Shown in pieces: positions 1-64,000 of a DNA stretch of 64,000 nt. Under the pieces are notes generated by a model. The model worked only from the letters and a program-made list of their open reading frames with translations, had not been told where the DNA came from and searched no databases. How positions within the stretch are numbered: the stretch's first letter is position 1; every line of letters begins with the position of its first letter. The translations under genes were made by a program, and so were the position numbers. The DNA is from Macrolepiota albuminosa (Eukaryota > Basidiomycota > Agaricomycetes > Agaricales > Agaricaceae): assembly GCA_027475525.1 (NCBI GenBank), contig JAMWFC010000055.1:124001-188000 (forward strand), written 5' to 3'.

Positions 1-883
1 AAACAACTTTATGACCAATGTTTGACAGGAGATCTATGTGAGATAGGTCCAATGATCGGTACGCAAGCAATGCACGTCGACGGACGTGCGGCCTGTACGA
101 AGAAGACGAGATAGGAACTCGGCAAGTATCATACAAAAACATACTAACGAGTCATGGCACAAAAGATCGTAAAGACGCATCCGGATAGCGGGAATGAGGT
201 CTTGGTTCGAAAATGCTATCACATTTTCCAAAGCGAGACAGATCCGGGGTATATCTTCGTGTTCCAGGTCCTTCATTTCAGGCTGAGATGAGTGAGTTTG
301 GGCAAGCGACTGTAACTACCTTGCGCAAAGTGTTAACCAGCATCAACTGCAGTTCATGATCGGCAGGCATAACTTCAGCACAAAATAAATAGCCTGATCA
401 TTCATTGAATGTAAAGTGAAACTTTAGGCATGATAGATCTTCACCTATCCTTTTCTGACTAACGCTTCGACCTGCCTCAGCAAGAGTGACCGCATGTGAT
501 AGCGCGAAGTCAAAAGTGTTTGGAGTTAGGAAACCATGCGACAGAGTCATGTGGCAGTAGAGAAGAGTAATTAAGTGTTTCCTACATTCCTCCTACACAA
601 AATGTCAGTCTTGCTGAGATCAGTTTCCCAGAGTGAGTTGCGGACCAGCGAAAGGTTCCTACATTCCTCCTACACAAAATGTCAGTCTTGCTGAGATCAG
701 TTTCCCAGAGTGAGTTGCGGACCAGCGAAAGGCCGGGTCGGCGAAATGACGTCGAATTGTTTCGACTTCATCCGACAAGAATTGATTAGCCGCCCGAGAA
801 GAATTGGCACATTCCACCTTGCGAACTAAGGAGTAGTATGCCCTGCTGCTTGCGCCAGAAGATATATAGGGGGGAACATCCAT
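1..883 (-). CDS. Adaptin large chain, AP-4 epsilon-like, 5' part only
   Basis: N-terminal trunk of a clathrin-adaptor-type large subunit, running off the left edge. Start ATG at 883-881 gives MDVPPYISSGASSRAYYSLV, followed by an SDEVETIRRHFADP segment. Later exons, joined over short introns, read EECRKHLITLLYCHM, then DFALSHAVTLAEAGRSVSQKRIG, YLFCAEVMPADHELQLMLV, NTLRK-DLEHEDIPRICLALENVI, NQDLIPAIRMRLYDLLCHDS and PHVRRRALLAYRSLDLSHI. The order KRIGYL..., HEL..LLVNT..KDL, IPA(V)LP, and a VRRRAL helix matches the epsilon chain of AP-4 better than gamma or alpha chains, which read differently after KRIGYL and KQIGYL. It should act in trans-Golgi to endosome sorting. A 77-bp tandem pair lies inside it; removing one copy keeps the frame. 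Exon joins were picked by eye; the class assignment within adaptins is inference. Confidence 0.7.
579..732. repeat. 77-bp exact tandem pair (579-655 / 656-732)
   Basis: In the adaptin gene; deleting one copy gives an in-frame EECRKHLITLLYCHM exon. Confidence 0.97.
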
Positions 884-953
884 GGAACAAGGTCGACGAG
901 TATTGTTGATCGCAATTATACAACGACAAATATCATCTCTGTCGCTATCCTTC
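884..953. promoter_or_regulatory. 70-bp divergent spacer between adaptin and BUB2
   Basis: Only 70 bp separate the two outward-facing start codons, so the promoters must overlap each other or the neighbouring coding/5' exon sequence. No clear TATA box is visible in it. Confidence 0.5.
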
Positions 954-2363
954 ATGTCAACGGCGTCTGCCCAGACGGCCGCCCAAGCAACTGCACGCTC
1001 GTTTAACAAAATCCTCAGTCAACCAAAGTTCTCCTCCAGGTCTCGAGCGTCCGGTGAGGTTGATGATGGTACTAAGAAATTACGACGCATGATACTCGTC
1101 GAAGGCATACCCTCCTCAGTCGTATGCACTTCATTTTGGGATCCAAAACTAAGAAATTACGACGCATGATACTCGTCGAAGGCATACCCTCCTCAGTCGT
1201 ATGCACTTCATTTTGGGATCCAAAGAACGCTCAAAGTTTCTCCAGGACCCGACTCTTCGACCCCGAATATGGAAGATTCTTCTTCGCGTGTCCGACGTAT
1301 CTGCTGATACGTTCATGAATTATGTTTCCCGCGGGCCTTGTGAAGTTCGAGAGAAGATCAGGAACGATACTTTCCGGTTAGATAAAAGAATTATTTGCGC
1401 AGTTCTTCTCGATTTATGAGAACCTGAACTATTAGAACTTTGGCAACCGATAGAGGATTTAAGGAACGTGTTCGCGAAGATATGCTCGTGCGGTTACTTG
1501 ATGCTTTCGTGTGGAAAAATCATGGTTAGTTTGACAAGTATACCACGGACTGGAGCTGATGAACGGCTTCAGATAGGCAAGAGACGCATCGGCTTGGATT
1601 TACCTATGTCCAGGGGATGAACGTCCTTGCGGCTCCATTCCTTTACACAATGCCTTCAGAACTCGAGGCGTTTTTCTGTTTTTCAAAGTTCATAGAGGAA
1701 TCTTGTCCCCTCTACGTCCAACCGACATTAGAAGGAGTCCACCGCGGTCTTAAGGTATTTGCGTCTTTGAACGTGATCATGCCAATTAGTTCATCATCTT
1801 TATTCCAGTTGTTGGACCGCGCGGTCTTAAGGTATTTGCGTCTTTGAACGTGATCATGCCAATTAGTTCATCATCTTTATTCCAGTTGTTGGACCGTGCT
1901 TGAAAATAGTCGATCCTGAACTATTCGCATATCTGCGATCTAAAAACTTGTCTGCTGAGATATATGCTTTTCCGTGTAAGCTTCAGTCTTCCACAGATGT
2001 CATTTTGCATTTATCATTTTTATGCAGCTGTGTTGACCTTGTGTGCTTGTACTCCTCCGCTTAACCAGGTGCTTCAACTTTGGGACTTCCTATTGGCCTT
2101 CGGCGTTCACCTCAATGTGCTCTGTGTCATTGCACAATTGTTGCTCATGAGAGATGATGTTATGAAATCTTCCAGGTTAGAAAATTCTCAAGGAAGTTAC
2201 AATCTTCTGACGTCCCATGACTAGTCCAATGCGCCTCTTACGCACTTTCCCAGACCTTGAAGCACTTCCTGTCATTGGGATTGCTGTTACCCTTGTCCGA
2301 GATCTTCCTTCAGAGCTCTATGATGAACTTGTACGACATCCTTACGAAATCAGAATGACCTAA
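954..2363 (+). CDS. BUB2: Mitotic checkpoint GTPase-activating protein Bub2 (TBC domain)
   Basis: Subunit of the Bub2-Bfa1 GAP that restrains the Tem1 GTPase and mitotic exit at the spindle pole. The start MSTASAQTAAQ is followed by ILSQPKFSSRSRA, LRRMILVEGIP and LRPRIWKILLRVSDV. The two catalytic TBC signatures are present: IRNDTFR near 1355-1378, carrying the arginine finger, and YVQGMNVLAAPFLY near 1605-1650, carrying the glutamine finger. Later exons read EAFFCFSKFIEE, LLDRCLKIVDPELFAYLRS, VLQLWDFLLAFGVHLNVL and a C-terminus ending HPYEIRMT. Introns are about 50-70 bp. Two 77-bp pairs (1071-1224, 1743-1896) break the frame; at both, removing one copy plus one added base restores it. An alternative upstream ATG at 882 would add 24 residues without support. 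Confidence 0.9.
1071..1224. repeat. 77-bp exact tandem pair (1071-1147 / 1148-1224)
   Basis: In BUB2 coding sequence; frame returns only with one extra base after 1224. Confidence 0.97.
1743..1896. repeat. 77-bp exact tandem pair (1743-1819 / 1820-1896)
   Basis: Spans a BUB2 intron and the LLDR exon start; one extra base after 1896 gives LLDRCLKIV. Confidence 0.97.
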
Positions 2364-2585
2364 AACTGTATCGTTTTTCGCTGTAAGCACGGTTGTTTCC
2401 TGTAAATTCGTAATTTTACTTGTACACTTATTTGTATCAGTAGTCGTGTGAATTCAATTTGACGATATTCAAAATCAAAACGATCGAGATCAAAAAACCC
2501 AGCGCACAACAGTTAATCACTCACCTTCTTGTTTACGATTCTTCCACAGCTTGTAACACCCTGTACTGTTGAAGCCTTTGAAACC

Positions 2586-4087
2586 ATGTCGGTAAATGAA
2601 AAACAAGGAGATCGGCCTTCGGCTCTAGAGTCATGTCCTCCTTTTGAATGCAGAAGCAACAGTGATGCACCACAAGGTCCGTCATATACTTATACGAAGC
2701 TCAACTCAGCACCCCCCTAACCCAGATCCCCCAGAAATATTCAAGAAGCTCAGCCTTCTTGACAAGCTTTTATCTCCTCTCATCATTCTAGTTATGATAA
2801 TTGGGGTCGTTATCGGCGAGTTTGTCCCTGGTGTCCAGGCCGCATTCGATACTGTTCGTTTCAGCAGCGTCTCTGTCCGTAAGTTGAAATTCGCAACAGT
2901 TCATAATTGATCCTTAGTCGTATCCCTTAAAGCCATCGCTATTGGGCTCATTGTCATGATGTGGCCTACGCTTACAAAGGTCCAGTATGAACAACTTCCA
3001 AAACTTTTCAAGACTTCCCGCCTGTGGATCCACCTAGGAATTTCTCTCTTCCAAAGGTCCAGTATGAACAACTTCCAAAACTTTTCAAGACTTCCCGCCT
3101 GTGGATCCACCTAGGAATTTCTCTCTTCTGAACTGGATTGTCGGCCCATTTGTCATGCTAGGAATTGCATGGGCAACTCTTCCTGATTTACCAACTTATC
3201 GAACCGGGGTCATTCTCGTTGGGCTTGCACGGTGCATAGCAATGGTGATGGTTTGGAATCAGCTAGCTCGAGGCGATAAAGAGTATTGCGCCATTCTTGT
3301 TATTCTCAATTCATTATTGCAGATAGTACTATACTCGCCGTATGCCCTTCTGCTTATTAACAAGATTGGCGGAGGTAATCAACCAGACATTCACGTATCT
3401 TACGGCCCTGTCGCTATATCCGTCCTGATTGTACGTTTTTTTAAGAATTTGGAGTATAAATTTCCTTTAACTATTTTCCTGCAGTATCTTGGCATTCCCC
3501 TAGGAGCAGGTGTTATTACTCGGTATAGCGTCTGGTACTTGGGGGGCAAGCCTTTCCTTGAGAAGAGATTCCTCCCTTGTTTTGGACCTTTAGCCCTTGT
3601 GGGGTTACTCTACACCATCTTGGTTATGTTCGCTTACCAAGGCCACCACATTGTCCACAATATTCGCTCGGTTTTCCGGGTTTTTGTCCCCATGATCCTC
3701 TATTTCGTCATTATGTGGTCGGGGACCTTTGCTATGATCTTTTTCCTGACGCGGAAGGACACCGGTTCACGAACTACCTTTGGGTACGAAATGGCTGTGG
3801 TGCAATCTTTTACCGCAGGAAGCAATAATTTCGTGGGTTTTGTACCTTCGATCAATTAAATAATTAGATTAATTATTGTTTTTTTTTTACATCAGGAATT
3901 GGCTATCGCAGTAGCCATTGCAGTGTACGGTGTTAGCTCTGACCAGGCACTTGCGGCAACAATTGGTCCTTTGGTTGAGGTTCCGGTGTTACTCGCTCTA
4001 ACATGGGTGGCGCTTTTCTGTGGCAAACGTTTGGAGTGGAGGAGAGTCGAAGACGCGGAGGAAAACAGGATTGAGAAACATAGTTAG
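2586..4087 (+). CDS. ACR3: Arsenite/H+ antiporter of the ACR3 family
   Basis: Plasma-membrane exporter of arsenite. Exons: 2586-2676 ([14 protein letters not shown]), intron 2677-2725, then [20 protein letters not shown] onward with about ten hydrophobic segments. Family hallmarks seen: [40 protein letters not shown] with the conserved TM4 cysteine (the ARC-AMV-VW motif), [17 protein letters not shown] and [12 protein letters not shown] with the conserved TM9 glutamate, ending in a charged tail ENRIEKHS. Introns near 3431-3484 and 3832-3896 are short GT-AG. The 77-bp pair 2975-3128 splits the exon and, once collapsed, still needs one base to join GISLF to LNWIVG. The 3' end faces a bZIP gene 148 bp away. 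Confidence 0.93.
2975..3128. repeat. 77-bp exact tandem pair (2975-3051 / 3052-3128)
   Basis: In ACR3; one extra base after 3128 gives GISLFLNWIVG. Confidence 0.97.
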
Positions 4088-4235
4088 GCTCTCGTGCGAG
4101 CATGATTAATATGAAGATACTACTTGTACTACGTGAAGGTCCAGAATACGAAGCATATTAACATACCACAATACAAATCCGATGAATCAAACTGAATCTA
4201 ACCAAGTATCAACAGTCTTTCCTTCAAAAGTATGA

Positions 4236-5162
4236 CTAATGACGTCGTGTGTCGTGTCGCGGCGGCAAGTTAGGGGAATCTGCGTGTTGACGCGAACTGC
4301 GAGGATGGACCGAATCAAGATCATCTGTTGCGCCACTATCGACGCGTTCGATAAGCTCACGGCAGTCCAGTATGCCACCACAACACGGGCTGGAAGCTCT
4401 TTCGCTTTGAGAGTCAAGTTCCTCCATAGGACTGACAACAGAGTCCGGAGAACCCTCCCTGTACAGACGCTTTCTGCGTGACGGATTGGAGATACGACTA
4501 ATTGACGGATCCATGATGGGGTAGGCATTGGGAGGCGATGGAGCAGGTGATGGGAATGAGGAAGGATGAAGTAAGTTCGTAACATTTGTTGGACTTTGTG
4601 AAGGCAATTGACTAGTAGAACCGGTGGAGGATAGTCTACTACCTTGGGAAGAATGATGGTGCTCAGGAAACACCAATTGCTGGAAACGAGCTAGGGAAGC
4701 TGATGCGACTGAGAGATTATGCATCAATTCCGACGAGACGTGCACCTGCAAAACAGTAAGCTTATCAGTGAAAATATGAGCGAACGAGCTTACTGTCTGT
4801 GGGTCCAATGTCAATGGTGCTGCGGCTTGGCCAGAACGCGCAGCAGCAAGTTCATGTCGTAGTCTTTCGTTCTCTTCTTCTGCTTTGCGGACACGCTCCT
4901 CGAGGTCGGAGACATACCGAGCTCGTCTTGCGCGATAGTCCCTTTGCTGGACAAGAGCACGGGTCGGGGGGATAGTTAGATCTTTCTTACGGCCCCTGGT
5001 CATTTTGGAGGTTGGGCTGCATGTAGCGGGAGGGAAGGAGGTTGATGAAGGTTGGGGTTCAAAAGGGTGATGGGAGTTAAGGACACCAGTAGTACTAGTA
5101 CTAGCTTTAACGGTGACAATCGGCATGTATTGCGCAAGAGATGGCGACGCAGGTTCCCACAT
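4236..5162 (-). CDS. bZIP transcription factor with atypical basic region
   Basis: Nuclear DNA-binding regulator. MWEPASPSLAQ start at 5162; residues about 55-110 hold TRGRKKDLTIPPTRALVQQR, DYRARRARYVSDLEERV and a leucine-zipper coiled coil KAEEENERLRHELAAA. Aligned to the usual fungal N-R-x-A-Q-R-A-F-R basic motif, this one reads A-L-V-Q-Q-R-D-Y-R, so the normally invariant asparagine is alanine. A 48-bp intron (4746-4793) with gtaagc donor and ttgcag acceptor is in frame, so read-through also works. The C-terminus carries a CCGGILDC cysteine cluster and a KKRLYREGSPD-like basic stretch. Convergent with ACR3; whether it regulates arsenite export as yeast Arr1/Yap8 does is only a suggestion. 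Confidence 0.85.
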   Translation of the reverse strand: MWEPASPSLAQYMPIVTVKASTSTTGVLNSHHPFEPQPSSTSFPPATCSPTSKMTRGRKKDLTIPPTRALVQQRDYRARRARYVSDLEERVRKAEEENERLRHELAAARSGQAAAPLTLDPQTVSSFAHIFTDKLTVLQVHVSSELMHNLSVASASLARFQQLVFPEHHHSSQGSRLSSTGSTSQLPSQSPTNVTNLLHPSSFPSPAPSPPNAYPIMDPSISRISNPSRRKRLYREGSPDSVVSPMEELDSQSERASSPCCGGILDCRELIERVDSGATDDLDSVHPRSSRQHADSPNLPPRHDTRRH

Positions 5163-5294
5163 TCAAAAATTCGTCTGTATTATGAATTTGATTGAAGTCA
5201 AATCGATTACATCATTTCATGCACATGGCGAGATAAAGCACTGCCACGTTCCAAAATGTTATCGGCCAACCTCATTGGTCCCAGCGGTTCCAAT

Positions 5295-7199
5295 CTATTC
5301 AGTTATCGTTTCCACACCCCAGACTCGTTTGAAGAGAAATGACAGAAGCACGTCTGCACCAGGCGTTTCAGTCACACAAAGAACGCTTGTGGGAAGCCGT
5401 GATCTCGTAGCTTCCTCCGTCTCGACCTGTGCGGGAAGCGCACTCGACTCCCACATGCCGTGCGAGACATTGGCTTTCTCCAGCTCGGCTTGGATTCTTG
5501 CACGATTAGCTCCGGGTGAATAAGCAGATTGATCCTCGCGTCTGTCGACAACCAGCATACCCCGTGTTAATTCACCAGTGCTAAGAATAAGTAAGGAAAC
5601 AGGCAAGCGATGAAGAGGTTGAGAATACCGTTCTATATCAAAAATTCTTGATCTTGTTTTCCAGCCAGGAGATAAGTCGCAACCCGGTGGGTTTTCTATG
5701 GCGCACCAAACAGCAACGATGTCATGAAGTTCCATCGCGTCCTTTCCGAAGCTGACCATTATCTCGCGTGTCCGTTCAAGGAATGAGCTTGTGAAATGGA
5801 CCAACGGCGATTTCCCTAAAGGCTGTGAAGGTATAGCCGTGGAGTCGAATGTCGGGTCTATGGCTTCGGTGTAAATTTGGAAAGGAAGTTCATGAGGTGT
5901 CGTAATGTCCAATGGAAGCAAAAGAAAGCGATCAAGCGGTAATCCTGATTTAGAATTAGATAACAAAAATTCCTTTGTCTCTCTTTTTTTTTGGCGGTGC
6001 AATATGACAGACGCCCATTTATCCATCACCCAGCGTAGTAGGCGAGACTTTGTCCGAGGATCGCCTTCTGCCTGCATGCGGGGGGTAACACCCGCAACGA
6101 GAGGGATTGGGCATCCAGATGGTAAAAGCAATTCCTTAACAGCATACGGGTCGGCGAAAAAGTTGACTTTCTTTTCACCCTCAGCTAAAAGAACATAACC
6201 GAAGAACACCCGCTTACACTCTGCCACAGGGCTTGTGTTCCCAGGAACATCCAGAGTACCGCCCATACACACGACTCGACCGATGTTAGCGCGGAAAAGG
6301 TCACCATCCTTTTTTATCGTATGCGCCAGATTTGTCAGAGGTCCAAGTGCGATATAGGTAATAGATCTCGGAAAAGGTCACCATCCTTTTTTATCGTATG
6401 CGCCAGATTTGTCAGAGGTCCAAGTGCGATATAGGTAATAGATCTGGAGGATAAGAACGAAGAAGTTCCAAGGTGATATCTATGCCAGACTTGTCAGTCA
6501 GATGAAGGTAAGGGTGATCCTCTGATATGATTTCTTGGGGTACGTTCAGGTCAGGATGCCGTTCGGAAATTCCACCCAGGCCATCTCTGTTGATGTTCTT
6601 TGGGTCAGAAGGATTTGGTCGTTGGGTATCGACTTGCCTTCCGTGGAAATATTGAGCACTGTGTAATTCACCTTGGAGAGGTCCATGACTACCTTTAGCC
6701 AAGATAGGTCTGTGGTTCGAAGAAAAGTTAGGAAATCGTTTCTGATACGTTGGATCCTCTTTGACACAGCGAGCAAGAGCCTGATAAGTTTTGAACACAT
6801 TCAACCTTATATAAACATTTTTAGTCATATCACCTCTTTCTCAATCAACATACAAAAAACTAACAGAGAGGCATCAATATCCGTATTTCCTAGAACGAAG
6901 TAACATATCAACCACTGTCCAGAGATTTTGTAGCTCTCAAGGCCGGAACTTGCCATAGGAGACAATGATTGCCAAGATATCGAGTTCGGGCGAGGCCAAT
7001 GCGAGTAAACTGTAAGGCTGGCCCAATCAGGAACAGTATAGGATCGTGTATTGGGCGTTGCTCGACGAACAGGGCAACAATGTCATCGACACCAGGATCA
7101 GTGTCAACTGAATCAAGGCATAAAAGTTGGGGAAAAGTTTATTTCAAAGCGAAGAGAGGACTTGCTTATAACAGGAACTCTCTCTCGCAGAGGAGACAT
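5295..7199 (-). CDS. Inosine-uridine preferring nucleoside hydrolase
   Basis: Cytosolic N-ribohydrolase that splits nucleosides to base and ribose. Start at 7199 gives MSPLRERVPVI; splicing an intron at 7108-7165 joins it to IDTDPGVDDIVAL, the calcium-binding signature of the family. Next come LLALASPELDILAIIVSYG, GNTDIDASLL, NVFKTYQALARCV, ILAKGSHGPLQGEL, YFHGR-DGLGG, ITYIALGPLTNLAHTI, VVCMGGTLDVPGN, FFADPYAVKELL and a C-terminal ELHDIVAVWCAIENPPG with the family histidine. At least three of the introns (7108-7165, 6890-6953, 6587-6637) start with GC; see findings. A probable GT-AG intron near 5945-6095 removes a low-complexity insert; the last intron joins RIFDIER to TGELTRGML. The 77-bp pair 6292-6445 breaks the frame by one base. 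Confidence 0.92.
6292..6445. repeat. 77-bp exact tandem pair (6292-6368 / 6369-6445)
   Basis: In the nucleoside hydrolase; one extra base after 6445 gives YPPRSITYIALG. Confidence 0.97.
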
Positions 7200-7749
7200 T
7201 AGATACAAAGACTTAACGATAACTTCAGGAAAAACAGAAAACATAACCAAATCCTTGAAGCTACGGAAATAGCTTATGTAATACACGCACTGTAGGACCC
7301 AACACAAATGTTCCAAAGACCTGTCGGGAAAAGCATATCAGAATCAAGAATATGAAGAGTATATGTCGTTATGAAACGTCAGAGATCTTGGTGGAAAATG
7401 TAGTCTCATTGGTATACCCTCTGAAGTAGCAAATATATTTCGAGGTGCATCATACGAAGGGCATTAAAAGAAAGCAAGAGTCTCATTGGTATACCCTCTG
7501 AAGTAGCAAATATATTTCGAGGTGCATCATACGAAGGGCATTAAAAGAAAGCAAGGCTTACCATTTCTTGATACTCGAAGAAAGTTGGAGTAAAATAAAT
7601 ACGCGCCACCAATGGTCTCAGCGGAAGAGTTTTGTTTTTACATAGGTGGGGCTTGCCGAGAACTGTACAGTCTGGTCACAGTGGCTGATGATGTGACGCT
7701 ACACCAAGTTGGAAATTCGCCTCGGTCGACTGCAAAGCCAGAAAACATC
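7200..7749. other. Spacer between nucleoside hydrolase and RACK1
   Basis: Divergent upstream regions of both genes. It contains a 77-bp tandem pair at 7412-7565. No other gene is evident. Confidence 0.6.
7412..7565. repeat. 77-bp exact tandem pair (7412-7488 / 7489-7565)
   Basis: Non-coding, upstream of RACK1. Confidence 0.97.
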
Positions 7750-9189
7750 ATGTCCGAGTCGCTGCGTTTCCTTGGATCTCTCGAGGGCCACAAAGGATGG
7801 GTTACCGCCATCGCTACCTCTTCAGAAAATCCGGACATGATTTTGACCGCTTCGCGAGGTACTTGACCTCCGACTATTTGGACTTGTGAAGGTATCTAAT
7901 CACCCTGAACAACAGACAAGACAATTATCGTCTGGCAATTGACGCGTGACGATGATAGCTACGGATTCCCCAAGAAAATTCTTCATGGACATAACCACTT
8001 CGTTTCTGACGTTGTCATCTCTTCTGACGGTCAATTTGCCCTTTCCTCCTCCTGGGACCACACACTTCGTCTTTGGGACCTCAACACCGGCTTGACTACT
8101 CGCCGCTTCGTTGGCCACACTTCCGATGTTCTGTCTGTCAGCTTCAGCGCTGATAACAGGCAAATCGTCTCCGGTTCTCGTGACAAGACCATCAAACTTT
8201 GGAATACATTGGGAGAATGCAAGTACGATATTAAAGATGATGGCCACAGTGAATGGTACGTGGCCATGGTACCAGAGATCTATATATGAACTTCATGTGA
8301 AGTTCTCAGGGTGTCTTGCGTGCGCTTCAGCCCCAACGTTAACAACCCTGTCATCGTCTCTTGCGGTTGGGACAAGGTCGTCAAGGTGAGCTTTCTTTGC
8401 GCTTCAGCCCCAACGTTAACAACCCTGTCATCGTCTCTTGCGGTTGGGACAAGGTCGTCAAGGTGAGCTTTCTTTGTTCGTTAAGGTCGATTCTATCAAT
8501 CCTTCCTCCGCTTTATGATGTTTATCGAATTTATATTTGCTACTTCAGAGGGCATCTGCCCGATGAGACCATATTTCCACCAAGATCTCTGACTTTTTCT
8601 CAATACGAATATTTACGCCAGAACTTCACTCATACTCCATAGGTCTGGGAACTTTCCAAGTTCAAGCTGAAGACGAACCACTACGGCCATACTGGCTACA
8701 TTAACACCATTTCCGTTTCTCCCGACGGTTCTCTCGCCGCTTCTGGAGGAAAGGATGGCATCACTATGCTCTGGGACCTTAACGAGGGCAAGCACCTCTA
8801 TTCCCTTGAAGCTGGTGACATTGTCAATGCTCTTGTCTTCTCACCTAACCGCTACTGGTTGTGTGCTGCTACTGCGAGCTGCGTCAAGATCTTTGATCTT
8901 GAGAGCAAGTAGGTTTCTTATTATTTCATACTAGTCTCGACACTGACGTGACCTTTTCAGATCAATTGTTGATGAGCTCAAGCCTGCTTACACTGATGTT
9001 CGTGAGGAAGCGAGGCAGCCGGAATGGACCTTTTCAGATCAATTGTTGATGAGCTCAAGCCTGCTTACACTGATGTTCGTGAGGAAGCGAGGCAGCCGGA
9101 ATGTGTTCGATTGCCTGGTCTGCGATGGCCAGACTCTCTTTGCTGGGTTCACTGACAACCAACTCCGGGTCTGGACCGTCACATCATAG
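7750..9189 (+). CDS. CPC2: RACK1/Cpc2/Asc1 ribosome-associated WD40 protein
   Basis: Seven-bladed WD40 scaffold on the 40S subunit. [20 protein letters not shown] opens blade 1; then [162 protein letters not shown] and [20 protein letters not shown]. Length and repeat spacing match RACK1. Four introns; the one before VWELSKF hosts a snoRNA. Two 77-bp pairs (8321-8474, 8950-9103) lie inside. After the second, blade 7 (SIAWSA...[12 protein letters not shown], then QLRVWTVTS and stop at 9187-9189) is only readable if single bases are added near 9105 and 9124, so the 3' end is damaged in this sequence. Confidence 0.95.
8321..8474. repeat. 77-bp exact tandem pair (8321-8397 / 8398-8474)
   Basis: Duplicates most of one RACK1 exon and the donor of the snoRNA-hosting intron. 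Confidence 0.97.
8511..8596 (+). ncRNA. U24: C/D box snoRNA U24 (snR24) inside a RACK1 intron
   Basis: Within the intron preceding the VWELSKF exon. C box atgatgt at 8515-8521, then ATATTTGCTA at 8533-8542, a C'-like cgatgag near 8561, CCACCAAGATCTCTGA ending in the D box ctga at 8589-8592. The guide block CACCAAGATC next to box D and the TTTGCTA block match what is known of U24 in human and yeast. Yeast snR24 also sits in the intron of the RACK1 orthologue ASC1, which supports the call. It would guide 2'-O-methylation of large-subunit rRNA. Confidence 0.88.
8950..9103. repeat. 77-bp exact tandem pair (8950-9026 / 9027-9103)
   Basis: Duplicates an intron end and part of the last RACK1 exon; a base is missing within a few bp of its right end. 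Confidence 0.97.
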
Positions 9190-9420
9190 AGGGTTTGATT
9201 GGTTGGTAGTTGGCCTTTGTAGCACGTCATTTTTTTGCTGTTTTTTCAATAGCCACAAAAAAAGCTCAAAAAGCTCATTTACATGTGCTCTCTTATATTG
9301 GTATTGCGACCATTTGTGCCTTCATGCTCGAGGAGTAAGATCATACAATCAACGCGGCCTCTTCGAGGTTTCGTTGTCTCTCTCGATAGTCCCAGCGATC
9401 TAGTCCTCCGAAGTTAATCG

Positions 9421-10184
9421 TCATTCCTTGGAACGACATGTTGAACTGCAGGTCACAAATGTGTGATCCCTGAACACGCCAACTGTCTCCACTGTGTAGC
9501 CAGATGTCAGTGTCACCATTGTTAATCAAGATGTCACCCAGACGCACGTTGCAGTACCGTAGACATCACCTTCCTGGCTGACGAGCCTGACACAACGGTC
9601 AACGTTCGATTGGGCATCGTAGATCCAGATAGTCATTCCTGTATATATTTCTTGCCAGGTCCCCTGGTCGATCAAACGGTTTGGAGGCCTTATCCGACTT
9701 TGTTCTTGTGGTGGGCTTGGTGCTGGACGAATGTCGACGTCGTTTAAGAGGCGAAGTGCCTTCAGATTGGAAATATTATGGAACAACGGCATTTCTGCTG
9801 GAGCGGGATTTAAGACCTTGATAATGGGGGATGGTACGCCATCTGAAGATTCTGTGTCCGAATCAGAGCCTTCTAATTGGACTGCTGTAGTTGACGCAGG
9901 TTCATTACTGTCATTTGAACCTGGCTTTTTCAAACCGTCTGCAAGTTCTTGCTCAGCGCCTTGAAGTGTTGCACAGAACGATTGCCAGGCTTCTTCGTTA
10001 GAGTAATCTGTCCTCAGCAGAATTCCGAGTTCATGGCCATCAAGAAGAGAATCGAGCGGGTCATCATCCTGATCGAAATCGCTCTGCAGTTTTGTTAGAA
10101 TCACATAACGAATGGGTTTTCGACGCGTACGTCTAGAGACATGGCCGACTCGTGCGAAATAGTCGACTGCCTATCGTGCAACAT
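9421..10184 (-). CDS. Uncharacterised acidic protein
   Basis: No family recognised. The main exon reads ILTKLQSDFDQDDDPLDSLL, HELGILLRTDYSNEEAWQSF, CATLQGAEQELADGL, an acidic serine-rich stretch GSDSDTESSDG, then PIIKVLNPAPAEMPLFHNIS, QGTWQEIYTGMTIWIYDAQS and NVDRCVRLVSQE. A GT-AG intron from the GAA-G codon to ctacacag joins this to VETVGVFRDHTFVTCSSTC and RSKE, stop at 9421. Upstream, LRVLQEFWEDMLHDRQSTIS then HESAMSL appears coding, but linking it to RRTRRKPIRYVI needs one extra base, so the N-terminus and start (ATG at 10184 is a guess) are unsure. Convergent with RACK1. Confidence 0.55.
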
Positions 10185-10474
10185 ATCTTCCCAAAATTCT
10201 TGTAAAACGCGTAAGTGTAGTCGCCTTCTTCCATCCCCAGTGTATTGTGACCTAATTGTGGGGTATCTATTCTGTTTACATAGTCAGTTGAGGATACCAT
10301 GGAACGTGCTTAGAACGATCAAACCGAAAAATAGTGAAGAAGTTTGTCGTGCATTGTAATGCCAAGGCCTAGCACTTTGCCTGATACATGAACAGATCGG
10401 AAACAGTGAGCATTGTGAAGAGCTACATAGACTTACTTAGGCTATAACCCGTGCAAAAGTTGAGTTCTAAATGG

Positions 10475-10628
10475 AATTATCTGTGAAGTACTTTTACGCG
10501 TACGATCATGCTCTATGAATCACGCGTCACGCGGCATGACTCTCAGAATACAATTATCTGTGAAGTACTTTTACGCGTACGATCATGCTCTATGAATCAC
10601 GCGTCACGCGGCATGACTCTCAGAATAC
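10475..10628. repeat. 77-bp exact tandem pair (10475-10551 / 10552-10628)
   Basis: In unassigned sequence. Confidence 0.97.
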
Positions 10629-10700
10629 CACAAGCTCAAATTCTCTCAAATTCCCCCGCTAGCTATTTTCAAGGGGGCCTAGAATTCGAATTTTGACGCT

Positions 10701-10766
10701 CAGAATAATCTAGACCTAAGAATGAATCGTATACAGAATAATCTAGACCTAAGAATGAATCGTATA
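10701..10766. repeat. 33-bp exact tandem pair (10701-10733 / 10734-10766)
   Basis: The only pair with a different offset; match extends two further bases. Confidence 0.97.
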
Positions 10767-11066
10767 CAAGCACTAAGCTGACATCAACTGCCAGTGCGCC
10801 GCCGGTGTCCATACTTGGCTCGACTAGGTATTTCATCAATGGTTGTAAGGATGCAGCAACGTTGTATAGTACTGCATCTGTTACGGAACTTACGATTGCC
10901 ATGCAGACATTATAGGACCAGTCGGCGTAGCCATGAGGTATCAAAGGAAACCACGAGGCTTAGTCTTTAGGAAACGGAGACCGTATCTATAATATTGCGG
11001 GTATGTAAAGGTACAGATAACAGGTCATACGGCAGAAGTTCGCGACCCAGCCAGACGATCTACCAC

Positions 11067-11652
11067 CTATTTGGGAATGTAAGACTTTGAAGATATCATG
11101 GAAAGCGTATACCAGCTTACGGCACTTATATACGGGAGAGACAAGGCAGTTCCAATGAAAGGCAGCTGCCTCAAAAAGGTGATCACGACAGGGAAAAAGT
11201 CCCTGAGAACGTTGTCAAGTGAAACGATGGGAACGTATTGGAAACAGACACGCACCCAAACAGATTCAAAAACCCGAACGTCTCTACAATCATCCCAACG
11301 AACGGCCGTTTCAAAAAGACGAGGAGAATCCCTCCCAGAAAACAGATTGTTCCACGTATTTTTTGCTTACGGGCAAAAAAGTAGAACGTTTTTTGTGGGC
11401 CAATGATCAAGGTCAAGCCAGTTATAAAGAGAAGCTTTAATACATTTCTGAGCATATTGAGGAGACGAGCCAGTCCTCCAATGACATACATTTCCGAGTG
11501 CAAGAAGAGCGCCATCGAAAAAGAGCATGACGCCGAGGAGCATAAAAAGGCCCCCAAATGTCGTAAGAGCGACACCAATTTCTGCGATAAATCATTAAGT
11601 TTGTTTGAAAACGCAATTGGAAGGACTGACTTTGTGCATCGGACAACCACAT
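11067..11652 (-). CDS. GOT1: Golgi transport protein Got1
   Basis: Small four-helix membrane protein of ER-Golgi vesicle traffic. Start at 11652: MWLSDAQ, then an intron, then IGVALTTFGGLFMLLGVMLF, FDGALLALGN, a second intron, LLFITGLTLIIGPQKTFYFF, ARKQKIRGTICFLGGILLVF, LKRPFVGMIVETFGFLNLFG, a third intron and DFFPVVITFLRQLPFIGTAL-SLPYIS. The IIGPQKTFYFFARKQKIRGT core is diagnostic. The start exon and first intron lie within a 77-bp pair (11603-11756), so the ATG is present twice (11652 and 11729); the copy nearer the body was used. The last residues after SLPYIS are uncertain because a 36-bp in-frame intron is possible. Confidence 0.93.
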
Positions 11653-11756
11653 TGTAAGACGACCAAAGAGAGAAAATAAGTTTGAAAACGCAATTGGAAG
11701 GACTGACTTTGTGCATCGGACAACCACATTGTAAGACGACCAAAGAGAGAAAATAA
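11603..11756. repeat. 77-bp exact tandem pair (11603-11679 / 11680-11756)
   Basis: Duplicates the GOT1 start exon. Confidence 0.97.
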
Positions 11757-12948
11757 AAAAGGAAGTCGAATGACGAGAAAGTGTCTCGGGAACGAGAGAG
11801 AGCGCAGTTGTGAGAGTTCTGACGATGAGCTCGTGACAAAGACGCGTCCTGCGCCACGTGGCTACTTCCCATCACTCCAAAAGAAACTAAGAGGACTTAG
11901 AGGAGCTAGCTGTTCAACCAATATGTCCTCCATCCTTCTTTCGCAAGCAACTCGCGTGCTTCTATAATATATTCGATTGCAAGATCTCCTCAGGCTGAAT
12001 CATCTCACAAGCACAAGGCTCTATTGATCAGAGGACTTATCCCATCTCTTCCCGAGCTTTGAGTTTGAGTTCTCTCGACAACCGCTCCACTTATGGTGTC
12101 TTTCATCGATATCGATAAGGATATGTGAAGGGTTTCCATATGATGTGAACTTATCTCTAATTCAAAGGGTCGAAACAGCTACCCTCGTGGTCATCCTCTA
12201 ACTATACTGGGCTCAAGGATCCGGGCAGGGCAGTCATCTCCGTTCTACTAGAGGTACCAAAGTCAAGGATCATGGGAAGATCCATATTCATATGCATGCT
12301 TCATGGTCTATGCCTTTTGGAACGTGAGAACTCCTTCATTTTTACGACACAGGCTTTTTTATATCAGATGCCTTAAGTCCGTTGAGAACGCACCCTCTGT
12401 GGCTGTAGATTGTATACCTGCAAATTTCAATCACCCAAATAAAGAATTATGCAGACCAACTGGATCTTTGTAGCCTAACATTCCGATGTGTGACCTCAAG
12501 TTAGTTAATCATGGTCGCTCCACATGTGGGCAGCTTGGTCTCGAGTATGGAGCACCTTATGAACACAATCGTCCAAGTATAGTTTTACGAGACGTAATTA
12601 TTCATTTACCCACCGTGACTATATAAATGTGTTGCACACCGAAGATCGGAGAAGCAACTTTGGAAGAGACGTAATTATTCATTTACCCACCGTGACTATA
12701 TAAATGTGTTGCACACCGAAGATCGGAGAAGCAACTTTGGAAGAGGCCATATCGGTAACAATTTATATGCATGTTTACGGAAAGCACCAATTTTAGGGGA
12801 CACAAAATTTAACAAAGTCAGATGGTCAAGACCGACGTCAGAATTCGATTCCGGGAACATTACAATATGGTACAATAATTCGTGTCCGTAATCTCAAGAA
12901 CACCGATGGACAGCTGACCCTGGGTGTGGACCCCGACTTTAACTCACC
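11653..12948. other. 1.3-kb region without a confident gene
   Basis: GOT1 upstream sequence to about 11.9 kb. At 11922 an ATG opens MSSILLSQATR; a gtgctt...ctcag intron would add AESSHKHKALLIRGLIPSL before a stop. I do not recognise it and no continuation is clear, so it may be a degraded gene. A 77-bp pair is at 12589-12742. Confidence 0.4.
12589..12742. repeat. 77-bp exact tandem pair (12589-12665 / 12666-12742)
   Basis: Non-coding region downstream of the disordered minus-strand gene. Confidence 0.97.
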
Positions 12949-14426
12949 TTAACAACGGGCTTGCTTCGCCCGTATGACACGGTCGAAAGCTTCCTTGATA
13001 GGCGTTCTCCGTGCGAGGATAGTGAGATGATTGTTTAAGTAAGGACCAGGCAGAAGGGGATGTATGCCTTCAAGATTCGCATGAGGATTGACCGGCGGGA
13101 AAAAAGCGATAGCCTGCGGAGAAGGTGGACGAGTGACCATAGGCAGGTGGACGAGCGAAGAGAGTGCGGCAGAGGAAGAAGTTTGTGAGAAAGTCGACAA
13201 TGTGCGTTTGCGATCACTGAGACTCCAATTTACAGAGTCCCGTAAACCAGAGTGCACCGGAAGAGTGGAGACGGATCGAGCGGAAGAAACGGACTGGCGG
13301 CGTCGAGAAGATAAACCTTGTTCAGACACACGAGGCGAAGTTGAAGAAGTCTTGAGGCTCGATGTCGGAGATGACGATAACTTGCCGTCTTGCAGGATAG
13401 TTTGTGATGACGGCGCTGAGTTCGGGATATCCTGAATCACTGTTAGGGGCTCGAGAGGTACAGGTTTCGGGGTGGATGGCTGGCCGTATGAATAACCGCG
13501 TATGAGGGGATGCGGACGCAGCGATTGTTCGCTCCTGACGGAGTGCGACGATGAAGGGCGAGTACCCATGTGACGGCGATTAGGAATGCGGGGACTTGGA
13601 TTGTTGGGCGACGGGGTCTGTGACCTGGAACAGACGGTGTTCGCTTCGGCAACATCTGGTCGGTGATTCTGCGCCAGAAGTTGCTGCATCTGTGCTGTGG
13701 GGATGGCCTTGATGGGTGGTAGAGTGGGCGTACGGAGTTCAGCGCGGCTTTCGTGGCGCAGTTGTGAGGGCGGCTGTGCGGTCTGTGGCGGTGACTCGGG
13801 GCGCAACGGAGGTCCATTCGTGGCTACTATACGAAAATCTGACTGGCGAGCAGTCTCTAAACGAGAAAGCGAAGCGGATTCCATGCGGGCGCCTTTAGTT
13901 GGGCGCTGCGGCAGGAGCTGGCGCTCCCCTGTCAGTCTGCGAATCGCTTCCTCATCGTCTAACTCGGACTCTGAGTCTGAGGGGTGGTTGTTGGGAGTGG
14001 CAGCGCCACTCTCGCTGGATTCCCATTCTCCTTCGTCGTCGTCTTCTCCAGAACTGGCTATGGTAAAGCCGGGCTTACCCTGTGGCTTGGCGTTGGTGTG
14101 ATTGAAAGTGCGCTGTTTCTGTACTACTTGTTGAACTTGTTCTCGGGAGTGGGCGCGCTGCGCATTGGCTCCCCGTGCCGGACCTTTGGAGTATGTTTGA
14201 TAGTTCTTGAATGAAGAAACGTGTTCAAAACAGCTCGTCACGGAGTGGATATAAGCTTATCTTGACATACATCATGAGGGATACCGGTTTTCTTGGGTTT
14301 GTCAGCAGATTTGGGTTGGTGCTCCTTCTGGGTGAACTGAAGGTTTGCACCAAGCTTGGAAGTGGAGGAAGCTCGAGAGTGAGAGCGGAGGAGACCGGTA
14401 CCACCGCCCCTGTGGGCCTTGGGCAT
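12949..14426 (-). CDS. Disordered fungal protein, function unknown
   Basis: Start at 14426: MPKAHRGGGTGLLRSHSRAS, then STSKLGANLQFTQKEH and KPKKTGIPHD; an intron with gtatgtcaag donor and cattcaag acceptor joins NYQTYSKGPARGANAQRAHS. The long second exon carries GFTIASSGEDDDEGEWESSE, an acidic DSESELDDEEAIRRLTG patch, many Ser/Pro runs and a conserved-looking end, YLNNHLTILARRTPIKEAFD then RVIRAKQARC. About 460 residues, mostly low complexity. The short N-terminal, acidic and C-terminal blocks look like islands of conservation; a relationship to Mks1/DUF3295-type TOR-pathway proteins is possible but not shown. Its 5' end is 119 bp from UTP6, head to head. Confidence 0.75.
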
Positions 14427-14545
14427 GGTTGCAGCTGTGTTGGCTGTTGATAAAATAAGCTTAAACTTGACTTCAGTTCCGGCCCGCTCGCTTGCACAAA
14501 TTTATTTCTGGTCACAACCACGTCGTTCTATAACTCTACTTTGCC

Positions 14546-16647
14546 ATGGAGCGGGTTCAGTTTCAACAAGAGCAGGTATTGCGATTGGACACCTCATGTA
14601 TGAAGAAATTAATTTTGTTGAAAAAACTGTAGATGCTCGATGAGCTTAAAGACCTCGTCGAGAAACGCCTTTTCACTCAAGTGAGCCAGCTTTCCGGCAT
14701 TTTTTCTTGAGATTTCAATGTTTAATCTCTGCAGACAGAGGTCAAGCAGATCGTGAAAAAGCGCACCGCGTTTGAGACAGCTCTTGTGCGACGCGTTGCC
14801 CAAAAAGCAGATTTTCTGCGCTATGCTTCTTATGAAATGGGTCTGGAACAACTACGTCGCAAACGCGCAGCACGGACAAGTAAGCAACCTCACTCGTTGT
14901 ACTAGACAGTCTAATGTATGCAATCTAGAATCGGAGTCTACCATCCCATCGATCTCAGACTATGCTCTCGTTCGGCGACAATTTCAGATATTTGAACGCG
15001 CTTTGAAAAAATTCAAGTCGGACGTTGCACTTTGGATACAGTACATACAAGTCGCGCAACGTGAAGGAGCACGCGCTCTGGTTGGTCGAATATCGGCCAG
15101 GTTCGTGAAGGCAGCTACTCGATGGGTATCGATGTTCATGTCCACCTTCTCTCAGGGCTCTTCAGCTACATCCCAACCAGCCAGCACTCTATATTCTAGC
15201 TGCCTCCCATGAACTAAACCATCAGTCCCCGTCCTCTGCGCGTACGCTCCTTCAACGTGGCATTCGAATGAATGCTGATAGCATTGAGCTATGGCGGGAG
15301 TATGCCCGTCCTCTGCGCGTACGCTCCTTCAACGTGGCATTCGAATGAATGCTGATAGCATTGAGCTATGGCGGGAGTATGCAAAGATGGAACTCGGATT
15401 CATTGAGAATCTTAGGCGCCGCTGGGAAGTCCTTGGGAGCGCAACTGCGCCCAGTGCAAGGGTAGAAACGATACTGATGACCCCAAACCTCATCATGGAG
15501 ACCAAGCACGATGGCGCAGAGGACGCAAGGAAGGAGATTCTCCAAGGAGCAATTGTAAAATCAGTAATGGACAGGGCAGCACAAGGTACGCCGACCACCA
15601 CCATTAATGAGAGGCAACTTCTTTGACAACCGACACACTCAACAGCTCTTCCCAAACTCGAACTTTTCGAGACCCTTAAAACGTTGGTGACAGAGTATCC
15701 TTCGCCGTCATCCCTGCGAGAAACGTTGCTCGAGCATCTCTATAATTTGGTGAAAGAGAGACTGCCTGATGATGCAGGGGCGATTAAGATGCGGGCAAGC
15801 CGGTTTCTTACTCCTGAACTCAAGGGTGAGGCGTTGGTGGAGGGATTGAGGCAGGCCAATGAAGAGTTGCTTGAAGCAGCAGGTGGAGACGACGCGCGTG
15901 AGGAGGTCTGCCAGGTTTATGCCGCATTTGTAGAGGAATGGTGTGGCACGACAATTGACGGAAACATGGTGAGCGGTGATAATTGATTAGTATACATAAT
16001 TCATTCCTAACGGCCGCTGATGATTGATAGAAACAATATCTCATTTCAACACTGCGATCACTTTGTCAGCACATAATTCATTCCTAACGGCCGCTGATGA
16101 TTGATAGAAACAATATCTCATTTCAACACTGCGATCACTTTGTCAGCAAAACGCAAGATATCGCCATCGCTGTTAGCCGGTCACATCAGCGCGATGACAA
16201 ATACGGAAGGGGAGCCTGCCAAGGTATTGGGTCTTGCACGGAAATATAGTAAAAAGGCACGGACCTCGGCCCCTGTTTGGTTGGCGCGGCTCGAGGCCGA
16301 GAAGCGGTTTGGGGGTCCAGTGGGGGCTGTTTGGAGGGAAGCGAGGAACGCGGTAAGAGGGACTGTGGGCGAGGTTGAGGGGGTCTGGGGGGTCCAGTGG
16401 GGGCTGTTTGGAGGGAAGCGAGGAACGCGGTAAGAGGGACTGTGGGCGAGGTTGAGGGGGTCTGGGGACTAATTCTGTGTGATGCTGCGGAGGAGCGAAA
16501 AAGAATTCAAGAGGTGAGTGACACAAGCGTGACAGGCTAGGACTGAATGGGACTGTTGATCAGGAACTGCTTAAAGAGAGCATGCGACAGGGGATAGATG
16601 GGTTGCACGAGACGCTGCTGATGAGCTATGCTCGGGTGTGTGCATGA
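14546..16647 (+). CDS. UTP6: U3 snoRNP / SSU processome protein Utp6 (HAT repeats)
   Basis: Nucleolar protein for 18S rRNA maturation. Exons: MERVQFQQEQ, MLDELKDLVEKRLFTQ, TEVKQIVKKRTAFETALVRR, VAQKADFLRYASYEMGLEQL-RRKRAART, then SISDYALVRRQFQIFERALK, KFKSDVALWIQYIQVAQREG, a HAT unit ALQLHPNQPALYILAASHEL, SSARTLLQRGIRMNADSIEL-WREYAKMELGFIENLRRR. The C-terminal half has further HAT-like helices (KVLGLARKYSKKARTSAPVW) and ends MRQGIDGLHETLLMSYARVC. Three 77-bp pairs interrupt it: 15228-15381 and 16311-16464 collapse cleanly, 15994-16147 needs one extra base. The N-terminal signature and HAT pattern make the call firm. Confidence 0.92.
15228..15381. repeat. 77-bp exact tandem pair (15228-15304 / 15305-15381)
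   Basis: In UTP6; clean collapse gives WREYAKMELG. The match is 78 bp long because the next base also agrees. Confidence 0.97.
15994..16147. repeat. 77-bp exact tandem pair (15994-16070 / 16071-16147)
   Basis: UTP6 intron end and exon; one extra base after 16147 gives RSLCQ-KRKISPSLL. Confidence 0.97.
16311..16464. repeat. 77-bp exact tandem pair (16311-16387 / 16388-16464)
   Basis: UTP6; clean collapse gives EGVWGLILCDAAEE. Confidence 0.97.
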
Positions 16648-16755
16648 GGTGCAATTGGGGACCGAGCTGCGGTCGGATCAGGATGCTGATTCGGCCTGAT
16701 GGGACCATATGGCAAGTTCTTATCTCACGAGCTGGGAGTGTAGTAGGGTAGGATT

Positions 16756-16815
16756 GCAGTCTGGCAGTATGCAGTCTGGCAGTATGCAGTCTGGCAGTAT
16801 GCAGTCTGGCAGCAT
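16756..16815. repeat. 15-bp minisatellite, 4 units
   Basis: Four near-perfect copies of gcagtctggcagtat followed by degenerate agtc/cagcag pieces to about 16862. It lies just downstream of UTP6. Confidence 0.9.
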
Positions 16816-17110
16816 AGTAGTCTAGTAATCTAACAGTCCAATAGTCCAGCAGTGCAGCAGTCCGGATGCAGTAATCTATTGGCAATATAACGCAATCTAT
16901 AGTAAGTAGTCATGACTCGCGTGGCAGCTAACCACATGGTTGCAAATTAATGTGACAGTCGCCGTTTCTTCTCGTCACTTCTCCCTCCATCATCCTCTTC
17001 GAACATCTCGTCGACGTCGACGGGCGTCGTTCCTTTCGCACCGCTGGAGAGGGTCCCCTTCGCTGTATGCGTCGCCGTCCTTGTCGAGTACATCTCTGAG
17101 AGCAGAGCCC

Positions 17111-20100
17111 ATGTTGCAGTATCACGTTCAGCTGCCTCCGCTTTCGCTCTCCCCAAAGATTTCTACTCGTAAAGACTCCGACTTCTTTCGCCCAAATGAC
17201 CTTTTGACCACAAAGCGCCTCTCCAAAGACCCTTTTTCTCGTACTCTTTTTTCTAATTTACCCTCTTCTCCTACCTCTGCCCCCATCTCCCTGCCACGTT
17301 CCCCCAGGCAGTCCGACCTTCTCTCCCAGCCTTGGCTTCCTTCCAACTCCATCGCTGCTTCCCGTCACTCCTCTGTTTCCTCCTCTGCCATCGAGGACGT
17401 TCTCTTCCCTGGTGATTTCGTTGGCCAGGATGGTTTCCTTCAAGGCGAAAAAATCCGCCTCGTCCTCAACCATTCCGGTTCTGGCCTATCTGACTATCAG
17501 GAACCAGCCCAGGAATTCCAGGTCAAGCGCCGTCTCGGCCATGGCAGCTACGCTGTTGTCTATCTCGTTCAGGAAGTTCTCTATCGTCCCCAGCCCTCAG
17601 AAGATGGTCATACGTCCATCGTCGGCATGCTCGAGCTCGACAATGTCAAGGCAACCGATGCCGTTTTCGGCCGCGAATACGCCATCAAGTGCTTGTCCAA
17701 AGCCAACCTTGATGGTGAGGATTTGGCTGCACAGATGTCAGAGGTCTGGTCTCTTCCCTTCTCGCTTCCATTCAACCCTAGTTCTTATCATTCCGTCAGG
17801 TGAACATTCATCAGTCTCTTCGATCCCATCCCAACATCGTCACCCTTCACCGCACCTTAGAAACTTCTTCGTTTCTTCTTCTTCTCTTGGAATACGTTCC
17901 AGGTGAAGACTTATTTTACTTTTTGGAACAAGCCCGCGACCATTTTGATTCAAGTGTCGCTGACTTTTCTGTATCTCACACACCCCCAACTCCCAGTCTG
18001 CTCTCCACTCTTCATCCAGCTCAACTTCTTTCTCGCACTCGTCTTCGCCTCATATCTTCCATGTTCTCCCAGATGTGTGATGCTGTTGCCGCATGCCATG
18101 ATCAATCAGTCTTCCACCGTGATATCAAGCCTGAAAACTTCATTGTCACAGACGGTTGGACTACTTCGTCCAATGGTCGTCAGGAACGCAGGGTTATTGT
18201 TAAACTCTCAGACTTTGGCTTGTCAACGACAGATGTTGCTTCCTCTGATATGGATTGCGGCAGTGCCCCCTATATGAGTTATGGTTTGTCTTTGGCTTGT
18301 CAACGACAGATGTTGCTTCCTCTGATATGGATTGCGGCAGTGCCCCCTATATGAGTTATGGTTTGTACACGCTTACTTGTGGTTGCATTGTTCTTGCCTG
18401 ATAATCTCTCTTTCAGAATGCAGAAATAATATTGCCCCTACTTATCGCCCCCGTGCCGCCGATGTCTGGTCGTTGGGTATCGTGCTAATTAACATGTTCG
18501 TTATCATTCCTTTCTCTCCGACTTGTTGCTTATTAATAATAATATAGGCTCTACCATCGTGCTAATTAACATGTTCGTTATCATTCCTTTCTCTCCGACT
18601 TGTTGCTTATTAATAATAATATAGGCTCTACCATCTAACCCTTGGACGGACACCGCCCAAGGAGCTTGCTCATCTTTTGACCTTTATCGCAGGGACCCCG
18701 TCAATTTCTTCATGTACCGGTTTGCAGGAATGACTCGTCCAGTCGCTGAACACCTCGCCACCAAGGTATTCTGCATCCTCGAGGATCCCGAGGATGATTC
18801 GCCGCGCATCAGCGCTCGTGAATTTGGCGTCTGGGTTCGACAACTGCCTTCGCTTCTCGGCAGTCATACCATTCACCGAACCGTATCAAATAGTTCCCAA
18901 GGTCATCCCATCGCCTCCTCCACGCCTCTTTCGCATCGTCCATCTTCGAGGCATCCCTCAGGAACGTCGACTGTCCGAAGTCCAGCAGTTCAACCTCGTA
19001 TCCTATCCCGCGCTCCTTCCCTCAGCCCGGCATATGAGGCTCGTGAGCATTCGGATCTCTCAACTGTTTACGATCATGAACCAGAGCCTGAAGAGACTGA
19101 GCAAGATGATCGCGGTGAAGGGGGAGTTTTGGAAGGTATGGAGTCTAGATCGACATCGACTAACAGGAGAAGGAAGCGAGGTGCCCGCAAGGGCAAAGGT
19201 GCTTCCACTCAGGATGCCAAGGACGAAACGTTGGCAACGCTCGCCGATGCGTCCCAGTCCCTTGCACGCGAGATTAGCAAGGCATCTAGGTCCTCGTCTA
19301 CCAACCTGTCTGTGTCCAGCCGCAAAACTGGAACTACCAGCTCGTCCCGTCGTGCTCGTGAACCGTTTGAGCCGGTGTCTTTGTATGCCATGCCGACCGC
19401 CCTACTCAACGTTGCGCGCAGCTCCAGTGCCAGTAGCCGTGGAGTTCCGCCGCCGCCCCCGCCAGTTCCCACGGTTTCACCACCTCCTGTGATGAAGAAG
19501 CCATCGAAATGGAAGCTCAGCTTTGGCAAGAACAGTGCCTCTGCGTTGGCGGCACCAGGACGTGTGTCTCCTGTGGAAGAGGTCTCTCCATCCTCGTCCG
19601 TGGACACCCATAGCTCACACATCATGTCAACCACCGCCACCAACGTCACCAACCTTATCATGGGCCTAGATGCACCACATCCTCAATCTTCTTCCACATC
19701 ATGTCAACCACCGCCACCAACGTCACCAACCTTATCATGGGCCTAGATGCACCACATCCTCAATCTTCTTCGTAAATTCAGAAGAGAAGTTCTCAACGTG
19801 GGGTAGAGGTCGGCGTGATAGGTTCTATGGTCTCTCTCCCTCCAATGCGAGCAACAAGTCGTTGGCACTCGTGTCAGAACCATACTGGGAGAGACGCAAC
19901 GATCGTGCAGTCTCCCCCAATAGCACAGCAACAAGTCGTTGGCACTCGTGTCAGAACCATACTGGGAGAGACGCAACGATCGTGCAGTCTCCCCCAATAG
20001 CACGCGCAGTGGACGGCCCTTGGCGTCAAGTGCAAGTTCAGTGGTATCGACCAATTGGCGCAGCTCGATAGGTACTACATCCAGCGCAGGCACATCTACC

Positions 20101-20635
20101 TCTGCATTCACACGATACAGCAATTCGAGTTCTCGGAGCATATCGACTACAGCCACTAGTGTGTCGTCGACGAGCTGGCGTACAAATGTGAAAGCAAAAT
20201 CGACGACGACTTTCAAGAGCAACAACACTGGTTACACAGCCCTCCCAAAGAATATCAAGAGTACGTGGTGTTGATTTACTTCCTCTCGAGTCTGTAGTTG
20301 ATATATTTAATCAAGTCATGGACGGTGTTCCTTGGGAGCTCGATGAACTGCCCCGCGGTCAACATCCCAAACCTGTTGGGGACATCTTTGGAACGCCTCC
20401 TGTTCGGAAACAGCGCACAAAGAAGAACAAGGACGTGAAACTCGACACGATTACTGAGCGGCCTCAGAATGCGGCTGCTGGAAAGTCGCTTGAGGCTCAA
20501 AGACGTGACGCGTCTACGAGCACGACGGACCTTGGGGGCTTGGGTAGCGGAAAGGAGGACGGCGAAGGTGTGAAGAAAGTACAGAGAGGCCAGATCAATG
20601 CGTTGGCGAAGATGTTATCAGCGTTGCGGCGGTAA
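17111..20635 (+). CDS. Serine/threonine protein kinase, Ran1/Ksp1/Sks1 type
   Basis: Start MLQYHVQLPPLSLSPKI. Kinase domain from about residue 135: glycine loop RRLGHGSYAVVYLVQE, VAIK-type lysine in EYAIKCLSKANLD, catalytic loop VFHRDIKPENF, DFGLSTTD, activation segment GSAPYMSYECRNN, then RPRAADVWSLGIVLINMLY, NPWTDTAQGACSSFDLYRRD and PVNFFMYRFAGMTRPVAEHL. The SYECR motif plus the long inserts is typical of this nutrient-signalling family. A long Ser/Pro-rich tail with PPPPPPVPTVSPPPVMKKPS follows; the last exon starts after an intron at about 20262-20312 and ends INALAKMLSALRR. Four 77-bp pairs: one in an intron/exon edge, 18479-18632 and 19618-19771 need one extra base, 19850-20003 collapses cleanly. 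Confidence 0.9.
18213..18366. repeat. 77-bp exact tandem pair (18213-18289 / 18290-18366)
   Basis: Covers the kinase DFG exon end and an intron donor, so both copies offer a splice site. Confidence 0.97.
18479..18632. repeat. 77-bp exact tandem pair (18479-18555 / 18556-18632)
   Basis: Kinase exon/intron/exon; one extra base after 18632 gives MLYQSNPWTD. Confidence 0.97.
19618..19771. repeat. 77-bp exact tandem pair (19618-19694 / 19695-19771)
   Basis: Kinase tail; one extra base after 19771 gives PQSSSVNSEEKF. Confidence 0.97.
19850..20003. repeat. 77-bp exact tandem pair (19850-19926 / 19927-20003)
   Basis: Kinase tail; clean collapse gives SPNSTRSGRPLA. Confidence 0.97.
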
Positions 20636-21126
20636 TTTGGGAGCAGGCGAACATGGACTATCGGCGGGTTCGTATGTAGGACGATGGCGCGCATCGAATC
20701 TGGCATTTTAAGTCGCGTTGTATTGGTATAGTAGCTTTATTATGGTACGCCCGTCAGTTTGATTTTTACCCAGTGATGCGTATTATCAGACGTCGATCAA
20801 ACCCCACTCCATAGGTCCTTCCTTTATTGTGGTACACTCTTGGACAATTTGTGTACAAAAGAAACGACACGCATATTATCGTGTAAATCCCTTCATTGTT
20901 AAATAAATGCAGCCTCTTGGACAATTTGTGTACAAAAGAAACGACACGCATATTATCGTGTAAATCCCTTCATTGTTAAATAAATGCAGCCCTCTTTCTA
21001 TCAGTACAAATATATAAATAGTTCTTAACAGGTATTCAATAAATATTATCCTTGCTTTCTCCGACCTAACCAAGGAACTCGATACAATTTGTTGCCCATC
21101 ATCCTTTATCCAATGAAGCCTGCGAA
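20636..21126. other. Convergent spacer between kinase and cyclin
   Basis: AT-rich, with a 77-bp tandem pair at 20837-20990. No gene seen. Confidence 0.6.
20837..20990. repeat. 77-bp exact tandem pair (20837-20913 / 20914-20990)
   Basis: Convergent spacer. Confidence 0.97.
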
Positions 21127-22144
21127 TCACGCAGTGCGCAAAGGCCATGTTCTGTTCGACAGTTGGGCGACGGGGAGCGACATCTGGCGGAATTGGGACG
21201 GAATTAGAATGGTCGATGTTTCATGGACCGATAAACGACAGGGGTGACGACAGCGTGCTCCTGGATCGAGAGGCGAAGGGGGTCGGGACTGGCTGCTCAT
21301 ATCTATGTCACTTTCAGTCGGTGATTGCGAACGCGTAATGACGTAGTCGCCAGAGCTGTGTGTTCGCACGAGGTTGACATAATACTCCTGAAGAAGTTCT
21401 CGGGTGCACTAGCGGGAATAAGGGTATACCATGAGGACAAAGTCGAACGCCAAGGTCGGACACGAGGGGGACGAAGGGGATGAAAGAAATGAAAAAAAAA
21501 AAGTTGCTAACCGTCAGTCGCCAATCGATCGCAAATAGAAACTCTCTTTCGAGGCTGTTGAGTTCGGTTACGGATATTCCTCCGACTTTGGCGTATAAAT
21601 TGTTCGTACAGAAAGCGTCGCAGAGACCCTTGCTTGAAACGGTGATGGATGCGATGACGAAGCGGTGGCAGGTGAGAGACGATAGTGTGAAGAGAGGATT
21701 GCGGCTGCAGATCAGATCGATGTAGTGGAGAGTAATCAGCGGTGGCAGGTGAGAGACGATAGTGTGAAGAGAGGATTGCGGCTGCAGATCAGATCGATGT
21801 AGTGGAGAGTAATCAATAGGCATGTCTTCTGCACGCGGGGGTTATTAGACGTCATGCAGCGTGGCGCGTCGATCAAGCTCGCACCTCGACGTTTGTATAC
21901 TTGATGATCCGTTTCAGATAGTCAAGAACAGTGATGGCGGGTGAAGAGCGCAAGCTCGCACCTCGACGTTTGTATACTTGATGATCCGTTTCAGATAGTC
22001 AAGAACAGTGATGGCGGGTGAAGAGCGCGAGTGAAACGCGTGAGACTCTCACTGATGCTGATGAGCAGGCAAGCAATGAATGAAGATGTTTGCTCACGGA
22101 GAAAGGGGTATTTGATCGTTATGTGCCATCAATCGTTGCAGCAT
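21127..22144 (-). CDS. Pho80/Pcl-type cyclin
   Basis: Partner of a Pho85-like CDK. MLQRLMAHNDQIPLSP is exon 1; after an intron ESLTRFTRRSSPAITVLDYL, KRIIKYTNVE; after a second intron KTCLLITLHYIDLICSRNPL, FTLSSLTCHRFVIASITVSS, KGLCDAFCTNNLYAKVGGIS, VTELNSLEREFLFAIDWRLT; then EYYVNLVRTHSSGDYV and a Ser/Pro tail. The VxDYLxRIxKYTNVE and NxxYAKVGGIxxxELNxLE motifs define the family. Two 77-bp pairs: 21661-21814 collapses cleanly, 21874-22027 needs one base between the cgN and cgc codons. Divergent from RPL12. Confidence 0.9.
21661..21814. repeat. 77-bp exact tandem pair (21661-21737 / 21738-21814)
   Basis: Cyclin exon; clean collapse gives KTCLLITLHYIDL. Confidence 0.97.
21874..22027. repeat. 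77-bp exact tandem pair (21874-21950 / 21951-22027)
   Basis: Cyclin N-terminal exon; one extra base after 22027 gives RFTRRSSPAITVLDYL. Confidence 0.97.
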
Positions 22145-22425
22145 GTCAGCTAGATGACGGTGTGAGGAAGCGCTTGAAAAGAAAATGACAGGGAATACCT
22201 ATGAGGTGGACAAGGCTGTCTATTGGTGCGTCCTCGAAGGCGGCCGGCAATTCGACCTTTTCTGCTTCCATCGACCCATTGCACGAAGACGCAGCAAGGC
22301 GCAGGACAACAGAGCACAACAAGGGCCGTCGGAGTCTGGAGCTGTACAGTTTGTGATCGGAGTCTGAACTCTAAATATTGAGTGGTTGGGACTTGAGTGG
22401 AGGTGAGCGGACACTTCCCGACGCC

Positions 22426-23074
22426 ATGGCCCCAAAATTCGTAATCGCCGTCCCGCTCGTCGTCCGCTGCCTGTGCTGACCTCCCCAACAGGACCCCAAC
22501 GAAATCAAGATCATCTACCTCCGTGCCACCGGTGGTGAGGTCGGTGCCTCGTCCGCACTTGCCCCCAAGATTGGTCCTCTTGGTCTCGTGTGTCCCTTTG
22601 TCTCTCCATCTCCATTCAATCACTCAGCTCCACACACAGTCACCCAAAAAGGTCGGAGAAGACATTGCAAAGGCCACCTCTGCATGGAAAGGTCTACGTG
22701 TGACTGTCCAACTTACAATCCAAAATCGTCAAGCCGCTGTCTCTGTCGTTCCTTCCGCATCCTCCCTCGTCATCCGTGCTCTCAAGGGTACGTACACTGC
22801 CGTACCGGTTTCCTTGTACTTCAACTTGTTTCTAGAGCCGCCGCGTGACCGCAAGAAGGAGAAGAACATCAAGCACAATGGCAACATTGCTCTGGATGAG
22901 ATCATTGATATTGCACGGACAATGAAGTCCAAATCTCTCGCCAAGGAATTGTCGGGGACCGTCAAGGAGATCCTTGGCACTGCTCAGAGCATTGGTTGCA
23001 CTATCGACGGCAAACCCCCGCACGATGTTATCGACGGTATCAACTCTGGAGAGATTGAGGTTCCTGATGAGTAG
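22426..23074 (+). CDS. RPL12: 60S ribosomal protein L12 (uL11)
   Basis: Forms the base of the ribosomal stalk at the GTPase centre. Exon 1 is only 15 bp (MAPKF, 22426-22440); intron 22441-22491; then [32 protein letters not shown], an intron, [40 protein letters not shown], an intron, [60 protein letters not shown] and EIEVPDE. Full length of 165 residues as expected, with no tandem pair inside. The tiny first exon at the start codon is common in fungal ribosomal protein genes. Confidence 0.97.
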
Positions 23075-23219
23075 ATACGACCTTTTTGTCTCTTGTCATT
23101 CACACACAAAACTTTGCAAACCCTCTACACTGCACGAGCATCTAAGTATCAGCAAATGCCGGCATCAATGCCGTAACATTGTCAACGATCAAAGTGTGGT
23201 TCTTTCGATACCTCTAACC

Positions 23220-24410
23220 ATGTTCATTTCTAGGCCGTTGTCATCCCGTAGGCTGTCTCTCGCTCTGCGATCGTCGCGGCCGGTCACTCGGAAGAGCAGT
23301 CCCAGCTCTCGAATCTCACCGTACAGGCACCGAGGAACAATCGCTTCACACGTCTTTGCAGGTATCCTTGGTGGTGGTATTGTCGGCGTCGGAGGTGGGC
23401 GCATCAACTTTGCTCTTTATCATGATTTTAAACACCTCGTATAGGTTATGCATGGTATTACTTCTCACCACTCAGACAGACTGTGGAAACCTCGAAGCAC
23501 GTTCACAAGGAAGCTAGGCATTTCGCGGACAACCTTGGTGGCCGTGCCATAGAGTTACTGAGAAAGACAATCAAAGCAAATGTTGCTCCTGTTCCTGCAG
23601 CGGGGACAGCGGTTGACATGGCTTTTGACGCCCTTGGAGGTATCATAGAACAGCACAAGGAAGAAATAGATCAAATTGCAGCCAAAGCTCTGACATGGCT
23701 TTTGACGCCCTTGGAGGTATCATAGAACAGCACAAGGAAGAAATAGATCAAATTGCAGCCAAAGCTCTAGGAGGTGCAAAGACTAGCTGAACATGGGATA
23801 GATGGGAAACAGACGGCTTTTGCAATACTAGAGACGATGGGGACGTTCTTGGGTGAAGTTCAGGCGCTCGGTGCAAGCGCTCAAATTGCTGTGGGTCCTT
23901 TGTTGGAAAACGCATCCAGAGAGATCTCGCTCTTTGCGAGCCGATTGGGTCCAACGATGAAATTGCTGTGGGTCCTTTGTTGGAAAACGCATCCAGAGAG
24001 ATCTCGCTCTTTGCGAGCCGATTGGGTCCAACGATGTCAGAAGTCAGAGGTCATATCAGTTTCACAAGGATGCTGTCTAAAGCAATTTACAGGTTCAATC
24101 TACTCTTCCCAAGGGACATTATCTGTCTTGCGAAGCATTGAGAGTAATGCTCCCTGGTTCCGTGAATCCTCTGACAAACGCGATGAGCACAGAAATGAAC
24201 CAAATTCGCATCGAGATGGATGACGTACTTTCTAATACATTTTGTTCATACCATGGTAACTGCTTGAATTGTCATATCCTGAGGTGGTCATTGAAGTGCC
24301 ACAATACCTTGAAATATCTGCGTTGGCACTCAATTGCGCTTAGACTCGGAAAACTATCTCAAGGTTCATTCATATCCACGTGGATGAAATCGTCACAACG
24401 GCTCTACTGA
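23220..24410 (+). CDS. Orphan protein with mitochondrial-type N-terminus and one membrane helix
   Basis: No named family. MFISRPLSSRRLSLALRSSR is Arg/Ser-rich and lacks acids, like a mitochondrial presequence; a glycine-rich helix VFAGILGGGIVGVGG then, after an intron, YAWYYFSPLRQTVETSKHVH. Helical segments follow: RAIELLRKTIKANVAPVPAA, GTAVDMAFDALGGIIEQHKE, EVQRLAEHGIDGKQTAFAIL, ETMGTFLGEVQALGASAQIA and NASREISLFASRLGPTMSE, then VQSTLPKGHYLSCEALRVML. The GxAWYxxS...VDTSK-like arrangement is one I associate with uncharacterised basidiomycete proteins. Two 77-bp pairs (23614-23767, 23883-24036); the first cannot be put in frame by either rule, and the 3' end near 24270-24410 is unresolved. Confidence 0.55.
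23614..23767. repeat. 77-bp exact tandem pair (23614-23690 / 23691-23767)
   Basis: In the first mitochondrial-type orphan; neither rule restores a clear frame into EVQRLAEHG. Confidence 0.97.
23883..24036. repeat. 77-bp exact tandem pair (23883-23959 / 23960-24036)
   Basis: Same gene; clean collapse allows GPTMSE then a phase-0 intron to VQSTLPKG. Confidence 0.97.
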
Positions 24411-25655
24411 TCGTCGCGACTTTCACTCCTCGACGCTGATCTCCGATGGACTCGGGCTCGGGGTAACAACCTCAAAGTATTTCTGTGAAAATGAGCGAGC
24501 GGGTCGTTGCGCTCACTCGGGACAGCAGTAGACCCTCGCTATCGTGCAAGGGATACATGGTTCGTACGTGTTAGAATCTGATCCTTAGCACCTAAAATAT
24601 TCACGGGCTAATCAGTCCGTAGTCTATGGTACAGTTAGTCGGATGTATATGTTAAGTATTTATTTAAGCTTACCCTCGGTCCGAATATCATCGACTGAGG
24701 GTATGCTGTGTATCGTAAGGAGTATGTTGTAACAATTGGGGGGGGGCGAGACAAAGAAGAAAAGTGATACGAATGTGATAGAAATGGCCAGGAGCGCACC
24801 TACGGTGTCACAGATGTGATATCTGTGATATCCTAACAGTACGTAGACTATATGGTAAGTACATACTTGTCCATCATAATGGATGACTATTGAAAATAGG
24901 CAAAGGAAAAGAAAGTGGTACAAAAAATTGAACGTGAGGCGCCGTCGAGGTCGCCGTGATGTTCCAACAATCTTGCCTAACTCGTAGCTTTCGTATATAA
25001 AGGGCCCACGTATACTACAGCTACGGAGAAAAATTCTAAAAGTCTCTCGAGTGAACTCTCCCTATTTTCTTTATGTGACGCAGCCGAGCTCTCGCTTTCG
25101 TCACAGGTATTTGGATGAATGAAAGAATAGACTTTAGGCGCCCGCAAGCTACACTATTGAGCTAAGAAGCGGGGGAACTGCTCCGTTACTCCTATCTGTC
25201 TAGTTGTGCGCTGCATTGTTCTGCGTTCTGCTCAGTTATTTTCATCCATGCTTTTCCTACTGTCGTTTGCGTCGGCGTGTTTTTTTGGTTGGGTTTGTCG
25301 TTGATATTTGACTCGTAATTTTATTACAAGGTCATGTATGTAAATTTCTTGCCGCACGTTACAATTCCTGTCGCTTTGCAATTGAATGAAATGAATTTTC
25401 AATGAAGAATCAGTGTTGATATATGACATTTAGAATCCATAGTTCCTGGTGCAGCCGCGGTGGCCATCTCCACTTGGCACACCACTTTCGACAATTGTCG
25501 ACCTACAAAGGAGTGGGCGTTCTTACTCGGTTCTCACGTTCACTTGCCGTGCGTGCGCGTACGCGTTTCTCTAACGCCTGGTCCGTATTTCATAGTCCGA
25601 CGGAGTGATACTTAAGTGCACAAATGGACCTTGTAAATATTAATTCATTCTCGCC
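24411..25655. other. 1.2-kb spacer
   Basis: No coding signal. A TATA-like tatataaag lies near 24995. A poly-G run is at 24740-24746. Nothing else recognisable. Confidence 0.5.
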
Positions 25656-26207
25656 ATGGTTCCAACCACAGTTCGATATGCGTCTCGCTTGCTCTCAAAG
25701 AACGCCTCTAACATCTATCGACCAGTTACTCGGCCAAAACTTCGTTCAAGGTTTGCATCCACATGGCAGTCATATATTCCACCTCCAATGGGAATTGTCA
25801 AGCCCATATGTTGGGGTTTTGGTTTTGGTTTAGAGGTGGGCGGTAACCAGTCAGTGATCTGGAAAATCAGAAAATCCAGTTTTTCTAACGTTGATTGGCA
25901 TAGGTCGTGTACTTGATATTTTCTATTTCAAGGCCAAAAAAGTTGTAGACACAACAAAGGCAGCCGTACAAGATGTCAAGTCGCACGTCAAAGAAACCAA
26001 AGACGAGGTAAAGCCATCCAAAGCTCTGCAATCATGTATTGATTTTCATTTTAGGTTAAAGAAATCATCCAGGATACACGCGAGAATCGTGGCGAAACAG
26101 CAGTCAGATTAGTGGATTTGGCTAAAGAAAGGAAGGCCAAATGGAAGGCACGCAAAGATGAGGGACAAGACGACGATCGTCCACGCTCTGAGGATGAGAC
26201 TTCTTGA
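25656..26207 (+). CDS. Small orphan protein, mitochondrial-type N-terminus
   Basis: MVPTTVRYASRLLSKNASNI and YRPVTRPKLRSRFASTW are basic and acid-free, followed by a short hydrophobic stretch MGIVKPICWGFG. After an intron with several possible GT donors near 25810-25835 it reads RVLDIFYFKAKKVVDTTKAA, VQDVKSHVKETKDE, a second intron (about 26009-26055), VKEIIQDTRENRGETAVRLV and DLAKERKAKWKARKDEGQDD, a highly charged coiled-coil-like tail, ending SEDETS. The FYFKAKKVVDTTKAA piece echoes the membrane-proximal YYFSPLRQTVETSKHVH of the gene 1.2 kb upstream. Function unknown. Confidence 0.6.
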
Positions 26208-26405
26208 ATGTGATGATGAACGTACGCGGTCAGAGGCCTCTGCGTTGGGACAACAACTGTAGTTACATGACAAGCCCTTTGAGTGTTTGCAGAACACGAA
26301 ACGTGGCTAAGAGTTTCGAAAATATGTCCTGATAGATAGGTTCCCGCGCGTTATAGTTCAAATTGATTATGACGAATGAGGCCTCGCTTCCCATGAAGCC
26401 GACTC

Positions 26406-28859
26406 TCACGATGCCTTTGACCATACTCGCCCTGCGAGGCCTAAGGTTCCTCCGCGCCGACAAATTTCTTCCAAAACATCAGTTTGAATGTCAGAACCCA
26501 TGGCCCCGTTAACCTCGACAGCAATTCCTCGTGGGCGGCTCTCATCATAGATGACTGAGATTTCGACTAGACCAGAGATAGGAGGTCGCTCAGGAGAAGT
26601 CATTACAATCCTAGGTCGTTGAGGTGGAAGATGAGGCATAGAAATCCCATCAATATCCGGCGTCTGGAACAAAGCATCCGTGGCAATGTTTTGTGACGGT
26701 AAAAACAGATTGACCGGAATCTTTCTTGGCGGAAAAGTTCCTGCGACAAGCCATCAATGCACGTCAGTATGAAACGCTGGCATACGAACCATCGAGGATG
26801 GCTTGCAGTTCCTCTTCTGTTGTTTCCTTCTCGTCCGGGAGCATGTCTGTGGAACTTTTCAGACCTTCAGCAGTCCATACACATCCGGAGAGAATCTCAT
26901 TTAGCCAGCACTGCTCTCTGACAACCTTGAAAATTCGTGAGGACGGCGCATCAGAGGGAGACATGGTAACCTGTACCTCGAGAATACCCCAGACTTCTTT
27001 CATGTTATGTACGGGCACTTTTTCCAGCCGAAAACCTGTTTCCTCTGGGGTAGTTAAACGCAAATGCAACGGTGGGTGCAAAGACGAAGGGGATATCTGT
27101 GAAAAAAAATTAGCAACACTTGGATACGAGGAATGATTACGAACGTATAAGGCAGTGTATCCTTCGGGAGATACTTGTGCATCGGGGTTAAGCTTCACAA
27201 GAAAAATCAACGTTAGTAGTAATACTCAGCAGTGTATCCTTCGGGAGATACTTGTGCATCGGGGTTAAGCTTCACAAGAAAAATCAACGTTAGTAGTAAT
27301 ACTCAGGATGGCCTGCGTACAAGGAGATCTATCCAGCTGCCCGTGCCGAAAGACATCAACGTCACTGGATCCATGGTGTCAATCCCACCAAGTGGATTGA
27401 CTATAAGCTCGATCTCTCTCATACGTGATTGGCTCATGACGATGCCTGCATTTTTCCCACCATTTGTGAAGTCAAGAACCCACATATGTTGTTTACCTGC
27501 ATCCACATCTTCGGAAGTTATCATAGCCGATGACTGGTCTAGTCTCTGCGGAAAAGAATGTTCCAGGTCTGAACCTTGAGGGGCAAGTGGAAATGTAGGC
27601 CTTGCAGAGAACGTCGGCATGTTCATTGTGGCAGGAAAAATCTTCCCAGTACGCGCAACGGTTAAAGCGAGCGTCGCAAGTGCTACGCCTTTAGGTATCG
27701 AGAGCATGTGGGTACGAAGAGAAGGGAGTGATATATCCCATAGAGAAGTTGAAGCTTGTGTCTTCTTCAAAAGAGCGAGATAGGCTTGTGATGAAAGATT
27801 GACAAGGAAAGAAACAGAGGGCGATATTAGAAATGGAAGTGGTAATGCATGACCGCGCAGAAGAAAAATGTCTAGTGGGGCTTTGGCAAGGGATAATGAC
27901 CTATGGTTACGGTGTTGACAGCAAGTGGCAAAAGGTTAGATCGTGAGACGTACGACGCTATTGCTTCCGCTTCACTCGCCGCAAAGGCCTCCAGTGTGGG
28001 ACATAGCTTATCGAGGCCGGTGAACCATTGTAAGCCACCATCGTCTTTTCTAGCAGCTAATCTGTCGAGCATGACCAAGTATTGAAGTTGTTGAGTGACA
28101 ACCACCCCAAGTTTTGTTGCTTCCTCCAAATTACGAACATCTTCAGGTTTTTGAACCTCGTCACAAAAATTCTGGATACACCTTTGAAGGAACTCATCCA
28201 GCAATGGTGATCCATCACTGTTTGATGTCGTCCCGTCCGAGCCTGTGATTGCGTATGAGGTTTTAACGCTCGAGACCATTATGTTACGTTTTTCCAATTC
28301 TGCCTTGTTGAGGGAAAAATCAACGTCGACAACAACCACCTTGCCGCCAAGTACGACACTGATTCCTCCTTGACGTCCGTCGTCTTTGAATGTTTCCATT
28401 CCTGCAGAAGTCCCCCATGACTCCAGACGACTGATACACCAATCGGCTACAGCGGCTGGATCCACCGGTATATCTTCACCGTAGTGAGCACGAGGTTGGG
28501 TTTTCAAGGCATCGATAATGTGGTGGATTCTTCGATCAGACTACTGAAGGCTCGGATTAGTTTGCTTTTGTGAGTTCATAAGGAAAGCATTTGACTTGTT
28601 GAAGGGTGTCGTCAACTTTTAAGCGCTGGCGAAGAAGGGAAAAAAGCTTAGGGTTGGAGAAACCCGTAGAAGTATAGACATTGAGAGAATGTGCGAGTTG
28701 GTCCGCTGTATTGACGAGGTCCTGCAATTGGGAGCAAGATTGTTCCGAAGAGGTTGCAAAAGGATGTGACGACTTCAATGGAAGACTGTCGTGCTTCTGA
28801 AACTTTTGAACGGTCGTGAACAACGTCGGGGGAGGCGGCGATGATGATAGTAGATCCAT
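26406..28859 (-). CDS. MED1: Mediator complex subunit 1 (MED1)
   Basis: RNA polymerase II coactivator subunit, nuclear. Start MDLLSSSPPPPTLFTTVQKF; an intron from caa|gtcaaatgc to cagtag joins LKVDDTLQQ to SDRRIHHIIDALKTQPRAHY. Then VDPAAVADWCISRLESWGTS, GGISVVLGGKVVVVDVDFSL, GGLQWFTGLDKLCPTLEAFA and ASEAEAIASYVSRSNLLPLA, matching the Med1 domain. Later exons: LVNPLGGIDTMDPVTLMSFG-like IELIVNPLGGIDT, LKVPVHNMKEVWGILEVQVT, EQCWLNEILSGCVW and PHLPPQRPRIVMTSPERPPI, ending LGLAGRVWSKAS at 26406. Whether coding continues in another frame to 26263 (GIVRVGFMGSEASFVIINLN) is unclear. The 77-bp pair 27152-27305 lies at an exon edge. Confidence 0.85.
27152..27305. repeat. 77-bp exact tandem pair (27152-27228 / 27229-27305)
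   Basis: MED1 exon/intron edge. Confidence 0.97.
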
Positions 28860-28962
28860 GATATCAGTGGAAAACACATATACATACAATTTTCGTTACA
28901 AAGATACATAAACGAACCATTGGAGACAATAAGTAGTACAGAAGATGTGGGTATCATGTAAG

Positions 28963-31900
28963 CTAAGTAGGAGGCCAATTGGCGATTTTAGTAGATCCTT
29001 CGCCTACTTTGTCCCATAGCAATTGTTGCCAGTTCCGTATGATGATCGAGAGATTGTGCCAAATCTGAAGTGCGGATGCCTTCCAGTCTTCGAAATAGAA
29101 GGTGTGAGGGAAGGTGAACCAAGATAATCTTGAAAAGCTACGCATAGAAAACTGTAAGGTATCTGATTTGGTGATATAGAGGTGGAGATCAGGATAAAAT
29201 GGGTCATAATATGTGGTGAGGAATAACTCTCGTGCTCGTGTTGCGGAAATTCTAGACGGTCGAAGTTAAAAGTCATTTTCCAATGTCAGACATAAAAAAG
29301 TGAGAACGAACCGATACATTGCGATGACCAGACTTAGTTGAATGATCAGAAAGAAATAAATTATCCAAGAAACCTGCCAGCGACGACCACCAGTCAGATG
29401 GATCTTGGATGCAATAGCTCTCAGACAAGTTGATGAGGGAAAAGGGTACAATCACTCACAGACAGTCTACTTTCCTTCATCCTGGCTCGCAGCTTCCTTT
29501 CGATGTCCTCTGCATTTGAAGATATGGCTGCACTAACCCGAGCTCTTGCTACCTGAGCTTCAGCGGATGTTTGTTGAAGTTTTTCAAGTCGAGTATGATC
29601 AAATTCTTGACCATTTTGCTCTAACCTGTATTGAAAGCTATCTAAGGAGAAAATCGGGTTTCAAGTCGAGTATGATCAAATTCTTGACCATTTTGCTCTA
29701 ACCTGTATTGAAAGCTATCTAAGGAGAAAATCGGGAAAAGAAGACAAGACTAACTTGTCCATTTCATCCAAATCACTCACAAGGTCACTCAAACCTTGAC
29801 GAACACGCAATAAGGCTTCGCCATGCTTCAGTGGGACAGATGATTCTGACACATTTCCTTCTGTTGACGAATGAGAAGCCTGATCGTTATCGACTTCGCG
29901 GCCCAAAGCATCGACGACACGGATTCCGTTCTTCAGCACATTGTTTTCAGTCTTCCCGGCTTCATCCTTGACAAGTTCTCGGCCGAATGCATCGAGTACA
30001 CGGATACCACCGGGTGTTTGTGATTGATTTCGTCGAGACACAGGAGAGGCAGGAGATGGAGTGGATAGCTCTCGTGTGCGCGCTCGTGAAGATATAGCCA
30101 CTTGTGGAAGGGTCGTACGAGGGGTCGCGTTTGATGACGAGGAATTTGTGATATCCTCTAACGGATCTTTGGTCATTGAATCTGTACTGTCACGGTTGTT
30201 AACACCATCAAAGCGGACTCTTGTAACACTTTTCCTCCCAGCAGGTGTTACCAAATAGGCTCCAGGTGGAGCTGGCGTCTTAGCATACGACAAGAATCCC
30301 TTACACTTTTCCTCCCAGCAGGTGTTACCAAATAGGCTCCAGGTGGAGCTGGCGTCTTAGCATACGACAAGAATCCCTTGAGAACGAGGCAGTAGGTGTC
30401 AAAAGTCCATTCTCTTGTTCTTTTTCATGATCGCCAGAACGGGGAGGATCTTGCTTTTGAGAAGAAAAAGATCTTGGAGTTGAATCTTGACTGCCAGATG
30501 ACTCAGAAATTTCTGCTGTATCCATATCTTGCTTAAAATCATGATCAACCATTTGTGGATGGCTGGTCGGTTCTTCATGTTTGATGCTATTTTCCGAAAG
30601 GGACAGTCGCGAAGTTCTGCGCAGGGGTGCGGGAGTGTAAGTCCATGCACCAGGAGGCCGAGGGGTCTTCATGGCAGTAAGGTCAGCCCGTAGACGAGCG
30701 AAAGGAGCGCGTGCGGATTCTTCTTCAACTTCATCTTCGGAGGAAGTTGGCGGTCCAGGAAGATCGGGAATGTTCTTGGGCGTCGAGGGCGTCTGAAACT
30801 CGACTTCTGAGGTAGAAGGTCGTCGAGGAGGAGTCATAAGGGGAGAAATGGGCTTGTTACGCAAGTCACGCGGAGGTGATTGGGAGGGAGGTGGAGGAAG
30901 AGGTGATTCTTGAAGCTTTCGAGGCTTCTGAGTCACCGGTTCTGATGGATTTGAATCCAGCTGCTGTTGCAAACTGGTTCCGCCTGGTTCCAATTTGCCA
31001 TTTGGCAGTGGCAAGGGAGCGGATGAACGAGGTTGTATTTTTTCAAGAACCTGGGGCAAAGTGTGAGCTTTCATTGTTGGCACTTGATCCTGTGAAAGGT
31101 CTCCCACCTCGGACGATTTGTCTCGATCTTTGTGAACCACGGATGAAACATCAAGAAAGTGCGGTTTGGAGTTCAATTCCGAGACAAAAGAAGATTCGGA
31201 CTTGATATTTGGAACAGGCGAACTTGATTGAATAGTGGCTTTATCTAGCGACCCCATTTTTTGTGGGGACCTGATAGGAATACCATCGAGCTTAGCAGAA
31301 GTCTTGGATCTTGTTGACAATGACAATAAGTCGTTTCTCTTTTGTTGGCCGAGCTTGCCTGTCTCTAGCTCTATGGGCTCCAGAGGGATTCGCTTCTTCA
31401 TAAAAGAGAAACCGGGGCTTGGGCTTGGACCCGGACCCGACTTTACGGTGTGGGCTCCAGAGGGATTCGCTTCTTCATAAAAGAGAAACCGGGGCTTGGG
31501 CTTGGACCCGGACCCGACTTTACGGTGTAGAAGGAGGTACGCTCCGAATGCGAGGAATCGAGTGGTGTAGTATCGGCTTCGAAGGACTCTGATTGAGAGC
31601 TTTTCCCTTACCCTTTGACGTTGAGGGTGACGGGGAGCGTGGAGGAGTAGCTCCATTTATTTGGAGCTTTTGAAAATGCGTGTGATCATCAGGAGGGGCG
31701 TGTGGGCTGGGGCTTGGTCGAGAAGCAGAAATTGCTTGGGCAGGTGCTGTTAAATCATTGATACTTCGGCTTTTATTGATAGCGTGACTGCGCTGAGCAG
31801 ATCCTCCTTTTCTTGATGCCAGTGTTTTTGAACTCTCTTCTATGATAATACTACCAGGGGGTTGTGTTTTGAACGGGGAAATGGGCCGAGGAGGACCATG

Positions 31901-33908
31901 GGCCCACTTTGGTCGAGCATTCCAATTTCTTTCCCTCTCATGAGCAATTTCATCCTCATCATCATTGTCGTCGTCATGATCATGGCTGCTGACCAAAGAG
32001 CCTGCTGGAGAGCTCGCTCGCGAAGAAGCCGTAGGAGAATGATGACGCTGGGTGGTGCGAGCTCGATTGCGTTCAACTGTAGATGGCAGGTTGCTCGCGA
32101 AGAAGCCGTAGGAGAATGATGACGCTGGGTGGTGCGAGCTCGATTGCGTTCAACTGTAGATGGCAGGTTGACATCAGAATTTAATGTCGGCGCGATGAAC
32201 GAGACTTATTCCAGTCTCGCTCGCGCTCAAGTTTGCGCTCCCTCTTGAGCTCAGCAGTTCTTTCTTGATCTACAGCAATATCCGATTGATAATTAGAATG
32301 AAGCAGAAACGAGGAAGCTTCAGCTCACAGTCAACCTGCGAACCAAGTGAACTCCCTTTCGACGAAATTTCGTCAAAATCGCGTTGTCCTGGGGGATTCC
32401 TCGAGGATGATGGTCCAACTGAAGGTACCCTCGGTGGAGATTGTACATGAGCTGATTGATAAGATATATCAGGAACACGGGGTTGAGCAGGTGTCTTGAC
32501 CGAACCCAAGTTTTTCTCAAGATCCAAATCATCGGGCTTGTGGTCTTCACGTAGGATAGAACGTCGTGAGATTCCAAATCGAGGTGCTGAAGCCACATTG
32601 TCAGGGCTAAGCTATAGACTTACTCGGAGAACGATTACCACTTACTCGCATGTTGTTCCTCTCCATCTGAAGCCGAGACATGTGAAGAGTCGGTCGCATA
32701 TGTCTCTCGTGTCAATAAGGACCTTAATGTTCGTGTCAGTTGCGACGATGGTGGTTTCTGTGTCGGATTGGCAGATGTCACGGAAGGCGGAAAGGAAACT
32801 ACTATGGAGTTTACTAAATAGAGCTTAGGAGACAGTAAAGATTCCGACCTGGACGTTGGCTGCCATCTGTGTCAGAGCTGTCGAAGCCTTCGAAGGCACG
32901 GTGCATCTCAGAATCTCGGTCTAACAGGTCTAGCTCGTAATCTTTAGTTATTAGTTGATATTGAAGATTTAAGATCACGTACTGGATTGCGAAGCAAGGT
33001 GAGAATCAATAAACATGTGGAGAGATTGCTGAGGTGTACTAGTGGCAACAGGTAGTGTAGTAGTAGTAATAGTACTATTTGTCTCTCTTGAAAATCGTAT
33101 GGCTTCATTAACATCGTCAGGAATTGAGTCTGTATAAGTAATGTCCGATAGGTATTAATGTGACGATGGCGCGGATGAATGATGCCCTACCATGGTATGT
33201 AGAATCAGGGAGACGTAGATCTTTTAACTGAGACTGAGAATTGATAAGACGTTCACGCAAAATGTCGAATGTTGCAGCTTGAGATGATCTGAATGATATT
33301 TCAGAGGTTCCTGCGTAAGGCCGTTAAAAGACGGTTGAGAGGACTAACAAACACGCACTTGCGGGATCAGTCTCCTCGTCACTTAAACTTTTTCTTTTTC
33401 CTTTATTCTCTTTCCTCTGGCGTTCTATCCTGGGGGTGGCATCTACCTCGCTGGTGTCGATGCTATTTCTTCGAGGTTTAAACTCGTCTTTTTGCGGTGT
33501 ATTTCCCGGATCCCGCTTTGCACGGGAAAAGATGTCTTTAAGGCTTTCCCTAGCAGCGCTTGGTGTACTTCCATAAGATGCATTGAGGGGCTCGAAGTCA
33601 GAGTCAATATCGGAGGAACGGGAAGGTGGAAGTGGCTTCGGTGTTGACTTAGAAGAGGCAGGAGACAGAGCTAACAAAGCTCGCAGACGAGCAGCGGGTG
33701 TTTCAGTCGGACCCAAGAGTGCGGTCGAAGACATTTTTGGCGTATTTTCCTGATCATCGTCGCGGTCATTACCATCCAAGTCCTCATCAGCAGGTACGCC
33801 AGGCTCTGGGAGATCATCGCGCGGGGAGCTTGGGAAAAAGCGTTCCAGCGCGTGATGGTTACGTGAAAGCCTGAGGCGTGGGATGGATAGCGTCGCTGTG
33901 CTCTCCAT
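28963..33908 (-). CDS. Long disordered protein with C-terminal membrane segment
   Basis: Start MESTATLSIPRLRLSRNHHA. Conserved-looking pieces: ETPAARLRALLALSPASSKS, ARESLKDIFSRAKRDPGNTP, repeated KTPxPPGA motifs (TAMKTPRPPGAWTYTPAPLR and YAKTPAPPGAYLVTPAGRKS), GGIRVLDAFGREL and NGIRVVDALGREV. A helical stretch GEALLRVRQGLSDLVSDLDE leads to LEQNGQEFDHTRLEKLQQTS and ERKLRARMKESRLSV, then a membrane helix WIIYFFLIIQLSLVIAMYR and a tail with TTYYDPFYPDLHLYITKSD and FYFEDWKASALQIWHNLSII. About 1,300 residues in many exons, not all mapped. Unknown function; a nuclear-envelope or spindle-pole role would fit a tail anchor but is inference. Four 77-bp pairs lie inside. Confidence 0.7.
29582..29735. 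repeat. 77-bp exact tandem pair (29582-29658 / 29659-29735)
   Basis: In the anchored disordered protein; clean collapse gives HTRLEKLQQTS. Confidence 0.97.
30226..30379. repeat. 77-bp exact tandem pair (30226-30302 / 30303-30379)
   Basis: Same gene; one extra base after 30379 gives SFSKGFLSYAKTPAPPGA. Confidence 0.97.
31374..31527. repeat. 77-bp exact tandem pair (31374-31450 / 31451-31527)
   Basis: Same gene; one extra base after 31527 leads into TVKSGPGPSPSPGFSFMKK. Confidence 0.97.
32016..32169. repeat. 77-bp exact tandem pair (32016-32092 / 32093-32169)
   Basis: Same gene; clean collapse gives SSRASSPAGSLVSSHDH. Confidence 0.97.
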
Positions 33909-34034
33909 TCTGCCGCAATGCACGTCCAAAGGTCGAACCACGAACCTTCACGTTCAAAGTCCGGTCACGTGACTATTGGGAGCAAATTATTCTTGCCCAA
34001 TATCTTTTTGCAACTTGAGGAACACGAGACAGGC
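33909..34034. promoter_or_regulatory. 126-bp divergent promoter region
   Basis: Separates the start codons of the anchored disordered protein (-) and SAM50 (+). It contains cacgtga at 33964-33970, an E-box-like site. Confidence 0.4.
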
Positions 34035-35815
34035 ATGGATGAATTCGACGCAAAAATATCCAAATGGCAAGAACAGCGCATAGCCAGGAAACTTAGAGGA
34101 GAATATGAGTCTGCTGTCCTCCACCTGTCCCAAGTGGTAGATTGTTCAAGATATTCCCTTGCCGTCGTAGCTCCCCTGACTGCCATTGCAGATCCAGGAA
34201 AATCTTTCGGCCCCTTTTCGTGTCTCGTCTGTCAGGGTTGAAGGTGCAACAACAACGCGTAGCTCATTCTTGGGCTCTCTTATCTGTCCTTTACTCCCCT
34301 CTTCAAGCGGCTTGCCTTCGAACCTTGATTCCGTGTTACACACGTCCAGAAAAATATCTCACCTCTTGCAAAAAACGGACATATTTCATTCCATTGAAAC
34401 TGTAATAGAACATCCCCGAGACGCGTCGTTACCAACCAATGATGTCGATATCGTCTTCAAAGTACGTGAGAGGGGTCGTCTTTTTCTCAATACGTCTACG
34501 GAATTAGGAAATAATGAAGGAAACGCGGTATGCATAGCTTCAATAAAAATCTACTTATGTCCCTCACCTGCTGTATTTGCCCATTAGGCTGCGACAGGTC
34601 GCGTCCGGAATGTTTTCGGCGGCGCCGAAGTCTTTGAAGCAAATGTATCCTTTGGAACAAAGACGCGGAGATCGTTTCGTGCTACTTTTACTGCGCCTCT
34701 AACCTCCAGCCTCGGAACCTATGGAGAACTTACAGCATTTGGACTCGAGAGGGACAACTCCTCGTTTGCGAGTTGCACTGAAGGCCTTCGCGGCATTAAA
34801 GCTATTGTCAGGGTGAGCTAGGTCAGAATACTTGCCCTGTGCGCGAACGCCCTTGCTGACTATATCCGCAGAATGGCACAGTGCCTCATGGTGCTCACGA
34901 AATTGCGTACGAAGCTGTTCTTCGACATGTTGGTGGTCTTACCCCAACAGCATCCATTGGGTCAGTACCTCCCACATGAAAAACCACTCATTCTAACTGT
35001 CACATCAGTATCAGGCAAGCTGCTGGGCAGACTCTGAAATCATCGTTGTCGCACAGCTTCATGATTGATTCTCGCAACGATCGCTTAATGCCCACTAAAG
35101 GACACTATGTGAAAGTTTTCAATGAATTTGCCGGCTTGGGCGGGGATGCTTCTTTTTACAAATGTGAATTAGAGGGCCAAATATCGCGGCCGGTCGTCAG
35201 CGGAACCGTACGTATATTACAGTTTTCATTTACATGTCTAACCCAGTGATCTTAGTCTTTATCCTTGGCCGCTCGTACCGGCATCCTTTACGGAATCGGT
35301 AGACCTACACTTTTCTCTGATCGTTTTCAACTTGGAGGGCCTTTGTCTGTCCGTGCTTTCAAAGCCAACAGTATGGGTCCAAGAGATGGATGTAAGACGG
35401 CGTTGGTTCTACAACCGAAGATGTTCTGACCTTTTCTACCTAGCCGACTCTTTGGGAGGAGACTGTCATTGGTCTGTTGGAGCAAGCGTCATTTCGAATC
35501 TCCCCCTCAAACCTCACTGGCCACTCAAGGCTCATATGTGGTTAAATGCCGGACGCTTAGATGCCATAGATCAGAGTGAGCTCTTCTTCTTCTAGTCCGT
35601 CGCTTTCCTGCCTAATGGCTTAATTCCTAGATCAACCCCTGGTGGATAGTCTCCGAGCGACGCTCACTAGACCGTCGATTTCGGTCGGCGTTGGCGTGAT
35701 ATACCGCTTTGACCCGGTAAAGGTAGAGGTGAATTTTGGAGTGCCGTTGATCGCTAGCAAAAGCGATGGCTTAAGGAGAGGCCTACAGGTTGGAATGGGA
35801 TTAGAGTTCCTGTGA
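34035..35815 (+). CDS. SAM50: Mitochondrial outer-membrane sorting protein Sam50 (Omp85 family)
   Basis: Beta-barrel insertase of the SAM complex. Start MDEFDAKISKWQEQRIARKL; intron after SQV, then IQENLSAPFRVSSVRVEGAT, the POTRA domain (ISHLLQKTDIFHSIETVIEH, DVDIVFKVRERGRLFLNTST). The barrel follows: NVFGGAEVFEANVSFGTKTR, SFRATFTAPLTSSLGTYGEL, SLSHSFMIDSRNDRLMPTKG, HYVKVFNEFAGLGGDASFYK, SLAARTGILYGIGRPTLFSD, RFQLGGPLSVRAFKANSMGP with the Omp85 QLGG...RAF signature, and the last strand GRLDAIDQ...VGVGVIYRFDPVKVEVNFGV then LIASKSDGLRRGLQVGMGLE. No tandem pair inside, and the gene reads cleanly through eight or so short introns. Confidence 0.95.
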
Positions 35816-36000
35816 AACCAGGTTAGAGCTCTGACTTAGAGGATCCCTCTCTTGACTATGTACAATGACTGGTTGTGATTTGCTGGTTCACGGAAGACGA
35901 CCTTAGGACTTTCTCAAGAAGAGATTACAAGTCAGGGGCTCAGCCTATTGTCTGACTGATTGTACAATTATACTACACTACACAAGCTAACAATTATCTC

Positions 36001-37230
36001 TTACGAGCTGCCTACGTATTCTTGAACCAATTGTTTCCAACAATCACCCATCTGCATGTGTTCCCCTACGCAGGTCTCAAATACAACACCTCCTTTCTCA
36101 TCAAGCTGTCGCAAACCAATCCAATCTTCTTGATATAACGGTTGTGAGTGTATGGGTACGATTACCTTGGCTGGAGAACCAAGGATAACCCGCTGTTCAT
36201 TGCGAAACTCTGTTGGTACTTCTTCAGACCCAAACCATGCACTCTCCTTAGGGACGACCGTCTTGTCCTCCGTGAACAGAACGAGGACGAGTTTGTTCAG
36301 CGACGCGAGGTTCTTCATGTAAGTACTATTTCTGGACGCTGATATTTCATTATTGATGGATGTCAGGAAATGGTTCGCACTAAGATAGGCCTCCAAATTG
36401 GTCGGATCTCGAAAGTATTGGGCCTAATAGGCAAGTAAACAACATTCTGAACTGATAACCAACATTCATACTTGGACAAGGTTTTCCTGAGCCCACTTGC
36501 CATAAACAGCTCCTTTGGCTGCACGGCGTGCAATTTGACACAGGAAATCGTACGGTCGGCAGAGAGGTATGTCAGAAATGCCCATATGTTGAGACCCGAA
36601 GGTGATAAGGTTGTGAACCGGAGGTACGTTGTATCGCTCCACATACGCTCGGAGGAATTGCCCCCCTGGACATACGTTATATAATAGAAGGAACCAGAAT
36701 CTGCGAATGTATTGACCTTGTGACAGACCAATAGCATCGAAACCACTCTTCAGTTCGGGTATCGCAGCAATTTGATTGGCGACAAGCTCAATTTGTTCGT
36801 TAACATTACCGTACTGTACATTCAAACAACCGTGAAAACTCGACGTGTTTCATTTGCTTGAAGTACGTACAAACCCAGCATTTCTATCCTTGTCGAGATC
36901 TTCATCAACGTAAACGGAATGAATGAAAATTCCTGGATACAATTCCTTAATTCGAGATGCAAATTCTAACATTCCTGGAGAAGAATGTGAGTCTCCTAAG
37001 GATTTACTATTGAGCTGTGAGGAGCATTGCAATGCGGAAGTCGGCACCTAAGCCGTGCCATAGAACAAGAGGCCGTGTGAGTTGTGTATATAGGCCAACC
37101 GTCAAGTGAAGGTAGGAAATGAGAAATAATGGGATGAGCAAACAAGAGGCCGTGTGAGTTGTGTATATAGGCCAACCGTCAAGTGAAGGTAGGAAATGAG
37201 AAATAATGGGATGAGCAACCAAACCGTCAT
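36001..37230 (-). CDS. PPT1: Palmitoyl-protein thioesterase
   Basis: Lysosomal/vacuolar alpha/beta hydrolase removing palmitate from S-acylated proteins. Start at 37230: MTVWLLIPLFLISYLHLTVG is a signal peptide, then LTRPLVLWHGLG-DSHSSPG, MLEFASRIKELYPGIFIHSV, YVDEDLDKDRNAGF-YGNVNE, FDAIGLSQG with the nucleophile serine of GxSxG, GQYIRRFWFLLLYN..PGGQF, ITFGSQHMGISDIPLCRPYD. The acid is in TEDKTVVPKESAWFG and the histidine in CVGEHMQMGDCWKQLVQEYV. The 77-bp pair 37064-37217 falls in the signal-peptide region; collapsing it cleanly recreates a normal signal sequence with the 37230 ATG. Confidence 0.94.
37064..37217. repeat. 77-bp exact tandem pair (37064-37140 / 37141-37217)
   Basis: PPT1 signal peptide; clean collapse restores it. 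Confidence 0.97.
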
Positions 37231-37836
37231 CGTTCGATGGTAGAAGAACCGTCCTCGTGCGTCGCCAATATTTAATTTCCACGCTCCTTCGCTAGTTCAC
37301 TTATGTTACATTGTTACATTGTTTGATATCTACCTACGCTAAATACATAGCTAAGGACAATACCTGTAAGGGTACGCCTCGGTAGACCCAGTAGATATTT
37401 TTGGTCTTATGTCCATACTAGTGCTTATCCTTATCGATCCCCTCCCTGCATCACAGTTTCCTTTTTTATCCGTCTTATCCCAGCATCTGGCGTTCTTCAT
37501 GCACGATGCGAAAGTGCGCGTGTCCTCTCACACGATGTGGTCTCACGTCGATTGCGCCAGTGGATAGCTAATGAATGGTGTCGGTGGCATACTGGATGCT
37601 AGGTAGTGCGCTGGATGGATGGTTGGCAGTTTCTGGTGGTCATTTTCTCGGAAGGTGTGGATAGTGTGAGGGCGGTGGTTATGATGAAGGGATCCGAGAC
37701 CTCGCACGCAAGGTGCGGTAAAAAGGAATTGTGCCTAACGACGGCAATGGGCAGTCCAGTCCCCCAAAGCGGCCGGAACAGAGCAACAGCGACGCACACA
37801 AGATCCCACTTAGGGGATGGTGGTGGTCGTGGGTGA

Positions 37837-37876
<40 letters not shown>

Positions 37877-38876
37877 CTTAGTCAGCCACTTGGACTTGAT
37901 ATGAAACGGCGCAGGTAACGGGCTTCTACTTACTGTGTACTTTGTTGGATTCCCTGGTAAATGATTTATGCACTACCATACATACGCTCTATCGAGCCCC
38001 TGACTTGAATTTTATGTGAGCAGGAAGATGAGAGAAAATCAAAGTAGGGATGATACCGGATTTCGTGACAAGGTTTCAAACTCAGCTCCGCATTTCAAAG
38101 TGCGACTTGTTATGGAAGGTTGATGGCTGCAGAGGCTCGTTATTCTCGTCTACTGGCTCTGAGATGTGCGTTGTGATAGAGGATGCAGAAGCGGGGCATA
38201 AGAGTGGATCGACCATTGCGGTCGTGTACCAGTTTGTCTTTCGTCCCATGAACGGCAACGTTGCGGAATCTGAAAGTTTGGCAGGGTCACAGACCTGTCA
38301 CGTTTCAAAACGGAACTTCACAGAACGGTAGATGATATACAAGACAAGCAAGATCCAAAATTTCTAAGTAGTATTCGCAAAAGCCGAGATCGTCCGACAT
38401 CCCTTTCATATCTAGTCTGTACTTGACGGGGCTTTTTTAGGTCCGTTGTTGCCCGGATAACACTTTCAAGAAAAAATTTCAGTAGGCGCGCGCGTCCATG
38501 TGGTTTCTTTCACGTGTGCACAAAGCCTGTAAGTATGATTTCGTCCCAATTTGTTCCTGCTCACACCAACTTCCTCGATTGAGATTGTGACAAAGTTCGG
38601 TGTGAGACCCGAGGCCTACCTAGGGAGAAAAGTTTAACACATATGGATGTCTCGCTGCGTGGACCATTGGTCACTCATCGATCAATTCTCTTGGCTTGGT
38701 TAGATATTCAATTGGTTTCAGGAACCACCGCTAAAGGCGGGTTCACCACACGGTACACGAGTAAGGAAATGAAGTAACTTCTGCGTTATCGTATCACGCG
38801 CTTGCGAAGTCAAATAAAAAGGCCTGTCACCGGCAGTAGTTCTGTCATCAGTCTTGAGCCAGATACAAAGCCAGTC
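37231..38876. other. 1.6-kb divergent spacer with a TTG microsatellite
   Basis: No convincing coding sequence between PPT1 and the nucleoside transporter. Open frames at 37606-37836 and 38050-38331 lack any recognisable domain. Confidence 0.55.
37837..37876. repeat. (TGT)n microsatellite, about 13 units
   Basis: Uninterrupted TTG/TGT triplets. Confidence 0.95.
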
Positions 38877-41435
38877 ATGGTTCCTGTTAGCGACCTCAAG
38901 ACTTCCGCCGTTTCAACCACTCAGCGTGACCAAGATGTCATGAAGCGCTCCACGGACTCCCTATCCAAAGAGAGATTGGACTATGCCGATGAACAGGACC
39001 GAGAGGTTAAAGAAAGATCTGAATGGTTGAGGCAGATCAGGAGCAAGGTCCGGCCGCTCATTCTGCCCGCTCTCGCTTTCGTCATTCTAGCGTGGTGGAT
39101 TAGTGCAACGGTACTCAAAGCGACGCGGCATCGATGGTAAGGTCGTATTTTTCCTAATTGTGTACAGGTGAATTAACAAGCGTCAATATTATACAGGATT
39201 GTCCAAACATTATTTGCCTGGGCGTTTATTTTGTACGCATAGGCCACTTTTTGAGCGAGTTCTGGTTCAAACTGGTTTTGACAGAATTATTGCCTTCCGT
39301 TACATTCCTAATTCCATAGTCACGCGACCAGTCGAAGCGATATGGATCCCTCTCGTTCAAAACCCCTGGTATAAGTTTCCATACCGAACTCGACTGGCGA
39401 TTGGTTGGCTCTGTCTCCTCGCTATCGTATTTGGTTCCGCTTTTGGGTTTAAATTAGAAAACGTCGGCCGTTTGCTTCCTTCCGAGCCTTACCGTGCTGG
39501 GCATTGACTTGTTTATAGGGAACTACTTATGGTGATCGGGCGATTTCAATTCTTGGACTAGTCGTTTTTCAGTTCTGCTTTTGGCTGACATCCGCGAAGC
39601 GGAGTGAAATTCCATGGTCTTAGGGTTTCTTCTGATTTATAATTAAGCTCTAATTCGCCCTCTTCACTGGTAGGCCAACAGTCATCGTCGGACTCTTCTT
39701 ACAGCAAGCCATTGCTCTCTTCGTCCTCAAGTCAAGAGCTGGATTTGACATTTTTAATTGGATTGCAACTCTTGCTGCCGATTTCTTGTCTCAAGGATCA
39801 GTTGGAGCAGCATTCTTTTTCGATGCTGATGTCATTGCAAAACATTGGTTTTTCGTCAACACCGTAAGTCATGCCTCTTAAGTATTACCATGCATTCAAA
39901 TATGACTTGCACGCAGCTTGGAGCTATTATCTTCTTCATCGCATTTGTGCAAATGATGTACTACCTAGGAGTGATGCAATGGGTGATTAAGCATTTGTAT
40001 GTATCTTTCATGACGCTTGACATACGTCCATTGAACCTTCCTCAAGCGCTTGGTTGTTTTTCAAGCTTCTCAACGTATCAGGTGCTGAAGCAGTGGTTGC
40101 AGCAGCCTCCCCTTTTATCGGCCAAGGTTCACTGGTTTCAAGCTTCTCAACGTATCAGGTGCTGAAGCAGTGGTTGCAGCAGCCTCCCCTTTTATCGGCC
40201 AAGGTTCACTGGTTCTCTCGACGATGTAAAACCGTTAACTGAATTTTTTACAGGAGAGTCTGCCTGTCTTGTTCGCCCCTATGTTGACTGTTAGTCAATG
40301 TCATACGCCTTTGTCAAACTGCTGAAGTTTTTTTCTTTTCTAGTGATGACGAAATCTGAACTTCGTGAGTTGATCAAATTTGAATACGAAGATCAATCTA
40401 TCGACTGGTACATACAGATGTTACGATGACGTCTGGGTTCTCTACAATCGCTGGTTCCGTCCTCATTGCTTATATCAACCTGGGCGTTCCCCCTCAAAAC
40501 TTAGTCACCTCCTCCGTGATGAGTATCCCTGCCTCTATCTCTATCAGCAAAATACGTCTTCCAGAGACGGAGGAGCCCGTTACTCGTGGACATGTCACTG
40601 TAGATCGTGGCGAGAAAGCGGAAGACAAACCAGTATGTTGGATTTATTCTTTTGCTTTCCTGATCTCATATGTCGAATGCAGGCAAACTCTCTTCATGCC
40701 TTCTCTAAGGGGGCTGTTTTCGGTCTTGTCGTCGCCGGCCAAATACTGTAAGACATTACGTCTTTGAATCAGTTTTTACTTGGCATTCTGACATTCTACC
40801 ACCAGTACCAATGTCTTAACTGTCCTGTCACTTGTCGCGACGTATGTTTACTGGATACGAATAAAATGAGGTACTGACTACATATACAGGATTAATGGTC
40901 TACTCACTTGGATCGGCCGGGGTTTTGGTATCCACCACCTGACTCTGGAGCTCATCATCGGCTACATCTTCTATCCTGTGACTTTCTTCCTTAGTGTTCC
41001 CCGTGCCGAGATTTTGCGTGTATCGCAGCTTTTTGCTACAAAACTAGTTGCCAACGAGTTTGCTGCATACCTCGACCTCCAAGCGATCATGAAAACTAAC
41101 CCACTCTCCCCACGTGCATACACAATCGCCTCCTACGGTCTATGTGGCTCGACCTCCAAGCGATCATGAAAACTAACCCACTCTCCCCACGTGCATACAC
41201 AATCGCCTCCTACGGTCTATGTGGTTTTGCCAATCTCGGCTCGCTAGGTATCCAAATCGGTGTCCTTAGTGCTCTTGCACCATCCCGCGGCAGAGTTATT
41301 GCTCGAATCGCTTTGTCTGCCATGGTTTGTGGGTTTTTATCAACGCTTCAAACAGCCGGCATTGTGTATGTTCTCTCTTCTCCTGCTCTTATATCAATGG
41401 CTCACTATCAACTTTCCAGCGGCATGTTGGTTTGA
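38877..41435 (+). CDS. Concentrative nucleoside transporter (CNT / SLC28 family)
   Basis: Ion-coupled importer of nucleosides at the plasma membrane. [20 protein letters not shown] starts a cytosolic N-terminus; [20 protein letters not shown] is the first helix. Family signatures: [200 protein letters not shown] and [20 protein letters not shown]. It ends TAGIV-GMLV after a last short intron. The 77-bp pair 40059-40212 spans an exon/intron edge; 41071-41224 collapses cleanly. A start upstream of 38877 in a further exon cannot be excluded. Confidence 0.94.
40059..40212. repeat. 77-bp exact tandem pair (40059-40135 / 40136-40212)
   Basis: Nucleoside transporter, exon [20 protein letters not shown] and following intron donor. 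Confidence 0.97.
41071..41224. repeat. 77-bp exact tandem pair (41071-41147 / 41148-41224)
   Basis: Nucleoside transporter; clean collapse gives [10 protein letters not shown]. Confidence 0.97.
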
Positions 41436-42286
41436 AAGTTTATGAATTATTACGACAACTGTTTCTTCTGTCTTTTATATCATGATATCCCCGCACTTCT
41501 TATTACAGAAATTCTAATTACCAAGCAAACCCGGACAGAGCCCTCACCCAAGTAGAAATTTAAAAAAAATAAACAGATAGAGCAATGAACTCTCAGAGTT
41601 AAAACTCGACTGCCCGGCATCAGACAGGCAGTGGCACGCAAAACGAGTCCTTAGCGGAAAAGCGAAACTACATAGTTGTGGACACTTGGCTAAACATACT
41701 ACCGGAAGGAAAAACACCCCCGAGCAGAACATGGAAAGCGGTGTGCAGGGTTTGAGTGGGTATAGGTGTAGATAGACCCCCAGGCAGAAATCGCAAGACC
41801 TGAGAACGCCACCTAGTGCGTAAACAGCACCTCCCTGTGGTGGGTCGTAAGCCACACATCAACTCGCGAACACACAAATTTCTGTCAACTCAGAAGCTAA
41901 CTTACAGCTATGCAGATAGGTCTTGTTGGTCATTAAGTTGTTTCAGACACTCCACTACAGCCAAAACAACAACTATTGCCCCCCCCACATGATTGGACTC
42001 TGTTGGACATTTTGGTTGGTTGTTCTGGCTACTATTGAATATTGAGGAGACTAGACTGTTTTCGCTGTTGATACGTTCAATTCCATTCTACTGCTACACA
42101 CGAAGGGTTTCATATGTTAACTACCGCCATTCCATGACGTCTACGAAAAAGCTGACTCAATAAAGACGTAGTCATGAGAAGCATACATAACAATATGACG
42201 GTGTTCAGTGTACGACAAACATATTCCTAGGTCGAACCAGGGGGGAGGTGCACTGAGCGTATGCTTTCGACAGATTAGAAATAGAA
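41436..42286. other. Convergent spacer
   Basis: 3' ends of the CNT gene and the WD40 gene face each other. No gene, repeat or tandem pair seen; a poly-C run lies at 41980-41986. Confidence 0.6.
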
Positions 42287-43725
42287 CTAGACCCTAAGGG
42301 CCTTGACCGCTTTTCCAGAGACAATTGCTAGCCATTCCCCAGTAACAGTAGAATGACCAGTGTGCATCGTCATGCCCTGTATCCGAGGAGACCACGCCAG
42401 ACTGGTTACTTGACTAGACGCTGTATAAGCCATGATAGGTTCTGTGATTATCCGCTTCTTAGCATCGGGTCTGGGTGAGTTCAGTCGGGAACTCGCACTT
42501 CGCGGCGACGCCCCCTGTGTGGCATTGTTGAAGCTTGCGAGATCCCATAGAATAACCTGGCAGTCATCGCCTGTGAAAAAAAGTCAACCACATTGAATTT
42601 ATATGGGAAGACGATCTTGTACGATACCAGCTGTTGCAAGCAAAGGCTGTTCTGTTGGTCCCCATGCAAAAGCATTGATTGGGGCGTGGTGTGCCCTTAA
42701 CTCCATGACGGGTTGACCCGGACTTCGCATGTCAAGTATCTGAATGTCGTTCCCATCCATATGGAAGGTTGACATGTAGTTTGAATCGGAAGGATTGAAT
42801 CCTATCCTCAAGAGAGGGGATGTAGGCGGACGTGCAGATGTGGAAGGCGATGCGGAAGGTGGTGGTACGTGCTTAGGAGTCGGTGTTTCGTAAAGGATCG
42901 TGGAATGCTCTAGGCTGCGAAGGTCGAATGCACGCAAACTCCCGTCCGCTCCAACAGAAACAAAAATATCAGTGGAACCTGGTAGCCATGCCACGTCATA
43001 TACCTCTCGGTCGTGGGCAATGAGTTGAGTAATGGCCGTCGATGTCTCAATGTTCCAAACAGTGCAAGTTGTGTCAATAGAAGAAGTGACAATGAGGCTA
43101 GGAGATTTCTCATTCCATGAAAAGTTGGTCAACGGTGCCCCTATAGATTGTGACTGGACCTTGGATTGCTGCGAAGAAGTAGTGGATCAGGCCTTCGATG
43201 TTACTCGAATGTGAAAGACTTACACCAGAAAGCGCAGTCTTCGTTGTGAGCGTATGGCCTGAGTTGCTAGACTGACGGCCTACGTAAGTCGAACTGGTAG
43301 GAGGGGCATCGCTGTTATATTCGTAAACGCGAAGAGCGTCTCCCGTCGCGGCTAGTAATTCTGTTGAAGATGAATTCTGTCCCCAGTTGTGGACCGAAGC
43401 AGGTTGCCATTGTAAGTTCGTGGCAGGATAACCATGCGCTGTGTCGCAAAGCGTCACGAAATCTGGATATTCTGTATAATCATCTTCTACAAGAACCCTT
43501 TCATCTTGAAGCCCAATCACAGCGATACGATTGTTGTAGCCCTCAACGAGTGAGGCGATGCCGAGACGAAAGGCCGATCGAGGGCGCTGGCCAGAAACTG
43601 ATGATTTGGACCAGTCCAAACAGTGAACAGGCCCTTCACTTAACATGAGTTGCGATTGTCAACGACATTCATTCGGCGAGCTCACAGGGGGCTTCATATT
43701 GAAGGAGAGTAGTCTGGCCTTGCAT
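42287..43725 (-). CDS. WD40 protein of the DCAF7/WDR68/AN11 family
   Basis: Scaffold for DYRK-type kinases and Cul4 in other eukaryotes. Start at 43725: MQGQTTLLQYEAP; an intron joins WPVHCLDWSKSSVSGQRPRS, the conserved YxAPWPxxxLDW opening. Then FRLGIASLVEGYNNRIAVIG, TLCDTAHGYPATNLQWQPAS, ELLAATGDALRVYEYNSDAP, APLTNFSWNEKSPSLIVTSS, IDTTCTVWNIETSTAITQLI, AHDREVYDVAWLPGSTDIFV, SVGADGSLRAFDLRSLEHST, YMSTFHMDGNDIQILDMRSP, AHHAPINAFAWGPTEQPLLA, DDCQVILWDLASF and QVTSLAWSP, ending VSGKAVKALRV. The IDTTCTVW and EVYDVAW motifs are typical of the family. An extra Pro/Ser insert (TPKHVPPPSASPS) lies between blades. No tandem pair inside. Confidence 0.92.
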
Positions 43726-45890
43726 TTCGGTCGTCACTAAAGTACAACGAAGATCCAGATTAGGCAATTACATGTCAAGAGAACAAAAATTGATCAACAA
43801 TATATTATTGTCTGTCAGCTTCTTCTGCTGTTGGTAACCAGCTCCCAAGTTTCCATGGATTAAAATCTCAAATATGCTTCTGATTTGGAAGATTTTCTGG
43901 AAATATGTAATGCCTATAATGGTTATTAATGTAATATACATCCCCACTCGTATATTTGCCTTCAATGGGTACACGGGGGTACATTTGGGACTCTCAGACC
44001 AGAAAAGAATTTTTCTTGATGTCGCGAGGAGGTCTACTAATTAATGAGGCATGTTGACGAACTAGGCTGCTGAAAACTAAGGGCGTCAGAGTTAACTTAG
44101 CGACACACGGTTCGTTAACATGATGATCTGAGCTTTAACGGATGATATTTCACGCTTCGTGGAGTCCGTCGACTGGCCGATGAACAAATGTTATCAGACA
44201 TATTTGGATCAAGGCTTCAAAGCTTCACTCACCACCTAGCAATGGGATTAGCTGCTTATCATTACTAGAAGAGTGTCCGACCTTATGGTATGGAACTTAT
44301 ATTGTCTCATACTCATACATGAACACCTTGGCTGGAAATACCATTGTCAATCTGTCACAGACACAACTTGCCGTTGACGCTAGTAGTGTGGCAACAAAGT
44401 TCCAAGCTACACAGAACAATGGATTAGGCTTTTGAGGCCGAAATGTATCGGTTCGAAAATGCATGTGTGAATCCTTCAAAGTTTGCCTTGCGCCTATCAA
44501 AGTAATCCACACGTTATCAGCAGGCTCAGCAGATTTTTCCTCGCAAGCAAACCTCAGGCAACTGGACGTCATTATGCAGTAGGGGGCGTGACATATACTA
44601 TTCCACCCCTATAGCTCGGAGTCCCTCTGAGTCGGATGTCACGAAGGCGTCACACCTTAGTAAGATGCTGAATTCACACTCCGCTGCACTGTAAAGAATC
44701 GGCGTGAAGGCGAGCGCTATAAAACTCTCAACTGCAGAGGCGAGTCAACGAGACCGAGACGCGAGAGAATTTTAGACTCCGCCTTGCCGCTGAATCGGCA
44801 GGCGTGACAATGGCTTGACCATTCGCCACCAAGGGACTCAGCAACGAGACCTTGTCTCACCCCGGACTAAGTCGGAAACGCATTAGGTATGTTTTATTAT
44901 GTTGCATATCTTGTTTGAAGTACTTAGGATGGCTGGTTGTGGTAAAACATTGTTTTGTCCGACTCAGAGGGGACTCCGAGCTATAGGGGTGGAATAGTAT
45001 GTATGCTCATGTAAACAACCCGCGACACGCGGGCTTATTGAATATCTCTCTCTGTTCATTATATGTAAATCTGAAGACTGATACACCATCAACTTCAGGC
45101 AAAAAAATCACATTGTAGACTCCATTTTATATATTGGCGTGGTTGGATATTGGTTCTTGTTCAGGAGATTGACTGTAATCATATCGCAAACCTTAGTTGG
45201 AAAACATATATATAGTAGAGGTACGTAGTTAACGTTGTAGACAAGGTTCTTACACTTTCTGTTGTCGTGGAATTTTCTTCCAAAAATAGAGCTCGTGTCA
45301 TTCTGTTGGCGTGTCTCGCTCGTCTTGATGAAGTCAGATTCTATGCGTCCGCTTACGTTGATCGTGCACACGACAAACAATCACCAATAAATTTACAATT
45401 GAGGCCAAGGAACTGCGTACGACAGAGAGAATGACTAAGTGCGTCTTTTGTATATACAGAGCATGATTTATGATAGAGCATGGATGGACGTTGCATTTAC
45501 ACGTTATCCAGTAGTGGCATGATTTTGATCGAGATACAGATAGAAACGGCGTGCAGAGCGTTTGTCGAGTAATGGAGGCAAATAGCGAATACAAGGTTGA
45601 GGATGTCGCCGACGGTGGTGTGGATAGGGTGGGGTCGAAAGGTGTAGAAAATGAGATAGTCGCCAAATGAGGGGGGTCCTAAACGAGACCTTGAGCCGAA
45701 GCACCGAATGTTTCGAGAACCAGCAGGCAAAAGAGAAACCGGAACTAAAAAAAAATAGAGAAAATACTATAGCGAGAAAATCAGCAATAAGAAAAAAAAA
45801 AACAAAGGGCAAGAATTCGACGTCGAGCAAAAGCATAAGAATGTTGAGGCAGTGAGCGATCCGGAGTGACCTAGATGGATTTAATCGCTT
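43726..45890. other. 2.2-kb spacer containing a MITE-like element
   Basis: Apart from the inverted-repeat element at 44596-44999 no coding signal is supported. Confidence 0.55.
44596..44999. mobile_element. MITE-like element with about 42-bp terminal inverted repeats
   Basis: The left end (44596 onward, tactattccacccctatagc then tcggagtccctctgagtcgg) is repeated inverted at the right end (ending 44999) with one single-base length difference in a C run. Flanking bases allow a TA target duplication (44596-44597 and 44998-44999, or 44594-44595). The 404-bp interior has no ORF. Size, long TIRs, TA context and lack of coding fit a Tc1/mariner-type miniature transposon; the superfamily is inference. 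Confidence 0.8.
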
Positions 45891-46532
45891 TCGACCATCG
45901 AGATAGCACCGCACTGTTCGCAAAAGCTCCACATTGTTCTTTGACCGTTAAGTCCAGGGGCACAGGCAACGCGAAGTTTGGGCACTTGAGAGCATCCGGT
46001 ACTAAAGACGAACGGACAACCACGTCAACGGAACGGAAAGGAACCTAGCAAATGGCCTTTGAAGCCGAAACGTACCCATGGTGGGCGAACGAACTTGCAG
46101 GCTGGAGCAACCGGACAGGTGGCGTCGATTGAGTGGCGTAATGAGCATAACTGTGGGAATTAGGATCTACCGACCCTTCAGGATTAAAGAACGGTAGCGG
46201 ATAGAGGTCGAATGCTGGGTAAGCTAAAGCTGATCAGAGAACGTCGAACTGGAGGTATTTTAGACATACGGGACTTCGACGGGGGGGAATTGGATTCATT
46301 AGACGATGTCGAGCTCACATTTGAAGAAAGCCGCGAATGATGAGGCTCAGGATAGAAAGGCTCAGCATCACACATTAGCACATCAGTGTCACAGTCAGAG
46401 TTTGGGAAGGGAATCAATTTGAGTTGCTTCGCGGTCTAAAAGGGAGTTAACATTGCACGCTAGTGGGAATGATAGACATACTGTGGGCGGGACATCGTCA
46501 GACTCAACATCAAACTTTCGCTTCACAGCCAT
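45891..46532 (-). CDS. Small conserved-looking protein with C-terminal CxxC
   Basis: Start at 46532: MAVKRKFDVESDDVPPT, intron, TAKQLKLIPFPNSDCDTDVL, MCDAEPFYPEPHHSRLSSNV, SSTSSNESNSPPSKS, intron (gtatgtct...tttag), YPAFDLYPLPFFNPEGSVDP, NSHSYAHYATQSTPPVRLLQ, PASSFAHH, intron, VPKLRVACAPGLNGQRTMWS, FCEQCGAISMVESD. About 165 residues; I do not know a named family. The N-terminal KRK could be a nuclear signal and FCEQCG resembles half of a zinc ribbon. Splice choices were made so that each junction keeps frame and gives GT-AG. Divergent from the next gene by 220 bp. Confidence 0.65.
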
Positions 46533-46752
46533 GGTATAGAGATATAAGCGTTATAGGGGAGGGACGGCAGTGGGGGGGGGGCGTGGAGAAAGGTAAGATT
46601 GAGAGGGGAAGACCCTTCTGAGAGGGAACTTATACGCTGGAGTATTTACACCTATTTGTACTGTAATGTGGGAAATCATCTTAGGGAAACACCATTTTGG
46701 AAATGGCGATTACTACAATTATTTACCATTTATCCATATACGGATCATCAGA

Positions 46753-47562
46753 ATGTCACGACGTCACATTAGCAGTGGCACGTTCGCACGCGCTGGTCAC
46801 GCCTCAACCACCATGGACGTCCCAGATCTTCTCGTACCACTGCTCTCTTATCTCGCCAACACTCTCCCTCCGCCCCTCTATTATTTTATCATCAACGCCT
46901 TTTCCCACATTCTTGCCTTGTCTTATGCAACCTTTGACCTGATTTCCACTCTCATCTCGAGAAATCCGCTCGAATGGGATCTGCAAGCAGTACTTCCACC
47001 ACTCATCACCCTGTTCGCAGCATATTTTGCTCTGCTCAGCTTCTATCGCACAACGACTTGGTTGCTCAGGACGAGCATTTTTTTCGTCAAGTGGGGGACT
47101 CTCTTCGGTATCCTCATCGCTTGCACATCCTGGTTCATGGGCAGTCAAAGTACCTTGGGGAGTTATAGTGATGTGCTATCTACCTTTGGAAACTTCATAA
47201 TGGACTCCATGAATGGTTCAGGACAGAAAACCACTGGTAACTCGCCGTCAGGTTCACGCACGCAGTCATCTCGAGGATTCGAAAAACGAAAGCCGAGAAT
47301 TTGGGATTCTTTTGAGCGTCATTGGGAATGGCAGCACAAGCAAACACAGGAAGATGGGGCCGCTTTTGATGCACAGAAAGTTATTGATGATATCGTTGGC
47401 AATGCGGGCAATCTGGTGAGAGAGAACGGTTGGTGGAGGGTGATGAAGAACATCGTAGAAGGAATCACTGAGAAAGGGCAGCCAAGTGACGGACAGACAA
47501 CAACACAAACCTCTCGTGATTCACAGCTCAAGACAAAGGCGGGTCATTCACGTTCACGATAG
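46753..47562 (+). CDS. Predicted multi-pass membrane protein, unknown
   Basis: Single exon. MSRRHISSGTFARAGHASTT then MDVPDLLVPLLSYLANTLPP, PLYYFIINAFSHILALSYAT, LQAVLPPLITLFAAYFALLS, FYRTTTWLLRTSIFFVKWGT, LFGILIACTSWFMG: about three membrane segments in the first 160 residues. The C-terminal half is soluble and charged, with KRKPRIWDSFERHWEWQHKQ, AQKVIDDIVGNAGNLVRENG and WWRVMKNIVEGITEKGQ. Some resemblance in layout to Apq12-like nuclear-envelope proteins, not enough to name it. ATGs at 46666 and 46813 are alternative starts in the same frame. Confidence 0.75.
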   Translation: MSRRHISSGTFARAGHASTTMDVPDLLVPLLSYLANTLPPPLYYFIINAFSHILALSYATFDLISTLISRNPLEWDLQAVLPPLITLFAAYFALLSFYRTTTWLLRTSIFFVKWGTLFGILIACTSWFMGSQSTLGSYSDVLSTFGNFIMDSMNGSGQKTTGNSPSGSRTQSSRGFEKRKPRIWDSFERHWEWQHKQTQEDGAAFDAQKVIDDIVGNAGNLVRENGWWRVMKNIVEGITEKGQPSDGQTTTQTSRDSQLKTKAGHSRSR

Positions 47563-47777
47563 CAGGCATTTTTCTGCATATTTCCCATTCATCACTCGTA
47601 AATATCTAGCACCCTCTCGGTCCAAGTAACAAGCAGTTCAGTAGATATACCAAGGCTGTATCAGATGAATCCAATTGACATCGTCAAGACGACACCTTGT
47701 TCGTCTCCTCTGGATGATTCATACGATAGCTAAGTTACATGTAAGCAGCTTCTCAAAGAAGGTAGTTCGGAGTTAAC

Positions 47778-48258
47778 TCACTGTGCGATACGACCCAATT
47801 GTGTAAGTCCTGACATTCCAACGAAGAAGTTGACCTGGGCAAACCAGCACATTGAATGAAACCCGCATATTGGACACAGAAAAACCTACGGCTGCCAGAC
47901 TGTAATTGATGGGGGTAATGACAAGAGAGTACCGCACCCAAATCATCCCTGTTGCAGCAAGAGCTGTATAAACAAGAGGAGCCTCGATGAGTCAGCTTAG
48001 TGGGTAGGCACATGAGAAGACGTACCCATATTTTGGGAGACACTCAACTTTTCAGCGGGCCTCGACAAGTCTTTGAGACCAGCAGCAACAAGACACCATT
48101 TCATAAGTGGGGCCCAGAAGAAGACAGTTTTGGGTCCTGGACATCCAGGACATTATTAAGTTCAACAAGAGGGAATTGGCGCTATCTTCCATACCCGCAG
48201 GGTGATTCATGAATGCTTGGAATTTCGAGGCGCCTGCTGAAGTTGCTGCTCCGGACAT
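47778..48258 (-). CDS. MPC2: Mitochondrial pyruvate carrier subunit (MPC2 type)
   Basis: Inner-membrane subunit importing pyruvate into the matrix. Start at 48258: MSGAATSAGASKFQAFMNHP-A; intron; GPKTVFFWAPLMKWCLVAAG, LKDLSRPAEKLSVSQN-M; intron; ALAATGMIWVRYSLVITPIN, YSLAA; intron; VNFFVGMSGLTQLGRIAQ and stop at 47778. HPAGPKTVFFWAPxMKWxLVxAG and ATGxIWxRYSxVIxPxNxxLxxVN are family-defining. Length of about 106 residues is normal. Divergent from the next gene with 92 bp between start codons. Confidence 0.94.
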
Positions 48259-48350
48259 GATGTAGCTATGAGAAAGGTCGACGGGCTAGTCACGAAGAAA
48301 AGTCACGATCGAACAACAAACATAATTTGTATCTGCTTTAATTAATAGCG

Positions 48351-49313
48351 ATGATTCGACTACCACTCCAAACTCTCCGCAGGCTGTCAACCCGCAATCT
48401 ATATTTTCACAATTCTAGCACGTTTGTGTCCTCCTTGCTCCAGCCATCAGAACGTTATCATTCTGCCATTAGCTCAAGCTTCCACGATGGGGTGGGACAT
48501 ATGGCACGGAATTGCCGAAATGGCAAAACTGCCAAGTCATAGCAAGACCAACGGAAACCGTTCAAGAACTACCCAGACAACTTCCTGGAGCTTCCATCTT
48601 CTTTTTGACTCATACAAGTAAGGATATGGGATATGTGTCTTTCATCCTGACTGTATTAAGTTACTCGTGAACTCCTATACGAATGGTACCACTGGCCCAA
48701 CGGCCGAGGCACAGGGTTGGCTTTTTTCGTTTCGGTAGTAAGGTTGATACTATCGATTGGTGCAAGGTTGTCGTGATCTTGCTCATCTTCCAATACCTGA
48801 GTGTGTAACCATAGTAATTGGTGTCTGTCTTATCAGCCGTTGAAGATGTGCGACAAGTGGATGGAGGCTAATCCGAAAGATATTCACCTAAGTTCAGGGA
48901 TAACCAAAGGTAAGTTTATCCTCGCAACGCGAAATCTCAGGATTTTCAATCTGTTTTCTCTTTTGTAGCCATTGAAGGGGTTCGACTTTCAGCATTACAT
49001 AACTATGAAATCAATATTTACCATCTCCTAGGTCATAAGTACTTCAAGTAAGACTTGTATCCCATCTCTAGACATCAATGGATAAGATAAATGCTTGATC
49101 AAGGATTACATGCTTGCGCAACCTTCTACTCTTGAGGCTGCTGAGGAGCATCTCTCAGGCCAAACCGTCGTTTTTTCAGTATCCGACCTCTCTTGGGCTC
49201 GGAGGATGGCTCTTGGTCAAGATCCGGAGTGTCGCCGTCATGAGAACCTTGAACGTTCAAATCCGGCAAACCGACAAAAGAATTACCGTCCTCAGAATCC
49301 CAGTCGGCTTTGA
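48351..49313 (+). CDS. Orphan protein, probably mitochondrial
   Basis: MIRLPLQTLRRLSTRNLYFH is a typical presequence-like start; NSSTFVSSLLQPSERYHSAI continues it. Later exons: RELLYEWYHWPNGRGTGLAF, PLKMCDKWMEANPKDIHLSS-GITK (ending at a gtaagt donor near 48911), AIEGVRLSALHNYEINIYHL, LGHKYFK. A final exon could be DYMLAQPSTLEAAEEHLSGQ onward to 49313, which would overlap the 3' end of the MTF2-like gene on the other strand. No family recognised; several splice junctions in 48480-48700 are unresolved. Confidence 0.5.
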
Positions 49314-50790
49314 TTCCAAAACTTTTCGACACTGTTTTAATATCGCAACGGTCTCTCCAAAAGCTATCTATTGACTGCGAACTGGATGCGTCCGCAAAAG
49401 GCTCGTCTGTGTTCTCCTCGAATTTCGATCGTTTGGACCAAGTTGACCCAATGGGTCGCTTGACTTCATCAGATGTTCTCTCCCAGGCAGATTTTCTAGG
49501 CCGCGAGCTCCATTGATCAAAGGCCCACTCATCACTACCCTCGTCCTGTAAATCAAGTGATTTCCATTCATCCCATTTGCGCTCTTGTAACAATGCAGTT
49601 GCCTTGGCATCGGCGTGAGGCGTAGCTCCTCGATTCGATAACGCAAGCCTCTCGATTTGGGCCAAGACGTTCAGTACATCGTTGCTGCCAACTTCGAATT
49701 CTTCAGTCCAAAGGTGCTTTTCGCCGATTTCCCTGCGGAGTTGCTCTACGAGTCGACGAGTCTGCCCTGAAACCTTGACACAATTCAGCTGCATCTCCTG
49801 AAGTGCTTCGAGCACCCCTGTCAGATCTCGAAAACATTTCCATCGCGTCTCAATAAGCTGATGGTATGCTTGAGAGGAACATCCAAAAACGTAGGAGGGA
49901 GTTGAAAGACTGCGCGCGTGTTCAAATATAGATAGTGCAAGATGAGGATTGTTGAATTTTTCACGGAACTTCTGCATGATCAAAGCCACCAGATAAGGGT
50001 ATGTGGGTGGCTGAAGCATAGGGAGATCTCCTTTAACTCCAGACGAAGCAATTTCCGAGATAGCTTTCCAGGCTGCTGCTTCGTACCTCTCAGCATAGGG
50101 AGATCTCCTTTAACTCCAGACGAAGCAATTTCCGAGATAGCTTTCCAGGCTGCTGCTTCGTACCTCTCGATTCTCCAAAGACAGCATCTGTTGTCCATTC
50201 AAGAAGGTCTTGGGCATTTGTAAAGAGGTTAATAACCTTTTTGGCGATCCAGCATATCATCCAATTCTGTCGACCATTTGAGTCGTTTTGGGTACTTGCG
50301 CAGCTTACCAATCGTCAATTCCGTATTCCTACACCGACCAGATCACTAGATATAACTTTTTTCTTGAGCCGTAGCTGCTTCAAAAATCATGGCAAACATT
50401 TCGTTGAATGCGTTGCTTTCACGAGTTGTCATGGCCTGCCGAGGCCGGCGGGGTCTCTGCTGAGAAACATCGTCCGACACAGAGCTCGTTGCTTGAAAGG
50501 ATTTATCCCAAGATGAACTAGGCAAACGAAGTCAGAAGATACCCTTTCCGGACTGATGAAAGCTAGCTTACAGAGTCTGCTGAGCGTTGGTAGGGACACT
50601 CAGATAGGAACGTGACGAATGAAAAGGTCGGGCCGAAGATATCCTAACTATGCTGGACTCGAGATGGTAGGGACACTCAGATAGGAACGTGACGAATGAA
50701 AAGGTCGGGCCGAAGATATCCTAACTATGCTGGACTCGAGAACCTCGTGGCGGTCGGAAAGTAATGCCCAAGAGTGCATCTGCTGAACAT
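49126..50790 (-). CDS. MTF2-like mitochondrial protein
   Basis: Start at 50790: MFSRCTLGHYFPTATRF, then after restoring one base LESSIVRISSARPFHSSRSY, a clear mitochondrial presequence. Next SSWDKSFQATSSVSDDVSQQ, ESNAFNEMFAMIFEAATAQE, then KLRKYPKRLKWSTELDDMLD, RQKEVINLFTNAQDLLEWT, WKAISEIASSGVKGDLPMLQ, PPTYPYLVALIMQKFREKFN, NPHLALSIFEHARSLSTPSY. The F-x-E-M-F-x-M-I-F and K-R-L-K-W-S-T-E...LL-E-W blocks match the Mtf2-like domain, whose yeast member works in mitochondrial RNA processing/translation. The C-terminal 150 residues are disordered. Two 77-bp pairs; 50015-50168 collapses cleanly, 50588-50741 needs one base. The stretch at about 50290-50370 is not cleanly readable. Confidence 0.75.
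50015..50168. repeat. 77-bp exact tandem pair (50015-50091 / 50092-50168)
   Basis: MTF2-like; clean collapse gives GDLPMLQPPTYPY. Confidence 0.97.
50588..50741. repeat. 77-bp exact tandem pair (50588-50664 / 50665-50741)
   Basis: MTF2-like presequence; one extra base after 50741 needed. Confidence 0.97.
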
Positions 50791-51430
50791 GGTAGCAGAC
50801 AAATTTCGGTCAATACCAAATATAGCTTTGACATCATTAGCGTCTCCGTGATCTCGTGACGGAACACGACCACCTACAGTATCAGTTAATTTAACTTCAT
50901 TTGCTATTCTATCGCTTAGCTACCTATATAAGCCTTAACTGCGGTGGATAGCATTGCGACTCCTAGTTCGGGCCGTTCTGAGTTCCTTCATTGTCGACAG
51001 GCAGGTCACGGCACAACCTTACTTGTTTCTCGGCTTCATGTGAGAATAGCCTAACGTATACACGAGGCTTGCAGTTCAAACGTTCGATGCTACCACTGGC
51101 CAGTTACTATCTAGGCTTCATCAATCACACCTTATCAATACTTCCCGCAACATGTATATAAGCGGTTGATACAGAGTATTGGAAACTAAACCACTTGGAT
51201 TGTGCGCACTACCATGACACGTTGCTGGGAACCAGGGACAAACTACGTGTTGGGAGATGTTGTGACTTACGATGGCATGTCCACATATTTCTTCACTGTC
51301 CTTTTCATGACACGCTGATCGTCTCCTGTAAGGTGCCAATTACAAGATAATCCAGGCTCATTTCTCGCAGGTGTGCTCACAATCTGGTTAATCCTGTGTC
51401 GTGACAGCTGATGATGAATAGTCTAACTGG
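50791..51430. other. Spacer upstream of MTF2-like and DM9 genes
   Basis: No gene recognised. Confidence 0.5.
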
Positions 51431-52820
51431 ACCCCCTCTGAGACGCCAGCATTATGGGGCAGAATTCCTAACGGCAATTGTCACGAATATTCGGTCCATC
51501 AACAGCCATCTAACACAGTCCAGTACTGTCCTCCAACTTATCAGCAACATGATGATGGTGCCCAACTTCAACAAGGTGTGGTCACAAGGCTAGGTTAACC
51601 TTGTGCGTTTACTGATCACGGTCATCTGAGCAAGGAGACGAGAAGTCTGAGCAAGACAAACCAAATGAACATAAAGAGCACCATTGGTACGAGGATAAGG
51701 GAAAGCTTGGGCTTGCAGCAGTATGTGTTGTCATTGCGTTATGCTCACAACTGATTGATTTCAGATTGGCGGTGGTGTCGCCGCAGCCGTCCTAGGTGGG
51801 GGAATCCACCATTTTATTAAGAAACATGAGGAGAAAGAGGATGAGGTTTGTATTTATTCCTCTGATTATGCCGGTGCTGCATAAAGTTCTTACAGGAAGA
51901 AGGCCGTATCAACTGGATCAATGAAGCTAGAGCTCGTACAGAACAGTTCCATAGAGAAGGTCCAAGGGGTCCAGCCACATGGCTCCTCATGCAAGGGAAG
52001 GATTTCCCTCCGCGCGCGATTGAGGTTGGGAGGGAGAAATCTTTTCCCCTCTTCATAAGCAGAATCTATTACGATGTCAGTCACAATCTGTCCCAACAAC
52101 TTACCTTAATTCTCTCAGCTGACTGATTGTATCTCCATAGGGTGGAAAGCGTAAGTAGTATAACTTATCGATACGAGCGTTGATATAGATGAGATGTGCC
52201 AGAGATCGGCGCGGCATCTGGAGCTTTCGAGAAAGGGGCTGTCTTTGGATATAAACACAAGGAACACAAAGTAGGTTTTGCTCCGGATGTTCGAGTCCTC
52301 AGCTGAGTTGGAATCATGTACAGCGGGATATATATGAGATTCTCGTCGGTGATATACGCGGCCTACGCTGGGAACCAGCTCGTGGCAAACTTCATGTAAA
52401 CGAACTTGGCTTCAAACCTGTTGAGGGTGGCCACGAAAACGATGGATCCCCGCTATATATCATCAGAGCTGAATATAAGGGGGGATATTATCCAGGCAAA
52501 GCCAGTGCAACGCTTGATGGTAAGGATGATATTTCATGTCCAACCGATATGTATTTGATGCATCATATCCAGGCAAAGCCAGTGCAACGCTTGATGGTAA
52601 GGATGATATTTCATGTCCAACCGATATGTATTTGATGCATCATTTAAGGTGCCTATATTCCCGTCGACGGTACGGAGAAGAATGTAAAGGTAAGTTCCAT
52701 TTTACTCCCGCCCTTTCCGTTGCGGTGGTTGACGGCTTGGTCAGAATTATGAAGTCTTATGCTACAATTTTTGAGGATCTAGTCATGTATGCGTTTTAGT
52801 CTCCAGAAATTGATCGTTGA
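51430..52820 (+). CDS. DM9/DUF3421 domain protein with glycine-zipper segment
   Basis: From 51635 the reading is clear: DEKSEQDKPNEHKEHHWYED, KGKLGLAA, intron, IGGGVAAAVLGGGIHHFIKK (glycine-zipper hydrophobic helix), intron, EEGRINWINEARARTEQFHR, GPRGPATWLLMQGKDFPPRA, EKSFPLFISRIYYD, intron, IGAASGAFEKGAVFGYKHKE, intron, RDIYEILVGDIRGLRWEPAR, GFKPVEGGHENDGSPLYIIR, AEYKGGYYPGKASATLDG, intron, AYIPVDGTEKNVK and a last SPEIDR. VEGGHENDGSPLYIxRAEY...PGKA is the DM9 (lectin-like, DUF3421) signature, in two copies. An upstream Gln/Pro-rich exon (for example EYSVHQQPSNTVQYCPPTYQ) around 51430-51572 is likely but its start is unresolved. Confidence 0.8.
52489..52642. repeat. 77-bp exact tandem pair (52489-52565 / 52566-52642)
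   Basis: DM9 gene, exon end PGKASATLDG and intron. Confidence 0.97.
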
Positions 52821-52921
52821 AAGGTTGTGTAGTCGAGGAAAGTAAAAATACCTATGTCGTAAAAGCTCGGTGCTAGAGTCCGGGATCCGGATCTGAATAT
52901 CCGCAGTTCGAGAACTTTGAG

Positions 52922-53075
52922 AGGTTGATACATAGCAACAATATGTACACAAGGTCATGACTAATTTACCATGACTCTGTGTCCTTTACGACCCCTTCAG
53001 GTTGATACATAGCAACAATATGTACACAAGGTCATGACTAATTTACCATGACTCTGTGTCCTTTACGACCCCTTC
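52922..53075. repeat. 77-bp exact tandem pair (52922-52998 / 52999-53075)
   Basis: 3' end of the tetraspan gene. Confidence 0.97.
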
Positions 53076-54289
53076 ACAGCATACTCATCCTCCAGCTGAC
53101 CGGAGTAGTTTTCAACGATGACACAACCGTCTGCACGAACGACTAGTTAGTGCATATTTCAGATTTGAAAGGGATCACAACTCACAAATTTCAAACAACC
53201 AGAAGACGATGAAGAGGGTGACAGTGACACCCTTGACTATCTTGAGCCCTTCAGCGCATAGTCCCTGAGGATCTTTGTAGACACTGAGTGTGTGTGCATA
53301 GATACAGTCCTCCATAAAGGAACTGCTATCCTTGAAGATGCGATAGATGGCATAGATACCAACTGCTAAACTAAACAACAAGTGGGCAACGAGGGAAAAG
53401 AAGTAGAGCTTGATGAGGGCAAGTTTGCGTCCAATGGCGCCAGCTAATCTAACAACAAGTGGGCAACGAGGGAAAAGAAGTAGAGCTTGATGAGGGCAAG
53501 TTTGCGTCCAATGGCGCCAGCTAATCTAGTGTGGTTTTATTCAGGACAAGAAAAAAGCAGTCCACAAAATGATACTTACCCAAGAATTGAGACGAAAGCA
53601 AGAAGTGAATAGACAGCGATAGAGATTCCAAGCGAAACTTTACTTCCGGCTGAATAGACGTGTAAATTAAAGATTATTGCAAAAAAAAGAAGAAACGGAC
53701 GCACTAATTTCACTAGAATTCAATCCCCCGATTACTGCAACCAATCCTCCTCCCAGTATGCCAATCAAGGCTACAATCTGTACGGCGCGTCAAGAAGACA
53801 GGATAGGAAGATAGGGTGAGGAAAACCCACGACGACACCAAACCTCGTCGGAAGGCAGCAGCAAAACTTGCGAGTGGGTACAACAGTCATTATTGTTAAT
53901 TAGCTAGGGGTGTTCGTAAGGTTGTGTCTTGTCAAATGTGTGGAGATGCGGTGGACGGATACAATCCTTATTCTTAGTCGCGGGGGGAACAGGGCCAGCC
54001 TATTGGAAGCATCGTCGTCAGAGTCGCGTAGTTTATGTACTCCTGGCATTCCGAGTAACACCGGCTTATGCCTCGGGATCGCCACATCATGATCATCAAA
54101 ACGATTGATGGGAGCTTGTGATCGTTGAGGTTTGTTTCCAAGTATTGAAGGACTTGCCTCTGAATAGTATGTAAGAAATTGGCGTTGATGAAACACGCCA
54201 GCAATAATCAAGTACCCGGTAGATATCAGGATAGGAGATAGGTAGATCTCCCTCCATTGGTTACTAATTGCGAACTTTTCGTTCTTCAT
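53063..54289 (-). CDS. Fungal tetraspan-type membrane protein
   Basis: Start at 54289: MKNEKFAISNQWREIYLSPI. Later exons: IVALIGILGGGLVAVIGGLN, KVSLGISIAVYSLLAFVSIL, LAGAIGRKLALIKLYFFSLV, AHLLFSLAVGIYAIYRIFKD, SSFMEDCIYAHTLSVYKDPQ, GLCAEGLKIVKGVTVTLFIV, FWLFEI, intron, YGCVIVENYSGQLEDEYAVK-GS. Four hydrophobic helices with a Cys-containing loop before the last one, a layout common in fungal tetraspan/MARVEL-like proteins. Function unknown. The pair 53374-53527 collapses cleanly (HLLFSLAV); 52922-53075 covers the stop codon, which is therefore duplicated. Confidence 0.7.
53374..53527. repeat. 77-bp exact tandem pair (53374-53450 / 53451-53527)
   Basis: Tetraspan gene; clean collapse gives VAHLLFSLAVG. 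Confidence 0.97.
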
Positions 54290-54390
54290 CGTTAGATCCT
54301 ATCTGGCGACAAACTTCTGATTGCATCACGAAGTCAAGACTGATTACTCTTGCAAATATTGGCAGAGATAGATAGTAACACTTTACAATG

Positions 54391-54544
54391 ATTTGGTGGT
54401 ATAACTCGAGAATTTCAAGGGAATATTCCTTCCTAGGAATATCCGCGCGGCCATTAAATAAGCAAGTATTTGGTGGTATAACTCGAGAATTTCAAGGGAA
54501 TATTCCTTCCTAGGAATATCCGCGCGGCCATTAAATAAGCAAGT
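54391..54544. repeat. 77-bp exact tandem pair (54391-54467 / 54468-54544)
   Basis: Spacer upstream of the tetraspan gene. Confidence 0.97.
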
Positions 54545-54627
54545 ATGGATACGAAACAAAGGCAAGAACTCAAAAAAAAAGCAAATGTAGTTATTGGTCG
54601 CGAGCTTGAGCGAATCAGGAATCCCAC

Positions 54628-56368
54628 TTAAAATCTTCGATAATAATTGTCTGGATAGTGATTCTCGTAGTATGCTGGGGATCTGCTTCTTGAGCGTCTG
54701 GAACTCCGGCTTGAAGAACGATGTCGGCTGGAGGAACGGTGTCGGCTGGAGGAACGGTGTCGGCTTGAGGAACGGTGTCGGCTTGGGGAACGGTGTCGGC
54801 TTGAGGAACGGTGTCGGTGACGCTGGCTGTGATGCTTGGGTTTTCGCGACGGGGAGTCGAGAACAATTACTGGTGGTTGTCTCGGAGCCGCTACGGTGGC
54901 ATTTCCGTAAGCCCCCGCGTAGATACTTTGTGGCATATATGATACGGACGCACTGCGTCCGCGATGAACCTGGTGAGCTGTATGGATTGGCACATTGACG
55001 GGCATAGGCTGGGCTGCGTAGACTTGGGTTTGGTAGGGCTGGCCTTGATATGATTGTACAGCGACAGGTTGATAGGGCTGACTAATGTACGAAGTTGCGG
55101 TACTAAGTGGCACAGTACGTTGGTAAGGCGTCCCATGGGTAGGCATGATTATGGGTGTACTGTTTCCCGAAAACGTTCCATAAGTCGAAGACGGGACAGG
55201 ATAACTAGTAACAGGGCCCTGATATTGACGTCCAGAGAGTGGAGATGTAATTGACATATCTTCTAGATGAAGAGCAGGTGGATGCGAATGCGAGCGAGAA
55301 CGAGGCCGCGAGTGCGAGCGGTGATTGTTGAAATAGGGGGCGCTGACTTCACTATCAGAAGAATATAGATCACTATAAGAGCTGCCAGGACTGCCGAAGC
55401 GACTCCGAGAACGACCCCGCCGAGAGTCCCCTTCTTCTCGATTCTGTCAGAAGTGATACTGAGGCGTCAGGTTACTGGTGACTAAAAACCTACCTCATAG
55501 AATATAGTGGAAGCGGTCGCTGCTGCCGTTTCTGAAGCTGTTAGACGTGCATATTTATCCGTCTGTCGCCCAGCATAGGCAAGGAGACGAGCCACTGAAA
55601 TTTCAGGGTGAATAAAATGCGGGAGATAGAAAAGACTGAGGCTACCTTCTCCAACTGCAAGGCCAATTAGGCCTTGACGCTGGACTTCACCGTTCAAAGG
55701 TTCGTATATAGAACTATTATGAATCCAAGTGCGATAAGCTTCATACGCAGCTGCATGCCCAATCTCAGGAGGCAACATGCGATTCAACTCGTTCTACGAT
55801 AAAGTAAGACCGGATCTGAGTGCTAAAAAGATGTTCTTACCAGTTTATAGGCTCGGTAATGCCAATGTTGGGCTTCATGAATTCCAACACCAGAATTCAC
55901 TGCAGTTCCAAGGCCGGTATGATCACGAACGCGACCCCATGCGTGATCAAAGAGAGATCTATTGGAAGCAGATTTCTTGAGAATGGACCTGAGCGGAGAA
56001 TGGGGCATAATTGATCCTCACGGATCCTGAGAGGCAGCGTGAGCGCGGTAAAAGTCCAAGCCTCCCCCTATTTAACGTGATCGGATCGGCAGATGTCAGT
56101 GCCTCGTGGCGAATAAGACAAGGTACGGCCGGACGACTCACAATATGGCTGAGGCTGAAAACTCGGAATAGGTGGAGGACCAAATTGGGACTGTGTGAAC
56201 ATTGAACTGGGGGAAAGGGAACGAAGAAACATACACTTGCCTGGGATGATCCCCACGCAAATTGGGACTGTGTGAACATTGAACTGGGGGAAAGGGAACG
56301 AAGAAACATACACTTGCCTGGGATGATCCCCACGCAGGAGAAGCATGTTGATAGTGGCTGTATGGCAT
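54628..56368 (-). CDS. Basidiomycete protein with C-terminal RS-type repeats
   Basis: Start at 56368: MPYSHYQHASPAWGSSQ; intron; PPPIPSFQPQPY; intron; then AWGRVRDHTGLGTAVNSGVG, IHEAQHWHYRAYKL, NRMLPPEIGHAAAYEAYRTW, IHNSSIYEPLNGEVQRQGLI, GLAVGE, ISVARLLAYAGRQTDKYARL, TASETAAATASTIFYE. This folded-looking block is followed by RGRSRSRFGSPGSSYSDLYS and a Tyr/Pro/Gln-rich stretch (SYPVPSSTYGTFSGNSTPII) and ends with six SRHRSSSRHRS-like units and a tyrosine-rich tail. I associate the block EIGHAAAYEAYRTWIHNSSIYEP with uncharacterised mushroom proteins. RS tails suggest SR-kinase targets; that is inference. The 77-bp pair 56181-56334 lies in the 5' intron/exon region. Confidence 0.75.
54708..54826. 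repeat. 18-bp coding repeat, about six units
   Basis: Units close to gtgtcggctggaggaacg with third-position-like changes; they encode the RHRSSS repeats of the minus-strand protein. Confidence 0.85.
56181..56334. repeat. 77-bp exact tandem pair (56181-56257 / 56258-56334)
   Basis: 5' intron and exon of the RS-tailed gene. Confidence 0.97.
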
Positions 56369-56517
56369 TAAGTGGGCGTCAAATCAGATTCTGAGCCAGC
56401 AGATCTGGTCAGCCTAGCGGGAAACATAAAGAACATCATCTGATGTGACGTCACTTTTGTGACCCAAAATCATGAATTATAATAATAAATTCTTGATACA
56501 GGGAACGCGTCTTGGCC

Positions 56518-59500
56518 ATGGCCGGTCAGTCTCCTCCATCTACTTCTGCTAGAACCCTGACCTCTGTTCAGATTTCGCAGTCTTCTCTACTCTCAACTTT
56601 GATGCCAATGAGTACGCCAATGCTATCCTGGCCGGCGAACCATATCCCTCAGACGGTAAGCCCACTGGGAAGCTAACAGTTTCGCACCAAGACCTTCCGG
56701 CAAAAGAGGACATCTCCGTCTCTATATCTAAACTTACTCTCTCAATCGACGATGTGTCCAAGCAAATCAAGAATGTCGTAAGTCTACCTCGTCATAGCGG
56801 GAATTATTGCTCAACTCTTCTAGGTCTCCACTCATCACGAAGCTCTTCTGTCACAAGCTGCCAGTGCGCACAATCTTTCGGGGTCTTTGACGTCCGTTCG
56901 AGGAGGCCTTGATGATCTGGATTCATCTCTGGACAAGCAAGTCATATGCCCCATTCCGTTGCAGCTATTTATATCAACTTCGTAGACTTCGTCTCAAAAT
57001 ACGCGTTCCATATCACTCTCTACGCGCGCATGTATCCCGTCTGCAAAAGTTGCGACAAGCTTCTGACATCTTGCGACGTACCTCTCGCTTTGTCATTTTG
57101 GCTCGCAGACTTCAGCTTCAAATGACTGCCATGGACCACACCGCTACCGCCGAGGAGCCTGCCAAATCTGCGAGGACGGAAGCATTCGATGTCACGGGTC
57201 TGTCTACATCAAAAGATTCTGGGGATGAAAAAGAACGAATTATAGCCAAGGCCGCACTTAGCATTGCGGAACTAGGTAAGCACACAACTCGTGTCTTTCA
57301 TATAAAATTGACCGAATTATAGCCAAGGCCGCACTTAGCATTGCGGAACTAGGTAAGCACACAACTCGTGTCTTTCATATAAAATTGACAAGGCATCAGT
57401 TTCGCTACTCCACGGGGCTAATAATGAAAACAAGGTTGGAGATAGGAATGGAGAATGCGCTAAAGATTCCGTAAATTCTGTCGCTGGCAATGTCAATGAT
57501 GATTCGGAACAAGATGTTCCTCTTCGTTCAATCGCCGCTGTAGCCGCTCATGTGCGTTTTATTGAAGAAGCCCAGACGAAAATCACGCACGAAATGGAAA
57601 CTATGGTGTTAACTGGATTGACAACTTTGGTCCGTCATCATTTGGTTTATCGGGTTGGATTTTCTTACAGCACACTCTCTACACGATTAGAATCAGTCTC
57701 TGCTCGCATCCTCCTTACAAACCGCATATAACCTTCGGGTTCTCCCACAACTTGTACAGAACCTCATCCTCGACCTCTCGCAGGCCGTCGAAGATTGCAT
57801 ACGTAACGCTTTTGATCTAACGAAGATATCCAAAGAGGCACTGTCTAAAGGTGCTATCTATCTATCTGTCTGTAAGAAACTTCAATGTTGATCATGATGC
57901 TTTATAGATGCAGCAGCCAATTCACCACAGTCCCCTCCCACATATCGGTCACGCGTCAGGACTGAACCCACCAACGTCACTGCACCCCACTACATTGCAA
58001 CCTTGTGGTCGCGCCTCGAAGTGATGATAGAGGAAATGGCAAATTGTTGTATCAAGGTACGTACTCTTGATTAGCCAAAATCTCTCGGATACACACTCCC
58101 ATGACCACCTCCATATGGAATTGTTGTATCAAGGTACGTACTCTTGATTAGCCAAAATCTCTCGGATACACACTCCCATGACCACCTCCATATGGACTTG
58201 TGTTGCCACAGGCACTTTCTGTGCAATCATGTCACTTTTTATCTATTCCGCGACTGATACGGTTTCTGTACACGTGTGGCCTAAACGAGGGACACAAGCC
58301 GCATTTGTCGATTACGTACTTTTAGGTCCGTCCTGACCTGGAAATTTCCGTAGGTGTACACACTTGAAAGGGTATTGAGGTTAAAGAAGGATGTGGCGAC
58401 CCAGGCGATTTTTCTAGATGAAGCAATGAAGGTAACACGTCGACCTCTATGATTGAGCTGAATGCATTTGCGTACCTTACCTATGTGCGGAATCCAGTGT
58501 TTGGAAAACAAACCCAGTGCCACATTCTGGACATCGCTCGGTCTAGCTGTGGAGAAACATGCACGAGATGCAGCGAAGGGTAAGCAGTGGTTGGTTTTAT
58601 CGATAATAAACTAATCTCCCCAGGCTCTGCCTTTATTCAACAGAGTTTGAGCACGGGATATCCCAAGCTTCTGAGACTATTCCATGAATTTTTCGCGAAG
58701 ATTGCTGTTCATACTGACACAGTATATGTACCAACATACCAAAGGTATCAAAGTCAGATATGGCATTCAATATATTGTTTTAATCGTCGATTCTCAGTCC
58801 GGAGACCGTCTTTATACTCCGCGCCCTTTCCAATTTCGAGACTTTATATCTCTCAAGGTCGTCGACCAAGCTCAATGAAGCCGTGGGCCAAGCCTTTAGC
58901 GGTGGCACCCGTACACCTCCAGGAGCTAGCGAAGGCACTAACGTCGCGCGCACGATGATTAACGAACTTGATTCAGCAAGATTTGATCCTTTGCTTGTCC
59001 GTGCAGTCGCTAAGAATGTATCGTCGAGTATCGACAACCTTCTTTCGAGGGTGGATGGTTTGGTCAGTTTACCAGTTTTTTTTGTCGTCTTATTCATCCA
59101 AGTCTGCCAGGCTACACGGGATCGTTCGGCGGTCGCACTGACTGGGCCAACGGCAACACCTCAGCAAGCAACTAATGCTCAATTGGCGACCTGTTTATAC
59201 CAGTGTTGGCTCAAACTCAACACGCTCAGAAACGACCATACAGAAGTTGTATTCGATGTTTTGAAATCTAATATACAGGTATTCATATTCATATTTGAGA
59301 ACACTTCAGCAAAATGTCTCATTTGTGAGACCATAGAATGTGCACAAAGCATATGAACAGTTGATGGAGCCCCTAATGACAGCGATCCGTCGAGAATTGA
59401 ATGCGATCATCGTCAAACTCCATCGAATTGACTTTGGTAAAGATGTGGACCCTACGTCCGGCATAGGAGGTTCCAGCTTCTATATGAAAGAACTTGTGGA

Positions 59501-60279
59501 GAAGCTCTCGTTCATAAAGGCGGAAATTTTGAGCAAATTCGCCATTGGCGAGGATGGCAAGACCTGGTACGCTTAGTCCTCTGTTTCTAGGCTCTAGTGG
59601 TCGTTTATGTGCTACCCAGGGTCCTTTCTATTGTCAAAGATGTAATAAAGACATTTGTGATGCATGTCTCAATCGCTAGGCCGCTTGGGGAGAGTGGGAA
59701 ACTTCGACTAACAAGTGATATGGGTGAACTTGAATTTTCCTTGAGCGCTTTTTTGGCGGGAAATCCCCAGAATAAACGTGGTGGTGATCTGGAAGCGGTT
59801 GGTGACGAGTATCGAACTTGAGCGCTTTTTTGGCGGGAAATCCCCAGAATAAACGTGGTGGTGATCTGGAAGCGGTTGGTGACGAGTATCGAACTCTGAG
59901 GGCGATGAGGTGAGCGTGTCGGCGTGGGCTCCAGGCTGATGACAAATGACACAAATTTCCGCAGACCACTATTATTTCTCGAGAATTCAATGCTGGCAAA
60001 TCCTGAACGAACAACTGGGCTGCCCCCGCTTATTGTTTACACCATATCCTTGTCCGTTCGCCGATGCCATTGCCGCACAACTTGCATGGATGGCAAGAAG
60101 CCGAATATGTCCGATGGGTGGGTGAACATACCGAAAAGGAATCTTGGTCTCTTATTGAAGGAGGTCTGGGCCATTACGAGAAGGTGTCTGAGAGCGAAGG
60201 CAGAGACAGTACAGCTGCAAAAGAGTTCATTGATTTGGCACGGACCGTATTGCAGAATGCGGAATATAGTTTACAGTGA
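56518..60279 (+). CDS. COG5: Conserved oligomeric Golgi complex subunit 5
   Basis: Lobe-B subunit of the COG tether for retrograde Golgi vesicles. Exon 1 is ATGGCCG (MA-), an intron joins DFAVFSTLNFDANEYANAIL; then SISKLTLSIDDVSKQIKN, VVSTHHEALLSQAASAHNLS, GSLTSVRGGLDDLDSSLDKL, RLKIRVPYHSLRAHVSRLQK, LRQASDILRRTSRFVILARR, LRSIAAVAAHVRFIEEAQTK, VLPQLVQNLILDLSQAVEDC, VMIEEMANCCIKVYTLERVL, LKKDVATQAIFLDEAMK, FHEFFAKIAVHTDTVYVPTY, RFDPLLVRAVAKNVSSSIDN, FIKAEILSKFAIGEDGKTW, TFVMHVSIARPLGESGKLRL, TSDMGELEFSLSAFLAGNPQ, ending FIDLARTVLQNAEYSLQ. The VRGGLDDLDSSLDKLRLKIR and SDMGELEF motifs are diagnostic. Three 77-bp pairs lie inside; 59740-59893 collapses cleanly (EYRTLRAMRPLLFLEN). Confidence 0.93.
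57236..57389. repeat. 77-bp exact tandem pair (57236-57312 / 57313-57389)
   Basis: COG5 exon end KAALSIAEL and intron. Confidence 0.97.
58042..58195. repeat. 77-bp exact tandem pair (58042-58118 / 58119-58195)
   Basis: COG5 exon end NCCIK and intron. Confidence 0.97.
59740..59893. repeat. 77-bp exact tandem pair (59740-59816 / 59817-59893)
   Basis: COG5; clean collapse gives DEYRTLRAM. The match is 78 bp. Confidence 0.97.
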
Positions 60280-60352
60280 TTGGACAATCATCATTCCAAA
60301 CAATTTTGAGTCACGTTCTGAGTCTTCTAGTGTGGAATCCACAAGTGCCCTC

Positions 60353-61491
60353 ATGGCCTCTCTCATTGCCTTCCGCACTCGCGCAGCAGCCAGAAACCTG
60401 TCATTAAGGACGTTTTCTTCGTCCTTGCGAGTTTCAAATGGGCCACCGAAACCCATTGACGACTCCACTTCCGCCTTAGACTATAAGGCGACCCACAAGC
60501 TTCGCCCTCCTCCCCTACCAGCCATGGACCTGCCGCGTTCTAGAAGTGCAGAAGAGGCTGTCACAAACATTCTCTACAATACTCCACCCCCAAGTTTGCA
60601 ACCTTTCAAGAAGTGCGTGACCTAGATTTCTCTGAATTTGAACAAGACGTTGATAAGCATATATTTAGACATATCTTGAATTGCCTGGTTCAAAATGAAC
60701 CTGGTGTCCTTTCTCGTGTATCTGGAATTCTTGCAGGCAGAGGGTTTAACATTGACTCTCTGGTTGTTTGCCGGACGGAAATCCGGGACCTTAGTCGTAT
60801 GTGCATCGTCCTGAGTGGACAAGACGGTGTCATCGAACAGGCCCGAAGACAACTTGAGGACCTTGTGAGTTTTCGCTATGAGAGTTCTCTTTGTCCTTCT
60901 ACTTATCTTGTATGAGGTACCTGTATGGGCTGTCCTTGATTACACTGAGACGCGAACCATTGCACGAGAACTTCTTCTCGTCAAAGTCTCGATTCTTGGA
61001 CCTGAATATCTTGAAGATCAGCTTGCAGGTGGTCCCTCACACGATCCCCGTGTAGCACAGCCATCAAAGATGGAGCAAGAGACTGTTCTTGCGGAACACT
61101 TTGAACACAGTGCAGGCGGGCCGCCTGCGACATCCATTACCCCTTCGCAGGCGCTCCGTATTAAGCACCAGCACCTACAGTCAATCTCGACTCTTGCTAG
61201 TCAGTTTGGCGCAAAGATTGTCGATGTCAGCGAGAATAGCATCATTGTTGAGCTGACTGCCAAGACAAGCAGGGTCGAGGCTTTCCTCAAACTCGTGAAG
61301 CCCTTCGGGATCCTTGAAGCTGCGCGGACAGGTCAGACTGATGATGATGCTCCTTGAAACTATCGCTCACTTTTTTTTCAGGACTGATGGCCATGCCTAG
61401 GACACCAATCGGCCTACACGGGGATGAAGAAGACAGTAGTACTACCGATGCAGGCGGAGCTGTCGACGCCAGCCTTCTCCCACCTGGTTAA
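60353..61491 (+). CDS. ILV6: Acetolactate synthase regulatory (small) subunit
   Basis: Mitochondrial feedback regulator (valine) of acetohydroxyacid synthase in branched-chain amino-acid synthesis. MASLIAFRTRAAARNLSLRT is the presequence; then AMDLPRSRSAEEAVTNILYN, PPPSLQPFKK, intron, HILNCLVQNEPGVLSRVSGI, LAGRGFNIDSLVVCRTEIRD, LSRMCIVLSGQDGVIEQARR (ACT domain), intron, VPVWAVLDYTETRTIARELL, LVKVSILGPEYLEDQLAGG, SQFGAKIVDVSENSIIVELT, AKTSRVEAFLKLVKPFGILE, AARTG, intron, LMAMPRTPIGLHGDEEDSS, ending DASLLPPG. Normal length of about 320 residues. Starts only 73 bp after the COG5 stop on the same strand, so its promoter must lie in the COG5 3' end or this short gap. Confidence 0.96.
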
Positions 61492-62361
61492 ATCACATAT
61501 TTATTTGACAGCAATCCCATTGTCTTCCTTTACCGGTCACCGCTTGGGCGTTGAAAGCATTTTCGGTAATCTAATATCTCAGGAGAAGTCAATGTATGTA
61601 TGTAACTACTGCTGGATCCTGTGGAAACGAGTTATATAAATCACGGGTACTTGTATTATGGTTTAATTCACTGCCAGTTCATAACTCTGGTCCACTCTTG
61701 CCTGTAGTAGTAAAGGACAAAAGCGTCATCCTTATCATTACTTGAATACCGATCGGGCCGCTCGGGGGGTCAGATGGAGATAGAACACGATCATTTGGCC
61801 TTCAAGTTCGCGTAGACGGCACGTGGTCGCGACACACTCATTGTTCCCCTTTCCAGCTTGATTATTGTGACGAAGAACCTCCATTGTCGTACGTTACCTT
61901 GCTCAGAACCTGTCAATACACGTACAATCGACTGTGAGAGATAATTCTTAGGTTTCACAGATTGTGCGAGAAGTGACATTCAATTTTCTAGAATTTCTCT
62001 ACAGTAGGTATTATAGTAGTACAGGGAATTTGGAAAGCAATGGCGTTGAAATCAATATGCAAGCAATGTAAATGCGTTGGGATTGGCGTAATGCAATGGT
62101 AAATGAGGTTAGAACGAAAGATCCCGAATATAATGCTATAACGATAACCAAAAGTCAGAAAGCAACTACACATAGTTAATGAAAGCAAGAGTCGATATTG
62201 CGACCAAAGATGCAACGAGGATCTGGCCTCGAAAGCAGCATGGATGGACGACGGCGAAAGATAAGCGCGAAGGACATGAATGGGTCGTGAGGTAGTTATA
62301 GTGATACAAGGATAGCAGAGGGAACAGCGTGAACTACCAGAAACACTTTGTTCAAGAGCTT
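61492..62361. other. Convergent spacer
   Basis: Between ILV6 and the HMG gene. Open frames here are short and without domains; no repeats or tandem pairs. Confidence 0.6.
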
Positions 62362-63793
62362 TTAAACGTCGATGGGGTCCTGAATTGCGAAAGAGTTGTT
62401 CCAACTACCGGCAACGCGACGTTTGCCAACATGGGCAGCGCCAGCAGGTGGAACGTATGGAGTGCGAGTGGACGTCACTGCAATCTCCTCTACAGCTGGA
62501 GAGGGACCAGTCAAGTTCAAGGTGGGATTGAAGTTGATGTACTGATCCATCTGGAAGCTGTGGTCAAGGCCGGTAAAGGATAGAGTGGAGCCTTCGGATG
62601 GGGACGTTTGCGAGGGCGGACCGGCCGTGTTCTTGGCATTATCTGGGGGCGCGTTGTTGACAAGAGGCTGAAAGACTCCTGCGTGCCATGGAAAATGTGA
62701 TGAATCAAAGTCGATTTGGCCAAATTCCACCTCAAGGGGACCCACGGGTGCTTGATCAAAGTTTCCTTCAGCGAGAGCATTGATTTGCAGCTGGTAACAA
62801 TCCCCACTTGGGGTATTGAGGAAATGGTCAATTGTTGATTGAAATTCTGGATTCTGGAGGGCCCACTGTCCGAGAGAATCTGCGGCAAACTGCTGGAGAT
62901 CAAACGAAAGATAATCCTCGTTTTGCTGGGAGAGGCTCTGTCAGAATGATGGAAGTAGTCGGCCAGTAATTGACACTTACTGTCGACACAGCGGAGTCGC
63001 TGCCAAGCAGCGCGTATTGTTGGTCTTCGTTGTCCTGAGGCGGAGACGCTGGAGGCTGCAGAAACTGTGGAGAAAAATAGAGCTCGTTCTGCTGAGCTGA
63101 AAAATCGGTAGCGGGCGTCAGATAGGGAGAGATATCGGGCGGCTGGAGCGGTGAAGAATGAGTCAGTTGTGGGGATGCGGGATGTTGGTGAGCAGGCTGC
63201 GAGGTGGCAGTATGTTGTCGGTAGTAAGAATTTACCCCTTGTGAATGAGCGACGGCATCAGTTACGCGCTCATTCAGGGAGGTAATGGGCTGAGGCAGTT
63301 GAGAAGGCTCAGGACTAGGTGAACCGGCGGCAGACATGGGCGGCGACGGACCGCCCTGTGCATATTGCGAAGAATCAGCAGGTAGGAGGAAGGGATGTCC
63401 ATGAGAGGTGAAAGGAAGGTCTCGAGGACGGGAGCCTTCAAAAACATCCTGTCTGCTATCGCGCTTGTTTTTCTTTTTCCTCTTCTCTTCCTTCGCCTTT
63501 CTGAGCTCTTCCTTAAGCTCTTTGCTCTTGGGCATGTACCGATAATTGGGATACATGGCTGCGTGTTCAAGTTTCTTGACCTCGGCGCGGCGCTCATACT
63601 CTGCCTTGACCTCGGGTTTCTCTGTCCTCCACATTGCAGAGATAATTCTTGAGACGTCTGCCTGGGACCTAGCTGTTCCCGAAGGAGGAGGAGCGAGGAG
63701 GGCGACCATGTCAGAGCGGTAGAGGATCCATGAATTGGGTGGCCTGGGGATGGTGGGGGAATCGGAGGAACGCGACCTCTCGACTACAGGCAT
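62362..63793 (-). CDS. HMG-box transcription factor, MATA_HMG type
   Basis: Start at 63793: MPVVERSRSSDSPT followed at once by the HMG box IPRPPNSWILYRSDMVALLA, SQADVSRIISAMWRTEKPEV, KAEYERRAEVKKLEHAAMYP, NYRYMPKSKELKEELRKAKE, EKRKKKNKRDS (basic tail). The I-P-R-P-P-N-x-[FW]-I-L-[FY]-R opening and YPxYRYxP end are typical of fungal mating-type-like factors. The rest is Pro/Gln/Ser-rich activation-type sequence; one intron (gtaagtgtc...ctgacag) joins GSDSAVST to SLSQQNEDYLSFDLQQFAAD. The C-terminus ends VAGSWNNSFAIQDPIDV. Related basidiomycete factors act in mating, filamentation or fruiting; which applies here is unknown. No mating-type partner genes are in the window. Confidence 0.9.
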
Positions 63794-64000
63794 TGAGGAG
63801 GACGAGGAAGACGAACAAGAAAGAGAACCAAGTGCCCAGGACCTGTGGGTCCCAGTATTTTCTTGTTTGTCCCGATTTACCGATGCAACTGCACGTGGTC
63901 CGTTTATCCCACAAAGCCAGTTATGTATGAGTTGTCCACCGTCACAGAGCAGAGCGAGCCAGTAGAACAGAGCAGAGGGCCGCCTTCAGGGCGAGTTAGC
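63794..64000. other. Upstream region of the HMG gene
   Basis: No coding signal of its own recognised before the window ends. Confidence 0.4.

Follow-up and report, generated by a model that had tools for sequence, protein, structure and literature searches.

Exact overlaps of k bases are characteristic of contig ends in de Bruijn graph assembly, as in the terminal k-mer repeats of circular contigs and in adjoining unitigs, and in assemblies of the SPAdes type neighbouring graph edges share exactly k bases. Assemblies may also contain false duplications, tandem or segmental, for example those left by unmerged haplotypes, which are variable in length and consist of two slightly different alleles. 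Short tandem duplications of biological origin, generated by replication slippage, microhomology-mediated events or templated insertion, vary in length and make use of microhomology.

The tandem pairs described here were found in a stretch of 64,000 nucleotides (henceforth the window), which is part of a fungal assembly comprising 129 contigs and 100 Mb; PMC10021994 describes a different assembly of 70 Mb. The pairs resemble the overlaps of de Bruijn contig ends in that the repeat has the length k, consists of arbitrary sequence and lies at graph branch points, but differ in that the copies are internal, number in the thousands by extrapolation, are mostly one-sided in the orientation of the contig and often stand beside a lost base. 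With false assembly duplications they share extra copies that have no existence outside the assembly and disrupt gene models; unlike unmerged haplotypes, the pairs of the window are all of 77 bases and identical. Their copies are adjacent and head-to-tail, as in biological short tandem duplications, whereas their length is constant and the homology at their junctions is at the level of chance. The pairs are almost certainly an artefact of one kind or another, and we consider, with a probability of roughly 0.7, that a left-to-right step with k = 77 over the finished contigs rewrote the last good 77-mer at discrepancies.

A scan of the window at offsets of 15-2000 for exact matches at least 40 bases long gave 41 runs at offset 77, from position 579 to the pair at 59740-59895 (Table 1), the sole other run of at least 40 being one at offset 15. 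With runs of at least 20 and offsets of 10-1000 the number at 77 was still 41, and offsets 12, 15, 18, 30, 33 and 36 contributed one or two each. The preliminary description had claimed 41 exact tandem pairs of the single offset 77, and at base level this is borne out, as is the perfect identity of the copies; the length of 77-78 that it gave is too narrow, the runs measuring 77 (19 sites), 78 (14), 79 (5) or 80 (3). No imperfect 77-offset pairs (at least 60 of 77 positions matching) occur in the window. The units are likewise unrelated in sequence, as had been stated: compared with each other, the 41 gave no non-self match at E 0.01, and 40 of them match nothing in the window beyond their own pair, one unit having a third match.

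Table 1. Tandem pairs at offset 77 in the window (run, length of the exact run in bases).
Position	Run	Context and junction
579..732	77	
1071..1224	77	
1743..1896	77	within RabGAP-TBC (BUB2-like) gene; right side of copy 2 one base short (by eye, against a motif)
2975..3128	77	within ACR3; segment single in relatives; right side of copy 2 one base short
6292..6445	77	5' part of nucleoside hydrolase reading frame (minus strand)
7402..7555	77	
8321..8476	79	
8950..9103	77	
10475..10628	77	
11603..11756	77	
12589..12745	80	
15228..15382	78	two reading frames give net +77 (by eye)
15994..16148	78	
16311..16467	80	net +77 (by eye)
18213..18366	77	protein kinase gene; spans exon-intron border (by eye)
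18479..18635	80	kinase gene; right side of copy 2 one base short (by eye, against homologues)
19618..19771	77	kinase gene
19850..20003	77	kinase gene
20837..20991	78	
21661..21815	78	cyclin gene (minus strand)
21874..22028	78	
23614..23768	78	
23883..24036	77	
27152..27306	78	
29582..29735	77	right side of copy 2 one base short against P0121 (by eye)
30226..30379	77	one copy in P0121 read-through; right side of copy 2 one base short
31374..31528	78	one copy in P0121 read-through; no base missing at junction
32016..32170	78	
37064..37218	78	
40059..40214	79	
41071..41224	77	nucleoside transporter gene; frame gives net +77 (by eye)
50015..50168	77	MTF2 gene (minus strand); right side of copy 2 one base short (by eye)
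50588..50741	77	
52489..52643	78	at end of DM9 repeat match
52922..53076	78	
53374..53528	78	
54391..54546	79	
56181..56336	79	
57236..57389	77	adjoins weak COG5 match
58042..58196	78	
59740..59895	79	

The pairs are not confined to the window. Since 13 of 23 other stretches of the assembly carry them (40 pairs in 191,598 bases read), the whole may, by extrapolation from the stretches read, contain some 16,000-21,000. It had been proposed that a sharp spike at 77 in a scan by offset would support an artefact, and the 305,644 bases read show such a spike, 128 of their 129 full tandem pairs with offsets of 30-400 lying at exactly this value. From these counts, as from those of spacing and run length, the overlapping or identical stretches L001, L025, L033 and L035 were dropped. 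As to DNA of other origin, a contig judged by eye from its open reading frames to be Pseudomonas-like (L018) showed no pairs in 10,000 bases, which proves little, and searches with COX1 for a mitochondrial contig and with bacterial 16S returned no match.

In the relatives compared, the segment is single. All 11 relatives compared at the ACR3 site (2975) align one segment to both copies of the window, and P0001, an ACR3 relative from another source that is 99% identical, contains the segment once. A second near-identical protein, P0121 (708 aa, 98% identical), reads through the sites at 30226 and 31374 with one copy, so that at the level of protein the second copy is missing at three sites; P0121 ends just inside the unit at 29582, and copy number is therefore not tested there. 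Among copies of transposons scored in one search, 27 of 39 align in two parts split at the pair, the parts overlapping in the subject, and so have the segment once; the other 12 run through the pair, which we count against a left-to-right walk. The seven of these that were fetched (L034-L040, of which L034 is identical to L035) each contain a neighbouring tandem pair at offset 77. Most transposon pairs differ in register. An exact register is common to L027:2775 and L031:2598, and likewise to L028:1650 and L029:1650, which are separate loci; a shared branch of the graph or an inherited duplication could explain this.

The bases flanking the units provide a further line of evidence: there is a tendency for units to stop immediately short of a base that is lost or different, for the most part on the right. 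In the orientation of the FASTA record, with few copies per side (3-9) and a divergence threshold of 60% or more, the first base to the right of the unit diverged at 17 of 49 transposon sites (control 5.6%) and that to the left at 5 of 49, slightly above its control of 3.9% (p = 0.04). Within three bases the corresponding numbers were 25 and 9, and bases were missing beside the unit at six sites on the right and at none on the left, four of the six belonging to one locus, L037. At the remaining 32 of the 49 sites the first right base was without divergence at this threshold, which again counts against a left-to-right walk. These 49 are what was left of 55 sites in transposon loci (L035 included) after omission of those lying 60 bases or less from the end of a locus or with fewer than three comparable copies per side; L001, L025, L033 and L035 were also left out of the comparison. 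The elements lie on either strand, and because the loci were kept in the orientation of the contig, the side of divergence follows the FASTA record and not the strand of the element.

The same asymmetry is seen in the window, where near-identical proteins cover four sites: three of these are one base short to the right of copy 2, and none is short to the left. At 2975 and 30226 this follows from alignment coordinates and at 29582 from reading by eye; at 31374 one base is absent some 50 bases further right, relative to P0121. Frames at 1743, 15228, 16311, 18479, 41071 and 50015 were read by eye, in some cases with a motif as guide, and carry less weight than 29582, read by eye against a near-identical protein, which in turn carries less than 2975, 30226 and 31374 with their alignment coordinates. 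At 15228, 16311 and 41071 the net change is +77, and any discrepancy there would therefore have to be a substitution. Run lengths of 77, 78, 79 and 80 or more (70, 39, 13 and 6 of 128 pairs) fit chance, no microhomology above chance being found at the junctions (p = 0.95). The minimum among 101 spacings between pairs was 157, whereas a model with a floor of 78 leads one to expect a mean of 7.3 spacings under 155 and, in 5000 runs, lacked such spacings just once.

How then could a fixed 77-base unit arise? A real biological process duplicating exactly 77 bp anywhere in the fungus would be in keeping with the presence of the pairs in many assembled contigs, whether in genes, introns or transposons, and with the exact register common to two pairs of transposon sites. 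Yet the offset is fixed, where biological tandem duplication is expected to vary in length, the reading frames of conserved genes are broken, and the window is devoid of diverged old pairs; the single copy in relatives and near-identical proteins, a junction homology no greater than chance and a side of divergence tied to the arbitrary FASTA orientation rather than to the strand of the element together lead us to reject duplication of fixed length, to which we attach a negligible likelihood. A fungal process that measured 77 bp and, at thousands of places in each genome, copied in situ the segment immediately preceding a one-base lesion is harder still to credit. The proposal that the pairs are artefactual is upheld by the single offset and by the single copy in the relatives compared. 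An origin in the reads themselves, from chimeric or concatenated library fragments or from reads of about 77 bases built into the consensus, might account for the constant unit if reads or fragments were all of one length, but it would need to prevail in the consensus thousands of times over and explains neither the ending of units at divergence points nor the one-sidedness in contig orientation, and we consider it very improbable.

The link to de Bruijn assembly with k = 77 withstands scrutiny, in view of the single offset, the units ending at divergence and the floor of the spacings. The particular cause first suggested, that adjoining contigs were concatenated with their overlap untrimmed, or the same event at the graph edges of a SPAdes-type assembly with k = 77, agrees with an offset of exactly 77 and no other long offset, with the patchy distribution and with the tendency of sites to lie at points of divergence. 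Such joins should, however, show equal sides, no lost base and spacings down to 78 (k + 1). Because equal-sided divergence and spacings under 155 are predicted and not seen (17 against 5 of 49 sites, losses on the right only, no spacing below 157), plain untrimmed joining is not supported in that form, and as a cause it appears rather doubtful. The left-to-right walk with k = 77 is preferred since divergence and lost bases lie mostly to the right in FASTA orientation and no spacing falls below 157. In such a walk, each finished contig would be traversed from left to right by a step that used either a k-mer table or a de Bruijn graph with k = 77; if the next base of the contig disagreed with the graph, being lost or different, the last good 77-mer would be written a second time, after which the contig's own uncorrected sequence would continue. 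We infer that this was a correction or path-writing step applied to the final contigs. Among the literature matches listed, we recognised neither a program with this fault nor k-length tandem artefacts, which is no claim of their absence from print.

In its present form the assembly is unfit for annotation or comparison. By extrapolation the false insertions total 1.2-1.6 Mb (roughly 16,000-21,000 x 77 bases), each one in an exon shifts the reading frame, and several mark a missing base as well. Any tally of pseudogenes, introns, tandem repeats or retrotransposon decay taken from the record would be wrong. A search for a sharp tandem offset is a simple check for any assembly, the offset giving k, and the side of divergence helps to tell untrimmed joins and left-to-right correction apart.

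Of the conserved genes first named as broken, ACR3 is confirmed by protein comparison, and a RabGAP-TBC gene, which fits BUB2, and MTF2 have the support of Pfam. For COG5, one of two pieces tested scored 24.5 bits, just below the Pfam cut-off of 24.7, and two pieces of UTP6 were without a Pfam match. Further genes at the sites encode a protein kinase, a nucleoside hydrolase, a cyclin and a nucleoside transporter. The protein search with the kinase region found no near-identical protein, the best matches being more distant (at most 63% identity), and a PDB search with a piece of the kinase bore on the identity of the gene only. The named matches point to Termitomyces and Tephrocybe relatives.

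The 41 tandem pairs at a single offset of 77 reported in the preliminary description were confirmed by a scan of the window for exact runs (offsets 15-2000, runs of at least 40 bases), which returned 41 runs at offset 77, the only other run having offset 15, and comparison of all 41 repeated units bore out that they are unrelated to one another. The fixed offset therefore stands, while the identity, previously put at 77-78 bases, extends slightly further, to 77 (19 runs), 78 (14), 79 (5) or 80 (3) bases; all window pairs are perfect, and no imperfect pair at this offset occurs there. The window (C90:124001-188000) belongs to an assembly of 100,137,612 bases in 129 contigs, and pairs were present in 13 of 23 further stretches chosen by place and absent from the other 10. 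These stretches hold 40 pairs per 191,598 bases, or 26 per 161,598 once the window's three neighbours on C90 are excluded, and scaling up gives about 16,000-21,000 pairs for the whole assembly, an approximate number given how unevenly the pairs are spread. In the 305,644 bases read (leaving out the overlapping or identical loci L001, L025, L033 and L035), 128 full pairs have offset 77 and a single one has any other offset between 30 and 400.

The pairs are a confirmed observation, yet they are no biological feature but an artefact. The locus L002 (1-10000, on contig C1) carries a GC-rich (0.63) retrotransposon, judged by eye to be Ty3-type, that recurs on many contigs; a search in which 40 of 667 candidates were scored listed 110 matches. 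In another search of the genome, with one stretch of a Ty3-type retrotransposon (40 places scored, the query included), 27 of the 39 non-query places broke exactly at a pair with a subject overlap of the unit length, and therefore hold the unit once. The remaining 12 pass through unbroken; each of the seven fetched has its own nearby 77-offset pair (one just 70 bases long), as expected because places were ranked by alignment score. A second retrotransposon stretch likewise breaks at all three of its pairs. Pair registers mostly differ between copies, by 3 to 50 bases where close; the two exact coincidences (see table) could reflect either a branch of the graph common to both copies or inheritance of the pair.

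Protein comparisons point the same way. In all 11 ACR3 proteins compared, out of 120 listed (P0001-P0005, P0007, P0008, P0012, P0016, P0022, P0025), a single segment of ~26-28 residues matches both window copies and the remainder then continues; on these alignments, the second copy is absent from the relatives compared. Identity of the ACR3 piece is 78-80% in Termitomyces, 77-78% in Tephrocybe and 99% in one protein of source code lgn, which we take to be an independent assembly from public reads. Because of these matches the organism is, by sequence, a mushroom close to Termitomyces and Tephrocybe (family Lyophyllaceae). Near-identical sequence evidence is at the protein level and concerns four window sites: the 708-aa protein P0121 (98% identity across 81% of the query) spans sites 30226 and 31374 with a single copy, and provides no copy-number test at 29582, since it ends just within that unit.

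Located features: the 12 of 41 window sites covered by frame classing (named by start), and other intervals and loci
Position	Feature	Observation	Basis
1743, 18479, 50015	pairs	one base short on right	by eye
2975, 30226	pairs (2975 in ACR3)	one base short immediately right of copy 2, therefore net excess 76; no base lost on left	protein, alignment coordinates
15228, 16311, 41071	pairs	net 77; next base a third codon position	by eye
19618, 19850	pairs	combined frame shift a multiple of three	
29582	pair	one base short right of copy 2; no base lost on left	by eye
31374	pair	excess 77; one base absent ~50 bases rightward	P0121
31575-31585	no 77-base pair directly adjoining	base apparently absent	98% identical P0121
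41225-50014, 59896-64000, L014 (the 10,000 bases that follow on C90)	long pair-free stretches	adjoin dense ones	
L002:2429, L002:2871, L026:738, L026:1246, L038:1777, L024:1836	77-offset pairs outside window	interrupted or shortened by differing bases	
L027:2775, L031:2598	retrotransposon pairs	same register; identical over 154 bases	
L028:1650, L029:1650	retrotransposon pairs	same register	
C81 827411-830953 (L034), 271014-274556 (L035)	3,543 bases each	100% identical, common 77-base pair	

The third-position bases beside three of these sites would fit real allelic differences splitting the graph, and the summed shift of 19618 and 19850 is what one site of each kind would give. Because a base is apparently absent at 31575-31585, the assembly seems also to have indel errors unmarked by any pair.

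As to the cause, a biological duplication of fixed length was considered and rejected. Among the 128 pairs, runs of 77, 78, 79 and 80 or more bases number 70, 39, 13 and 6, in agreement with the expectation for a repeated 77-base unit lengthened solely by chance matches (chi-square p = 0.95), so that the junctions bear no sign of biological duplication. Furthermore, the side of divergence is bound to the FASTA record. At 49 transposon sites where three or more copies could be compared on each side (3-9 per site, a small number), the first base beside the unit differed from at least 60% of copies on the right in 17 (control 5.6%, binomial p = 5e-10) and on the left in five (control 3.9%, p = 0.04); divergence within three bases occurred at 25 and nine, respectively, and six sites, four of them in the locus L037, lacked a base on the right, whereas no site lacked one on the left. 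Since loci were kept in contig orientation with the element on either strand, divergence side tracks the record, clearly in minus-strand elements (12 right, two left, n=31) and weakly in plus-strand elements (five and three, n=18), a dependence that no cellular process can have. Substitutions adjoining the unit may reflect genuine variation among the copies instead of errors.

The preliminary description proposed neighbouring contigs joined without merging their overlap at k = 77. That k is standard in SPAdes, in which adjoining edges share exactly k bases, and as the cause it is retained; plain joining is not supported in that form, for it predicts two-sided divergence, whereas the observed divergence is mostly on the right, and smaller spacings than the observed minimum of 157 (n=101). 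If pairs could be placed anywhere with a minimum spacing of 78, which is the shortest edge that a graph of k = 77 can have, ~7.3 spacings below 155 would be expected; none was observed, an outcome reached in only one of 5000 simulations. The floor lies near 2k, as a walk needing one good 77-mer between discrepancies would give. In the simplest reading, a k = 77 step would traverse the finished contigs left to right and, on reaching a base at odds with its graph, would write out the last good 77-mer again before resuming the uncorrected contig sequence. One copy of the imperfect pairs outside the window was perhaps changed by later polishing. The assembly is unsafe for gene annotation unless corrected from reads.

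Other irregularities were also observed. A search of the assembly for COX1 gave no match, and the mitochondrial genome therefore seems to be missing. The 12.8-kb contig C129, with 0 pairs at offset 77 in its first 10,000 bases (L018, 1-10000), resembles Pseudomonas DNA, with RND efflux and acyltransferase-type reading frames as judged by eye, and so seems to be a bacterial contaminant within the fungal assembly. The identical segments of C81 reflect either duplication in the very recent past or another duplication made by the assembly.
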